Part shown: piece by piece, positions 1-64,000 of the stretch
How positions within the stretch are numbered: the stretch's first letter is position 1
Layout: every line of letters begins with the position of its first letter
Assembly (NCBI GenBank): GCA_963965975.1
Contig: OZ014415.1
Span: 6,329,001-6,393,000 of the forward strand
DNA from: Xestospongia bergquistia
Taxonomy: Eukaryota; Porifera; Demospongiae; Haplosclerida; Petrosiidae
DNA: 64,000 bases
Direction of reading: 5' to 3'
Program-made: the position numbers and the translations under genes
Notes under the pieces: generated by a model
What the model was told of the DNA's origin: nothing
Seen by the model: only the letters and a program-made list of their open reading frames with translations
Database searches by the model: none

Positions 1-200
1 AGCTGGATTCAAAGAATTTAACTATATGACATCTAATGCCTTACTACCTGACATCTATAATAAATTGATCTGAAGTTATTTCTCTCAAGTAAAGGTATCA
101 ATGCAGCTAGTTATTACTCAATATAACAAATATGCTTTGTTGTTAATATTTCCTATAGTATAATTATTTGTATGATAAAATGATTATAGTGTTCAAGGAT
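1..200 (-). promoter_or_regulatory. 5' flank of a membrane-family gene lying left of the window
   Basis: This stretch matches the block that lies directly upstream of the first coding exon of minus-strand membrane-family members at about 4087, 6563, 7205, 9681 and 10323. In those copies the ATG lies about 15-20 bases to the left, so another member probably begins just outside the window. The block carries the motif TATGACATCTAA (plus-strand reading). A promoter role is inferred from position and conservation only. Confidence 0.5.
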
Positions 201-207
201 GTGGCTA

Positions 208-528
208 TCAATAAGGTACTATGATAAGTCTGACTGAATTGGGACTTATATTATAAACACACATTATATAAAATATGTCATAAACACGTTTACCCACTAT
301 GGTTACTCTTTCAATTAAGAGAGGTATAAATGTGAACAATAAAAGAGACATGTATAACATTCCATTAGCTGCATAATCTACTGCATCACTACAACTTGAA
401 TCACAGTTAAATATATCACCATATGCTATAATATAGTCACTGAAATTGTCGCCAAAATAGTATAAATAAAATAATATATAAATAATATATATATTTTTAA
501 GAAGTACAGAAGTTTTGCTACCGTCCAC
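208..528 (-). pseudogene. Partial exon of the multi-pass membrane family
   Basis: An open stretch of about 100 codons aligns with the middle of the membrane-protein family of this array. It keeps a hydrophobic segment, the YxxGxN-like end of membrane segment 3, a short loop with two cysteines spaced C-x3-C, and the next hydrophobic segment ending in a proline. The first 80 or so residues of the family, the W-S-P-W-K block and all C-terminal membrane segments are missing. No six-base first exon is found next to it. It is divergent from its neighbours, so it is an old copy. It is either a decayed remnant or one exon of a differently organised gene. Confidence 0.45.
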
Positions 529-1528
529 TATAGTTTGTTGGCTACCAGTGCTGTGTTTGCCGAGTTAAAGCAGTTCAAAGCCATTTGCCTGGGTAACACA
601 TTTAACATAATTCTCAAAGTATACTTGTGGTATTGTAGATTATTTGTGTCTTTGAGCTCAAGTGTTATTTTTTAAACAAAATTAAATGTATTATTTCCTT
701 TATATTGTAAATGATACCAAGAAATTATAATGTCTGTAAATATTTAATATATTCTCTGTTTTGGAATATACAAATATTAAAACATATTACTGTATTCTTT
801 TTGTCAATGAATTATTCACTTTGTTATAATAAACTTACCCCTTACTTTGTTATAATAAACTTACCCCCATAAATCGTTGTCCTTAAAGCAACAAGTCACA
901 ACCTTCACTTTCTAATCTACACTTCTTGTGACTTTGTGTAATTGTAAGGAAAGGAGGTGGTCACCCTCCTAAAGGAAATTACCAAATGTAGAATGTGCAC
1001 ATCACAATTGACTAAGAACTTCCTTGATAACAACAAGCAATACCCTAAGAATGTACACCATGCATCCAACTTTTATAGAAACTGAGCTGAGAGGCATGTC
1101 ATGTCACCTTCTTTTGTAGTTTCTTAGTATATCAGTGGTGAACATATTCTACAATGTCTCACCTTGCCAGGCTAGTTGGTTATATATGTCAGACAGAAAT
1201 ATGTTTGCTTGTATAATTATTTCTTCTCCTCTAATTGGAGAAGATTGAACTAATGTCATGTTCAGAATTGATAAAATGTAGATTTGTTGTAATATTAGTT
1301 TTACAAAAACATATCAATGATGGTGTCTGAATGTTATAAATCGATTTGTCTTTGATACATTTAATGTTGGTACATCTGTTGCTTGAGAAAACATTTAACA
1401 TCATGAGAAATCCTTTGTGTAACTGAAAATTGCCAACACCCATCCTGGAAAGTTATAAACATTAATTCAACATAATTTTTAAGAGAGACATTTTTTATCT
1501 GTTAGTTATTATTATAGCCCTGTTTATA
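529..1528. other. Intergenic, no gene recognised
   Basis: AT-rich DNA between a partial membrane-family exon and the plus-strand broken member. Around 805-870 a 26-base stretch ending in aaacttaccccc-like sequence occurs twice in tandem. Short open frames here show no resemblance to the local families. Confidence 0.4.
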
Positions 1529-2629
1529 ATGGTGGTAAGATATGCTGCAGTATTACTACTATAATATTACATGTGTAATATGTACACTTTGCTTTTTACA
1601 GGACCACGATGATACTAAAGACTACAGTTTAAAGATTTCCTTGGTACTATAGACTCTTCTGTCAGAAATGATCATGCAGTTGCTTGCCATTAGTACAAAT
1701 GTCAGTAAACACAGAGATTTATTAGCTGTTATAATATTTTCTGTCATAGCTATTTGTATCTTAGCTTCAGGCATTGGTATAAGTGTTTAATGATAAAGTA
1801 TCGCACTTTGTATCTCAAGAAGGAAAGTAAAGGGGACTTTACTATTGATCTTAGTGAATGTTTCTTCATAGGAATTGCTAGTTTGTTGTATTATGTTGGC
1901 AGTAACTTAGATACTGTGATGCAAAACTTTGGAACTAGTTTAGGATGTGGTACTGATTGTCAAAATAATATCAATGACATTTCAACTGTATTACTAGTAA
2001 TGTCATTAGTGGCATTCACAATGCTGCCTAGTTTGAGTGATAAGGCTAAAGCTCTACGTGACACTGTGTACACACCCAAAGAAGATGAATGGTCGTGGTC
2101 TTTTTGGAAAAATACAGAGCATGCTATTTCAATGATAAACGAGGTCGATGGGTGGTTTTCCACTGTGACAGATTTAACTTCAAGCTCATCCTCATATTGT
2201 CCCTCACTTGAATTGGCTATTGCTTGGGTACTCTATGGTGTTATCATAGTGGTATGGATTGGGTTTGTTGTCATAACTTATGGACCTGGTTTTGTCCTCA
2301 TTTCAAAAAGAAAATCTCACAAAAAGAAGACATATATAGGTCTGATATTAGTGTGTATTATCTTATGTATCTTTCCATCACTGTATCTCTTTGCTAACAA
2401 TGATCAGCCTTCTGGATGTTTATTTGGATGTGATGTCTCTAGTGATACTCAAGATAGAGTTTGTCATAATACTGCATATCGTGTTACAAGAGCTTCTCTT
2501 CTTTTCTTGATGTTTATTGTGCTTCTTTTACTTGTGAGTGGAATGATTATCAATGGATTACATAATCTTGCTATATCACAATGGAAACAGAAACCTAGAG
2601 ATACAAAACAACAAAAGACAATTAAATAA
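1529..2629 (+). pseudogene. Multi-pass membrane family member, opposite strand, broken at the N-terminus
   Basis: This is the only plus-strand member of the family. The usual first exon (ATG GTG, 1529-1534) is followed by an intron at 1535-1601 with a good donor and acceptor. Exon 2 starts in the expected frame with D-H-D, but meets an in-frame TAG at 1653-1655. It then continues in the same frame through a hydrophobic segment to a stop near 1788. The rest of the protein is open in another frame from an ATG at 1790 to 2629 (about 280 aa). That part has the family cysteine loop, a diverged W-S-F-W-K block and the last three membrane segments. One nonsense codon and one frameshift therefore separate the first membrane segments from the rest. 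Use of the ATG at 1790 to make a shorter protein cannot be excluded. Confidence 0.7.
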
Positions 2630-2855
2630 AAAATTGTTGTTCATTATTCAAATTTGCAATGTTTTTTTTTCTGATCAAGTAGAATTCTTGAATGATAAAA
2701 GAAAACTGTATTAATATGTATAGTGTTAAAGTATTAATGATAGGTAAATAATGAAATGGGTGGACACAGACAACCAGTATGTAAACGTTAAGTGAAAATA
2801 TCAATGAAACTGTTAAATCACTGTTTGAATAACAATAATTATGGTTTGTCATTAA

Positions 2856-4073
2856 TTATGTTTTATCATCACTTTGTTCCTCAAGATCAATGTCAATTGG
2901 CTTATCAGTTTCATCTGTTTTATTAACTTTCTCCTGATTAACAGATATTTGGTCTTGTTCGTCATTCTCAGAACTTGGATTCATTTGGTTTAGTGTTGGG
3001 TGTCCATTATTTCCTTTCCCAAAATCAAGAATATTTTTGCCATGTTTCAGACACCAATGAACAATGAGTATAACAGTCACTGATGATAGATATATCATGA
3101 CTACTGCTAAAATGGCAGCCCTTGTAGCATGGAATGAATAGTAATGACACTCTGTTGTACTATTAAGATATTGTAAATCTGTTTGACAATCAAACATGCA
3201 ACCAAGTGGTTGAACATTATCAGCTAAAATATATCCACCAGAAGAGACCCATATCAAAGCCAGTATTATACATAAAATGACAGCTTTGTACCTATTTTTC
3301 TTTCTCCTGAAAGCTTTAATAACGCCTGGTAAAGCAATTACAACAAGCAAGACAGCCCAAATTATAAGACTTATAATAAGCAAGATCCATGCTAAATATA
3401 AATCATGTGAAGGACAATGTATAGTTGCTTTTACTGGTATATCAGAAACTGCTGTAAACCAGGCATCAAATTCAAGTAGAAGGGCCATTGACTGTGCTGT
3501 AATTTTCCAAGGTGACCATGGAGTCTCAGTACTCCCTCCAATATTCGTGATCATGTGAATTGTTAATACTTTTGTCTTATTGACAAATGGTGGGGTTAGC
3601 CGAAGTATCAGAATAGAGAGAATAATGAGAGTATTACTAATTTCAACCAAAATCTCTCTGCACTCATCATTACAGTCAAAGTATTGCCCATAAGCAGCAA
3701 ATACAGCGCCAATTTTATTTCCTAAAAGATAGGACACACCAGCTAAAGATGTTAGCACATGTGCCACAACAATTGTAATAAAATCTGTTTTGCTTCTCTT
3801 TGAAAACAATCTCTTTCTATAGATGATTGTTCCAAAAATAACGAAAAGAGAAAATAAAATGAAGAAGGCAACTATCATCAAAAGAATTACTAGAGAAGCT
3901 ATTGCATACTGCTTTGTATTTCCCTTTAAAATGTAAAAAAATTGGGCAATGAGTGACATGAGTAGGTTCAAAAGAATTAAGACAATTTTAAGAATATATT
4001 CATTCAAATGTTCATGATCCTAGAAGACATATAATTACAAAAAGATAATGATATAGCTAAGACTTACCACCAT
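2856..4073 (-). CDS. Multi-pass membrane protein, tandem family (copy 1)
   Basis: The model has two exons. Exon 1 is only ATG GTG (4068-4073). The intron is 4020-4067, and exon 2 is 4019-2856, giving 389 aa that start M-V-D-H-E-H-L-N-E-Y. Seven strongly hydrophobic segments are visible at about residues 11-32, 41-68, 82-104, 130-150, 213-237, 247-268 and 300-323. A weaker amphipathic one near 172-193 (after W-S-P-W-K) would make eight. With eight segments all basic loops (RKR after segment 2, RRKK before segment 6) lie inside and all cysteine loops lie outside. The tail is hydrophilic and acidic. The conserved A-x-S-M-A-L and D-A-W-F-x-A-V-S motifs define the family. I do not recognise it, and I see no GPCR, tetraspanin or transporter signature. 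The splice model is supported by the same arrangement in all copies. Confidence 0.7.
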
Positions 4074-4086
4074 GGCTTCACTACTT

Positions 4087-4300
4087 GTTGTTAGCTGGTT
4101 TCAAAGAATTTAACTATATGACATCTAATGCTTCACTACCTGACATCTATAATAAATTGATCTGAAGTTTTTACTGTCAAGTAAAGGTATCAGTGAAGTT
4201 TGTTATTACTCAATATAACAGTTTTTAATTATGCTGACAGGTTACCAAATATCTTTGATTTTTTCTTCATATGGTATATATATTTGTATTAATAGTATAG
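4087..4300 (-). promoter_or_regulatory. Conserved 5' flank of membrane-family copy 1
   Basis: This block is shared almost unchanged with the flanks at 1, 6563, 7205, 9681 and 10323. It contains AACTATATGACATCTAA (plus-strand reading) about 40 bases upstream of the ATG. The related TATGACTTCTAA lies at a similar distance upstream of copies 2 and 3, which have a different flank. A core-promoter or initiator role is inferred. Confidence 0.45.
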
Positions 4301-4582
4301 AAGGATGTGGCTAGTAGTAGTGTGCAAAACATAATATGTTATAGACTTTTAGCTGAATTGGTGACCACAATATAAAAATATATACCTTATATAAAACATG
4401 TTATAAATATGGATATCAATAAGAAGTGTAGATTACAAATATGAAATATGATCAAGGTAGTAAACAATATACAACAAATTAGTTAACAAGGGAAGATATT
4501 AGGGTAATTCCAAATAGTGATGAACCATTATTTTGTAAGTTACATCAAAGCTTACAACAGTTTATGTCATATTATTACTTTG

Positions 4583-5769
4583 TTACTCAAGGCTGACATC
4601 CTTCTTATCATCAGCTTCGTTTTCAACAGCTGTCATTTCTTGATTGTCAGGTGTTTGGTCTTGTGTTTTATTTCCATTACATTCTTTTCTGAAAAGGATT
4701 ATTGTTTTGCCATTTTTCTGACACCAATGAACAATAAGCGTAACAGTCACAGATGTCAAAAAAATCAATATTATGAATAATATGGTAGCCCTTGTAGCAT
4801 GGAATGCCTCATAATGACAGTCAATTGTTGTGTGATTGATATTAAGATGTGGTAGATCTGTATAGCAACCAAATGTACATCCAAGTGGCTGAGTATTATC
4901 AACTAAAAGATATCCACCAGAAGCAACCCATATCAAAGCCAATATTACACATAAAATGGCAGCCTTGTGCCTATTTTCCTTTGTCCTGTAAACTTTAATA
5001 ACACCTGGTAAACCAATTACAACAAGTAAAGCTGCCCATATGATAAGACTTATAGCAAACAAGCCCCATTCTAAACACATCTCATGAAAAGGACAATGTC
5101 TAGGAGCTTCCCTTTCTGGTATATCAGAAACTGCTGTAAACCAAGCATCAATGTCTAACATTAGAGCCATTGACTGTGCTGTAATTTTCCAAGGTGACCA
5201 TAAAGGCTCCTTATTCTCCTTTATAGAGTGTGTATCTTTGACCACATGAATTGTTAGCATGTTTACCTTATTGACAAATGGTGGCGTTAGTGTAAGCAAT
5301 AGAATACAGAAAATAATAAGAGTATTACCCACTTCAATCAAACTCTCTCTGCACTCATGATCACAGCTTAAGTATTGCCCAAAATAGGCAAATATGATTC
5401 CAATTCTATTGCCCAGAAGATAGGACACCCCAGCTATAGCTGTTAACACATGTGCCACAACAATTGTAGGAAATGCTGTTTTGCTTTTCTTTGAAATTAT
5501 TCTCTCTCTAGAGGCAATTGTTCCAAAAATAATGACAAGAGAAAAGATAATGAAGATGATCACTGACAGCAATACAATCATCAAAGCAGCCATTCCATCT
5601 TGCTTTCTATCTTTCTTAGATACATACAAAATTTGGCCCATGAATGCTACTGATAAATTTAAGAGAATGACAAAAATTTTGAGAATATATTCATTTAAAT
5701 GTTCATGAGCCTAATCAACATAAACAATGACATTAATAAAATGTATATATTGTAACAACTTACTTCCAT
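4583..5769 (-). CDS. Multi-pass membrane protein, tandem family (copy 2)
   Basis: Exon 1 is ATG GAA (5764-5769), the intron is 5711-5763 and exon 2 is 5710-4583, for 377 aa starting M-E-A-H-E-H-L-N-E-Y. The protein has the same eight-segment plan as copy 1. It has the cysteine loop C-D-H-E-C after membrane segment 3, a W-S-P-W-K-I-T-A-Q-S block, D-A-W-F-T-A-V-S, and three cysteines in the loop before the last segment. The tail ends with a short acidic run and D-K-K-D-V. The copy in unit 2 (7750-8885) is a recent duplicate. The 5' flank (5770-5840) is of a second type, shared with copies 3 and 4. Function unknown. Confidence 0.72.
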
Positions 5770-6089
5770 TGTCTTGTTTGAAAATCTTCCAACAATTTAA
5801 ACTGTATGACTTCTAAACTAGCTTAGTGGCTGTCAATGAATTACAAGAGTTAGTATTTATTATTTATTATTAATTGCTATGAATAAATATTATGATTTAT
5901 ACATTTTTATATTGTTGTTGTTGTTGCTGTATTTATATAATTATGATAGTCTTAATTTCATCTTCACTATCGTCAATATTGATGGTAGTGATGCTGAAGT
6001 TGAAACAGATTGATAAGCTTCTTCATCAAAATGAGTTACCATATCCTGTTTATAATTGGAGACCATTTTCTCAATTAATATAGGAACTG
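5770..6089. other. Intergenic with a short TTG repeat
   Basis: This holds the second-type upstream flank, with TATGACTTCTAA near 5804, and then AT-rich DNA with a short TTG repeat at about 5914-5930. The same sequence recurs at 8886-9205 as part of the tandem duplication. The small cysteine-rich frame across the TTG run is a reading of the repeat and not a convincing gene. Confidence 0.5.
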
Positions 6090-6547
6090 CTCAATACCCA
6101 CTTCTATTACATATTGCAAATGAGACAGGTGCAGAAGAATGACAGCAATTCTAAATCAAATCTCCCTGCAATCTTCACCATGGCCAAACTCTATGCCTGT
6201 AACCAATATGGCAATTCTATTGCAAAGTGCTAGTGTACTCCAATAAAGGATTCAATACACAAGTTATAATTTATTTACCTTCTTTAAAAAACACATTCTC
6301 GAGAGAGATATTTAATTTGTTCTAAAAATAACTACAAGAGAAGTGATGATAAAAACATCAAGCATCATTAATATAGAATTTCTAAATGAAGCATTCCACC
6401 ATTTTGTGTATTTCTGTCTATAACATATAACATTTGAGCAACAAAGGGTACCAATAAGATCAGGAAAAAAATAAAAATTTTTAGAATGTTCCTAATCCTA
6501 GAAACATACAATAGCAACTAATAATAACAACTAACACTTACCACCAT
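6090..6547 (-). pseudogene. Decayed membrane-family member
   Basis: The first exon ATG GTG (6542-6547) and its splice donor are intact. The second exon begins with an acceptor near 6500 and keeps recognisable family sequence (I-L-K-I, then A-Q-M-L-Y-V, N-G-G-M), but several stops and frame changes follow. The segment 3 and 4 region is recognisable (I-A-I-L, D-C-R-E-I) with a TGA and small deletions. The whole C-terminal half is missing. A duplicate with the same lesions lies at 9205-9665, so decay preceded the 3.1-kb duplication. Confidence 0.75.
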
Positions 6548-6562
6548 GGCTTTGTTACCTGT

Positions 6563-6790
6563 TGTTAGCTGGATTCAAAGAATTTAACTATATGACATCT
6601 AATACCTTACTACTGACATCTATAATAAATTGATCTGAAGTTATTACTCTCAGGTAAAGGCATCAATGCAGCTTGTTATTACTCAATATAACAAATATGT
6701 TTTGTTTTTAATATTTCCTATAGTATATTTGTATGATAAAATGAATATAATGATCAAGAATGTGGCTATCAGTAAGGTACCAAATCATAC
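6563..6790 (-). promoter_or_regulatory. Conserved 5' flank of the decayed member
   Basis: Copy of the family upstream block with TATGACATCTAA, followed by shared AT-rich sequence. The stretch on to about 7015 has no gene of its own and resembles the flank of copy 4 at 10323-10760. Confidence 0.45.
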
Positions 6791-7015
6791 TAAGTCAGAC
6801 TTTTGACCAAATTGGCACTCACAACATAAATACACATTATATAAAATATGTCATAAATATAGATAGTAATAGACATTGTAAGTGTAAATATAATGTCTGA
6901 TTATTAGGGTGACTATGAAGAGTAAACAACAAATAAATTAACAAAGAAGATATTAGGGTAAAACCAAACAGTGATAAAACATACTTTTGTGAGTTATAGA
7001 AAAGCTTGCCACAAT

Positions 7016-7191
7016 TTATGTTGTAATGTCACTTTGTTCCTCAAAATTAACATCTTCCTTATTATCAGTTTCATTTCCAATAAATGTCATTTCTTTATCA
7101 TATTCATTCAAATATATTCATTCAAATGTTCATGATCCTAGAAGACATATAATTACAAAAAGATAATGATATAGCTAACACTTACCACCAT
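7016..7191 (-). pseudogene. Internally deleted membrane-family remnant (exon 1 joined to the tail)
   Basis: The ATG GTG first exon (7186-7191) and its intron are intact. Exon 2 reads D-H-E-H-L-N-E-Y-I and then stops at TGA. Directly after it comes the tail of another member, out of the original context: E-M-T-F-I-G-N-E, then E-E-Q-S-D-I-T-T and TAA. It matches the tail of copy 4 (10770-12061). More than 1 kb of coding sequence has been lost between short repeats of attcattcaaa. A duplicate lies at 10134-10309. Confidence 0.75.
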
Positions 7192-7204
7192 GGCTTCACT
7201 ACTT

Positions 7205-7440
7205 GTTGTTAGCTGGTTTCAAAGAATTCAACTATATGACATCTAATGCTTTACTACCTGACATCTATAATAAATTGATCTGAAGTTTTTACTGTCAAGT
7301 AAAGGTATCAGTGAAGTTTGTTATTACTTAATATAACAGTTTTTAATTATGCTGGCAGGTTACCATTGGTTCTTTCTTAATATATCATATGGTATCTATA
7401 TTTGTATTAATAGTATACAAGGACGTGGCTAGTAGAAGTG
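7205..7440 (-). promoter_or_regulatory. Conserved 5' flank of the deleted remnant
   Basis: Close copy of the flank at 4087-4300, kept although the gene body behind it is deleted. The region on to 7749 is a duplicate of 4300-4582 with no gene of its own. Confidence 0.45.
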
Positions 7441-7749
7441 TGCAAAATCATAATATGTCATAGACTTTTAGCTGAATTGGCGCCCACAATTAAAAAATAT
7501 ACACCTTATATGAAAATTTATTTAATATGGATAGCAATAATAAGTATACATTACAAATATGAAATATGATCAAGGTAATAAACAATATAGAACAAATTAG
7601 TTAACAAGGGAAGATATTAGGGTAATTCTAAATAGTGATGAACCATTATTTGTAAGTTACATCAAAGCTTACAACAGTTTATGTCATATTATCACTTTGT
7701 TACTAAAGGCTAACATCCTTCTTATCATCAGCTTCGTTTTCAACAGCTG

Positions 7750-8885
7750 TCATTCTTGATTGTCAGGTGTTTGGTCTTGTGTTTTATTTTCATTACATTC
7801 TTTTCTGAAAATGATTATTGTTTTGCCATTTTTCTGACACCAATGAACAACGAGTGTAACAGTCACAGATGACAAAAAAATCAATATTATGAATAATATG
7901 GTAGCCCTTGTAGCATGAAATGCCTCATAATGACAGTCAATTGTTGTGTGATTGATATTAAGATGTGGTAGATCTGTATAGCAATCAAATGCACAACCAA
8001 GTGGTTGAGTGTTATTACTTAAAAGATATCCGCCAGAAGCAACCCATATCAAAGCCAATATTATACATAAAATGGCAGCCTTGTGCCTGTTTTCCTTTGT
8101 CCTGTAAACTTTAATAACACCTGGTAAACCAATTACAACAAGTAAAGCTGCCCATATGATAAGACTTATAGCAAACAAGCCCCATTCTAAATACATCTCA
8201 TGAAAAGGACAATGTATAGGAGCTTCCCTTTCTGGTATATCAGAAACTGCTGTAAACCAAGCATCAAAGTCTAACATTAGAGCCATTGACTGTGCTGTAA
8301 TTTTCCAAGGTGACCATAAAGGCTCCTTATTCTCCTTTATAGATTGTGTATCTTTGATTACATAAATTGTTAGCGTGTTTACCTTATTGACAAATGGTGG
8401 TGTTAGTGTAAGCAATAGAATAGAGAAAATAATAAGAGTATTACCTATTTCAATCATACTCTCTCTGCACCCATGATCACAGCTTAAGAGATGCCCATAA
8501 TAGGCAAATATGATTCCAATTCTATTGCCCAGAAGATAAGACACACCAGCTAAAGCTGTTATCACATGTGCCACAACAATTGTAGGAAATGCTGTTTTGC
8601 TTTTCTTTAAAATTATTCTCTCTCTAGAGGCAATTGTTCCAAAAATAATAACAAGAGAAAAGATAATGAAGATGATCACTGACAGCAATGCAATTATCAA
8701 AGCAGCCATTCCATGTTGCTTTCTATCGCTCTTAGATATATAAAAAATTTGGCCTATGAATGCTACTGATAAATTTAAGAGAATGGCAAGAATTTTGAGG
8801 ATATATTCATTTAAATGTTCATGAGCCTAATCAACATAAACAATGACATTGATAAAAATTACATATTGCAACAACTTACTTCCAT
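7750..8885 (-). CDS. Multi-pass membrane protein, tandem family (copy 3), shortened tail
   Basis: Exon 1 is ATG GAA (8880-8885), the intron is 8827-8879 and exon 2 is 8826-7750, for 360 aa. It is nearly identical to copy 2 over all membrane segments, cysteine loops and the W-S-P-W-K block. At the tail, copy 2 reads D-N-Q-E-M-T-A-V. Here one T of a run is missing (near 7753, plus strand), so the frame closes at TGA after D-N-Q-E. The last 17 residues, including the acidic D-D-K-K-D end, are lost. The membrane domain is intact, so the gene may still work. This is the younger copy of the tandem duplication. Confidence 0.7.
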
Positions 8886-9204
8886 TGTCTTGTTTGAAAA
8901 TCTTCCAACAATTTAAACTGTATGACTTCTAAACTAGCTTAGTAGCTGTCAATGAATTACAGGAATTAGCACTTATTATTTATTATTAATTGCTATGAAT
9001 AAATATTATGATTTATACATTTTTATATTGTTGTTGTTGTTGCTGTATTTGTATAATTATGATAGTCTTAATTTCATCTTCACTACCGTCAATATTGATG
9101 GTAGTGATGCTGAAGTTGAGAGAGATTGATAAGCTTCTTCATCAAAATGAGTTACCATATCCTGTTTATAATTGGAAACTATTTTCTCAATTAATGTAGG
9201 AACT
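8886..9204. other. Intergenic, duplicate of 5770-6089
   Basis: Second-type upstream flank of copy 3, then AT-rich DNA and a short TTG repeat near 9030. No gene supported. Confidence 0.5.
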
Positions 9205-9665
9205 GCTCAATACCCACTTCTATTACATATTGCAAATGAGATAAGTGCAGAAGAATGACAGTAATTTTTAAATCAAATCTCCCTGCAATCTTCACCATGG
9301 CCAAACTCTATGCCTGTAACCAGTATGGCAATTCTATTGCAAAGTGCTAGTGTACTCCAATTAAAGGATTCAATACACAAGTTATAATTTATTTACCTTC
9401 TTTAAAAAACACATTCTCGAGAGAGATATTTAATTTGTTCTAAAAATAACTACAAGAGAAATGATGATAAAAACATCAAGCATCATTAATATAGAATTTC
9501 TAAAGGAAGCATTCCACCATTTTGTGTATTTCTGTCTATAACATATAACGTTTGGGCAACAAAGGGTACCAATAAGATCAGGAAAAAGATAAAAATTTTT
9601 AGAATGTTCCTAATCCTAGAAACATACAATAGCAACTAATAATAACAACTAACACTTACCACCAT
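9205..9665 (-). pseudogene. Decayed membrane-family member (duplicate)
   Basis: Duplicate of the decayed member at 6090-6547. It has an intact ATG GTG exon (9660-9665), a broken second exon covering membrane segments 1-4, and no C-terminal half. It shares the major lesions of the first copy. Confidence 0.75.
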
Positions 9666-9680
9666 GGCTTTGTTACCTGT

Positions 9681-10133
9681 TGTTAGCTGGATTCAAAGAA
9701 TTTAACTATATGACATCTAATACCTTACTACTGACATCTATAATAAATTGATCTGAAGTTATTACTGTCAGGTAAAGGCATCAATGCAGCTTGTTATTAC
9801 TCAATATAACAAATATGTTTTGTTGTTAATATTTCCTATAATATATTTGTATTATAAAATGATTATAATGTTCAAGGATATGGCTATCAGTAATGTACCA
9901 AATCATACTAAGTCAGACTTTTGACCAAATTGGCACTCACAACATAAATACACATTATATAAAATATGTCATAAATATAGATAGTAATAGACATTGTAAG
10001 TGTAAATATAATGACTGATTATTAAGGTGACTATGAAGAGTAAACAACAAATAAATTAACAAAGAAGATATTAGGGTAAAACCAAACAGTGATAAAACAT
10101 ACTTTTGTGAGTTATAGAAAAGCTTGCCACAAT
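9681..10133 (-). promoter_or_regulatory. Conserved 5' flank (duplicate) and spacer
   Basis: Duplicate of 6563-7015. The upstream block with TATGACATCTAA is at the left end, and no gene is seen in the rest. Confidence 0.4.
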
Positions 10134-10309
10134 TTATGTTGTAATGTCACTTTGTTCCTCAAAATTAACATCTTCCTTATCATCAGTTTCATTTCCAATA
10201 AATGTCATTTCTTTATCATATTCATTCAAACATATTCATTCAAATGTTCATGATCCTAGAAGACATATAATTACAAAAAGATAATGATATAGCTAACGCT
10301 TACCACCAT
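10134..10309 (-). pseudogene. Internally deleted membrane-family remnant (duplicate)
   Basis: Second copy of the exon-1-plus-tail remnant at 7016-7191. It has the ATG GTG exon, a short intron, the start of exon 2, then the tail reading frame ending in TAA. Confidence 0.7.
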
Positions 10310-10322
10310 GGCTTCACTACTT

Positions 10323-10769
10323 GTTGTTAGCTGGATTCAAAGAATTCAACTATATGACATCTAATGCTTTACTACCTGACATCTATAATAAATTGATCTG
10401 AAGTTATTACTCTCAGGTAAAAGTATCAATGCAGCTTGTTATTACTCAATATAACAAATATGTTTTGTTGTTAATATTTCCTATAGTATATTTGTATGAT
10501 AAAATGATTATAATGTTCAAGGATGTGGCTATCAGTAAGGTACCAAATCATACTAAGTCAGACTTTTGACCAAATTGACACTCACAACATAAATACACAT
10601 TATATAAAATATGTCATAAATATAGATAGTAATAGATATTGTAAGTGTAAATATAATGACTGATTATTAAGGTGACTATGAAGAGTAAACAACAAGTAAA
10701 TTAACAAAGAAGATATTAGAGTAAAATCAAACATCAATAAAACATAGTTATAGCAAAGCTTGCCACAAT
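10323..10769 (-). promoter_or_regulatory. Conserved 5' flank and spacer
   Basis: Another copy of the upstream block (TATGACATCTAA near 10352), followed by spacer shared with 6600-7015 and 9720-10133. No gene is seen in the rest. Confidence 0.4.
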
Positions 10770-12061
10770 TTATGTTGTAATGTTACTTTGATCCTTAAAA
10801 TTAACATCTTCAGTTTCATTTCCAATAACTGTCATTTCTTCATCATCTTCATTTCCAACAACGCCCATTTCTTTATCATCTTCATTTCCAACAACGTCCA
10901 TTTCTTTATCAGCTTCATTTCCAACAATGTCTATTTCTTGATCATCAGGTGTTTCATCTAGTATTGCACTTCCATTGCTTCCTTTCCTAAAATTGATTAT
11001 TGTTTTGCCATATTTCTGACACCAATGAACAACGAGTGTAAAAGTCATAGATGTCAAAAATATCATTATGATGAATAATATGGTAGCCCTTGTAGTATGG
11101 AATGCTTCATAATGACATTCAATTGTTGTGTAATTGATATTAAGATGTGGTAGATCTGTATAGCAACCAAATGTACATCCAAGTGGCTGAGTATTATCAA
11201 CTAAAAGATATCCACCAGAAGCAACCCATATCAAAGCCAATATTATGCATAAAATGACAGCCTTGTGCCTATTCTCCTTTGTCTTGTAAGCTTTATTAAT
11301 ATATGGTAAACCTATTACAACAACTAATATTGCCCATACAATAAGACTTATAACAAATACACTCCATTCTAAACACTTCTCGTGAAAAGGACAATATATA
11401 GTTACTTTTATTGGTATACCAGAAACTGCTGTAAACCAGGCATCTAAATCAAGTATAAGAGCCAATGACTGTACTATTATTTTCCAAGGCGACCACAAAG
11501 GCTCTTTATTTTCGTTTATAGAGTGTGTATCTTTGACTACATGAATTGATAGCATGTTTATCTTATTGACAAGTAGTGGTGTTAGTGTAAGCAATAGAAT
11601 AGCCAAAATAACAAGAGTATTCCCCACTTCATCTACAATCTCTCTGCACTTATAATCACAGTTTAAGTATTCCCCATAATTTAAAAATATGGTTCCAATT
11701 CTATTGCCCAGAAGATAAGACACACCAGCTAAAGCTGTTAACACATATGACACGACAATTGTAATAAAGTCCGTTTTACTTTTCTTTAAAATTATTCTCT
11801 GTCTAAAGATGATTGTTCCGAAAATAATGACAAGAGAAAAGATAATAAAGACGACTACTATCAACAATACAATTACCAGAAGAGCTATTATTCCATCTTC
11901 CATTGCATCCTTATTTAATAAATAGAAAATTTGGGCTATGAATCCTGCCAATATATTTAAGAGAATGACAAAAATTTTGAGAGTACACTCATTTAAATAT
12001 GCAAGACCCTAAACAACATAAAAAGCAATGATATTCAGATATTGGAGCAACTTACTTTCAT
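10770..12061 (-). CDS. Multi-pass membrane protein, tandem family (copy 4), repeat-bearing acidic tail
   Basis: Exon 1 is ATG AAA (12056-12061), the intron is 12009-12055 and exon 2 is 12008-10770, for 414 aa, the longest member. The membrane plan, cysteine loops and W-S-P-W-K block are as in copy 2. The N-terminal consensus H-L-N-E-Y is changed to Y-L-N-E-C. The tail carries about four tandem copies of a 12-residue unit (D-K-E-M-x-V-V-G-N-E-x-D), which makes it strongly acidic. Its last residues match the tails of the deleted remnants at 7016 and 10134, so those derive from a gene of this subtype. Function unknown. Confidence 0.72.
10815..10935 (-). repeat. 36-bp coding minisatellite in the tail of copy 4
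   Basis: About three and a half tandem repeats (plus strand ttatcatcttcatttccaac-like) encode the acidic unit E-M-x-V-V-G-N-E-D-D-K. All are multiples of three, so the frame is kept. The other members have at most one unit. Confidence 0.8.
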
Positions 12062-12760
12062 TGTCTTGTTTGCAAATGTTAACTATATGCATGATTACTT
12101 AACTGTATGACATCTAAATGATTTAGTGCCTGACTTTGAGGAAATAGTACGTACTGTTAAGTTTACACAATAGACTATAGACCATCTTTTGCTATTGTTA
12201 TAGCATATATGTAGTCACAATAGAGATTCCACATCCAACGTAAGTATAACTATAGTGATTGTGTAATGATCCCGATGTTTGGGAATATTACATTCAGAAA
12301 TATTATGAACAATGGTTGGTAATTGAATAAGATAGAGAAGACGACACTAAAGATTTTAAAATGCTTTCTCAGAATTTGACACCGTATGTTGTCTTTTTGC
12401 TAATTCAAGTCAGTTTCATACATATTCGATTTAGGAGCTATTCAATGCAACCTCTATTATAAATTGCAAACCAACTCAACTTTTCTGTAATTTTCACAAT
12501 CCTAAAAATGGCAAAAAATTTATAACAGCTATATGTATTGTACTATATGTATTGTACATGTCTCCTTGCTTAGACAATGTTAGCTAAATACAGCTTCAAT
12601 TTTGCCACCTAATCCTCTTGTATCAGACATAAAATAAATGAATTGTACAAATTAATGTATTATAGAATGTTTCTTTAATGTTGTTACTATTTTCATTACA
12701 TCACAAACATATTCTGAAAAGAGACACAGTTAAAGTAGATGAATACTAATTTTGTTCCAC
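12062..12760. other. Intergenic
   Basis: The first 70 bases hold the upstream flank of copy 4, with TATGACATCTAA near 12106. The rest is AT-rich. A weak trace of decayed family sequence may lie around 12420-12700, but I cannot support it as a feature. Confidence 0.4.
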
Positions 12761-13986
12761 TCAATTCACTTCCTTCCCAATTTCAGCTCCATTGCTATCA
12801 ATGTCTTTTCTGGTGTCATTATGTCCCATCTCTGTCATTTCATGTTCTCGGTTCTTGTTTGGTGAAGGAGCTGCTTGGTCATGAGGTAGTTGGTATGATT
12901 TTTTTCGATAAAAATTTTTCTTACACCAGTGAATGATAAGAGTGATAGTCAAAGACGATAAATATATAAAGATTGCAAACAAGATAACAAATCGTGTGAC
13001 ATGAAACTCAACAAATTGACAGTCGGTATCAGTACTGTTTTCTGAGGGTAAGTTAGTGTGGCAGCCAAATACACAACCAAATGGTTGAGTGTTGTCAGCC
13101 AAAATCAGCCCACCAGATGATACCCAAATAAAGCTAACTATTATGCAAAGAAAAAACACTTTTATAAAAAATTTCCTATTGCCTAATTTAATAACTTTTA
13201 TGACTCCAGGAATTACCATTATGATTAATAAAATTGCCCAGATAGTAAGACTAGCAGCAAATAATGCCCAGGAAAAATATAACTCCTGAGATGGACAGGA
13301 AATACTTGTATTCAGTGATATATCTGAAACTGCTGAAAACCATGCATCAAATTCAAGCATAAGTGCCATAGATTGGGCTGTGACTTTCCAAGGTGACCAA
13401 ATAGGATGATGACGAACAGTATTTGGTTCCTGCTCAGCTATGATATGATCTGAGAGAACTTTTGTTTTGTTGACATATGATGGTGTCAGTGAAAACAATA
13501 GAATGGCTAAAATAAGACATGTCTCATCGCTTTCAGTAAAAAGCTTTTGACAATTGTTTCCACAGCCAACAACATTTCCATAGCTAACAAATATTACTCC
13601 AAACTTATTACCAATGAGATAAAACAAACCAGCTAGAGCAGTCATCACATGGGCCACAACTATTGTTATATACTCAGCTTTGGTATGTTTCTTTAGTATC
13701 TTTTTCCTGAGCACTAATGTTCCTATAATTACAACACACGAGAAAACAATATAAATTAAAAGCATCATTGAAATAACAGTGAATGCAAAAATGGCTCCTT
13801 GTTTGTTGTTTTCTTCAACAAGAAAGAAGAATTGACTCATCATTGCAGCCAATATGGCTAACAATATCACAACAATTTTCAGTATGTATTCATTGAAAGG
13901 TTCATTGTCCTAATACAGTAGAGAAAGTACAATATAATAAATAATTGTAAAAAAATAAGTATAATAATTAAATAATTTACTACCAT
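12761..13986 (-). CDS. Multi-pass membrane protein, tandem family (copy 5)
   Basis: Exon 1 is ATG GTA (13981-13986), the intron is 13910-13980 and exon 2 is 13909-12761, for 384 aa starting M-V-D-N-E-P-F-N-E-Y. It is the most divergent intact member. It keeps the C-x3-C loop (C-G-N-N-C), W-S-P-W-K-V-T-A-Q-S, D-A-W-F-S-A-V-S, the three-cysteine loop before the last segment, and the H-V-T-R start of that segment. The tail is polar and carries P-S-P-N and E-M-T-E-M-G. The donor is gtaaat, weaker than in the other copies. It lies at the array edge and is followed in the opposite orientation by DMAP1. Confidence 0.7.
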
Positions 13987-14553
13987 GACTGCTTGGTAAA
14001 GTTTAATTAAGTCAGCTTCTTCACAGAGTTAGTTTGACACAAATCAAAAGTGTGTTTAGTGAGTTACAGGTAGTTAATATAGTCACTGTCAATTCACTGT
14101 CAGTAAGTGTCACATTATGTTTATTCTGTAATGATAAAATTAAGGAAGAGATCAAGCAATTTCCAAAGAAATTTTACACTGTTAGCTAAGCTGGTCAGTA
14201 GCCCATCAGATGATGTACTTAGTCTACCTTAATATAGAGCATAAAACTAGTAACAATCTCCACATCCATCAGATAATTTACCTCAGAATAGAACATGATA
14301 CTAATAACAATGTCCCCTTATGTTGTAATGTCAAAAACTGAAATACACTATATATATACAGCAAATGCAATGAATACATGTGATACACTGCATTCACTGA
14401 GGGCATTTTAGATAGGACATTAAGATAGAGTATGTAGAGTGGACATTAAATGTACACTTGAGTAGCCCGTTATGTCAGCGTCTGGCTCAGTTCTCCGTTT
14501 TGAGCACGTCATTGTTTACCAAGTGGGTGTGGTTAATGTACAATTTTGAAAAT
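13987..14553. other. Divergent intergenic region between membrane copy 5 and DMAP1
   Basis: This spacer must hold the promoters of both the leftward membrane gene and the rightward DMAP1 gene. A short TA repeat lies near 14350. No other gene is seen. Confidence 0.5.
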
Positions 14554-17500
14554 ATGGCTGATCAAGATGTGAAAGATATTTTGGAAATGGACAGAGATCC
14601 TCAGACACCACAACTTTCCAAAGAGGCTATCCTGGGAATTACAAAAGTATTGAAATGAATTAAGTAGCATGGCAAAAGTTCAATAGAGATCAGATACAAC
14701 CTAGTTTATTTAAGTTTGGATTAATAATTTGTATAAAGTCCTTGTGCATTCTACATAATTTCTTCCTTTATTGGCATATTATAATAATGAATAAACAATA
14801 TCGGGAACAATGATGTAATATGATTATATACATGTAAACCACACCCACTAATATATGTATGTGTTCAATATGTTGTATTTATATCTTTTATCTCTTTGTA
14901 CATATAACTATATTTAGGACTCAAAGAAAGTGAAGAAACTTGAGTCTACCTTTCGGCGTCCTTCTGGTATGAATCGTGAAGTATATGCTCTGTTGTATTC
15001 AGATACTTATACAAGGTATATCTCAGAGCTTGCATCCATGTTTTATCACCAGATTTCCTGAAATTTAAGTTCAAGGGATCTGGGAATGAGACTGATTATG
15101 CTAATATTTATGAGACCCTATATATATTTTAGTTTGTACTAGTGTTATTTATATACCGTAAGGGTATAAATTTTCGTGGGGGATTTAATTTCGTTGTATT
15201 CGTGGGTTGTTGTGTTATCACAAATTTAACTTTTATTCTACCCACGCATAATCACACAAAGGGATTCGTGTCAGTTAGTTCTTTCATTTTTACACTGAAG
15301 TACTTCTCCGTCAACTGCCTCCCAGGTTTCTTGTATATATGGTACCCTCTCACCATGGATTCATAGGAATAGGTAGTCATACTTCGCGATAATCACGCTT
15401 GTGTTCACAACACGTGTCTGATACCACACCCATTAATTAATACTTCACACCCACTAAACACGAATGTTAATACCCACGAAATTTAAATGATAAAGCAAAA
15501 TTAAAAAAAGCATGAAAATTTAAACCCACAAAAATTTGTACCCTTACGGTATATTTAGTCATGTACTTGTAAATATGATGTATATTACTATAGTGGTTTG
15601 TTGTTTCTTTTCATGTTTAGTGAACCTTCTCTTATGCCAACTGATACTGGATCAGGATATCGACAACCTAAAGCTCGACTTGGTAGGAAACATGTCCGAC
15701 CTTGGAAATGGATGACATTTACTAACTCAGCCAGAAATGTAGGTATTATATATAAGGAGTGTAAGAAAATAAATGCATTGCTCCTCTTTGTCTGTATGTC
15801 TGTCTGTCTCTCTCTCTCTCTCTGTCTCTCTTTCTCTTTAGGATGGGTTAGTATTGTCACACTGGCGTCGTACTACTGAAGAAGGCAAAGATTATCCATT
15901 CGCTCAGTTTAACAAACAACTCAACATAGAGTCTTATACTGAAGATGAATATATTGTACATATTATTATTATTATATTCATCTATTACCTCACTCATCTA
16001 TCCATTAATTACATCCATTCATTTTTTCTGTTATATTATAGAGTTGTCTACAAGATCCAAATTGGACAAAAGAAGAAACTGATCATTTGTTTGAATTATG
16101 CAAGTAATTTAATAATTCCTTTATACAATAAACTATTTGTCATTTCTTTGATAGACAGTTTGAATTGAGATTCATTGTCATACAAGACAGATATGATACC
16201 ACAAAATTCCAGGTATTTATATTATAAAATTCATTCCTCCCTCAATACTCCATTTTTTACTCTCTCCTGTCCTTCTTCCTTCTTTCTTATCCTCTTCCTA
16301 CTTCTTTCTCCTCCATTGTAAAGAAACGTTCAGTGGAGGATCTTAAGGAGCGATATTACAGTGTATGTAATAGACTGTCAAAGTTACGTAATCCACTTAT
16401 AGATGAGAGTACATTGATTGCATTTGATGCTCCTCATGAAACTAAAAGAAAAATACAACTTGAGAGATTATTGAATAGAACTAGAGAGCAAGTAAGAATG
16501 GACAAAATTAATGATAGGACAAAACTGTTGTTAAAGAACTAGTATTATTGATAGGTAGTAGGATGTGGTAGAGGAAGTTACTGTCTTTATTGTATGCTAG
16601 GTAGAAGAAGAGGAAATGTTAGTAACAGAGTTAAAGAAGATAGAGTTAAGGAAAAAAGAAAGAGAAAAGAAGCAACAAGATTTACAGAAACTTATTACAG
16701 CTGCTGAACAAAACACAGACAGGTAAATTTAAAACACTAGTTACTATGAATTGTCTGCTAGTCCACTTTGTTCATATGGTAAATCATAATAGAAGTTACT
16801 ATAGCACACTCTGAAGTTTTAAGAACATGATAGTTTTATTACTAGACAATTTTATTTATCAAGGACACATCTCTAGCAAATATACTTTCTTAAAGTATTA
16901 ACTTTAGAAAAGTAGCTTTACAGTTTTACTTTATTATCAGGTGTGTGTGTGTGTGTGTATGTTCTGTTAATTTGTAGTGCTCGTAAAAGTCAAAAGAAGG
17001 CCAATCCTAAGAAAGTCAAATCATTTGGTGGTATAGCCACACCCAAACCTCCATCTGAAGCAGCTATGGTGTTCAAAACATTTGATAAATCAAGTGGAGC
17101 TACTTTAAGAAGTAGTAAAACAAAGTTTCCTCTTACATTAGGACAAAAGAAAACTAAAACAATAGAACAAATCCTTGAAGAACTTGGAGTAGGTAAGTCA
17201 TATTACATATTGTAATGATGGTGGTGGCAGTAGTGATAGTGGTAGTGGTGGTAGTAGTGATAGTGGTAGTGGTGATATTGGTAGTGGTGGTAGTAGTGAT
17301 ATTGGTGGTGGTGGTGGTGGTGGTAGTGGTGGTAGTAGTGATATTGGTGGTGGTAGTAGTGATAGTGGTAGTGGTGGTAGTAGTGATAGTGGTGATAGTG
17401 GTAGTGGTGATATTGGTAGTGGTGGTAGTAGTGATATTGGTGGTGGTGGTGGTGGTAGTGGTGGCAGTAGTGATAGTGGTAGTGGTGATAGTGATAGTGG

Positions 17501-18869
17501 TGGTAGTAGTGATAGTGGTAGTAGTGATAGTGGTAGTAGTGATAGTGGTAGTGGTGGTAGTGGTAGTGGTGGTAGTATCATATTATATATAATATTATAC
17601 AATACTTACTGTTATTATATACATATAGATGTTCGTCCAATGCCAACTGAACAGGTGTGTCTTCAATTTAATGAACTGAGGTAAAGTTTATATCATTTAT
17701 AATATAATAGTTGACTGAATTGATTCTGTAATAGCTACATACAATAGAGATAATTTTATTAATAATATACAATAGCTATATACAATAGAGATAATGTTAT
17801 AATATTCATTAATAGATCAGATTTACAAGTAGATATATAATAGGAGCACATATTGAGAAACTCCCGCATAATTAATTAAAATCCCACTTGGGAGTCATAT
17901 TATTATATTTAAGTTATAAATATTAATATTATGGTTGTGTGCAAGGCCTATACATGAATATTAACTGAACAATCTTGCTTCAACGTTAATCATTGTCATG
18001 CAAACTAAAACACTTGTTTTGCCTTAAGACAGTGTTTACTATACTATCATAGCCTATAACAGAACCTACTTATGGTTGTTTACAACTGACCATCATCATT
18101 ATACTGGTAGTCTAAATATAATAACATAACTCCTGATAGCTCTACCTGGCATTTTAATCAATTACATGGGAGCTTTACACTTCTTCCCTCATTCTATCTT
18201 TTCTCATTATATATAGTTACATTGACTTTTATTTTTATTTACAATATCTTTCATTTATAGAAATGACCTACTACTGTTACTAGAACTCAAGTCAGCTTGT
18301 GATGTGTGTGACTTTGAGCTACAATCTCTTAAGTAAGTACATTAATACAATATATTAATATATATTATAATATACAATAATAATAATATATAATATTATA
18401 ATATATATATATATATGTACATGTATTATTGATACATGTAATGTAGACATCGTCATGAAGCACTTCCACCTGATAAACAAAGTAGAATAATCCTACCAGG
18501 TATCGATTTAAATAAAGTAATATTGTTTAATTGTTTTATTAGTAGATGCTGCTCCATCAACTCCTAAAAAAGTAAGCAATACAGATCTAATGTTCCATGT
18601 TCTATTTTATTGTCCATATCTTTCATACTTTAGTCCTCTTTACAGTTTATGGAGGTAGTCAGTCAGGCAACACAAGGAGTAAGTACTTTATTGCTAGTTA
18701 ATGTAAATGACTGAATTGTTTTTAAATAATATTTAATTTTGTAGTAAAGTAATATCTTTTAGTTATGGTTTTAATGACTTCTTTTATTAGTTATTACTTC
18801 TTTTGTTCTTTTTAGCGCAAGAGACGTACTACAGTATTGGAATCAGCTTTAAAGAAAAAGAAAACATAA
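14554..18869 (+). CDS. DMAP1: DMAP1 (DNA methyltransferase 1-associated protein 1) homologue
   Basis: I assembled 15 exons: 14554-14646, 14918-15015, 15621-15738, 15842-15955, 16042-16103, 16155-16212, 16324-16491, 16601-16722, 16978-17192, 17629-17680, 18261-18332, 18447-18499, 18546-18571, 18634-18678 and 18816-18869. All have GT..AG borders and compatible phases, and they encode 449 aa, close to the usual DMAP1 length. Hallmarks in order are M-x-R-E-V-Y-A-L-L-Y, V-R-P-W-K-W-M-x-F-T-N, H-W-R-R with E-E-G-K-D-Y-P-F-A, the SANT-like W-T-K-E-E-T-D-H-L-F and D-R-Y-D. They are followed by R-S-V-E-D-L-K-E-R-Y-Y, L-Q-K-L-I-T-A-A, and a C-terminal region ending in a basic K-R-R and K-K-K-K. DMAP1 is a nuclear subunit of the NuA4/TIP60 and SRCAP chromatin complexes. 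The exact start of exon 14 is less certain, because a second acceptor lies at about 18645. Confidence 0.93.
15151..15554. mobile_element. MITE in DMAP1 intron 2
   Basis: The ends form terminal inverted repeats of about 24 bases with one mismatch: ATATACCGTAAGGGTATAAA at the left, and its complement ending CCCTTACGGTATAT at the right. The inverted homology continues with cccac motifs inside. There is no coding capacity, and the length is about 404 bp. The flanks fit a TA-type target duplication, but this cannot be proved without an empty site. Confidence 0.8.
15788..15836 (+). repeat. TCTG/TC microsatellite at the 3' end of DMAP1 intron 3
   Basis: Runs of tctg and tc end only a few bases before the acceptor of exon 4, so they form an unusually long polypyrimidine tract. 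Confidence 0.8.
17217..17577 (+). repeat. Trinucleotide (GGT/AGT/GAT) repeat in DMAP1 intron 9
   Basis: About 360 bases of ggt, agt, gat and att triplets form a compound purine-rich tract between exons 9 and 10. Both strands stay open through it only because it is a triplet repeat. It is not a gene. Confidence 0.95.
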
Positions 18870-19063
18870 CAAAACTACTTTATTTACATAATTCACTTAA
18901 CAAAGTTAACAACATACATATGTCAATAAGTCAGTTATTTGGTTATTTTACCATTAATTGGTAACTAAGCCTCAAGCCAGACTCTTGAAATAATATAAAA
19001 ACTACATGGATACAATTGTGTTATATTACTTGCTTTAAAAGCATGTGATAGTAGCTACTAGTT

Positions 19064-20128
19064 ATGAATTTATTCATTGTTATTACTAAAGGTGTGGTAA
19101 GTGCTGTCACATGTTGTAATAAGGGAATGAGGTTCTGGAATCATTACAAGGTAGTGGCTGGAGTATTGTCCAGGAGACTCTATGCTACCTTGCCAGAGAA
19201 GGGAAGACAATATCTTAGGGAGTTCAATAAGAGGACACAGGCTGTGTTACCAGTTGGTCTGGAACTGTTACAAACCACTCGATACAAAGTGGAGAGTGTA
19301 AAACAACACACTGAATATTTAGAAAGAGAATTTGAGAGAGCTAGACAAGATCTCAATGAAGCAACCAAAGTTCTTGACAAAACAAAGACTGATTTACAAA
19401 ACCTTTATTCTCGACGTGAACTTGAGTATCGTAAGACAAAATCTGATGTTCGTGTTATTCGAGAAATTAATGAGGAAGAGAATGTTTTGAAGGAGAGAGA
19501 GGAGAAAGAACAGTCAAAAGTTGATGAATTTTTGAGGAGAGAGACAGAACTGTTTGAGTTGACTCGCTCATCAAATGAAACATTATATAAAACAGCACGA
19601 AATTATGCAAATCGTTTTATAGTCCTTGGTATTAGTATTGGTACTGTGCTAAGTTTATGGAAAGCATATCGCTACTTTAAACCTCCTGTTGTAATGTTTC
19701 CTGATGATCCTAATAACATGTCAGCATTAGTTGATGGAGTTAGAAGACTAGATACACACAATGAATCTTTAACTAACACTGTCCTTTATGAAATGAAGTG
19801 TCAGAGTCAATGTTTGAAGGATGTTCAAAAAGATCAGGAGACAACTTTAAAAGATGTGAAGGACATTTTATCTACTCTACAAACTCAGACCAAGTTCTTA
19901 GAGAGTAAAGAGAGTCATGACATATACTCTGATATCAAAGATCTACAAAATGAAGTACATGTTAATACAAAACTTTTAAAGGACTTACTTCATCAAAGAG
20001 ATATCTGGTCATCAAATAATAATGTATTATCTAATGATTTTGTATTGACAGTTAGTATTGCAATAGCTGCTGGTATTGTCAGTGCTACAATACCAGTAGT
20101 TGGATATCTAGTGTACTTTTATAGATGA
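19064..20128 (+). CDS. CCDC51: MITOK/CCDC51-like mitochondrial coiled-coil membrane protein
   Basis: Single-exon frame of 354 aa. The N-terminus is basic and hydroxylated, with few acidic residues up to about residue 45 and an R-R-L-Y-A-T site typical of a mitochondrial presequence. A long charged coiled coil runs from about 65 to 170. A membrane segment lies at about 185-199, then a second polar helical region (about 225-310), then a C-terminal membrane segment at 327-351. This two-membrane, coiled-coil plan matches the CCDC51 family, the proposed pore subunit of the mitochondrial ATP-sensitive potassium channel. It is somewhat shorter than vertebrate members. The assignment rests on architecture and weak sequence likeness. 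Its 3' end is copied several times further right (37131, 63838). An ATG at 19127 is an alternative start but would lose half the presequence. Confidence 0.62.
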   Translation: MNLFIVITKGVVSAVTCCNKGMRFWNHYKVVAGVLSRRLYATLPEKGRQYLREFNKRTQAVLPVGLELLQTTRYKVESVKQHTEYLEREFERARQDLNEATKVLDKTKTDLQNLYSRRELEYRKTKSDVRVIREINEEENVLKEREEKEQSKVDEFLRRETELFELTRSSNETLYKTARNYANRFIVLGISIGTVLSLWKAYRYFKPPVVMFPDDPNNMSALVDGVRRLDTHNESLTNTVLYEMKCQSQCLKDVQKDQETTLKDVKDILSTLQTQTKFLESKESHDIYSDIKDLQNEVHVNTKLLKDLLHQRDIWSSNNNVLSNDFVLTVSIAIAAGIVSATIPVVGYLVYFYR

Positions 20129-20208
20129 ATATACTAGCAACTTATTGACTAATTTATTTATAAGGAACAATACTTAATACTTATTAGTTTATATTATATG
20201 CCCTTGAA

Positions 20209-20658
20209 GATGTAGCTTCAGCTTTCAACTACCTTAATTTATGGAAACCTGACCCTATTATCCATCGAGATATTAGTAGCCCTAATGTCCTGTTAGAACC
20301 ATCAGTAGGTGATAGCTTTAAAGCTAAAGTAACTGATTATGGAGCAGCTAACCTTCAACAACAAGTCAAGACAGATATGCCAGGAAACCCAGCCTATGCT
20401 TCCCCAGAGTCTCGTTACCCAGATGATCACAGTCCAGCAATGGATGTCTACAGCTACTCTGTACTCCTGATGGAGATGATTCTTCATCGTCCATCTGCTA
20501 TGACAGTTCCTAAGAGAGAAGAACAAGCTAATCACATATCATGGCCTCCTATGTCCTCTCTCATTCAGAAGTGTCTCAACCAAGATTGTTATTGTCGTCC
20601 AACTATGAGCCAGATCTTAGATCAACTCAAACTAAAATTAAAATGTATAATAAACTAG
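20209..20658 (+). pseudogene. Kinase C-lobe fragment of the kelch-kinase family
   Basis: About 149 codons of the family kinase domain are open without a stop. The fragment begins abruptly at D-V-A-S-A-F-N-Y-L, just before the catalytic loop H-R-D-I-S-S-P-N. It runs through D-Y-G, S-P-E and the end of the domain, then a short changed tail. The kelch, coiled-coil and N-lobe parts are missing. The left junction is with the 3' flank of the MITOK-like gene, within cccttgaaga, a sequence also present at the MITOK remnant near 37390. It is therefore a breakpoint product of the local duplication. Confidence 0.85.
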
Positions 20659-21791
20659 AACTGAACTATGTGATATATTTTCTAGTTATTAGAACTTAAT
20701 ACTTTTGCCACTTTTTAGTTATGAGTTATACTGTTGTCTGCAGTTAATTTATTGTAATAACATGCAACTGTTACAACTGTGCTAGTTGGGTACTATTGTC
20801 TCTGACCATTGGTTTGGTCTCAGAACATCAACTCCCATTATGTTCACTATTGCAATATCAAGTATCAAAATGTCAACTTCCCAAAATGGCAGTTATAAAG
20901 AATTGCATTAGAACGCTAAAGTTGTACATATAACTTAAAAGTTCAACAACATACATTAAAGTGTTGATATAGTTGCTCAGAGATATTTTCCTAACCTCCA
21001 TCCATTCTTTCCTTAAATCTCTAAAATTTTTTGTCTATTCTACTAATTCTGTGGACACCATATTTGTGTTTACAAATCAAGGCCAATCTCAGAGTGTAGT
21101 TATGAACAGCTGTCAGTGAGTTTGGAGGTTTTATGTTTAGTAATGGCTGTGCATATAATTATAGTATTTTATACACCTAAGAAATTCTTAACAAGTAAAC
21201 TATTATTTAATTTTGATGAGTGGAAACATCTTATATCTAAAGCTTTATAATATGCACACACTCTCTCTCTTATCTGACACTTGTCATTGTCACCTGTCAT
21301 TTATAAGAGAGTGTATACACACAGTACTACTATAACACTTTATCTTATCAGTACATCAGTTATGATTGATAATCTAATTAGACAGTAGTGATTTATATGT
21401 ACCACTAATATAAACACATCAATGTAGTCACCTTCCATTATAGAGATAACATCCACTTATCTTTGTATATATCAACAAGATGGATGATCTAACTTACAAC
21501 ACCTAATCAAATTCTACAACAAACATTTGTAGTATACCTTATTTAATGTGTTAATATTAGGACATATATTGGAACAAAACATGTTTGTAAGATTATCATT
21601 TTAATATGAGTTTTCCCCAGCCCAATTGAATAACACAATAACCCAGTTGTTTTACTAATCCAGTGTTATTATATTTCTAGTTATATTATTTCTTCATTAC
21701 TGAAATCCTAAATCCACAATTTTGTATTACCATATATATATATATATATATATATATATCAATGAGCCCCACCTATAGCTATGAATTAATC
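20659..21791. other. Spacer upstream of kelch-kinase gene 1 (class A flank)
   Basis: This is family-conserved non-coding DNA: the 3' flank of the kinase exon, then the shared block with actctctctcttatctgaca. Next comes a short ATG frame at 21480 (M-D-D-L, interrupted here) that is repeated elsewhere. A TA microsatellite lies at 21731-21760. The class A block gagccccacctatagctatg lies directly before the ATG. Confidence 0.6.
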
Positions 21792-24700
21792 ATGTCTGGT
21801 TTCTTTAGAAGGATAAGAGATAGAGGTAAAACTACTAAAGTCCCTTCAGGTAAAGTTACTAAATGTCATGTACTATCTTAATTAGTATAGTAGTACAATA
21901 TATGTAGTCTCAGTAATCAGACCTTTTTTCTTTACAGCGAGTTTCTGACTGGTGAGACTAGTATAATGTATGGTGTAATGTATGGATTACATGTATCATA
22001 ATATGTAGTAGAAGATGAGGATTAGGAAGTATATGTCAAGTATATAATTAGTATAGTCTTTGTACAAGTCTTGTAGTAGATGTGATGACATATTGTAGGT
22101 ATATTACCTTATATTGTAACCTGATCTCAAGATATGGTACAAACTATTCTCTATAGGACACTACAAACTTGGTGAAAGAGATTGTCATCACACTCAAGTG
22201 ATTGGTGATGCTCTGTACTTGTGGGGTGGGGAGTCAGATGATTTACCTCATGTACATAATAGTGAGGAGAAAAAGAAAGTAACTTCACATGTCCAAGTAT
22301 TTGACATTACTACTGGTAAATGGAATAATCAGTCTACCAGAGGTAGTCCTCCACTCGGAGTGACTGGTTATTTCTGTACAACAATTGAGGACAAAATCTA
22401 TTATTTTGGTGGATACTGTGGACATGATGAATGCTTCCATAACAGTCTTCATGAGTTAAATATTTCTACTCTCACCTGGACCCAACTACAACCTACTACT
22501 GACAGCATAGCAGTGATGAAGAGAGGTTTTGGTGGAATGATGTCAAGTAAACTAGGAGGAATAGCAGGACAATATAGTCTTTTGATCGTTGGAGGTTATG
22601 GAGTCACAACCTCTAAATACCAACCACGAGCTCAATACTATCAGCTACCAAGCGGTAGAGTATGCACTAATGAACATAATCTATATGACCTGACAACAGG
22701 TATGAACATTAGTATATCATGTTATACTATCAGATATCACTCAGTACATGAGTACAATCTACACTACAGTATGATATAATTAATAGTGAGCATCAACAAC
22801 TATAAGAGTACATGGAAATATTTCCTACCATAAAAAAAGTGTGTGTCATGTGGTTATAATTAATGAGATCTCTCATTTTCATGCATTACATCGTGTTTAT
22901 GAATAAATCTTGGTTAAGGTTACCCCTAGTCCTATATTGACTAGATGTGTTTTGTTTTAGGTCAATGGATTATACCTGAGATCGTTGGACAATGTATGCC
23001 ACCTAATTCTGGCTTTGTTATGGAGAGTATTAATAATAGAAGAGCATTTATCTTTGGAGGTATAGTTGGAGACAAAGCATTTGATTATCTTTATTGTTTG
23101 GATATCATCAACTATACAGTTGTAAGTTATATTATCATTCATACACTGACTGATAACATATTATATAATGAGTGTTAGTTAACTTCATTTGTCTATCTAG
23201 CACTGGCAGACTATAGCTAAACCTGACCTAGTAGTACAATGGCCTGAGAAAAGGTGGGGACATGCTGCCAGTATTATCACTGGATTGATATCTTCTAAGC
23301 TTGTGATGACAGGTGGAATGGATAATGATTACAAAACATTAAAAGACTGCTGGATACTGGACATTAATGAGAAGTCGTGGACAAAGGTAAATCACGTACT
23401 GTCATTCTATTCAGTTTATGATAGCATACATTTTAAGGTATTCAGAGTAATAGTTGAGATTTATAAAACAAATTAGTTTAACAAAATATTGAATAAGCCA
23501 TCTTGTTCTAATTGGTTTTTAGTGTTTGTAGAATGATAAGTTTATGATTTTATCTGGGGCTAGGTACATATAATTCACAATAATGTTCTCTTATATACTT
23601 TAATTACAAGTAGAAATAGTTAAGTAGTGTATAGGTAGTACTTTAATTAACATAATGTTTGTTAAATTGATATGATCAAGTCATTAGTTATGTTTTTAAC
23701 AAGTACTATGTTACTTGGGAATATATAACAATAGTATAGAAGTGCTTTCAATTCTTACCATTATATTTCCTCCTGTAATTACTATAGTTTTTGAAACATT
23801 GCTTGTACATGTAATATTTCTACACACTACAGATTAATTTACCTGATTCTATCACTGAGAGAAGTGACCACTCTTTATCAACATTTGTTATGGGACAACA
23901 CAGTGTATGGTTGATAGCTGTAGGAGGAGGAGTAAATCCTGGCACACCTGTCACAGACCCCAATATAACAATATTAGCAGAAATAGGTAAGTAACACACA
24001 ATAATAAATGTCATATTGGTCTTTATGTATAAGTATTTGATACCATTTTTAGTTAGACAATTTAAGAACAATTTCCATTGATGTTAATGAGGTATTAAAT
24101 ATATATATCTACCAATAAATCAGATGTCTATATACATGAGGTATCTCATTGATACCTCATTTTCTCATTAACATCAAAAATAGATAATTTAATCAATTAG
24201 AGTTCTGCTGAGATATCACTCTTGGGTTGTACGTGGATATAACTGGGGTGGCTTAGGTTGTCTCAGGCTTGTCTCCAGACTGCAATGCCCAATGGTGGTG
24301 TGGCAAGAATACTAGGCTTGTTTTTGCCTTGTGGCTCTAAAATAGTTAGACAATGTGCTGAAGGTTTTTATATAAACTAGAGCACTCAGATTTTTCCCTT
24401 ATGCTCCGTTTCTTGTAGGAAGCTCCAACCCTCATTATCAACCTATTGATACATAAATATTCACTGACATAGCATATACAGTATAATACGATGATTTCAA
24501 TACATAATAACATACATGGTCTTTAATCTTTCATATATCACCATCTTTTACTAAAATAATTATATAATTGTTTAAGTAACAACTCCACATACTCACTGTT
24601 CACACATGTGTACTTTTCAATGCAACAATTCACTTTTTGTTTTAGTGCATGTACCATAATATGATCATATACTAATACTATGATAAATCTTGCTCACATT

Positions 24701-26404
24701 AACATATAATAAACCTTGTTAATCAAAATTTAGATTATTTTCACGTTGATTTTATTTGTTTTTAACTGTTGTTGCTGTGGGAGACTTTATAGTTGACATA
24801 TCACATGTAACATACTGACCACAACATTTTATTATTATAGTTATACAACAGGTGACCTTGTTATATACTACATAGTATAATCTTATTATTATCATATATG
24901 TTATACTAGTAGTACTACATTGTATACTGACATTAGTACTGTTGTGTTCTCTCATATAGTCCTCAATGGTGGTCAATGGTCAGTAGGGTTTGTACTAGAC
25001 TCTAATGATCTAACCTCAACTTATAACTACCAACAAAGAGTATTAAAACAACTCACAGAAGGAAGGAGAGAATGGATAGAACAAGAACATGGAAAAAAAC
25101 AAAATGTAAAACAAGAAGACAAGGAGTTTCAATCTATCATTGAGTCTCTTCAAGATGAGTTAAAGGAGACTAGAGACCATTATCACCAACAACTGCAGCA
25201 AGCTCAACATCAGTTACAACATTCTCAAGATGAGATACAACAGACAAAAGATCAATATCAACGACAACTACAACAGAAACAACAATGGGTACAAGAGTTA
25301 GAATATCAATTACAAGAATCTCAAGATGAGATACAAAAGACAAAAGATCAATATCAACAACAACTACAACAGAAACAACAATGGGTACAAGAATTAGAAC
25401 ATCAATTACAAGAATCTCAAGATGAGATACAACAGACAAAAGATCAATATCAACAACAACTACAACAGAAACAACAATGGGTACAACAATTAGAAGATGA
25501 GATACAAAAAACAAGACAAGCTAGAGATCAATATCAACAAAGTAATCTTAGTCTTCTACAGAAACTTCAGCAAACAGAACAAGCTCAGCAAGATATTGAG
25601 CAACAGTTAGAAAAGCTTTGTTCTCAACAGGATCAACCTCATTGGGTTGTGGATAGAGATGAGGTGATCATGACACAGGAGGTCTTAGGTAATGGATCAT
25701 ATGGCAAAGTTAAAGTGGCTGTCTTTCGAGGTCTGAGAGTAGCTGCCAAGTCTCTTCATGGTATCATCATCTCAGAGTACACCAGGGATCTCTTTTCCAG
25801 AGAAATGGACATTGCTTCTAGAGTACGTCATCCTAATCTTGTCCAATTTATTGGGGCTACTAGGGTAGGTATACCTATAATCCTCATGGAGATGATGGCC
25901 ACAAGTCTTTATAATGAGCTTCAGAAGAAGCCCTTGACACAATCCCAAATACTTGGTATCAGTTGTGATGTAGCTTCAGCTCTTAACTACCTCCATTTAT
26001 GGAAACCAGACCCTATTATCCATCGAGATATTAGTAGCCCTAATATCCTGTTAGAACCATCAGTAGGTGATAGCTTTAAAGCTAAAGTAACTGATTATGG
26101 AGCAGCTAACCTTCAACAACAAGCCAAGACAGATATGCCAGGAAACCCAGCCTATGCTTCCCCAGAGTCTCGTTACCCAGATGATCACAGTCCAGCAATG
26201 GATGTGTACAGCTACTCTGTCCTCCTGATGGAGATGATTCTTCATCATCCACCTGCTATGACAGTTCCTAAGAGAGAAGAGCAAGCTAGTCATGTATCGT
26301 GGCCTCCTATGTCCTCTCTCATTCAGAGATGTCTCAACCGAGATCATCATTGTCGTCCAACTATGACCCAGATCTTAGATCAACTCAAAGAACTAAATGT
26401 ATGA
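21792..26404 (+). CDS. Kelch / coiled-coil / TKL-like kinase, gene 1 (class A)
   Basis: Six exons: 21792-21849, 22157-22699, 22961-23121, 23201-23386, 23833-23986 and 24960-26404. All are in phase, giving 848 aa. A basic N-terminus (M-S-G-F-F-R-R) precedes six GG-centred kelch motifs (Y-L-W-G-G, Y-Y-F-G-G, L-I-V-G-G, F-I-F-G-G, V-M-T-G-G, I-A-V-G-G), consistent with a six-bladed propeller. Next is a glutamine-rich coiled coil with three tandem 32-residue units. The kinase starts near residue 605: glycine loop G-N-G-S-Y-G-K-V, K631 in V-A-A-K, E649 in R-E-M-D, H-R-D at 722-724 with Asn in S-S-P-N, D-Y-G at 746, and S-P-E in place of A-P-E. The H-P-N-L-V-Q-F-I-G-A signature points to the TKL group. 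There is no signal peptide or membrane segment, so it is probably cytosolic. Substrate unknown. Confidence 0.88.
21907..21959 (+). promoter_or_regulatory. Intron-1 hairpin with candidate 14-nt poison micro-exon (gene 1)
   Basis: A pyrimidine-rich acceptor (tttacag) is followed by 14 nt (21938-21951) and a gtgag donor. Spliced in after exon 1 it would read A-S-F and then TGA. The arms gtctcagtaatcagac and ttctgactggtgagac can pair imperfectly. The same cassette is present in all the paralogues. A regulatory role is inferred. Confidence 0.4.
24078..24177. repeat. Inverted-repeat element in kelch-kinase intron 5 (gene 1)
   Basis: About 100 bp ends in inverted copies of ttgatgttaatgag and contains a second nested pair around gaggtatc. 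It is repeated at 40614-40713 and, decayed, near 54073-54170. No open frame. It may be a small MITE or a folded sequence inherited with the intron. Confidence 0.6.
24180..24450 (+). repeat. Interspersed repeat containing ggtgtggcaacaagactagg
   Basis: A block of about 270 bp with the recurring words tgtctcaggcttgt, ggtgtggcaa and gttagacaatgtg. Other copies lie at about 27280-27640, 40715-40990, 43660-44000 and 54170-54410. It is non-coding. Some copies lie in introns and some lie 3' of the kinase genes, so it spread both by itself and with the gene duplications. Confidence 0.65.
25223..25510 (+). repeat. 96-bp coiled-coil coding repeat, three units (gene 1)
   Basis: Units start at 25223, 25319 and 25415, exactly 96 bases apart. 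Each encodes S-Q-D-E-I-Q-x-T-K-D-Q-Y and then Q-Q-K-Q-Q-W-V-Q-E-L. The unit number differs between paralogues. Confidence 0.9.
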
Positions 26405-28017
26405 TGAAATAGAACTGAACTAACTTTGTGTGATACATTTTGTAGTTATTAAGATTTGCACACTTTTGTTCTCTTTTAGTTAAGAGTTACACTGTTAAAA
26501 TATAAGTATTTAGTTTACAGTTAATTATATTAATTATTATCTGCTATAATTGTAATAATATATACTGTAATAATATGCTGCATATGTCTGTTTGGCCACT
26601 TTTGCCTCTGACCATTGGTTAGATTCAGAATGTCAATTATTATGTCCACTCACTTAATATCAACAATCAAAATGTCAAAAGAAGAAGAATACTAAAACCT
26701 TATATATAATAACTTAAAGTCCAACAAAGTACAGCACTGATGTAGTTGCTCAGAGATATTTTCTTAACTTCCATTTTTTCCTTAAGTCTCTGTGATCTTA
26801 TGTCTATTCTACTATTTCTACAGAGAAGGTACTTTGGTTTACCAATCAAGGCCAATTTCAGAGTGTAGTTAAGAACAATTGTCAGTGACTTTGCAAGTCA
26901 ATTATTATTTAATTTTGATGAATCCAAACACCTCATAACTAAAGCTTCACACACTCTCTCTTATCTGACATATCTGTCACCTGTCATTTATGAGAGAGCC
27001 TATACACACAGTACTACTATAACATCTTATATCTGTTATGATTGGTAATCCAATTAGACAGTAGTGATTTACATGTACAACTAATATAAACACATCAATG
27101 TAGTCACCTTCCATTATTGAGATGACATCCACTTATCTTTGTATACATCAACAAGATGGATGATCTAGTGAGACAACTGGCAACACCTAATTAGCCTCTA
27201 CAACAAATATTTGCAGTATACCTTATTTAAATGTGTTAACATTAAGACATATATTGTAACTAGACATGTTTACTATGAAAACCTGATATTATCATTAACA
27301 TCAAAGAAAATTGATCAGAATCTGTTGCATCATCACTCTCAATTGGACTTGTATTATAACAGGGCTTATATTTGTCTCAGGCTTATTCCCAGACTATCAT
27401 GTTATATGGGGGTGTGACAACAAGACCAAACTTGTGTTTGGCTTATGCCTCTAAATTGGTTAGACAATGTGTTGAAGATTTTAGAGCATGTTACCATGCC
27501 CATGGGGGTGTGGCAACAAGACTAGGCTTGTATTTGCCTAGACAATGAGTTGAAAGTTTCTACAGGAACTAGACCACTCAGACTTTCTCCTCATGCTCTA
27601 TTTCTGTAAGAACCTCCAACTCATTTTCAACCAATTAATATATTAAAACTTAATAGAAATCTTTAATTAAACTCTAAAGCCAATTCAATGCTTGTATTAA
27701 CATATAATCAATATACAACTAAAGCTTGCTAACACATTCCCTATAGTCATTGCCATCCAAGGTATAGATTGTTTACAGAATTTTATAGGAAACTATAACA
27801 TCACATACAAAACCTAACTCATAAGAAATGTTACCTCCCTCTCATTTCTATCTGTACACCTGTCAATGCAGTAGTACTATAACTCTATGGTATCACTATA
27901 TATTAGTTATGACTAGTAATCTAATAAGACAGTAATTTTAACAAGTATATCATTATATCATTATTACTAAAGTACAGTAGTAACTTATTGACCAATACAC
28001 ATCAATAGAGTATCACC
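26405..28017. other. Spacer 3' of kelch-kinase gene 1
   Basis: This is non-coding DNA closely matched at 42751-44385. It holds the conserved 3' flank of the kinase exon and the block with acacactctctcttatctg. It also holds a 12-codon ATG frame at 27156 (M-D-D-L-V-R-Q-L) with counterparts at 43519 and 38194, and two tandem versions of the ggtgtggcaacaagacta repeat. No full gene. Confidence 0.6.
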
Positions 28018-28029
28018 CTCACCTACTGA

Positions 28030-28815
28030 AATCTTGAAACCATTGATGAAAATGTTTGCAGTAAGTGTGAAGTTATCTACTTATTTATTTAGTATCTAAC
28101 ATATGTGGGTGTATATACATGTACTATGATTGTTATGGTTTGACATGCTTTTTTACATGTTTCGACAGCTGGCTTGTCATTCTAATTACAAATTCAGAGC
28201 CTTTGAAGTAGGAAATATGATGACATTGGATCAAGGAGTAAGTTCCATATAATCTTTACATATAATTCTGTTTAGTCTAATACATACAATGTCTATCACT
28301 ATTGCATATAATATAGTACTTTATTGTCTGAGTACTGAATAAAATGAGAAATTTTAAAAATTTTAATGATTATTATAGCTATAAAAATCTAATGACAATG
28401 CACAAAAATTAGGTTTGTATTAAAATTAAAATGTGTAATTTATGTGAGCAACAGCACACTTAGACATAATACTGCTTTTCAATTTCACGTTCTCTATATT
28501 TCTAGTCTTATAAATTACCACTCTTATGATCTATTTCTATCTAGCTTGAATTAGCATTACAATATGCCAGCAAATCAGGACATTTCCACCTACCTTGACA
28601 AACCACTGATCTAAAAGAAAATAGGGCTACAGAAATGGAAGACGACAATGACAGTAACTATTACCATGACAACCATTACCCTACTCCATCAAGCTTCTCA
28701 TATCATCATCATCCAAGTAGCCATATGTGTTCCAAAGTAGATTACAGAGAGTTGATCTCAAGGAGAGTAAATGTGTCTAGAGCATGTAGACTGTTGCTAC
28801 CAAATAACTTATAAA
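28030..28815 (+). pseudogene. WDHD1/And-1-like exon fragment (copy 1)
   Basis: Three exon-like blocks with correct splice borders remain in one frame. The first ends at 28060 (L-K-P-L-M-K-M-F-A), the second is 28169-28237 (L-A-C-H-S-N-Y-K-F-R), and the third starts at 28545 (L-E-L-A-L-Q-Y-A-S-K-S). The series M-K-M-F-A-L-x-C, then A-x-x-Y-A-S-x-S, followed by an acidic, serine-rich stretch, matches the end of the SepB region of WDHD1. WDHD1 is a replisome adaptor linking the CMG helicase and DNA polymerase alpha. After H-F-H-L-P an in-frame TGA interrupts the third block. The beta-propeller, most of SepB and the HMG box are absent. It is a duplicated fragment. Confidence 0.6.
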
Positions 28816-29001
28816 GACAAATCAAGCATTGTATCATAGCTTAACTAAATAAGGTGTGTTCATGTTTGTTCATTAAATTTGTAAGTTTATCAGGAAAGCA
28901 CACACTCGATTGTTTGCTATGGCAGAACTGATGTAATTGACTATAATAGTAACTAGGTAATTAACAAATCCAACATTCTATAACGTTTATTTCTCTTGTA
29001 G

Positions 29002-29135
29002 AAAGCTTACTATATCACTACAAATCCATTGAAAATATACAAAGACTTGGAGAAAGGGCAAACGAAACTGTATATTCAACTAAACAAATTCTAAAGCTGT
29101 ATTTTTTTGCTAAAATAACTGACGTTTTTAATTGA
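29002..29135 (+). other. Orphan exon-like block (copy 1)
   Basis: A good acceptor (ttctcttgtag) opens a frame of about 44 codons reading S-L-L-Y-H-Y-K-S-I-E-N-I-Q-R-L and ending L-K-L-Y-F-F-A-K-I then T-D-V-F-N and TGA. It looks like a terminal coding exon. The same block is at 34816-34949 and, frameshifted, at 61059-61190, with a truncated start near 45350. I do not recognise the protein. Confidence 0.45.
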
Positions 29136-30403
29136 TAACTTTGTTGTCATGGTTATTGATAATAGAGCTGGGTTTTGGAGAATGATATATTTCTAAAGTA
29201 ACTATACTTGTCTGCACAGTAAGTTACATGTCTGCAACAGTAAATGTTACTATAAAAAATTATGTCAGTCCTGTCTGCAACAGTAGATGTTTCTATAAGT
29301 CCAGTGCCTTGCAAGTGCAGCTTGTTCCAATTGCTATATCCCCATATTGACAATCATATTGACAAAATACTCTTGGGATTATTGACTAACTCATATATAA
29401 TAAAATAAATTATAGGAACAATACTTTCTAGCTTATATTCAAAAAAGAAAGTCATTTTACCATGTGGACTGAACAAACTTGAAGGGGTGATTATCTGTAT
29501 ATCCATTCACATAGTTATGGCAGATCTAAGAAACTAAAACCTGAAATCAAAGTACTACCAAGTTAAGGAGACTTCAGGTAATGCTCATGTACATTACATA
29601 TTTACATTATAATCAAGTATTTCTATAGTCAATAAATAGTTTATTTCAATATAGAGACCTACTAGCTCATAACTATTCTGAGTTTTATTATAACAGTGGA
29701 TGTATCATCTAGCAAGTTGTCATATGGATAGAAGGAGGTGTGGTCACATTTGTTACATATTACTATATATTTATGATGTTAGTACTATGATATATAGGCT
29801 TTGGTACTAAATACTAAACAAATTTTTAAAAAAAATACTAGCTCCACATAAATACAGACGATAATGTAGTAATTATTAATATTTAAATATTTAAATAATA
29901 TATATATCATCTATTAGTATTATACTGAGTGACTACTGAATGATGATATGGGACACTGGTGCATCTAGGGGAGTGCCTGGGGTCCACAGGCACCCCTTTT
30001 TTGTCATACAAAGTATTACAAAAGCTACACTAAGTCTACAAAATACACAAGTTAGCAAAGAATCTTATAAAACTTGACTGTGACTGTCAAAAAAATTCAC
30101 AGACATTCATATTCACGTTAGTTATTCTCATTAGATAGAAAATCTTTGAAACAAAAAGGTACATATAAATCAACACAACACAATAACATAATCCAGTGTG
30201 ACCTTGTCACTGGTAAATCACTACATATGACAAGGGATGCCATATAGCAGGCAGTAATTTAGAGCGAGCTAAAAACGTCTGCTAGGCTGTTTTCTTGGAT
30301 GAGGAGTATCAAATATATCACCTAGTTGAAAACGCAAACACATTACACAAATTAGATCAACGCATTTTAAATATGTATAGTATTGGAGGCGTAACCATGA
30401 CTG
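29136..30403. other. Spacer and class B flank upstream of kelch-kinase gene 2
   Basis: Near 29372-29440 is a short match to the 3' flank of the MITOK-like gene (ttattgactaactcat), identical to the end of the window. From about 30120 to 30403 the sequence matches 46990-47333 and forms the class B promoter region before the ATG. No gene in between. Confidence 0.55.
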
Positions 30404-33400
30404 ATGGCAGATTTGTTTAAAAGACTAACGGGTTTAGGTAGAGCTCCTGAAACCCCTTCAGGTATGTTAATGTTACTAGATATCAAGTACTATCTTAATT
30501 AGTAGTAGTACAATATCTACACTTGTAGGTATTATGTAGTCTCACTAACTGGACCCTCTTTCTCTACAGTGAGTGTCTAACTAGTGAGACTAGTATAATG
30601 TATGGACTACATGTATCATAATATATAGTAGAAGATGAGGTTAGGTTTGTGAAGTATATGTCAAGTATATAATTAGTATAGTCTTTGTACAAGTCTTGTA
30701 GTAGATGTGATGACATACTGTAGGTATATTACCTTATACTGTAACCTGATCTCAAGATATGGTACATATCATTCTCTATAGGACAATACAAACTTGATGG
30801 AAGAACCTTTCATCACACTCAAGTGATTGGTAATGCTATTTATTTGTGGGGTGGGAACTCAGATGATTTACCTTGTGTACATAATAGTGAGGCGAAAAGG
30901 AAAGTAACTTCATGTGTCCAAGTATTTGATATTACTACTGGTAAATGGAACAATCAGTCTACCAGAGGTAGTCCTCCACTAGGAGTGACTGGTTATTTCT
31001 GTACAACAGTTGATGACAAGATTTATTATTTTGGTGGATATTGTGGACATGATGAATGCTTCCATAACAGTCTTCATGAGTTAAATATTTCTACCCTCAC
31101 CTGGACCCAACTACAACCTACTGATGACAGGATTGTAGTGATGAGGAGATCTAGTGGTGGTATGATATCGAGTAAGGAAGAAGGACGACATTGTCTTTTG
31201 CTTATTGGAGGTTTTGGATCCCCACCTTCTATACATTTACCACATGTTCAATATTATCAGTTACCCAATGATAGAATATCTACTAATGAACAAAATATAT
31301 ATGACCTGACAACAGGTAAGAACATTAATATATCATATTATACACTGTAAAAATTAATTGGTTGATTTAACTATTATTTGGTTATACAGGTTGCAATTAC
31401 AAACATATTTTTGTTAGAAAAGTAAGCATAATACTGTTTTCATTACTAATGTACTACTGCTTATGTAGCTACATAACCAATAATTTCATAGTACATTAGT
31501 AATCAAAGTAGTATTAATGTTACTTTTTACATATGCAACCCACATAACCATGAATTGGTTAAATTAACTAATCAATTTTTACAGTGTATTATCAGATATC
31601 ACTTATTACAGTCAATGTTTACTATATGTAATTGTTATGTCATTTCATGCAGTAAGGTACAATGTATTGTGTCACAATTTTTATAAATAGTTCGCTGTTA
31701 CTAGATATTGACTACATGTGTTTTGTTTATTCTATTTTTAGGTCAATGGATCATACCTGAGATCACTGGACAATGTATGCCACCTAATGAGAATTTTGTT
31801 ATGGAAGCAGTAAACAATACAAGAGCTGTCATCTTTGGTGGTTTTGCTGAAGGCATACCATCTAATACACTCTATATACTGGATATCATCAATTATACAG
31901 TGGTAAGTTATATTATCATTCATACATTGACTGATAACATGTTATATAATGAGTATTAGTTGAGTCCATTTGTCTATCTAGCACTGGCAGACTATAGCTA
32001 AACCTGACCAAGTAGTACAGTGGCCAAAGGAAAGACAAGTTCATGCTGCCAGTATTATCACTGGATCAATATCACCTACACTAGTAATGATAGGTGGAGT
32101 GGATAATGATAGCAAAACAATAAAGGATTGTTGGATACTGGATATTAATGAGAAGTCATGGACAAAGGTATATCATGTACTATCATTATATTCAGTTTAT
32201 GATATAGCATATATCTTATTTAGATGTTTTTTTCAGAGCAATAGAAACAATTTGAGACTAAATATATAAAACACAATACAACTCACTTTAATACTTTTTA
32301 ATTTTTAAGTAGAAACACAAAATTCATATAATTTTACTATCTAATGTTACTGTTATAGCATATTGCAGTAATAATGTAAGAATAGGTAGCAATTTTTTAA
32401 AGTGGATAGTGACAGACTTGACCTTATCAAAATAACAAATATCATGTTAATATAAGTACTACCTATACTACATGGGATCTTTTACTGTATGTCCTCATTG
32501 TTTGATCAATTGATGTCTCTACATACTACAGATTGATCTACCTGACTCTGTCACTGAGAGAGAAGGCCACTCTCTATCAACATTTATCATGGGACCACAT
32601 TGTGTATGGTTAATAGTTGTAGGTGGTAAAGTAAGGATCAATAAAGTAGCTGACTCCAATATAACAATGTTGATAGAATTAAGTAAGTCATTTCACACAC
32701 AAAATAAATGTCACATCGACAATTAATGAATATAGTTTAAGGTGGTAATTAGAAATCATTAAGACATGTGGGGTTTTTACTCTCATGCATCTCTCACCCT
32801 GTTCATAGCATATATACTACAGATGTAGTTGTATTATAAGTAACTTTATTCTGTACTATATATGATATACTAGTAGTACTACATTGTATACTGACATTAG
32901 TACTATTGTTTCTCTAATATAGTTCTCCTCAATGATGGTCAATGGTCAGTACCAGATTCTAATAACCTAACCTCAATTGATGACTACCAACAAAGAGTAC
33001 AAAGCAAATTAACAGAAGGAAAGGGAGAATGGATCGAACAAGGAATGAAACAACGTGTAAAACAAGAAGTCAGGGAGCTTCAATCTATCAATGAGTCTCT
33101 TCCAAATGAGTTAAAAGAAACTAGAAGTCATTATCACCAACAGCTACAGCAAGCTCAACAGCAGTTACAGGATTGTCAACAACAGTTACAAAAGTCTCAA
33201 GATGAGGTACAACAGAAAAAACATCAATATCAACGACAGCTACAACAGAAACAACAACGGATACGAGAGTTAGAACATCTGTTACGACAATCTCAAGATG
33301 AGATACAAGAGACAAGACAAGCTAGAGATCAATATCAACAAAGTAATCTTAGTCTTCTACAACGAATTCAGCAAACAGAGCAAACTCAACAAGATATTGA

Positions 33401-34205
33401 ACAACAGTTAGAACAGCTTCGTTCTCAACAGGAACAACCTCATTGGGTTGTGGGTAGAGAGGAGGTAATTATGACACAAGAAGTCTTAGGTAATGGGGCA
33501 TATGGCAAAGTTAAAGTGGCTGTCTTTCGAGGTCTGAGAGTAGCTGCCAAGACTCTTCATGGTATCATCATTTCTGACTACACCAGGGATCTCTTCTCCA
33601 GGGAAATGGACATTGCTTCTAGAGTACGTCATCCTAATCTTGTCCAATTTATTGGAGCTACTATAGTGGGTACGCCTATCATTCTTACAGAAATCATGAC
33701 CACAAGTCTTCATAATAAACTTCAGAAGAAGGCTTTGACAAAATCCCAAATACTTGGTATCAGTTGTGATGTAGCTTCAGCTCTTAACTACCTCCATTTA
33801 TGGAAACCAGACCCTATTATCCATCGAGATATTAGTAGCCCTAATGTCCTATTAGAACCATCAGTAGGTGATAGCTTTAAAGCTAAAGTAGCTGATTATG
33901 GAGCAGCTAATCTTCAACAACAAGCCAAGACAGATATGCCAGGAAATCCAGCCTATGCTTCCCCAGAGTCTCGCTATCCAGATGATCACAGTCCAGCAAT
34001 GGATGTCTATAGCTACTCTATACTCTTGATGGAAATGATTCTTCATCGTCCACCTGCTAGGACAGATCCAAAGAGAAAAGAACAAGCTAGTCATGTATCA
34101 TGGCCTCCTATGTCCTCTCTCATTCAGAGATGTCTCAACCAAGATCATCATTGTCGTCCAACTATGACCCAGATCTTAGATCAACTCAAAGAACTAAATG
34201 TATAA
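30404..34205 (+). CDS. Kelch / coiled-coil / TKL-like kinase, gene 2 (class B)
   Basis: Exons are 30404-30461, 30782-31315, 31742-31902, 31982-32167, 32532-32682 and 32923-34205, in phase, for 790 aa. The first exon is of the second type (M-A-D-L-F-K-R-L, then A-P-E-T-P-S). The six kelch GG motifs are kept. In the third the class B form L-L-L-I-G-G replaces the class A form. Exon 6 lacks four residues after W-S-V, and the coiled coil has only one 32-residue unit, so this is the shortest intact gene. The kinase has G-N-G-A-Y-G-K-V, V-A-A-K-T-L, H-R-D-I-S-S-P-N, D-Y-G and S-P-E. Intron 2 carries a MITE. Substrate and pathway are unknown. It is probably soluble. Confidence 0.87.
30539..30590 (+). 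promoter_or_regulatory. Intron-1 hairpin with candidate poison micro-exon (gene 2)
   Basis: Candidate micro-exon at 30570-30583 between tttctctacag and gtgagac. After exon 1 it would read V-S-V then TAA. The flanking arms GTCTCACTAACTGGAC and GTCTAACTAGTGAGAC can pair. Confidence 0.4.
31341..31588. mobile_element. MITE in intron 2 of kelch-kinase gene 2
   Basis: The ends are CACTGTAAAAATT and its complement AATTTTTACAGTG, flanked by a TA on each side. Imperfect inverted homology continues inwards. Paralogues 4 and 6 have the same intron without it (catattatattatcag-like). Removing the element plus one TA from gene 2 restores that sequence, which shows insertion at a TA dinucleotide as for Tc1/mariner-type elements. 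It has no coding capacity. A related element is at 45488-45744. Confidence 0.88.
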
Positions 34206-34815
34206 TGAAATAGAACTGAACTAACTTTGTGTGATACATTTTAATTTGTAGTTATTAAGATTTGCACACTTTTGTTCTTTTTTTAGTTAAGAGTTACACT
34301 GTTAAAATATAAGTGTTTAGTTTGCAGTTAATTATTATCTGCTATAATTGTAATAATATGCTGCATACGTCTGTTTGGCCACTTTTGCCTCTGACCATTG
34401 GTTAGGTTCAGAATGTCAATTATTATCTCCACTCACTTAATATCAACAATCAAAATGTCAAAAGAAGAAGAATACTAAAACCTTATATATAATAACTTAA
34501 AGTCCAACAAAGTACAGCATTGATGTAGTTGCTCAGAGATATTTTCCTAACTTCCATTTTTTCCTTGCTAACACATTCCCTATAGTCATTGCTATCCAAG
34601 GTGCCAGCTATGATATAGATTGTTTACAGAGTTTTATAGGAGACTATAACAAGCCTAATTCATAAGAAATGTTACCTTCATTGTCATTAAATTTGTAAGT
34701 TTATCAGGAAAGCGCACACTCGATTGTTTGTTATGGCAGAACTGATGTAATTGACTATAATAGTAACTAGGTAATAAACAAGTCCAACATTCTATAACGT
34801 TTATTTCTCTTGTAG
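34206..34815. other. Spacer 3' of kelch-kinase gene 2
   Basis: Conserved kinase 3' flank to about 34560, then a jump to sequence that lies about 1.2 kb further on in the gene 1 spacer. The repeat block and the WDHD1-like exons are therefore deleted here. No gene. Confidence 0.55.
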
Positions 34816-34949
34816 AAAGCTTACTATATCACTACAAATCCATTGAAAATATACAAAAACTTGGAGAAAGGGCAAACGAAACTGTATATTCAACTAGACA
34901 AATTCTAAAGCTGTATTTTTTTGCTAAAATAACTGACGTTTTTAATTGA
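34816..34949 (+). other. Orphan exon-like block (copy 2)
   Basis: Nearly identical to 29002-29135, with the acceptor and the whole 44-codon frame kept (one Lys to Arg change). Its frame is preserved in two copies although no flanking exons are seen. Confidence 0.45.
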
Positions 34950-35509
34950 TGATAATAGAGCTGGGTTTTGGAGAATGATATAGTTCTAAAGTAACTATAC
35001 TTGTCTGCACAGGAAGTTACATGTCTGCAACAGTAAATGTTACTATAAAAAATTATGGCAGTCCTGTCTGCAACAGTAGATGTTTCTATAAGTCCAGTGC
35101 CTTGCAAGTGCAGCTTGTTCCAATTGTTATATCCCCATATTGACAATCATATTAACAAAATACTCTTAGGATTAGTTTTGTACCGGTTTTGGCTGGCAAA
35201 CAATTAAAACTACAAATAACAAAAATGCAAATTCAAAATAAAAAGGAAACTACAAACGAAAGATGGTGCACAACAACTAATTGTTATACACTAGGCCTAA
35301 TTGAGTTCACGTTGTGAACTTGTGATGCCAGTATTAGGCATTTAACTACCATGATAGTAACTGATCCAGCTTTGGAAGTGATTAAAAACTGATTGGGTGA
35401 TAAGAGGTCTTCCATTATATAGTGTGGTACTTCCAATGTGGTAAGCATATGCAAGTAACTGGACAGGTAGGGAAGTAAGTATAGGCACCACTACCACTTG
35501 TTCCACCAG
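34950..35509. other. Spacer between the orphan exon and the secreted-gene remnant
   Basis: Matches 61190-61958 with indels. It holds repeats of ctgggttttggagaatgat and gtctgcaacagtag-like sequence. No gene supported. Confidence 0.45.
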
Positions 35510-36855
35510 CTATATAGCTATATCACATGGGAATTTCATCATTCGTCCATTGTTGAAGAAACCAGATATTTGGCAGTGAGAGTGCCACATACACCTTCCT
35601 GGTTTGTCACCAGGATAACCATTTATATTAATAATGTACTTTGGGTAGCGCCATCCAAACACCATCCAGTTGCCATAATAAGCATATGTGATTATTATTG
35701 CAATATCATAGTGTTGATAACGGTAACGAATGGTAACGACACCATCCATAATAGGTGACAGCTCGGTGCCAGTTGTAGTAATATCCAGTGTTTGGGTTCC
35801 AAGGATAGGTGACTTTTACGTGTTAGGTGGAATAACTCCAATTTTTCGTTTCTTAATATTATGTGTTGCTTCAAGAACATCTTCCAAGAGATCAGTGTCT
35901 TCCTCACTAAGATCTAAGATTAGATCTAAGATTGCCAGGTATAGTATAAACTTCCTCCTCAGCATTGCCAGGAACTTCCTCTTCAGCATTGTCACCAGCA
36001 ACACTTGGAACGTCCTCCTCAGTGTTGCCAGGAATACTAGGAACCTGAGAATAAACGTGAGGATCATCACCTTTTTTCTTCTGTTTGCATAGCCATGTTG
36101 TCTCCTCTTCAGCATTGTCACCAGGAACACTTGGAACGTCCTCCTCAGCATTGCCAGGAATACTAGGAACACTTGGAACATCCTCCTCAGTGTTGCCAGG
36201 AATACTAGAAACCTGAGAATAAATGTGAGGATGAGAAGGGTCTTCAGAAACGTGAGGATGAGAAGGGTCATCACCTTTTTCTTCTGTTGCATAGCCATGT
36301 TGTCTTCCTCTTCAGCATTGTCACCAAGAACACTTGGAACGTCCTCCTCAACATTGTTAGGAATACTGGGAATGGGAACGTCTTCCTCAGCATTGCCAGG
36401 AATACTAGGAACTCTTGGAACATCCTCAGCATTGCCAGGAATACTAGGAACCTGAGAATAAACATGAGGTTGAGAAGGGTCTTCAGAAACGTGAGGACGT
36501 CCTCCTCAGCATTGCCAGGAATACTAGGAACCTGAGAATAGACATGAGGTTGAGAAGGGTCTTCAGAAACATGATGATGAGAATGATCATCACCCTTTCT
36601 TCTGTTTGCATAGCCATGTTGTCCATCACTTCCTTTAAAGTACCCATTGTTTCCCATCCATCGCTAGTAACTGATACCCAACATTGAGCTTGGAAATCCA
36701 CAGCTGTGCCTTCGTTTGGGTTATTTTTATTGAATTTTACAACCTTATGAGTGATATCTTATGTTAGAAAAGGTAACCTTTCATCCTTTAGGTGCATCAT
36801 CTGCAGCTAGAGCTAGCATACAAAAGCATGCAATGAAAATGATAGCACTTTGCAT
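35510..36855 (-). pseudogene. Decayed secreted-protein gene with acidic repeats (copy 1)
   Basis: The frame starts at 36855 with a signal peptide (M-Q-S-A-I-I-F-I-A-C-F and L-A-L-A-A). An in-frame TGA replaces the Gln of K-G-Q-K-V-T-F, and a second break follows. The conserved C-W-V-S-V-T-S-D-G-W-E-T block comes next, then frame changes. The middle is a repeat region coding for V-P-S-I-P-G-N-A-E-E-D in one frame. After R-K-I-G-V-I-P-P-N-T and a TAA, the last part is open again to 35510. It is rich in tyrosine (Y-R-Y-Q-H-Y-D, then W-M-V-F-G-W-R-Y-P-K-Y) and has three cysteines near the end. I do not recognise the family. The paralogue at 61959-62619 keeps the signal-peptide part open. Confidence 0.6.
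35940..36560 (-). repeat. Minisatellite coding for acidic P-G-N-A-E-E units
   Basis: About ten imperfect units of 27-36 bases (plus strand cctcctcagcattgccagga) with larger order repeats containing ttcagaaacgtgagg and cttctgtttgcatagccatg. Indels not divisible by three break the frame several times. Confidence 0.8.
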
Positions 36856-37130
36856 TGTAAATACACAACAAATGACTAAATCTGTTTTGCTGGATTGTCT
36901 GAAGTAAAGTTGCAAATGACTCACTTTTATAGCATAAAGAAGTCATAGTAATGCATGTAAGTAAGTCATTGCATTCAGGGCTGTGGCTAATTAGAGCCTT
37001 AAGTTATTTGAAAATCCTCTAAATGTGGTCATTAACCAATTAAAAATTGACAATACTTTTAAAAATGAATTGACAAATTTTTGCTCAAAAACATTGAAAG
37101 AAACTACCACTAAATTAAACTATACTAACA
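36856..37130. other. Upstream flank of the secreted-gene remnant
   Basis: AT-rich sequence matching 62620-62890, including gcataaagaagtcatagtaatgcatg-like DNA. It is probably the former promoter of the minus-strand gene. Confidence 0.45.
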
Positions 37131-37400
37131 GCTATTTGGTTATTTTACCATTAATTGGTAACTAAGCCTCAAGCCAGACTCTTGAAGTAGTATAAAAACT
37201 ACATGGATACAATTGATAATATATTATCTAATGATTTTGTATTGACAGTTAGTATTGCAATAGCTGCTGGTATTGTCAGTGCTACAATACCAGTAGTTGG
37301 ATGTCTAGTGTACCTTTATAGATGAATATTCTAGCAACTTTTTGACTAATTTATTTATAAGGTAATATTTAGTAGTTTATATTATATGCCCTTGAAGAGA
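37131..37400 (+). pseudogene. MITOK-like gene remnant (5' flank joined to last codons)
   Basis: The first part copies the upstream flank of the MITOK-like gene (18937-19019: ttattttaccattaattggt). It is joined directly to the last 36 codons or so, which encode the C-terminal membrane segment (V-L-T-V-S-I-A-I-A-A-G), and the 3' flank. About 1 kb of coding sequence is lost. It still ends in cccttgaaga, the same breakpoint word as at 20201-20210. Confidence 0.85.
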
Positions 37401-38315
37401 AAGAAAGTTATATTATGGGCAAATTGAGGGATTGAATTATTTATATATCTTCCAAATTTTCATTTTAAAGAAGATGAAACTTGCCAAGTATATTTTTTAC
37501 AGTACAGTAGTGATTTACATGTACAACTAATATAAACACATCAATGTAGTCAACTTCCATTATGGAGATAACATCCACTTATCTTTGGATACATCAACAA
37601 AATGAATGATCTAGTAAGACAACTTACAGCATCAAATTCTACAACAAGCATTTGCTTATTTAATGTTTTAATATTAAGATATATATTGGATGTTTTTAAG
37701 GTTAACACTTTAATATGAGTTTTCCCCAGCCCAATTGAATAACACAATAACACAGTTGTTTTACTAATCCAGTGCTATTATATTTCTAGTTATATTATTT
37801 CTTTATTACTGAAATCTTACATCCACAATTTTGTATTATTATAATAACTTATAAATACTACTCATAAATATTGCCTCTTTCTTTTTTATCTATCATATCT
37901 GTCACCTGTTATTTATGAGGGAGTGTATACATACAATACTACTATAACTCTTTGGTATGTCTTTAAGTATAAGTTATGATTGTTAATACAATAAGACAAT
38001 TAGCTACAACAGTAGAATTTTTCATTAATTGGATTAACTACATTTACACCTAAACATTATGATTGATGATCCTATTAGACAGTTTATATGATTTTTATGT
38101 ACAACTAATACACATCAATGTAGTCATCTTCTATAATAGTTTTGTTATTGAGATGACATTCATTTATCTTTATTACAAGTATAGATTAAAAAGATGAATG
38201 ATCTTGTGAGACAATTAACAACACCTAATCAACTTATACAACAAACGTTTGTAGCATACTTCACATAATGTGCAAGTATTATTCAATAAGCCCCACCCAT
38301 AACTATGAACTAAAA
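37401..38315. other. Class A upstream region of kelch-kinase gene 3
   Basis: Contains two staggered copies of the block upstream of class A genes. Each copy has an ATG frame: 37602 (M-N-D-L-V-R-Q-L-T) and 38194-38268 (25 codons, M-N-D-L-V-R-Q-L-T-T-P-N). It ends with the class A word gccccacccataactatgaa before the ATG. Confidence 0.5.
38194..38268 (+). other. Short conserved open frame upstream of kelch-kinase genes
   Basis: A 24-residue frame M-N-D-L-V-R-Q-L-T-T-P-N then Q-L-I-Q-Q-T-F-V-A-Y-F-T and TAA. Shortened or mutated versions lie at 21480, 27156, 37602, 43519 and, without ATG, about 51793. It may be an upstream open reading frame, an unrecognised first exon or a fossil exon. No translation evidence. 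Confidence 0.3.
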
Positions 38316-41300
38316 ATGTCTGGTTTATTTAGAAGACTAAGAGCTACAGCTAAAACTACTAAAGTCCCATCAGGTAATGTTACTAGATAATCATGTACTA
38401 CTTTAACTAGTATAGTAGTACAATATCTACACTTGTAGGTATTATGTAGTCTCACTAACTAGACCATCTTTCTCTACAGTGAGTGTCTAACTAGTGAGAC
38501 TAGTATAATGTATGGACTACATGTATCATAACATATAGTAGAAGATGAGGTTAGGTTTATGAAGTATATGTCAAGTATATAATTAGTATAGTCTTTGTAC
38601 AAGTCTTGTAGTAGATGTGATGACATATTGTAGGTATATTACCTTATACTGTAACCTGATCTGAAGATATGGTACATATCATTCTCTACAGGACAATACA
38701 AACTTGGTGAAAGAGACTTTCATCACACTCAAGTGATTGGTGATGCTCTGTACTTGTGGGGTGGGGAGTCAGATGATTTGCCTGATGTACATAATAGTGA
38801 GGAGAAAAAGAAAGTAACTTCACATGTCCAAGTATTTGATATGACTACTGGTAAATGGAATAATCAGTCTACCAGAGGTAGTCCTCCACTAGGAGTGACT
38901 GGTTATTTCTGTACAACAGTTGAGGACAAAATCTATTATTTTGGTGGATACTGTGGACATGATGAATGCTTCCATAACAGTCTTCATGAGTTAAATATTT
39001 CTACCCTCACCTGGACCCAACTACAATCTACTACTGACAGCATAGCAGTGATGAAGAGAGGTTTTGGTGGCATGATGTCAAATAAACTAGGAGGAATAAC
39101 AGGACAATATAGTCTTTTGATTGTTGGAGGTTATGGAGTCACAACCTCTACATACCACCCACGAGCTCAATACTATCAGTTACCTAGTGCTAGAGTACGC
39201 ACTAATGAACATAATCTATATGACCTGACAACAGGTAAGAATTTTAATATGTCGTGTTATACTATCAGATATCACTCAGTACATGAGTACAATCTACACT
39301 ACAGTATGATATAATTAATAGTCAGCATCAACAACTATAAGGGTACATGGAAATATTTCCTACCATAAAAAATTAGTATGTGTCATGTGGCTTATAATTT
39401 ATGAGATCTCTCATTTTCATGCATTACATCATGTTTATGAATAAATCTTGGTTAAGGTTACCCCTAGCCCTATATTGACTAGATGTGTTTTGTTTTAGGT
39501 CAATGGATTATACCTGAGATCGTTGGACGATGTATGCCACCTAATTCTGGCTTTGTTATGGAGAGTATTAATAATAGAAGAGCATTTATCTTTGGTGGTG
39601 TAGTTAGAGAGAAACCATTTGATTATCTTTATTGCTTGGATATCATCAACCATACAGTGGTAAGTTATATTATCATTCATACGTTGACTGATAATATGTT
39701 ATATAATGAGTGTTAGTTGAGTTCATTTGTCTATCTAGCACTGGCAGACTATAGCTAAACCTGGCCTAGTAGTACAATGGCCTGAGAAAAGGTGGGGACA
39801 TGCTGCCAGTATAATCACTGGATCGATCTCTTCTAAGCTTGTGATGACAGGTGGAATGGATAATGATTACAAAACATTAAAGGACTGCTGGATACTGGAC
39901 ATTAATGAGAAGTCATGGACAAAGGTAAATCACGTACTGTCATTCTATTCAGTTTATGATAGCATAGAGTTTAAGGTATTAAGAGTAATAGTTTTAGATT
40001 TATGAAACAAATTAATTTAACAAAATATTGAATAAGCCATCTTGTTCTAATTGGTTTTTAGTGTTTGTAGAGTGATAAGCTTATGATTTTATCTGGGCTA
40101 GGTACATATAATTTACAATAATGTTCTCTTATATACTTAAATTACAAGTAGAAATAATTAAGTAGTGTAGGTAGTACTTTTATTAACATAATATTTGTTA
40201 AATTGATATGATCAAGTCATTAGTTATGTTTTTAACAAGTACTATGTTACTTGAGAATATATAACAATAGTATAGAAGTGGTTTCAATTCTTACCATTAT
40301 ATTTCCTCATGTAATTACTATAGTTTATGAAACAATGCTTGTTCATGTAATATTTCTACACACTACAGATTAATTTACCTGATTCTATCTCTGAGAGATG
40401 TAACCACTCTTTATCAACATTTTTTATGGGACAACACAGTGTATGGTTGATAGCTGTAGGAGGAGGAGTAAATCCTGGCACACCTGTCACAGACCCTAAT
40501 GTAACAATATTGGCAGAAATAGGTAAATAACACACAATAATAAATGTCATGTTGGTCTTTATGTATAAGTATTTGATACCATTTTTAATTAGACAATTTA
40601 AGACCAATTTCCATTGATGTTAATGAGGTATTCAATATATATCTCTACCAATAAATAAGATGTCTATATACATGAGGTATCTCATTGATACCTCATTTTC
40701 TCATTAACATCAAAAAAAGATAATTTAATCAATTAGAGTTCTGCTGAGATATCACTCTCTTGGGTTGTACATGGATATAACTGGGGTGGCTTAGGTTGTC
40801 TCAGGCTTGTCTCCAGACTGCAATGCCCAATGGTGGTGTGGCAAGAAGACTAGGCTTGTTTTGCCTTGTGGCTCTAAAATAGTTACTGAAGGTTTTTATA
40901 TAAACTAGAGCACTCAGATTTTTCCCTCATGCTCCGTTTCTTGTAGGAACCTCCAACCCATTGTCATCCTATTGATATAAAAATATCGACTAGCATAGCC
41001 TATACAATATAATGTAAATCTTGCTTACATTAACATATAATCAACCTTGTTAATCAAATTAGTTTATTTTCACGATGATTTGATTTGTTTTTATCTGTTG
41101 TTACTATGAAAGACTTTATAGTTGACATATTACATGCAACACACTGACCACAATGTTTTACTATATAGTTATATCACAGGTGACCTTGTTATGTACTACA
41201 TAGTTTAATGATATTGCTATCATACTACTAGTACTACGTTGTATACTGACATTAGTATTATTGTGTTCTCTCATATAGTCCTCAATGGTAGTCAGTGGTC

Positions 41301-42750
41301 AGTAGGGCTTGTACTAGACTCTAATGATCTGACCTCAACTGATAAGTACCAACAAAGAGCACTAAAACAACTCATAGAAGGAAGGAGAGAATGTCACATA
41401 GAACAAGACGAGAAACAAAATATAAAACAAGAAGACAAGGAGCTCCAATATATCATTGAGTCTCTTCAAGATGAGTTAAAGGAGACTAGAGACCATTATC
41501 ACCAACAGCTACAGCAAAGACAGCAAGCTCAACATCAGTTACAAGAATCTCAAGATGAGATACAACAGACAAAAGATCAATATCAACGACAACTACAACA
41601 GAAACAACAATGGGTACAAGAGTTAGAACATCAGTTACAAGAATCTCAAGATGAGATACAACAGACAAAAGATCAATATCAACGACAACTACAACAGAAA
41701 CAACAATGGGTACAAGAGTTAGAACATCAGTTACAAGAATCTCAAGATGAGATACAACAGACAAAAGATCAATCTCAACAACAACTACAACAGAAACAGC
41801 AATGGGTACAAGAGTTAGAACATCAATTACAAGAATCTCAAGATGAGATACAAAAAACAAGACAATCTAGAGATCAATATCAACAAAGTAATCTTAGTCT
41901 TCTACAGAAACTCCAACAAACAGAACAAGCTCAGCAAGATATTGAGCAACAGTTAGAAAAGCTTCGTTCTCTACAGGCTCAACCTCATTGGGTTGTGGAT
42001 AGAGATGAGGTGATCATGACACAGGAGGTCTTAGGTAAAGGATCATATGGTAAAGTTAAAGTGGCTGTCTTTCGAGGTCTGAGAGTAGCTGCCAAGTCTC
42101 TTCATGGTATCATCATCTCAGAGTACACCAGGGATCTCTTTTCCAGAGAAATGGACATTGCTTCTAGAGTACGTCATCCTAATCTTGTCCAATTTATTGG
42201 GGCTACTACAGTGGGTATACCTATAATCCTCATGGAGATGATGGCCACAAGTCTTTATAATGAGCTTCAGAAGAAGCCCTTGACACAATCCCAAATACTT
42301 GGTATCAGTTGTGATGTAGCTTCAGCTCTTAACTACCTCCATTTATGGAAACCAGACCCTATTATCCATCGAGATATTAGTAGCCCTAATGTCCTATTAG
42401 AACCATCAGTAGGTGATAGCTTTAAAGCTAAAGTAACTGATTATGGAGCAGCTAACCTTCAACAACAAGCCAAGACAGATATGCCAGGAAACCCAGCCTA
42501 TGCTTCCCCAGAGTCTCGTTACCCAGATGATCACAGTCCAGCAATGGATGTGTACAGCTACTCTGTCCTCCTGATGGAGATGATTCTTTGTTGTCCACCT
42601 GCTATGACAGTTCCAAAGAGAGAAGAACAAGCTAGTCTTATATCATGGCCTCCTATGTCCTCTCTCATTCAGAGATGTCTCAACCGAGATCATCATTGTC
42701 GTCCAACTATGATCCAGATCTTGGATCAACTCAAAGAACTAAATGTATAA
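38316..42750 (+). CDS. Kelch / coiled-coil / TKL-like kinase, gene 3 (class A)
   Basis: Exons are 38316-38373, 38692-39234, 39499-39659, 39739-39924, 40369-40522 and 41279-42750, for 857 aa, the longest member. It is close to gene 1 throughout: M-S-G-L-F-R-R-L start, the same kelch blades including G-G-Y-G-V-T-T-S, and the same intron 5 with its inverted-repeat element. The coiled coil has three full 32-residue units plus part of a fourth. The glycine loop is G-K-G-S-Y-G-K-V, and the catalytic residues are as in gene 1 (H-R-D, D-Y-G, S-P-E). The last kinase helices differ slightly (I-L-C-C-P-P). Genes 1 and 3 are the class A partners of genes 2 and 4. Probably cytosolic. Substrate unknown. 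Confidence 0.88.
38449..38500 (+). promoter_or_regulatory. Intron-1 hairpin with candidate poison micro-exon (gene 3)
   Basis: Micro-exon candidate 38480-38493 (V-S-V, stop) between tttctctacag and gtgagac. Arms GTCTCACTAACTAGAC (38449-38464) and GTCTAACTAGTGAGAC (38485-38500) pair with two central mismatches and cover the donor. Confidence 0.4.
40614..40713. repeat. Inverted-repeat element in kelch-kinase intron 5 (gene 3)
   Basis: Counterpart of 24078-24177, with ttgatgttaatgag at the left and its complement at the right. It is followed by the ggtgtggcaagaagactagg repeat to about 40990. Confidence 0.6.
41548..41860 (+). repeat. 96-bp coiled-coil coding repeat, three units plus part (gene 3)
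   Basis: Units start at 41548, 41644, 41740 and 41836 with exact 96-base spacing. The units are almost identical to each other, more so than to those of other genes, which suggests recent local expansion. Confidence 0.9.
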
Positions 42751-44385
42751 TGAAATAGAACTGAACTAACTTTGTGTGATATATTTTGTAGTTATTAAGA
42801 TTTGCATACTTTTGTTCTTTTTTTAGTTAAGAGTTACACTGTTAAAATATAAGTGTTTAGTTTGCAGTTAATTACATTGATTATTATCTGCTATAATTGT
42901 AATAATATATACTGTAATAATATGCTGCATATGTCTGTTTGGCCACTTTTGCCTCTGACCATTGGTTAGGTTCAGAATGTCAATTATTATCTCCACTCAC
43001 TTAATATCAACAATCAAAATGTCAAAAGAAGAAAAATACTAAAACCATTATATATAATAACTTAAAGTCCAACAAAGTACAGCATTGATGTAGTTGCTCA
43101 GAGATATTACCTAACTTCCATTTTTTTCTTAAGTCTCTGTGATCTTATGTCTATTCTACTAATTCTACAGAGAAGGTACTTTGGTTTACCAATCAAAGCC
43201 AATCTCGGAGTGTAGTTTAGAACAATCGTCAGTGACTTTGCAAGTCAATTATTATTTAATTTTGATGAATCCAAACACCTCATAACTGAAGCTTTATAAT
43301 ATACACACACTCTCTCTTATCTGACATATCTGTCACCTGTCATTTATGAGAGAGCCTATACACACAGTACTACTATAACATCTTATCACTGTACATCAGT
43401 TATGATAGGTAATCCAATTAGACAGTAGTGATTACATGTACAACTAATATAAACACATCAATGTAGTCACCTTCCATTATTGAGATGACATCCACTTATC
43501 TTTGTATACATCAACAAGATGGATGATCTAGTGAGACAACTGGCAACACCTAATTAGCCTCTACAACAAATATTTGCAGTATACCTTATTTAAATGTGTT
43601 AATATTAAGACATATATTGTAACTAGACATGTTTACTATGAAAACCTGATATTATCATTAACATCAAAGAAAATTGATCAGAATCTGTTGCGTCATCACT
43701 CTCAATTGGACTTGTAGTATAACAGGGCTTATATTTGTCTCAGGCTTATTCCCAGACTATCATGTTATATGGGGGTGTGACAACAAGACTAAACTTGTGT
43801 TTGGCTTATGCCCCTAAATTGGTTAGACAATGTGTTGAAGATTTTAGAGCATGTTACCATGCCCATGGGGGTGTGGCAACAAGACTAGGCTTGTATTTGC
43901 CTAGACAATAAGTTGAAAGTTTCTACAGGAACTAGACCAGTCAGACTTTCTCCTCATGCTCTATTCCTGTAAGAACCTCCAACTAATTTTCAACCAATTA
44001 ATATATTAAAACTTAATAGAAATCTTTAATTAAACTCTAAAACCAATTCTATGCTTGTATTAACATATAATCAATATACAACTAAAGCTTGCTAACACAT
44101 TCCCTATAGTCATTGCCATCCAAGGTGCCAGCTATGATATAGATTATTTACAGAATTTCATAGGAAACTATAACAAGCCTAATTCATAAGAAATGTTACC
44201 TCCCTCTCATTTCTATCTGTACACCTGTCAATACAGTAGTACTATAACTCTATGGTATCACTATATATTAGTTATGACTAGTAATCTAATAAGACAGTAA
44301 TTTTAACAAGTATATCATTATATCATTATTACTAAAGTACAGTAGTAACTTATTGACCAATACACATCAATAGAGTATCACCCTC
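42751..44385. other. Spacer 3' of kelch-kinase gene 3
   Basis: Colinear duplicate of 26405-28017, with the kinase 3' flank, the M-D-D-L frame at 43519 and two versions of the ggtgtggcaacaagacta repeat. No full gene. Confidence 0.6.
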
Positions 44386-44394
44386 ACCTACTGA

Positions 44395-45165
44395 AATCTT
44401 GAAACCATTGATGAAAATGTTTGCAGTATGTGTGAAGTTATCTACTTATTTATTTAGTATCTAACATATGTGGGTGTATATACATGTACTATGATTGTTA
44501 TGGTTTGACATGCTTTTTTACATGTTTCGACAGCTGGCTTGTCATTCTAATTACAAATTCAGAGCCTTTGAAGTAGCAAATATGATGACATTGGATCAAG
44601 GAGTAAGTTCCATATAATCTTTACATATAATTCTGTTTAGTCTAATACATACAATGTCTATCACTATTGCATATAATATAGTACTTTATTGTCTGAGTAC
44701 TGAATAAAATAAGAAATTTTAAAAATTTTAATGATTATTATAGCTATAAAAATTTAATGACAATGCACAAAAATTAGGTTTGTATTAAAATTAAAATGTG
44801 TAATTTATGTGAGCAACAGCACACTTAGACATAATACTGCTTTTCAATTTTACGTTCTCTATATTTCTAGCCTTATAAATTACCACTCTTATGATCTATT
44901 TCTATCTAGCTTGAATTAACATTACAATATGCCAGCAAATCAGGACATTTCTGCCTACCTTGACAAACCAGTGATCTAAAAGAAAAAAGGGCTACATAAA
45001 TGGAAGAGGACAATGACAGTGACTATTACCATGACAACCATGACCCTACTCCATCAACCTTCTCATATCATCATCATCCAAGTAGCCATATGTGTACCAA
45101 AGTAGATCACAGAGAGTTGATCTCAAGGAGAGTAAATGTGTCTAGAGCATGTAAGCTATAAAGAC
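44395..45165 (+). pseudogene. WDHD1/And-1-like exon fragment (copy 2)
   Basis: Duplicate of 28030-28815. The blocks end at 44425 (M-K-M-F-A; donor now gtatgt), run 44534-44602, and start at 44910. The third block has a TGA after L-P and a further TAA in place of Glu before the acidic stretch. It ends with a deletion in the basic R-A-C part. It is more decayed than copy 1. Confidence 0.58.
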
Positions 45166-45487
45166 AAATCAAGCATTGTATCATAGCTTAACTAAATAAG
45201 GTGTGTTCATGTTTGTTCATTAAAATTTGTAAGTTTATCAGGAAGGCACACACTAGATTGTTTGTTATGGCAGAACTGATGTAATTGACTATAATAGTAA
45301 CTAGGTAATTAACAAGTCCAACATTCTACAATGTTTATTTCTTTTGTAGAAAGCTTACTATATACGATTTGTTTCTAGTCTTCTTTACTATTGATTATGT
45401 GAACCTGGGTTAAGACAATTGGCATTATCATAAATAAATTTATCTTCCTATGACTTCACAACTTTTACATGAACACAAGTTTAAAAA

Positions 45488-45744
45488 CTACATTGTAAAA
45501 ATTGATTGATTGATTTAACCAATATATCGTTATACAGGTTATATGTAGCAAGCTTATGTGATGTAAAGTAAATATAATTCTGTTTTGATCATCAATAAAG
45601 TACCGTTTATGTAGCTATATAAACAGTAGTATGGTTGTAATGAAAACAGAGTTACATTTACTTTTTACATCATACCAAGTTTCCTACATGTAACCTGTAT
45701 AACAATATATTAGTTAAATCAATCAATCAATTTTTACAATGTAG
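45488..45744. mobile_element. MITE, related to the one in gene 2
   Basis: Very long terminal inverted repeats (about 50 bases) start ctacattgtaaaaattgatt and end with the complement. The internal sequence holds cagtttatgtagctat-like words also found in the element at 31341. It is about 257 bp, with no coding frame. Confidence 0.85.
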
Positions 45745-45772
45745 TGAGTGATTAATGTTTAGTCCTTCTTAC

Positions 45773-45871
45773 CTCCTTTCCATGCTTCTTTTTATATAAT
45801 AGATCCCCGTCTTTGGCAATTATCTTCTCTGTTTTTCTCCTGATGCTTCTTTTTTCATTCCTTAGAGTCAT
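45773..45871 (-). other. Possible transposon exon remnant (integrase zinc-binding-like)
   Basis: A 33-codon frame from ATG (45871) ends exactly at a gtaag donor. It reads R-R-K-T-E-K-I-I-A-K-D-G-D-L-L-Y followed by K-K-K-H-G-K-E. The D-G-x-L-Y-x-K pattern recalls the H2C2 region before retroelement or Ginger-type integrases. Too short to be sure. Confidence 0.22.
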
Positions 45872-47333
45872 CTAGATATACCTTATCTTTTGCACATCTA
45901 AAAACATGCATAAGCAAGATTAAGTTTTCAGGAACAACAACCATCTTAACAACCAAACTGTTATAACTGAAGTGTCAAGATATGGAATGGCATGCCCACT
46001 TAATAATTGCTGAAACCATGTGTTAGTGTTAACTGAAACTATGGTCTTAACATAGTTACATAGTTTCTGTTCACACACATGTTGGAACTGCTAAAGCATC
46101 TTTGTGTCTTTCATTTTGCAGTAGGAAACAACCATGACAAAGGGAGATGTGTTGTAGCAGCTATACATGGTCGAAGAAGACCATATGTTGCACTGCACAA
46201 TGTTACTTATAGTGTGACACAACAAACTGGCTACTTTGTCTGTAACTGACTTCTAAATCTATTCAAGTTATTAATAGTAAGAATTAGTGTTATATTGTCC
46301 TGTACTTTAGATGAGTTAATGTTAAATTCTCTATTATTATCAACAGATTCTTCTGTTACTGATATAAGTCAAGTAAAATGTCTGAAGACTGGGATGAAGA
46401 TGACAATGGACCAACTACTATGACTACCTTGACTCCAGCAAGTTCTATATATCAAGTGTACATGTTACCAGTATATCATAGTAATGTCATATGTTAATTC
46501 TATTATCACCACCTGGACCACATTAATGTTATAAATGAGATTTGAATTATATATACTATTACAATTATAATTCCATTAATTATTATTATTATTGTTGTAT
46601 TGTACTAATAATACAATAGTAAGTACACTTGTGTCATGTTAGATTACTAGTCATAACAGATACATAATGATAAGATACATACCAATGAATTATAATACTA
46701 CTGTGTGTATACTCCTTTATAGATGAGTGAGAGAGAGAGAAATGTAACTAATTGGTAGTCAAAACTAGAGTGTACAAATAATTAAAACTCAACTAATCAA
46801 CTTTTGTATTATTAGAGTTTTAAGTTACCAATTATTGATATACTTGAAACAAATCTTTATTTGGTAGAGGGTAGTGTGATCTATGGTATGATATGGAAAG
46901 AAATTTGCAGAGAGCTTATATCACTTTAATATTATCTATAGACATCACTGTATGTAACCTGCTATTATATCCTTCATATCATCATTACAGATGTATCTAT
47001 GACTTGTTTTCATTAAATAGAAAATCTTTGTAACAAAAAAGATACATATAAATCAACAGAACACAATAACATAATCCTGTATGACCTTTTTTAACTGGTA
47101 AATCACTCTACATATGTCAAGGGATGCCATATAGCAGGCAGTAATTTCGAATGAGCTTAAAAAGTTTGCTAGGCTCTTTTCTTGGATGACATATATAGGA
47201 TTATCAAATTACTTGTAAAATTACCGTAGGTAATATCACCTAGTTTAAAACGCAAACACCGTTACACAAATTAGATCAACGTATTTTAAATATGCATAGT
47301 TAATTAGAGGCGTAACCATCTCTTTTCCAACTG

Positions 47334-50300
47334 ATGGCTAATTTTTTAAAAAGACTAGCAGGTATAGGTAGGACTCCTGAAACCCCTTCAGGTATGTAAA
47401 TGTTACTAGATATCATGTACTACCTTAATTAGTAGTAGTACAATATCTACACTTGTAGATATTATGTAGTCTCACTAACTAGACCCTCTTTCTCTGCAGT
47501 GAGTGTCTAACTAGTGAGACTAGTATAATGTATGGACTACATGTATCATAATATATAGTAGAAGATGAGGGTTAGGTTTGTGAAGTATATGTCAAGTATA
47601 TAATTAGTATAGTCTTTGTACAAGTCTTGTAGTAGATGTGATGACATACTGTAGGTATATTACCTTATACTGTAACCTGATCTCAAGATATGGTACATAT
47701 CATTCTCTACAGGACAATACAAACTTGATGTAAGAGTCTTTCATCACACTCAAGTGATTGGTAATGCTCTGTACTTGTGGGGTGGGGAGTCAGATGATTT
47801 GCCTGATGTACATAATAGTGAGGAGAAGAAGAGAGTAACTTCACATATCCAAGTATTTGATATTACTACTGGTAAATGGAATAATCAGTCTACAAGAGGT
47901 ACTCCTCCACTAGGAGTAGATGGCTATTTATGTACAACAGTCGATGACAAGATTTATTATTTCGGCGGATATTGTGGACATGATGATTGCTTCCATAACA
48001 GTCTCCATGAGTTTAATATTTCTACCCTCACCTGGATCCAACTACAACCTACTGATGACAGAATAGCAGTGATGAGGAGATCTAGTGGTGGTATGATATC
48101 AAGTAAGGAAGCAGGACAACATTGTCTTCTGCTTATTGGCGGAATTGGACCCCCACCCTTTATGCGTTTACCACAAGCTCAATATTGTCACTTATTATCA
48201 GTTATTAGTAGAGTATCTACTAATGAACATAATATATATGACCTGACAACAGGTAATAACATTAATATATCATATTATAATATCAGATATCACTTATTAC
48301 AGTCAATGTTACTACATGTAATTATTGTATCATTTCATACATTTAGGTGTCATGTTTTTTAGTAAAATAATTCACTATTACCAGATATTGGCTGGATGTA
48401 TTTCGTTTGTTTTCCTTTAGGTCAATGGATCATACCTGATATTATTGGACAGTGTATGCCACCTAATGAAAATTTTGTTATGGAAGCAGTAAACAATACA
48501 AGAGCAATCATCTTTGGTGGTTGTGTTAAAGGCACAGATTATAATGCACTCTATATACTGGATATCATCAACCATACAGTGGTAAGTTATATTATCATTC
48601 ATACACTGACTGATAACATGTTATATAATGAGTATTAGTTGAGTTCATTTGTCTATCTAGCACTGGCAGACTATAGATAAACCTGACCTAGAAGTACAAT
48701 GGCCAAAGGAAAGAGGAAACCATGCTTCAAGTATTATCACTGGATCAATATCACCTATGCTTGTGATGATAGGTGGACTAGATGAGACAAACAAAGCAAT
48801 AAATGACTGTTGGATATTGGATATTAATGAGAAGTCATGGACAAAGGTATATTATGTACTATCATTATATTCAGTTTATGATATAGCATATATCTTATGT
48901 AGATGTTTTTCAGAGTAATAGTTTGAGAATTTAAAAAAAAATTGAGACTAAATATGTAAATTACAATAAGACTCATACATAATTCATATATTTTTATTAT
49001 CTAATATTATTTTCTATTATAACATATTCCAGTAATAATAAGTGTAAGATTTCATATGTAGTAATTGTTAAAGTGGGTAACCAATACTTAAGCTTATCAT
49101 GTTAACAAAATATCATGTTAACGTAAGTACTATCTACACTACCTGGGATCTTTTACTATATGTCCTTGTTATTTTATCAATTGGTGTCATGTCATTACTG
49201 CAGATTAATCTACCTGACTCTGTCACTGAGAGATATGGTCACTCTCTATCAACGTTTATCATGGGACCACATTGTGTGTGGTTAATAGTTGTAGGAGGTC
49301 AAGTAAAGATCGATAAAGTAGCCGTCACAGATGATAATATAACAATGTTGATAGAATTAGGTAAGTATATAATTACACAGACAAAACACATCAACATTAC
49401 TAACATTGTGTATATATATTTATTGACTACATGTGTAGTATTGTTTATATGTTTTAGTTATTATTACATGTACATCATGTAAGTATAGGTAATGTTACAT
49501 GTAGTATATAATACATGTACTATTATATAACAGGTGACCTTGTTATGTACTACATAGTATAGTCTTATTACTATCATATATGTTATACTACTAGTACTGC
49601 ATTGTATACTGACATTAGTACTGTTGTGTTCTCTCATATAGTCCTCAATGATGATCAATGGTCAGTAGGGTTTGTACTAGACTCTAATGATCTGACCTCA
49701 ACTGATGACTACCAACAAAGAGTACTAAAACGACTTACAGAAGGAAGGAGAGAATGGATAGAGGAAGGAGAGAAACAAAATGTAAAACAAGAAAACAAGG
49801 AGTTTCAATCTATCATTGAGTCTCTTCAAGATGAGTTAAAGGAGACTAGAGACCATTATCACAAACAACTACAGCAAAGACAGCAAGCTCAACATCAGTT
49901 ACAACAGTCTCAAGATGAGATACAACAGACAAAAGATCAATATCAACGACAACTACAACAGAAACAACAATGGGTACAAGAATTAGAACATCAATTACAA
50001 GAATCTCAAGATGAGATACAACAGACGAAAGATCAATATCAACAACAACTACAACAGAAACAACAATGGGTACAAGAATTAGAACATCAATTACAAGAAT
50101 CTCAAGATGAGATACAAAAGACAAGACAATCTCGAGATCAATATCAACAAAGTAATCTTAGTCTTCTACAGAAACTTCAGCAAACAGAACAAGCTCAGCA
50201 AGATGTTGAGCAACAGTTAGAAAAGCTTTGTTCTCAACAGGTTCAACCTCATTGGGTTGTGGGTAGAGAGGAGGTGATCATGACACAGGAGGCCTTAGGT

Positions 50301-51014
50301 AAAGGATCATATGGCAAAGTTAAAGTGGCTGTCTTTCGAGGTCTAAGAGTAGCTGCCAAGACTCTTCACAAAATCATCATTGCAGAATACACCAGGGATC
50401 TCTTTTCCAGAGAAATGGACATTGCTTCTAAAGTGCGTCATCCTAATCTTGTTCAATTTATTGGGGCTACTACAGTGGGCACACCCATCATCCTCATGGA
50501 GCTCGTGGCCACAAGTCTTTACAATGAGCTCCAGAAGAAAACCATGACACAATCTCAAATACTTTGTATAAGTTGTGATGTTGCTTCAGCTCTTAACTAC
50601 CTCCATTTATGGAAACCAGACCCTATTATCCATCGAGATATTAGTAGCCCTAATGTCCTGTTAGAACCATCAGTAGGTGATAGCTTTAAAGCTAAAGTAA
50701 CTGATTATGGAGCAGCTAACCTTCAACAACTAGCCAAGACAGATATGCCAGGAAACCCAGCCTATGCTTCCCCAGAGTCTCGCTACCCAGATGATCACAG
50801 TCCAGCAATGGATGTCTACAGCTACTCTGTCCTCCTGATGGAGATGATTCTGTGTTGTCCACCTGCTATGACTGTTGCAAAGAGAGAAGAACAAGCTAGT
50901 CATGTATCATGGCCTCCTATGTCCTCTCTCATTCAGAGATGTCTCAACCGAGATCGTCATTGTCGTCCAACTATGACCCAGATCTTAGATCAACTCAAAG
51001 AACTAAATGTATAA
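47334..51014 (+). CDS. Kelch / coiled-coil / TKL-like kinase, gene 4 (class B)
   Basis: Exons are 47334-47391, 47713-48252, 48421-48581, 48661-48846, 49204-49360 and 49642-51014, for 824 aa. The start (M-A-N-F-L-K-R-L, A-G-I-G-R-T-P-E-T-P-S) and kelch exons are of class B, with the fourth GG motif in G-G-C-V-K. The last exon, however, is closer to class A: two full 32-residue coiled-coil units, G-K-G-S-Y-G-K-V and Q-S-R-D-Q-Y. The gene is therefore a mosaic. N-lobe differences from all others include T-L-H-K-I-I-I-A-E-Y and M-E-L-V-A-T. H-R-D, Asn, D-Y-G and S-P-E are kept. Intron 5 is short and lacks the inverted-repeat element of class A. Probably cytosolic, role unknown. Confidence 0.87.
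47469..47520 (+). promoter_or_regulatory. Intron-1 hairpin with candidate poison micro-exon (gene 4)
   Basis: Micro-exon candidate 47500-47513 (V-S-V, stop) after tttctctgcag. Arms are identical to those of gene 3. Confidence 0.4.
49908..50125 (+). repeat. 96-bp coiled-coil coding repeat, two units plus part (gene 4)
   Basis: Units start at 49908, 50004 and 50100 with exact 96-base spacing. Confidence 0.9.
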
Positions 51015-52098
51015 TGAAATAGAACTGAACTAACTTTGTGTGATATATTTTGTAGTTATTAAGATTTATATACTTTGTTCTTTTTTAGTTAAGAGTTACA
51101 CTGTTAAAATATAAGTATTTAGTTTGCAGCTGATTAAATTAATTATTATTTGTTATAATTAGAATAATATACACCTGCTGCATACCATGCTTGCCTCTGA
51201 CCATTGATTTGGTCTCTGAACGTCAACTCCCATTATGTTTACTCTTGCAATATCAGGTATCAAAATGCCCAAAAATTGCAGTTACTAGTTATAAAGAATT
51301 ACATTAGAACACTACACAACTGTATATATAATAGCTTAAAGTCCAACAATATATATTATAGCATTGATGTAGTTGCTCAGAGATAACTTCCATTTTTTCC
51401 TTAAGTCTCGGCAATCTTGTGTCTATTCTACTAATTCTACAGAGAAGGTACTTTGGTTTACCAATCAAGGCCAATCTCAGAGTGTAGTTAAGAACAGTCA
51501 TCAGTGAGTTTGCAAGTCAACTATTATTTAATTTTGATCATCTTATATCTAAAACTTTATAATATACACACACTCTCTCTCTTATCTGACATATCTGTCA
51601 CTTGTCATTGTCACCTGTCATTTATGAGAGAGTGTATACACACAGTACTACTATAACACCTTATCATTGTACATCAGTTATGATTGATAATCCAATTAGA
51701 CAGTAGTAATTTACATGTACAACTAATATAAACACATCGATGTAGTCACCTTCCATTATAGAGATGACATCCATTTATCTTTATTACAACAAGAAGGGTG
51801 ACCTAGTGAGACAACTGACAACACCTAATTAGCCTCTACAACAAATATTTGCAGTATACCTTATTTAAATGTGTTAATATTAAGACATATATTGTAACTA
51901 TTATAAACATGTTTGTAAGGTTATTATTTTAATATGAATTATTCCAGGCCCAATTGACCAAAACAATAACACAGTTAGTCACTAATCAAGTGCTATTATA
52001 TTTTTCAATTAAAAAAACTTTATTACTGAAATCTTAAATCTACAATTTTGTGTTTGCATATGCCAATCAATGAGCCCCACCCATAACTATGAACTAAT
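51015..52098. other. Spacer and class A flank upstream of the kelch-kinase pseudogene
   Basis: Kinase 3' flank, the actctctctcttatctgac block, a mutated version of the short M-D-D-L frame (ATG lost, near 51793), and the class A word gagccccacccataactatg just before 52098. No gene. Confidence 0.5.
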
Positions 52099-53980
52099 CA
52101 TGTCTGATTAGGCTAAGAGGTAGAGGTAGAACTACTAAAGTTCCTTCAGGTAATGTTACTAGATATCATGTATTACCATATTTATAGTAGTAGTACAGTA
52201 TGTGTAGTCTCACTAACCAGACTTTTTTCTTTACAGCAACTTTCTGACTAGTTAGACTAGTATGATGTATGGACTACATGTATCGTAATATATAGTAGAA
52301 GATGAGGGTTAGGTTTGTAAAGTATATATCAAGCATATAATTAGTATAGCCTTTGTACAAGTTTTGTAGTAGATGTGATCACATACTGTAGGTATATTAC
52401 CTTATACTGTAACCCGATCTCAAGATATGGTACATATCATTCTCTATAGGACAATACAAACTTGATGAAAGAGATTTTCATCACACTCAAGTGATTGGTG
52501 ATGCACCGTACTTGTGGGGTGGGTACTAAAATGATTTACCTCATCTATATAACAGTGAGTAGGAGAGTAACTTCACAGGTCCAAGTATTTGATATACTAC
52601 TGGTAAATGAATAACCTGTCTATGAGAGGTGGTCCTCCACTAAGAGTGACTAATTATTACTGAACAACAATCAAGGACCAAATTTATTATTTGGATGGGT
52701 GTTGTGGACATGATGATTGCTTCCATAACAGTCTTCACGAGTTAAATATTTCTACCTTCACTGGGACCCAACTACAATCTACCAATGACAACATAACAGT
52801 GATGAAGTGAAACTTTGGTTGTATGATCTCAAGTGAACTAGATGGGCAATATTGTCTTTTAATTATTGGAGGCTATGGTGTCTCAACCTATGCACAACTG
52901 CCACAAACCTAATACATTCAGTCACCCATTGGCAGATTATGCAGTAAAGAACATAATCTATATGACCTGACAACAGAAAAAAATATCATATTATACATTC
53001 GCATAACATTCATGACAATCTACACTACAGTATGATATTATAGTGAGCATCATCAATTATAAACTAAGTACATGGAAATATTTTCTACATGTATCATGAA
53101 GATTTGCATGTTATAGTTATAATTCAGTAATGCCATGTTTTATGAATAATACTCAGTCATTGTTACCAGATAGCTTTAAATATATGTGTTTTGTTTTACG
53201 TCAATGGATAATACCTGAGATCACCGGACAGCGTATGCCATCTAATTGTCTCTTTGGTATGGAGAGTATTAATAATATAAGAACAGTCATCTTTGGTGCA
53301 TGTGGTGTAGGTATAGTTGAAGGAAAAGCATCTAATACTTTATATTAATAATAATGATTACAAAACAATGAAGGATTGCTGGATACTAGATGATAGCATA
53401 CATCTTATGATATTTGGAATAATTTCTTGAGATTTACAAAATAAATATAATTTGACAAATATTGAATAATGCCATTATTTTGTACTAATTTGTTTTAGTG
53501 TTTGTGGAATGATAAGCCTATGATTTTGTTTGAGGCTAAATACAAGTAATTCACAACAAAGCTCTCTTATAGATTTTAATTCCAAGTAGAAATAATTAAA
53601 GCAATGTATGTAGTGCTTTTATTAAGATAATATTTGTTAAATTGAAACGATCAAGTCATTAGACAGCAATACTTTTAACAAGTGCTGTACTACTTGAGAG
53701 TGTGTTATAATAATAGTATAGAAATGCTTTCAATCTTTACTGTTATATTTCTTCATGTAAATATTATAGTTTATCAAATGAATCATGTATATGTAATATC
53801 TCTACATACTTGAGATTGATCTACCTGATTCTGTCACTGAGAGATGTGACCACTCTATAGCAACATTTGTTATGGGACAACACTGTGTATGGTTGATAGC
53901 TGTAAAGGGAGGAGTAAATCCTGGCACACCTGTCACAGACCCCAACATAACAAATTATTAACAATATTGGCAGAAATAGG
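52099..53980 (+). pseudogene. Kelch-kinase pseudogene (class A), kinase exon missing
   Basis: Exon 1 begins ATG TCT GAT and stops at TAG after a deletion. Exon 2 (from about 52450) keeps recognisable kelch sequence (H-H-T-Q-V-I-G-D, Y-L-W-G-G shortened) but has several stops and frameshifts. Exon 3 (about 53201-53340) is open but runs by a deletion straight into the middle of exon 4 sequence. Exon 5 (about 53816-53978) has lost its AG acceptor (now gag after act) and carries an insertion. No coiled coil or kinase follows, so the last exon was lost. Intron 1 still has the hairpin and micro-exon cassette (52237-52250). Confidence 0.88.
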
Positions 53981-55134
53981 TAAATAACACACAATAATAA
54001 ATGTTATTTTGGACTTTGTGTACAAGTTATGTCATAGCATTATTAGATAAACAATTAATGAATAATTTCCTTTGATGTTAATGAGATATCTAATATATAT
54101 CTACCAATACATGTATATAAACATAAGGTATCTCATAGATACCTGATATTATCATTAAAATTAAAGAAAATTGGTCAGGCTTCTGCTGAGTCGTCACTCT
54201 TTGGTTGAACTTGTAGTATAACTGGGCAGGCTTGAGTTCATCTCAGGCTTGTCCTCAGACTACCATGCCCCATGAAGGTGTAGCATCAAAACTAGACTTG
54301 TGTTGGCTTATGGCTCTAAATTGGTTAGACAATACATTGAAGGTTTCTACAGGGCTTTGTCCTCGTGTGTTATTTCCTATAAGAATATTGTCGACCAATT
54401 GCTATATTATTACTTAATAGAAAAATCTTTGATTAAATTCTAAAGCTAAATCTTTGCTTGCATTAACATACAGATGGTATTCAAAACTAGTGTGTTTTAG
54501 CTAAAGCTCACTTAATCAACCAATTACATCCATGCCCTATGAGTAAAAGACAATCTGACGTAGAGTATGGTATAAGAGGAAATTTATAGAAAGCTTACAA
54601 TTGTTAATACTTTCTATTGTAATCTTCATTACAGATATATGTACGTATATATATATATATATATATAAATGACTCATTTGCAATAATGGACCACTTCTGT
54701 CAAAACATTTGTGAATTGATTTGTGAAAAGGGACCATTGTTATAACACCTCAAAAAACAGTTTTGTATACATAGAGTTACCATGAATAGCTATACATATA
54801 TAGCAACTGTATTTATGCAAAACTGTTTTTAAGATGTTTAATAGTGGTCCCCTTTAACGGATTAGGTTTGCCAGAGGTCTCTTATTGTGAATTAGGTCAC
54901 ACACAAACACACACTCATATATCAAGATCAATAATCTAATGACACTACATAAGATAGACTATGACTACATATAACTCTGTCTATAAAAACTATGATATAC
55001 ATCATTTCTAAAATTGTTCTAATATAACATATTGCATGATTGATATATTTGTAGTGTCACTAACCTTTCCTTATATTATACTGTTGATCTATTAATCTAA
55101 CATCATTACATTCCATCTATATTGTTTGTCCATT
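53981..55134. other. Spacer between the kelch-kinase pseudogene and gene 6
   Basis: A decayed inverted-repeat element at about 54073-54170 is followed by a ggtgtagcatcaaaactaga repeat. A TA microsatellite lies at 54645-54667. Then comes DNA without family matches. The immediate upstream of gene 6 is unlike class A or B. Confidence 0.45.
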
Positions 55135-58100
55135 ATGTTACTTCAAGCTCCACCTTTGAGATCTATTGGCCTGGATTTTACTTTACAGCAACAGATGGCT
55201 ACTAAACGGGTTAAAGTCTCTTCAGGTAATGTTACTAGATATCTTATACTAGTAGTAGTACAATATCTACAGTTGTAGGTATTATGTAGTCTCACTAACT
55301 AGACCATCTTTCTCTACAGTGAGTGTCTAACTAGTGAGACTAGTATAATGTATGGACTACATGTATCATAATATATAGTAGAAGATGAGGGTTAGGTTTG
55401 TGAAGTATATGTCAAGTATATAATTAGTATAGTCTTTGTACAAGTCTTGTAGTAGATGTGATAACATACTGTAGGTATATTACTTTATATTGTAACCTGA
55501 TCTCAAGATATGGCACATATCATTCTCTATAGGACAATACAGACTTGGTGTAAGAGTTGAACATAGCACTCAATTGATAGGAGATAACCTTTACCTGTGG
55601 GGTGGGAATGATGTACCCTTAGTGCACAATAATGAAAAGAAGAGAAAACTAACATCACAGATTGTAATATTCAACATTACCTCTGGTATATGGAACTCTA
55701 GACCAACCAGTGGCAATCCCCCTCTAGGTGTGAAAGGGTACTTATGTACTTCAATAAATTACAAAATTTACTATTTCGGTGGTTGGTGTCAACACAATAG
55801 CTGCTATCATAACAGTCTCAATGAATTAGATATTTCTACCCTCACCTGGACCCAACTACAACCTACTGATGACAGTATAACAGTGATGAAGAGAGGCTAT
55901 GGTGGTATTATGTCAAGTGAACAAACAGGACATCATTGTCTTTTACTTATTGGAGGTATCGGACCCCCACCCTCTATCCAATTACCACAAGCTCAATATT
56001 ATCAGTTACCAAATGGCAAAGTGCGTACTAATGAACAAAATATGTATGACCTGACAACAGGTAATAACATTAATATATCATATTATATTATCAGATATCA
56101 CTTATTACAGTCAATGTCACTACATATAATTATTATATGATATATTATTATATTTTCTCTGTACTAGTTATATCAAGTATTAACATTATATAACTGTAGT
56201 ACATATAAATTAAATAATAATATATTAGTTATTCTATTATCATAACATTATATTGTAGTTTATAATAACAGTAATTATTAAAAGTAATTGCAAAGACACT
56301 GAGTTTATAGTGAAACTAGAGCTTCAAAGGAGTAGTATCTATGGACAACTAGAGCTATAGAATGCTAGGCATAGAAGCAAGCACTAGTTCATAAAATTTA
56401 TTGATTATTATATGTATCAGTGGTTATAGAATGTGGTTTAACTTCATTTGTTGTTCTTGAAAGTTTCATACAACATTATATTAAATTTGCTAAGTAAACA
56501 TATATAATATACAATTATATCTATAGACTCCATGTGGTATAAAACAAATTGTAGGACTGCCTGACATGTACTACTAGGTAGTAATTACATTTTACTGATC
56601 ATTGTGTCGTGATGGATTATCTAACTACTATTATGATACAAGTATAATGATGAGTGTGTTCTCCTTTTAGGTCAATGGATCATACCTGAGATTATTGGAC
56701 AATGTATGCCATCTAATGCTAGCTTTGTTATGGAAGCAGTAAACAATACAAGAGCAATCATCTTTGGTGGTGGAGTTGAAGGCAGAGCATCTAATACACT
56801 CTATATATTGGATATCATCAACCATACAGTGGTAAGTTATATTATCATTCATACACTGACTGATAACATGCTATATAATGAGTGTTAGTTGAGTTCATTT
56901 GTCTATCTAGCACTGGCAGACTATAGCTAAACCTGACCTAGTAGTACAGTGGCCAGAGGAAAGAGGAAACCATGCTGCCAGTATTATCACTGGACCAATA
57001 TCACCTACACTAGTAATAATAGGTGGAATGCATAAGGCAAACAAAACAATAAAGGACTGTTGGATACTGGATATTAATAAGAAGTCATGGACAAAGGTAT
57101 GTCATTGATAATATATCATATTACCTCTAATTTATTATACAATGATAGTTACTAAGTTAGTTCATATAACTGTCCATATATTTAGAAGTATAATAAATCA
57201 TATTCATTTACTACTGATATACTATAATATGTTGTTATCTTTATTGTTATCATAATTATTACCATTGTAAAAAATTAAATAGAGATTAAAAAATATACTA
57301 AGTGACTTTAGGCATTGTGGACTTATGTAGGTATGTTCACTTGAAACATAGTTATAACCTAGTGTGTCTCAGTGGTCACTAGGACTTGTGTTTCTATTTA
57401 AATGCTATAGCATGTGCATCTAAATTGTTTTGGTACAATTTAGCTTATCATTGCACTGTTATTCCATGGACCATAAAAATGTCTTTAACAGAGCAAACAT
57501 AGAACATACTAGAGTAAGATACTATATAAAAAGTAATATAAATGAAAATAATATTAAAATTATATTACTTTGTGAGTTAATATTTGTCATGATTTATATC
57601 TCTTTGTAACAAGTTACCAAGTAATTGTCATTTTTGATATCATACCAATAACTATTACTGTAATATAGCTCTCCAATCTGTATACACATATAAATGATGT
57701 AATAATATTTATGTCTCCATATACTACAGATTAATCTACCTGACTCCATCACTGAGAGATGTGTCCACTCTCTATCAACATTTATCATGGGACCACATTG
57801 TGTGTGGTTAATAGTTGTAGGAGGAGCACTACAGTTTCAAGGTGCAGATGTCACAGACCCCAATATAACAATGTTAATTGAACTAGGTAAGTAAGTCATT
57901 ACATACACAATATAGATATTACATTGACTACATGTAACATAATAAACAATGGATATTGTATAGGTTATTAAGGCTGTGTGGTAGAGGTTATTAACATATG
58001 GTAATATATTTAAATTATGACACTCTCCTTTGAATTTTACCTCATAGTACTGTTAGTAGGTGTGGTCAAGGTTGACTTAATATTTATATTATAAGAATTA

Positions 58101-59791
58101 TATACATGTATAGTTCTGTTGAATGTATACGAATAGAATGTATTACCTAATGACCACATATATTTAATCCCGATAAGTTATAGATATTTGATATAGTAAG
58201 TATTTACTTAGTGATAACCACTACTATTTCCTTTAGTATATGTACATTCAGTCCAGTCTATATTAAACTACTAACATTATGTGTATACATTATTGACTAC
58301 ATGTGTAGTATTGTTTATATGTTTTAGTTATTATTACATGTACATCATGTAAGTATAGGTAATGTTACATGTAGTGTATAATACATGTACTGTTATATAA
58401 CAGGTGACCTTGTTATGTACTACATAGTATAATCTTATTACTATCATATATGTTATACTAGTAGTACTACATTGTATACTGATATTAGTACTGTTGTGTT
58501 CTCTCATATAGTCCTCAATGATGGTCAATGGTCAGTAGGGTTTGTACTAGACTCTAATGACCTGACCTCAACTGATAAGTACCAACAAAGAGTACTAAAA
58601 CAACTTACAGAAGGAAGGAGAGACTGTCGCTTAGAACAAGGAGGGAAACAAAGTGTAAAACAGGAATACAAGGAGCTTCAATCTATCATTCAGTCTCTCA
58701 AAGATGAGCTAAAAGAGACCAGAGATCAATATAACCAACAACTAAAGCAAACACAGCAAGACCATCAATTGTTATTGCAGTGTCAAGATGAGATACAACA
58801 GACAAATGATTTGTATCAACAACAACTACAACAGCAACAACAAAGGATACAAGAGTTAGAACATCAGTTACAACTGTCTCAAAATGAGATACAAGAGACA
58901 AGACAAGCTAGAGATCAATATCAACAAAGTAATCTTAGTCTACTACAACGACTTCAGCAAACAGAAGAAATGCGACAAGATATTGAACAACAGTTAGAAC
59001 AGCTTTGTTCTCAACAGGAACAACCTCATTGGTTAGTGGGTAGAGAGGAGGTGATTATGACACAGGAAGTCTTAGGTAATGGGGCATATGGTAAAGTTAA
59101 AGTGGCTATCTTTCGAGGTCTGAGAGTAGCTGCCAAGTCTCTTCATGGTATCATCATCTCAGACTATACCAGGGATCTGTTCTCCAGGGAAATGGAGATT
59201 GCTTCTAGAGTATGTCATCCTAATCTTGTCCAATTTATTGGGGCTACTAGAGTGGGTACACCCATTATCCTCACAGAAATCATGACCACAAGTCTTTATA
59301 ATGAGCTCCAGAAGAAGGCTTTGACACAATCCCAAATACTGGGTATAAGTTGTGATGTAGCTTCAGCTCTTAATTACCTCCATTTATGGAAACCAGACCC
59401 TATTATCCATCGAGATATTAGTAGCCCTAATGTCCTGTTAGAACCATCAGTAGGTGATAGCTTTAAAGCTAAAGTAGCTGATTATGGAGCAGCTAACCTT
59501 CAACAACAAGCCAAGACAGATATGCCAGGAAACCCAGCCTATGCTTCCCCAGAGTCTCGTTACCCAGATGATCACAGTCCAGCAATGGATGTCTACAGCT
59601 ACTCTGTCCTCCTGATAGAGATGATCCTTCATCGTCCACCTGCTATGACAGTTCCTAAGAGAGAGGAACAAGCTAGTCTTGTATCATGGCCTCTTATGTC
59701 CTCTCTTATCCACAATTGTCTCAACCGAGATCGTCATTGTCGTCTAACTATGAGCCAGATCTTAGATCAACTCAAACAACTAAAGATATAA
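55135..59791 (+). CDS. Kelch / coiled-coil / TKL-like kinase, gene 6 (class C)
   Basis: Exons are 55135-55225, 55533-56060, 56671-56831, 56911-57096, 57730-57886 and 58512-59791, for 800 aa. The first exon differs from the others. An in-frame ATG gives a 30-residue start (M-L-L-Q-A-P-P-L-R-S), with an alternative ATG at 55195 (M-A-T-K-R-V-K-V-S-S). The first kelch blades are the most divergent of the array (N-D-V-P-L-V-H-N-N, G-G-W-C-Q-H-N-S-C). Later blades are of class B type. The coiled coil has a single diverged unit. The kinase is nearest gene 2 (G-N-G-A-Y-G-K-V, T-E-I-M-T-T-S) with R-V-C-H-P-N in place of R-V-R-H-P-N. H-R-D, Asn, D-Y-G and S-P-E are kept. Introns 2 and 4 are longer than in the paralogues. 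Probably cytosolic. Confidence 0.86.
55289..55340 (+). promoter_or_regulatory. Intron-1 hairpin with candidate poison micro-exon (gene 6)
   Basis: Micro-exon candidate 55320-55333 (V-S-V, stop) between tttctctacag and gtgagac, with the same arms as gene 3. It is conserved although the adjoining exon 1 is unrelated. Confidence 0.42.
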
Positions 59792-60219
59792 TGAGCTAGA
59801 ACTGAACTAACTTTGTGTGATATATTTTGTAGTTTATAGGATTTATATAATTTACTTCTTTTTTTATAAGTTATGATGTGTGTGAATACCATTTACATAC
59901 TTTATCACTTGACCCATTGATAAGAAAGACTGATACATTCACACATAATATGCTTTATTGCCCAAGTGTTTTGGCTTTTTCCTCTCTGGTTCATTGTCTG
60001 CATTTAAAAATTAATTAAATTAATTATTACAGAACAGTACTTCCACACTATATTGTCTGGGTGGTCCTGGAGTATAGATTTCTTTTGCAATGCAAAAACA
60101 CTGCTACAGAAGTTTATTAGCATTGCAATTGTGCCAGCCATGTTTGTACTCAATGAGCATGCTCAGTAGCACATGCTTGTTTATGTGAAGATATAGACAT
60201 GGTCTAATACGCATACATT
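59792..60219. other. Spacer 3' of kelch-kinase gene 6
   Basis: The first 80 bases match the 3' flank of the other kinase exons; the rest does not. No gene. Confidence 0.5.
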
Positions 60220-60870
60220 ATGTTATCCTTTGTTCCATTGAGGTTCTCAAGTAATGGAGTACCTGTTTCTTACAACATTACGGGTGTGGTTAGAGTACTT
60301 TCAACTGAGTATCAGTTGTCATGGTTACTAATCTTGGACGCTACTAAATGTCTAAGTCATAAAGGAGATCATTACTTTGTTGTGTGGTATGACCCGTACC
60401 CGTAATCAAATGAGGTAAGAAATGAACATTAAGTGTACATTGTACAGTTAATTCTTATCACTATATACATTTGCTTCAATGAAATTTATGTGAGCAACAG
60501 CACACTAACTGCTTTTTCATTTCACATTCTCTATATTATTTCTAACCTTATAATTACCACTGATATGATCTATCTCTATCTAGCTTGAATTAGCATTACA
60601 TATATGCTAGCAAATCAGGACATTTCCACCTAGCTTGATAAATCAGTGATCTAAAAGAAAGAAGAGCTACAGAAATGGAAGACGACAATGACAATGACTA
60701 TTACCATGACAACCATGAACCTACTCCATCAAGCTTCTCATCTCATCATCATTCAAGTAGCTATAGTGTTAGCCAAAGTAGATCACAGAGAGTTGATCTC
60801 AAGGAGAATAAATGTGTCTAGAGCATGTAGACTATTGCTACAAAATAACTTTAAAAAAACATTAAGACAA
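60220..60870 (+). pseudogene. WDHD1/And-1-like exon fragment (copy 3, with SepB exon)
   Basis: The first block (60220 to about 60417, donor gtaaga) reads F-S-S-N-G-V-P-V-S-Y, then T-G-V-V-R-V-L-S and H-K-G-D-H-Y-F-V-V-W. This matches the SepB beta-propeller region of WDHD1 (F-S-x-x-G-x-P, G-x-V-R, K-x-D-H-Y-x-V-V). It has an in-frame TAA after D-P-Y-P. The exon present in copies 1 and 2 (L-A-C-H-S) is deleted. The last block starts at 60584 and reads L-E-L-A-L-H and, after TGA TAA, I-S-D-L-K-E-R-R-A-T-E and an acidic serine/histidine stretch to Q-R-V-D-L-K-E-N-K. It is the most informative fragment for naming the source gene. Confidence 0.62.
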
Positions 60871-61958
60871 ATCTAACATTGTATCATAGCTTAACTAAAT
60901 AAGGTATGTTCGTGTTTGTTCATTAAAATTTGTAAATGGAAAGAAGACAATAGACCACACACTCCATTGTTTATTGTTATGGCAGAACTGTAATTGACTG
61001 ACTATAATAGTAACTAGATTAACAAGTCGAACATCTACAACATTTATTTCTCTTATAGAAAGCTTACTATATCACTACAAATCCCTTGAAAACATGCAAA
61101 GACTTGGAGAAAGAGAAAACGAAACTGTATATTCAAACTAGACAAATTCTAAAGCTGTATTTATTTGCTAAAATAACTGACGTTTTTAATTGATAACTTT
61201 TTGTCGGTTAATGATAGGTTTGCTTAATGATAATAGAAGCTGGGTTTTGGAGAATGACAAGTTACTTGTCTACAGGAAGTTACAACCATCTCTTGTCTGC
61301 AACAGTAGATGTTACTATAGAAAATTATGCCAGTTCAGTGCCTTGCAAGAGCATCCTTTTCCAACTTTCTGTCAGTTAATGATAATGATACCAGATCTGG
61401 GTTTTGGAGAATGATGAGTTACTTGTCTACAGGAAGTTGCAGACAAGTGCAACAGTATGGCAGTTCAGTGCCTTGCAAGAGTTTCCTTATGGCAGTTCAG
61501 TGCTTTGCAAGAGTTTCCATTTGCTATATCTCTCATATTGACAAAATACTCTTGGGATTAGTTTTGTACCAGTTTTGGCAAAATCAATATATTTTAAATA
61601 AACAACAAAAAATGCAAATTCAAACTACATTAAAAAGTAAACTACAAAGTACAAAAGATGGTGCACAACAACATTGTAATGTACACTAGGCCTAATTGAG
61701 TTCATATTGTGATGTCAATATTAGGCATTTAACTACCATGATCCAGCTTTGGAGGTGATTAAAAACTGATTGGGTGATAAGAGGTCTTCCGTTATATAGT
61801 GTGGTACTTCCAATGTGGGTTTAGTACCTGGACTGTTAGGAAAGTAAGCATGTCCTCTACTGATGTGTAAGCATATGCAACAATACCATATATGATATGT
61901 TTAGTACCTGGACGGGTAGGAAAGTAAGCATAGGCACCACTACCACTTGTTCCACCAG
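60871..61958. other. Spacer with orphan exon copy 3 and internal repeats
   Basis: The orphan exon (61059-61190) has an extra A that closes its frame early (V-Y-S-N then TAG). From 61200 to 61520 the word ctgggttttggagaatga and the word ggcagttcagtgccttgcaa recur in tandem. Near 61800-61920 ttagtacctggac is doubled. No gene. Confidence 0.5.
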
Positions 61959-62619
61959 CTATATAGCTATATCACATGGGAATTTAATCATTCGTCCATT
62001 ATTGAAGAAAGCAGATATTTGGCAGTAAGAGTACCACATACACCTTCCTGGTTAGTCACTGGGATAACCACTTATATTAATAATATACTTTGACATAACA
62101 AAATTGTAGGTACTTGTACCAACCACTTGGACTGTTGTTACCTCCATGTACACAGTGAACAGCTGTGAGGATGGTCCTGCCACGAACGAATGTCCCTGGT
62201 CGCACCAGGATCTTCTTGCTCTTCAGCATTGCCAGGAATAGTAGGAACTTCATCCTCAGCATTGCCAGGAATAGTAGGAACTTCCTCCTCAGATTCTAGA
62301 GTATCAGTCTGTTCAGAAACGTGAGGCTGAGAAGGGTCTTCAGAAACTTGAGGCTGAGAAGGGTCATCACCTTTTTCTTTTGTTTGCATAGCCATGTTGT
62401 CCATCACTTTGTTTCCCATCCATCACTAGTAACTGACACCCAACAGTGAGCTTGGAGGTCCACAGCTGTGCCTTCTTTTGGATTATTTTTATTGAATTTT
62501 ACAATTTTGTGGGTGATGTCTTTTATGTTGGAAAAGGTAACCTTTTGTCCTTTAGCATCATCTGTAATCACTACAGCTAGCATGCAAAAGCATGGAATGA
62601 AAAGCATAGCAATTTGCAT
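61959..62619 (-). pseudogene. Secreted-protein gene with acidic repeats (copy 2), frame-broken
   Basis: The frame starts at 62619 with a signal peptide (M-Q-I-A-M-L-F-I-P-C-F). It stays open for 71 codons through K-V-T-F-S-N-I-K-D-I and C-W-V-S-V-T-S-D-G-W-E-T-K to a TGA. The continuation is in another frame: D-D-P-S-Q-P-Q-V-S-E and two V-P-T-I-P-G-N-A-E units. The last part (M-S-K-Y-I-I-N-I-S-G-Y-P, then F-F-N-N-G-R-M, K-F-P-C-D-I-A-I) needs a further shift and has a TAA. It has fewer repeat units than copy 1. A real intron could explain the first break, but I see no good donor and acceptor pair. Confidence 0.55.
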
Positions 62620-63837
62620 TATAAATACACAATATACAGACTAAATCTGTTTTGCTGGATTTTTTCTGCAGTAAACCTCTAAATGACTCATTTTTATAGC
62701 ATAAAGAAGTCATAGTAATGCATGTAAGTAAGTTGTTGCATTCGGGGCTGTAGGCAATTAGAGCCTTAAGTATTTTGAAAATCCTCTAAATGTGGTTATT
62801 AACCAACTAAAAATTGACAATACTTTTAAAAATGAATTGACAAATTTTTATTCTAAAACATTGGAGAAACTACCACTAAATTAAACTACACCGGTATTAA
62901 TTTTAACATTTTGTTTGAAACTAAATACTGCACTACAAAATAGAGCATAGTACAACGAATACTATATATATATATATATAATCTTATCATACAAAGGGTG
63001 GCTCAGTTATGAGTACAATAACCATAAGCAGAACAAATTGACACTACCACTCATTCCACCAGCTGTATTACGAGGGTAATGATATTGTCTGCCAGAGTTA
63101 ACATTGTAAACATCTTTGCAATGTAGTATTAACAGCATGGTACTACCACTCATTCTGCTATTTTAAGTTGTTGTAGTGCATTGTAATAGATAGTCTCTTA
63201 GACTCTCCATTATTAGTATACAAGCTCTGTCAACTTTGTGCTTTATCTCCATTATGTTGTACTGGCTCCTAACATACTCCTAGAGTTAAGACTTTTGACT
63301 ACATGAACTAAATATTATATAATAATTGTTTGTGTGTTACAGTGCATTGTAATAAATAGTCCCTTACACTCTCTATTGTTCGTATACAAGCTTGTGCTTT
63401 ATCTCCACATTATGTTGTACTGGCTCCTACTATACTTCTAGAGTCAAGACTTGTGACTACATGAACTAAATATTATTGTTTGAGTACCTGTACTTCTTTC
63501 ATCATATCTCTGAAGGATATCTTGTTGATGACCATTGATGTACAGTTCTCAGAATCTTTGAAACTTAATAATTGTAATTAGGTTGAGCTGTTACAAAACA
63601 TTTCTGCTTTTAAATTATAAGGTACTAATTGATAAAACACAGGCAATTGCAAAGTGCTAATTTTGTTAAATGTTTAATGACAGAGTACATAGTCTACAAT
63701 GTACTCCTTAATTCAAATAATTTATGTGTGTGTTTAGCTTGAGTGAATATAATTAGACTTTTGTACATACATATGTGTTCACTAAACAACCCTAGATACT
63801 TTACTTTGTAGATACTATCAAAAACATATTTAGTCAT
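62620..63837. other. Right-end spacer
   Basis: To about 62890 it matches the upstream flank of the first secreted-gene remnant. A TA microsatellite lies at 62963-62981. About 63170-63320 and 63338-63480 are direct repeats of each other (gtgctttatctcc, ttatgttgtactggctcct, gactacatgaactaaatatt). No gene. Confidence 0.5.
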
Positions 63838-64000
63838 CTAATAATAATGTATTCTCTTATGATTTTGTATTGACAGTTAGTATTGCAATAACTGCTGGTA
63901 TTGTTAGTGCTACAATATCAGTAGTTGGATATCTAGTGTATCTTTATTGGTGAATATACTAGCAAATTATTGACTAACTCATTTATAATAAAATAAATTA
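63838..64000 (+). pseudogene. MITOK-like gene 3'-end remnant
   Basis: Copies the last 35 codons or so of the MITOK-like gene (V-L-T-V-S-I-A-I, then a few substitutions such as A to T and P to S) and its 3' flank. The flank continues as at 29372-29420. By analogy with 29370 and 37400, another kelch-kinase gene may follow beyond the window. Confidence 0.82.

Follow-up and report, generated by a model that had tools for sequence, protein, structure and literature searches.

What is a tandem row of genes that join a kelch part to a protein kinase, and what might such genes do for a sponge? We addressed this question in a stretch of 64,000 nucleotides, the whole of which is referred to as the window (C5:6,329,001-6,393,000, in an assembly of 146 Mb in 21 contigs). 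The reading that we favor, with a rough probability of 0.57, is that these genes belong to a family of germline-diversified, probably cytosolic sensors in which a propeller would form the recognition part in front of two interchangeable outputs, with a role that is probably immune or in allorecognition. The architecture of the genes, the shared part with its sharp junction, the scattered pairing of propellers and tails, and the exon mosaics are well supported by the sequence.

All features of the window described here lie on the forward strand, and their coordinates are window positions. Five complete genes were modelled with hand-set splice anchors. Gene A1 (848 aa) has exons at 21792-21849, 22157-22699, 22961-23121, 23201-23386, 23833-23986, and 24960-26404; gene B1 (790 aa), at 30404-30461, 30782-31315, 31742-31902, 31982-32167, 32532-32682, and 32923-34205; gene A2 (857 aa), at 38316-38373, 38692-39234, 39499-39659, 39739-39924, 40369-40522, and 41279-42750; gene B2 (824 aa), at 47334-47391, 47713-48252, 48421-48581, 48661-48846, 49204-49360, and 49642-51014; and gene C (780 aa), at 55195-55225, 55533-56060, 56671-56831, 56911-57096, 57730-57886, and 58512-59791. 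The models of A1, B1, and C are based on GT-AG introns, open frames, and Pfam matches, and those of A2 and B2 on GT-AG introns and open frames. Gene C may start at the ATG at 55,135, as the sequence-only reading had it, or at 55,195, as in our model, both in the same frame. The array also contains a pseudogene, psiA (about 52099-54349), which retains exon 1, an exon 2 broken by stops and frame changes, and bits of the later kelch exons, without exon 6, and a kinase fragment (20188-20658), which is the 3’ half of one exon 6 with an open frame of 156 aa.

The sequence-only reading had proposed that five complete genes, one pseudogene, and one fragment share a six-exon structure with fixed sizes for exons 3 and 4, and that the proteins combine kelch, coiled coil, and a TKL-like kinase. 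Both proposals hold: every one of the five models has six exons, all 25 introns run from GT to AG, no internal stop occurs in proteins of 780-857 aa, and exons 3 and 4 measure 161 and 186 nt in 5/5 genes. In the proteins, 363-376 aa of kelch sequence lead into a coiled coil of 161-225 aa and then a 256-aa kinase. Pfam recognized kelch and protein kinase in a scan that covered the fragment along with kinase exons and kelch exons, three of each. The coiled coil is partly built from a 96-nt tandem repeat, with 3.0 copies in A1 (25206-25495), 3.4 in A2 (41531-41860), and 2.4 in B2 (49891-50124).

Residues 1-378 of B1 match Kelch_KLHDC2_KLHL20_DRC7 with an E-value of 4e-41, and several Pfam models place three to four separate kelch stretches there, so that by Pfam the N-terminal part is classed as a kelch beta-propeller protein. 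A KLHL identity (BTB-BACK-kelch) was rejected, since Pfam found neither BTB nor BACK in B1 residues 1-378 or in the modelled Death/ZU5-tailed protein of locus L013 (without exon 1), and exon 1 of the window models encodes only 10-19 residues (at most 30 in gene C). At the other end, the G-rich loop, the VAAK lysine, HRD, and DYG are present in 5/5 window kinases. The nearest solved kinases by sequence in the PDB are CTR1 (E 7e-24), TAK1, MLK, and TNNI3K, with IRAK4 and LRRK2 further down, and the window kinase can thus be assigned to the TKL protein kinases by best PDB matches and motifs rather than by a kinome tree. It differs from these TKL kinases in being linked through a coiled coil to a kelch propeller and in having no Death domain beside it; no Death match was obtained at E-values up to 0.1 in the exon-6 frames of A1, B1, and C or in the B1 propeller. 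RIPK members of the RIPK4-like type exist without a Death domain. Membership of the kinase chain in RIPK/IRAK was rejected because it lacks Death and because 0/68 kelch copies in the genome are followed by both kinds of tail described below, which leaves the Death-less RIPK4-like type.

The first observation was right but understated: the kelch system is larger, and the window contains a small part of it. The array runs on for about 40 kb beyond the window, according to searches of which one scored 149 of 395 candidates. Genome-wide, related kelch exons give at least 159 matches, which form two clades of 68 and 91, both figures being lower bounds that include some broken copies. With exon 2 of the B1 kelch part as the query, 150 of 219 candidates were scored and 150/150 matched; at least 68 of the matches, at 55% identity or more, lie on C5, C1, C3, C4, and at C11:2.79 Mb. 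A kelch query from C11 gave at least 91 matches with 66% identity or above, of which 84 lie on C11 (150 of 213 candidates scored), and this group is set off from the first by a gap. In a sample C11 locus (L069), the order kelch, coiled coil, kinase is found as well.

A family of this kind could serve allorecognition rather than anti-microbial defense, with propellers that report contact between self and non-self and kinase or Death/CARD tails that drive acceptance or rejection. A large, clustered, mosaic, and divergent family suits either role, and a passage of PMC8195603 mentions allo-incompatibility among sponges and other animals that form colonies. On the other hand, inspection by eye of the five window proteins showed neither a signal peptide nor a membrane segment. 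Contact recognition usually requires a surface receptor, and we consider a purely allorecognition role rather unlikely. The immune-like role of the broader, favored reading is suggested by the joining of the kelch module, elsewhere in the genome, to Death-ZU5-CARD-like tails.

Within the window, the 5’ halves of the genes fall into classes A, B, and C, as the sequence-only reading had noted for first exons, the third and sixth kelch blades, and upstream flanks. Over the 400 nt upstream, A1 and A2 are 76% identical and B1 and B2 81%, against 45-49% between A and B; in exon 3 the corresponding values are 94%, 89%, and 73-75%. A stands clearly apart from B in the upstream flank and in exons 1, 3, and 5. 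The kinases, in contrast to this class pattern, are 91-98% identical whichever two of the five are compared (ten pairs), and the 3’ flank also departs from it (A1-B1 95%, A1-A2 96%, B2 to A1, B1, or A2 83-85%, and C 50-55%). The synonymous distances of the eight unlike-class pairs are 0.315-0.566 for kelch and 0.146-0.217 for kinase. The suggestion that an A-B pair was the duplicating unit thus stands for the 5’ halves but is ruled out for whole genes by the kinase exon and the 3’ flank. Because the pattern of these 3’ parts departs from that of the 5’ classes, the window genes are mosaics. Other loci combine exons of different affinity: with A2, B2, and C as references, six loci (L010, L014, L018, L021, L024, and L025, where L024 and L025 are near-copies of L014 and L021) have an exon 2 nearest B2 and exons 3-5 nearest C.

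The introns follow a pattern of their own. Intron 3, which is 79 nt long in the window genes, exceeds both neighboring exons in similarity in 257/300 pairs from 25 genes and falls below both in 16/300, the pairs not being independent of one another. In the window, it is 92-97.5% alike, against 73-75% for exon 3 between A and B; for intron 1, gapped alignments give 81-98%, and introns 2, 4, and 5 differ in length and content. Homogenized introns together with selection for differing exons would give such quiet introns, but for kelch and kinase alike the dN/dS ratio stays below 1 in each of the ten window pairs and thus does not demonstrate positive selection.

These data bear on the explanation that the family has no special role, being a tandem array kept alike by gene conversion in which changes of tail are neutral by-products of recombination. 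The homogenized introns 1 and 3, the existence of broken copies, and the dN/dS values below 1 are what it would lead one to expect. It accords poorly with the open frames of 5/6 window genes that retain kelch exons, with the intact catalytic motifs of the kinases, with the conserved coiled-coil end and donor at the tail join described below, and with exons 3 and 4 being less alike than the intron between them, which is the opposite of what purifying selection alone would produce. We regard this explanation as improbable and return to the favored one, that of sensors with two outputs.

The second output became apparent from the elements that follow the kelch exons elsewhere in the genome. Tails were assigned by proximity: each kelch exon was given the first known element that follows it on its own strand, up to a distance of 11 kb. 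By this rule, 22 of the 68 core copies have a kinase, 36 have Death and/or ZU5, 10 have neither, and none has both. One of the 10 copies with neither, at C5:6,942,098, is followed by a diverged kinase (72% at the DNA level). At C1 5.21-5.30 Mb, copies of the kinase type and the Death type interleave on one strand. The idea that a single gene is spliced alternatively to either tail was rejected, as 0/68 kelch copies have both before the next kelch.

Pfam recognized Death in tail exons (E 3e-8 and 1e-7) and ZU5 above its cut-off in 2/4 exon types scanned (L012, E 6e-6; L016, E 2e-5); ZU5 fell under the cut-off in L010 and L028 and in the spliced models of L013 and L011, and a ZU5 profile had no match in the PDB. 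Full tail models were obtained for 2/5 loci tried, with phase-compatible splice pairs imposed and openness as the test. These two, L013 and L011, run through 11 exons (exon 1 left out) and encode 992 and 973 aa with no internal stop. Both begin with kelch and a short coiled coil, continue with Death and ZU5, and end, after three exons to which Pfam assigns nothing, in a CARD-like last exon. The three exons after ZU5 occupy the place of UPA, and none is recognized as such by Pfam. One of the two types of last exon was modelled with a pLDDT of 80.9, and the 50 structural matches listed for it are mostly CARDs. An NLR identity was rejected, as Pfam found neither NACHT nor LRR in the L013 model (without exon 1). 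In 18/18 Death/ZU5-type copies of exon 6 that were found, a similar coiled-coil end (mostly ...ES-Q/E-Q/E-G) is followed by G|GTA in the same codon phase; a 19th exon 6, that of L022, is kinase-like and has no such end and donor. Among the ZU5 exons from kelch genes that were aligned, 15/15 have Phe-Ser at the ZU5 end, with Lys, Gln, or Glu before it; two kelch-less copies on C3 have His-Phe-Cys instead.

It could be supposed that Death and ZU5 belong to separate genes downstream of truncated kelch genes, so that no kelch-Death protein exists, and C3 indeed has Death-ZU5 genes with no nearby match in the kelch search. This is highly unlikely given that the kelch exons of Death/ZU5 loci are mostly open, that all 18 copies of exon 6 found at such loci share a conserved end and donor of their own, that the order kelch then Death/ZU5 is repeated in 36 loci, and that two tail genes are open across 11 exons. 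Kelch propellers commonly bind protein partners, and the propeller might be a cytoskeletal or substrate adaptor that steers the kinase to house-keeping partners, which is very improbable since neither at least 159 kelch matches nor an alternative Death/CARD-like tail would be expected of it.

The point at which the two kinds of genes part can be located in gene C. Compared with 17 Death/ZU5 loci on C5, its DNA is mostly 80-95% alike, with one piece at 77%; the shared DNA begins at about 55,210-55,274, at or just past the end of exon 1, crosses the introns with gaps, reaches 15-38 codons into exon 6, and then ends. Two loci on other contigs (L027 and L028) are 73-87% alike to gene C from exon 2 onward. 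The likeness ends in a zone of exon 6 at 58557-58626, with end points at 58,557-58,566 in 11 loci and at 58,616-58,626 in 8, at or shortly past the close of the propeller. Because the end points form two clusters, at least two joining events are suggested.

The pairing of propellers and tails was examined on trees of single kelch exons, in which an exchange of tails and a conversion of exon 2 look alike. The first tree, built by maximum likelihood, contained 60 core kelch exons (from the 68 matches, 7 without sequence and 1 short one having been removed) and three C11 outgroups. On it, the tail labels need 14 changes, and starred branches force at least 8 for each label against all other rows. 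Shuffled labels gave values as low in 34/500 cases for kinase and 47/500 for Death/ZU5, and the labels thus cluster somewhat, as near-copies would make them do. A second tree was restricted to 45 intact, distinct, and labelled rows, leaving out those with stops, fewer than 170 aa, or no tail label, exact duplicates, and two near-duplicates, and with the copy at C5:6942098 labelled kinase. Here 12 changes are needed, 5 of them forced, against an average of 14.2 in shuffles; for the kinase label, 78/500 shuffles go as low. Tail type is thus hardly tied to kelch descent. A single kinase clade is rejected on these 45 rows (p 4e-62, with the groups set by tail beforehand). Because no Death or ZU5 match is among the rows listed for C11 0.07-2.3 Mb (one search scored 150 of 294 candidates), the kinase tail is suggested to be older than the Death/ZU5 tail.

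From these observations, we infer splicing, a cytosolic place, ligand sensing, autocleavage, and an immune or allorecognition role, which could be combined as follows. The N-terminal kelch propeller, encoded from exon 1 to the start of exon 6, would recognize a ligand; the coiled coil would gather chains together, and ligand on the propeller would trigger clustering. One output would be the TKL protein kinase with its intact catalytic motifs. The other would be Death, ZU5, further exons that are UPA-like by position only, and a CARD-like domain, working like NLRP1, CARD8, or PIDD: ZU5 may cut itself at the conserved Phe-Ser, and adaptors and caspases would gather on the Death/CARD parts once these are freed or clustered. 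Peptidase_C14 has 99 matches across the genome. Peptidase_C1 has 76, and among five small loci examined (L076-L080), the three with a readable active site have an ordinary Cys there, with no silicatein among the few matches that were read. Ectopic recombination in the shared part would re-pair propellers with tails and shuffle the propeller exons.

The autocleavage sites at the ZU5 end given in the passages considered of PMC3210808 are SF/S for CARD8 and NLRP1 and HF/S for PIDD. The kelch tails resemble NLRP1, CARD8, and PIDD1 in a ZU5 that ends with Phe-Ser, in their death-fold domains, and in the order of ZU5, further exons, and CARD-like domain; they differ in the N-terminal kelch propeller, in the position of Death ahead of ZU5, in a UPA region that Pfam does not recognize, in the Lys, Gln, or Glu before Phe, and in that their cleavage is only predicted.

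Among sponge families, the lineage-specific TRADD-N expansion of Amphimedon, described in the main text of PMC8195603 as comprising 357 proteins, likewise has death-fold modules in many architectures, some with protein kinases. Its Death-like/TRADD-N unit is N-terminal and its variable part C-terminal, unlike the kelch genes, and the word kelch does not occur in that main text. The NLRs of Dysidea avara also form a large family, with members that have Death, CARD, or neither, but their core is NACHT-LRR, and kelch is likewise absent from the main text of that paper (PMC12909245). A figure legend in PMC6993872 names a kelch motif among the domains of kinase proteins of choanoflagellates and filastereans, and kelch-plus-kinase may on that account not be unique to this genome; those proteins are tyrosine kinases compared with Ephs, and the passages concerned describe neither family expansion nor exchange of tails. 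The GPCR-TKL/K and GPCR-TK proteins of choanoflagellates and sponges, in the relevant passages of PMC12716839, also join a sensor to a TKL or tyrosine kinase, with domain swapping discussed; they are membrane receptors without kelch, unlike the window genes. A search by title and start of abstract, with subscription journals mostly outside its scope, found no paper on animal fusions of kelch with kinase or with Death/ZU5. In the part of Pita et al. 2018 considered (PMC6208332), one “kelch motif containing” gene is down-regulated after microbial products in each of two sponges.

Tentatively, and at odds just short of even, the family would constitute a new class of innate receptors in animals: the diversified recognition part would be a kelch propeller, not LRR/NACHT, and it would be re-paired time and again with a TKL kinase or an inflammasome-like Death-ZU5-CARD tail, with exon mosaicism in the propeller. 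If so, it would provide a new sensor scaffold for animal innate immunity, kinase and Death/CARD outputs would be interchangeable behind a single recognition module, and the genome would hold a natural experiment in the re-pairing of receptor and output through recombination. With the sensor, the two outputs, and their junction zone all delimited in the sequence, it becomes directly testable which non-NLR sensors early animals use.

The N-terminal part of locus L073 had no convincing match in the PDB (best E 0.078). The kinase half of the window genes is also found behind other N-terminal parts. The coiled coil-kinase unit terminates the frame of L071, which reads LRR-Roc-COR-kinase-WD40, and that of L072, which has weak matches to PARP14-type KH (E 3e-5, under the cut-off); it looks like a mobile output unit.

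On contig C3 of the same assembly, locus L070 (3497000-3504800) carries two Death-ZU5 copies in which no kelch part was recognised. Another short coiled-coil exon precedes these copies, a CARD-like exon lies within reach of one of the two, and His-Phe-Cys takes the place of the Phe-Ser found at the ZU5 end of the kelch-Death/ZU5 genes. It is possible that copies of this kind were the donors of the Death-ZU5 tail to the kelch genes.

The aligned ZU5 exons differ in what follows the Phe-Ser: a long hydrophobic stretch rich in Gly, Ala and Val in loci L010, L011, L013, L015, L018 and L021, which could be a membrane-active segment, and a charged stretch instead in L012, L016, L019 and L023. The six loci with a B-type exon 2, the type nearest to that of window gene B2 (L010, L014, L018, L021, L024 and L025), have open-frame pieces 5' of their kelch exons that resemble hAT-type transposase ends. 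Two kelch-Death/ZU5 loci occur in mirrored copies with equal scores, at C5:6787078-6797489 and C5:7315568-7325979, which may represent either a real inverted duplication or an assembly artefact. Mirrored pairs of like kind are also present among the matches listed for C11, one of them at 1450342 and 1935204, and the same two explanations may apply to them. The kelch-kinase cluster of C11 also encloses caspase-family matches at 356833 and 376159.

The coiled coil-kinase unit of the window family is also present behind other N-terminal parts. A frame of 1871 aa at C8:7284000-7289700 encodes LRR, Roc, COR, kinase and an LRRK2-type propeller, followed by the coiled coil and a second kinase, this one belonging to the window family, and the match listing gives a candidate second frame of this type (1865 aa) at C8:7293791. 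The unit follows weak PARP14-type KH matches at C13:735300-737600 and an N-terminal part of no recognised family at C2:9718900-9720700; at least four kinase frames of 544-545 aa each lie at 9.72-9.79 Mb of C2.

Elsewhere in the window, six multi-pass membrane protein frames of similar appearance form an array at 1709-13909 in which five are read from the minus strand, and no Pfam family exceeded the cut-off in the two that were scanned. A single open frame at 19055-20128, with a long coiled coil and hydrophobic segments, presumably resembles CCDC51/MITOK; its Pfam scan returned nothing above the cut-off. Between genes B1 and A2, a low-complexity region (35700-36660) contains tandem repeats of 42 and 80 nt.
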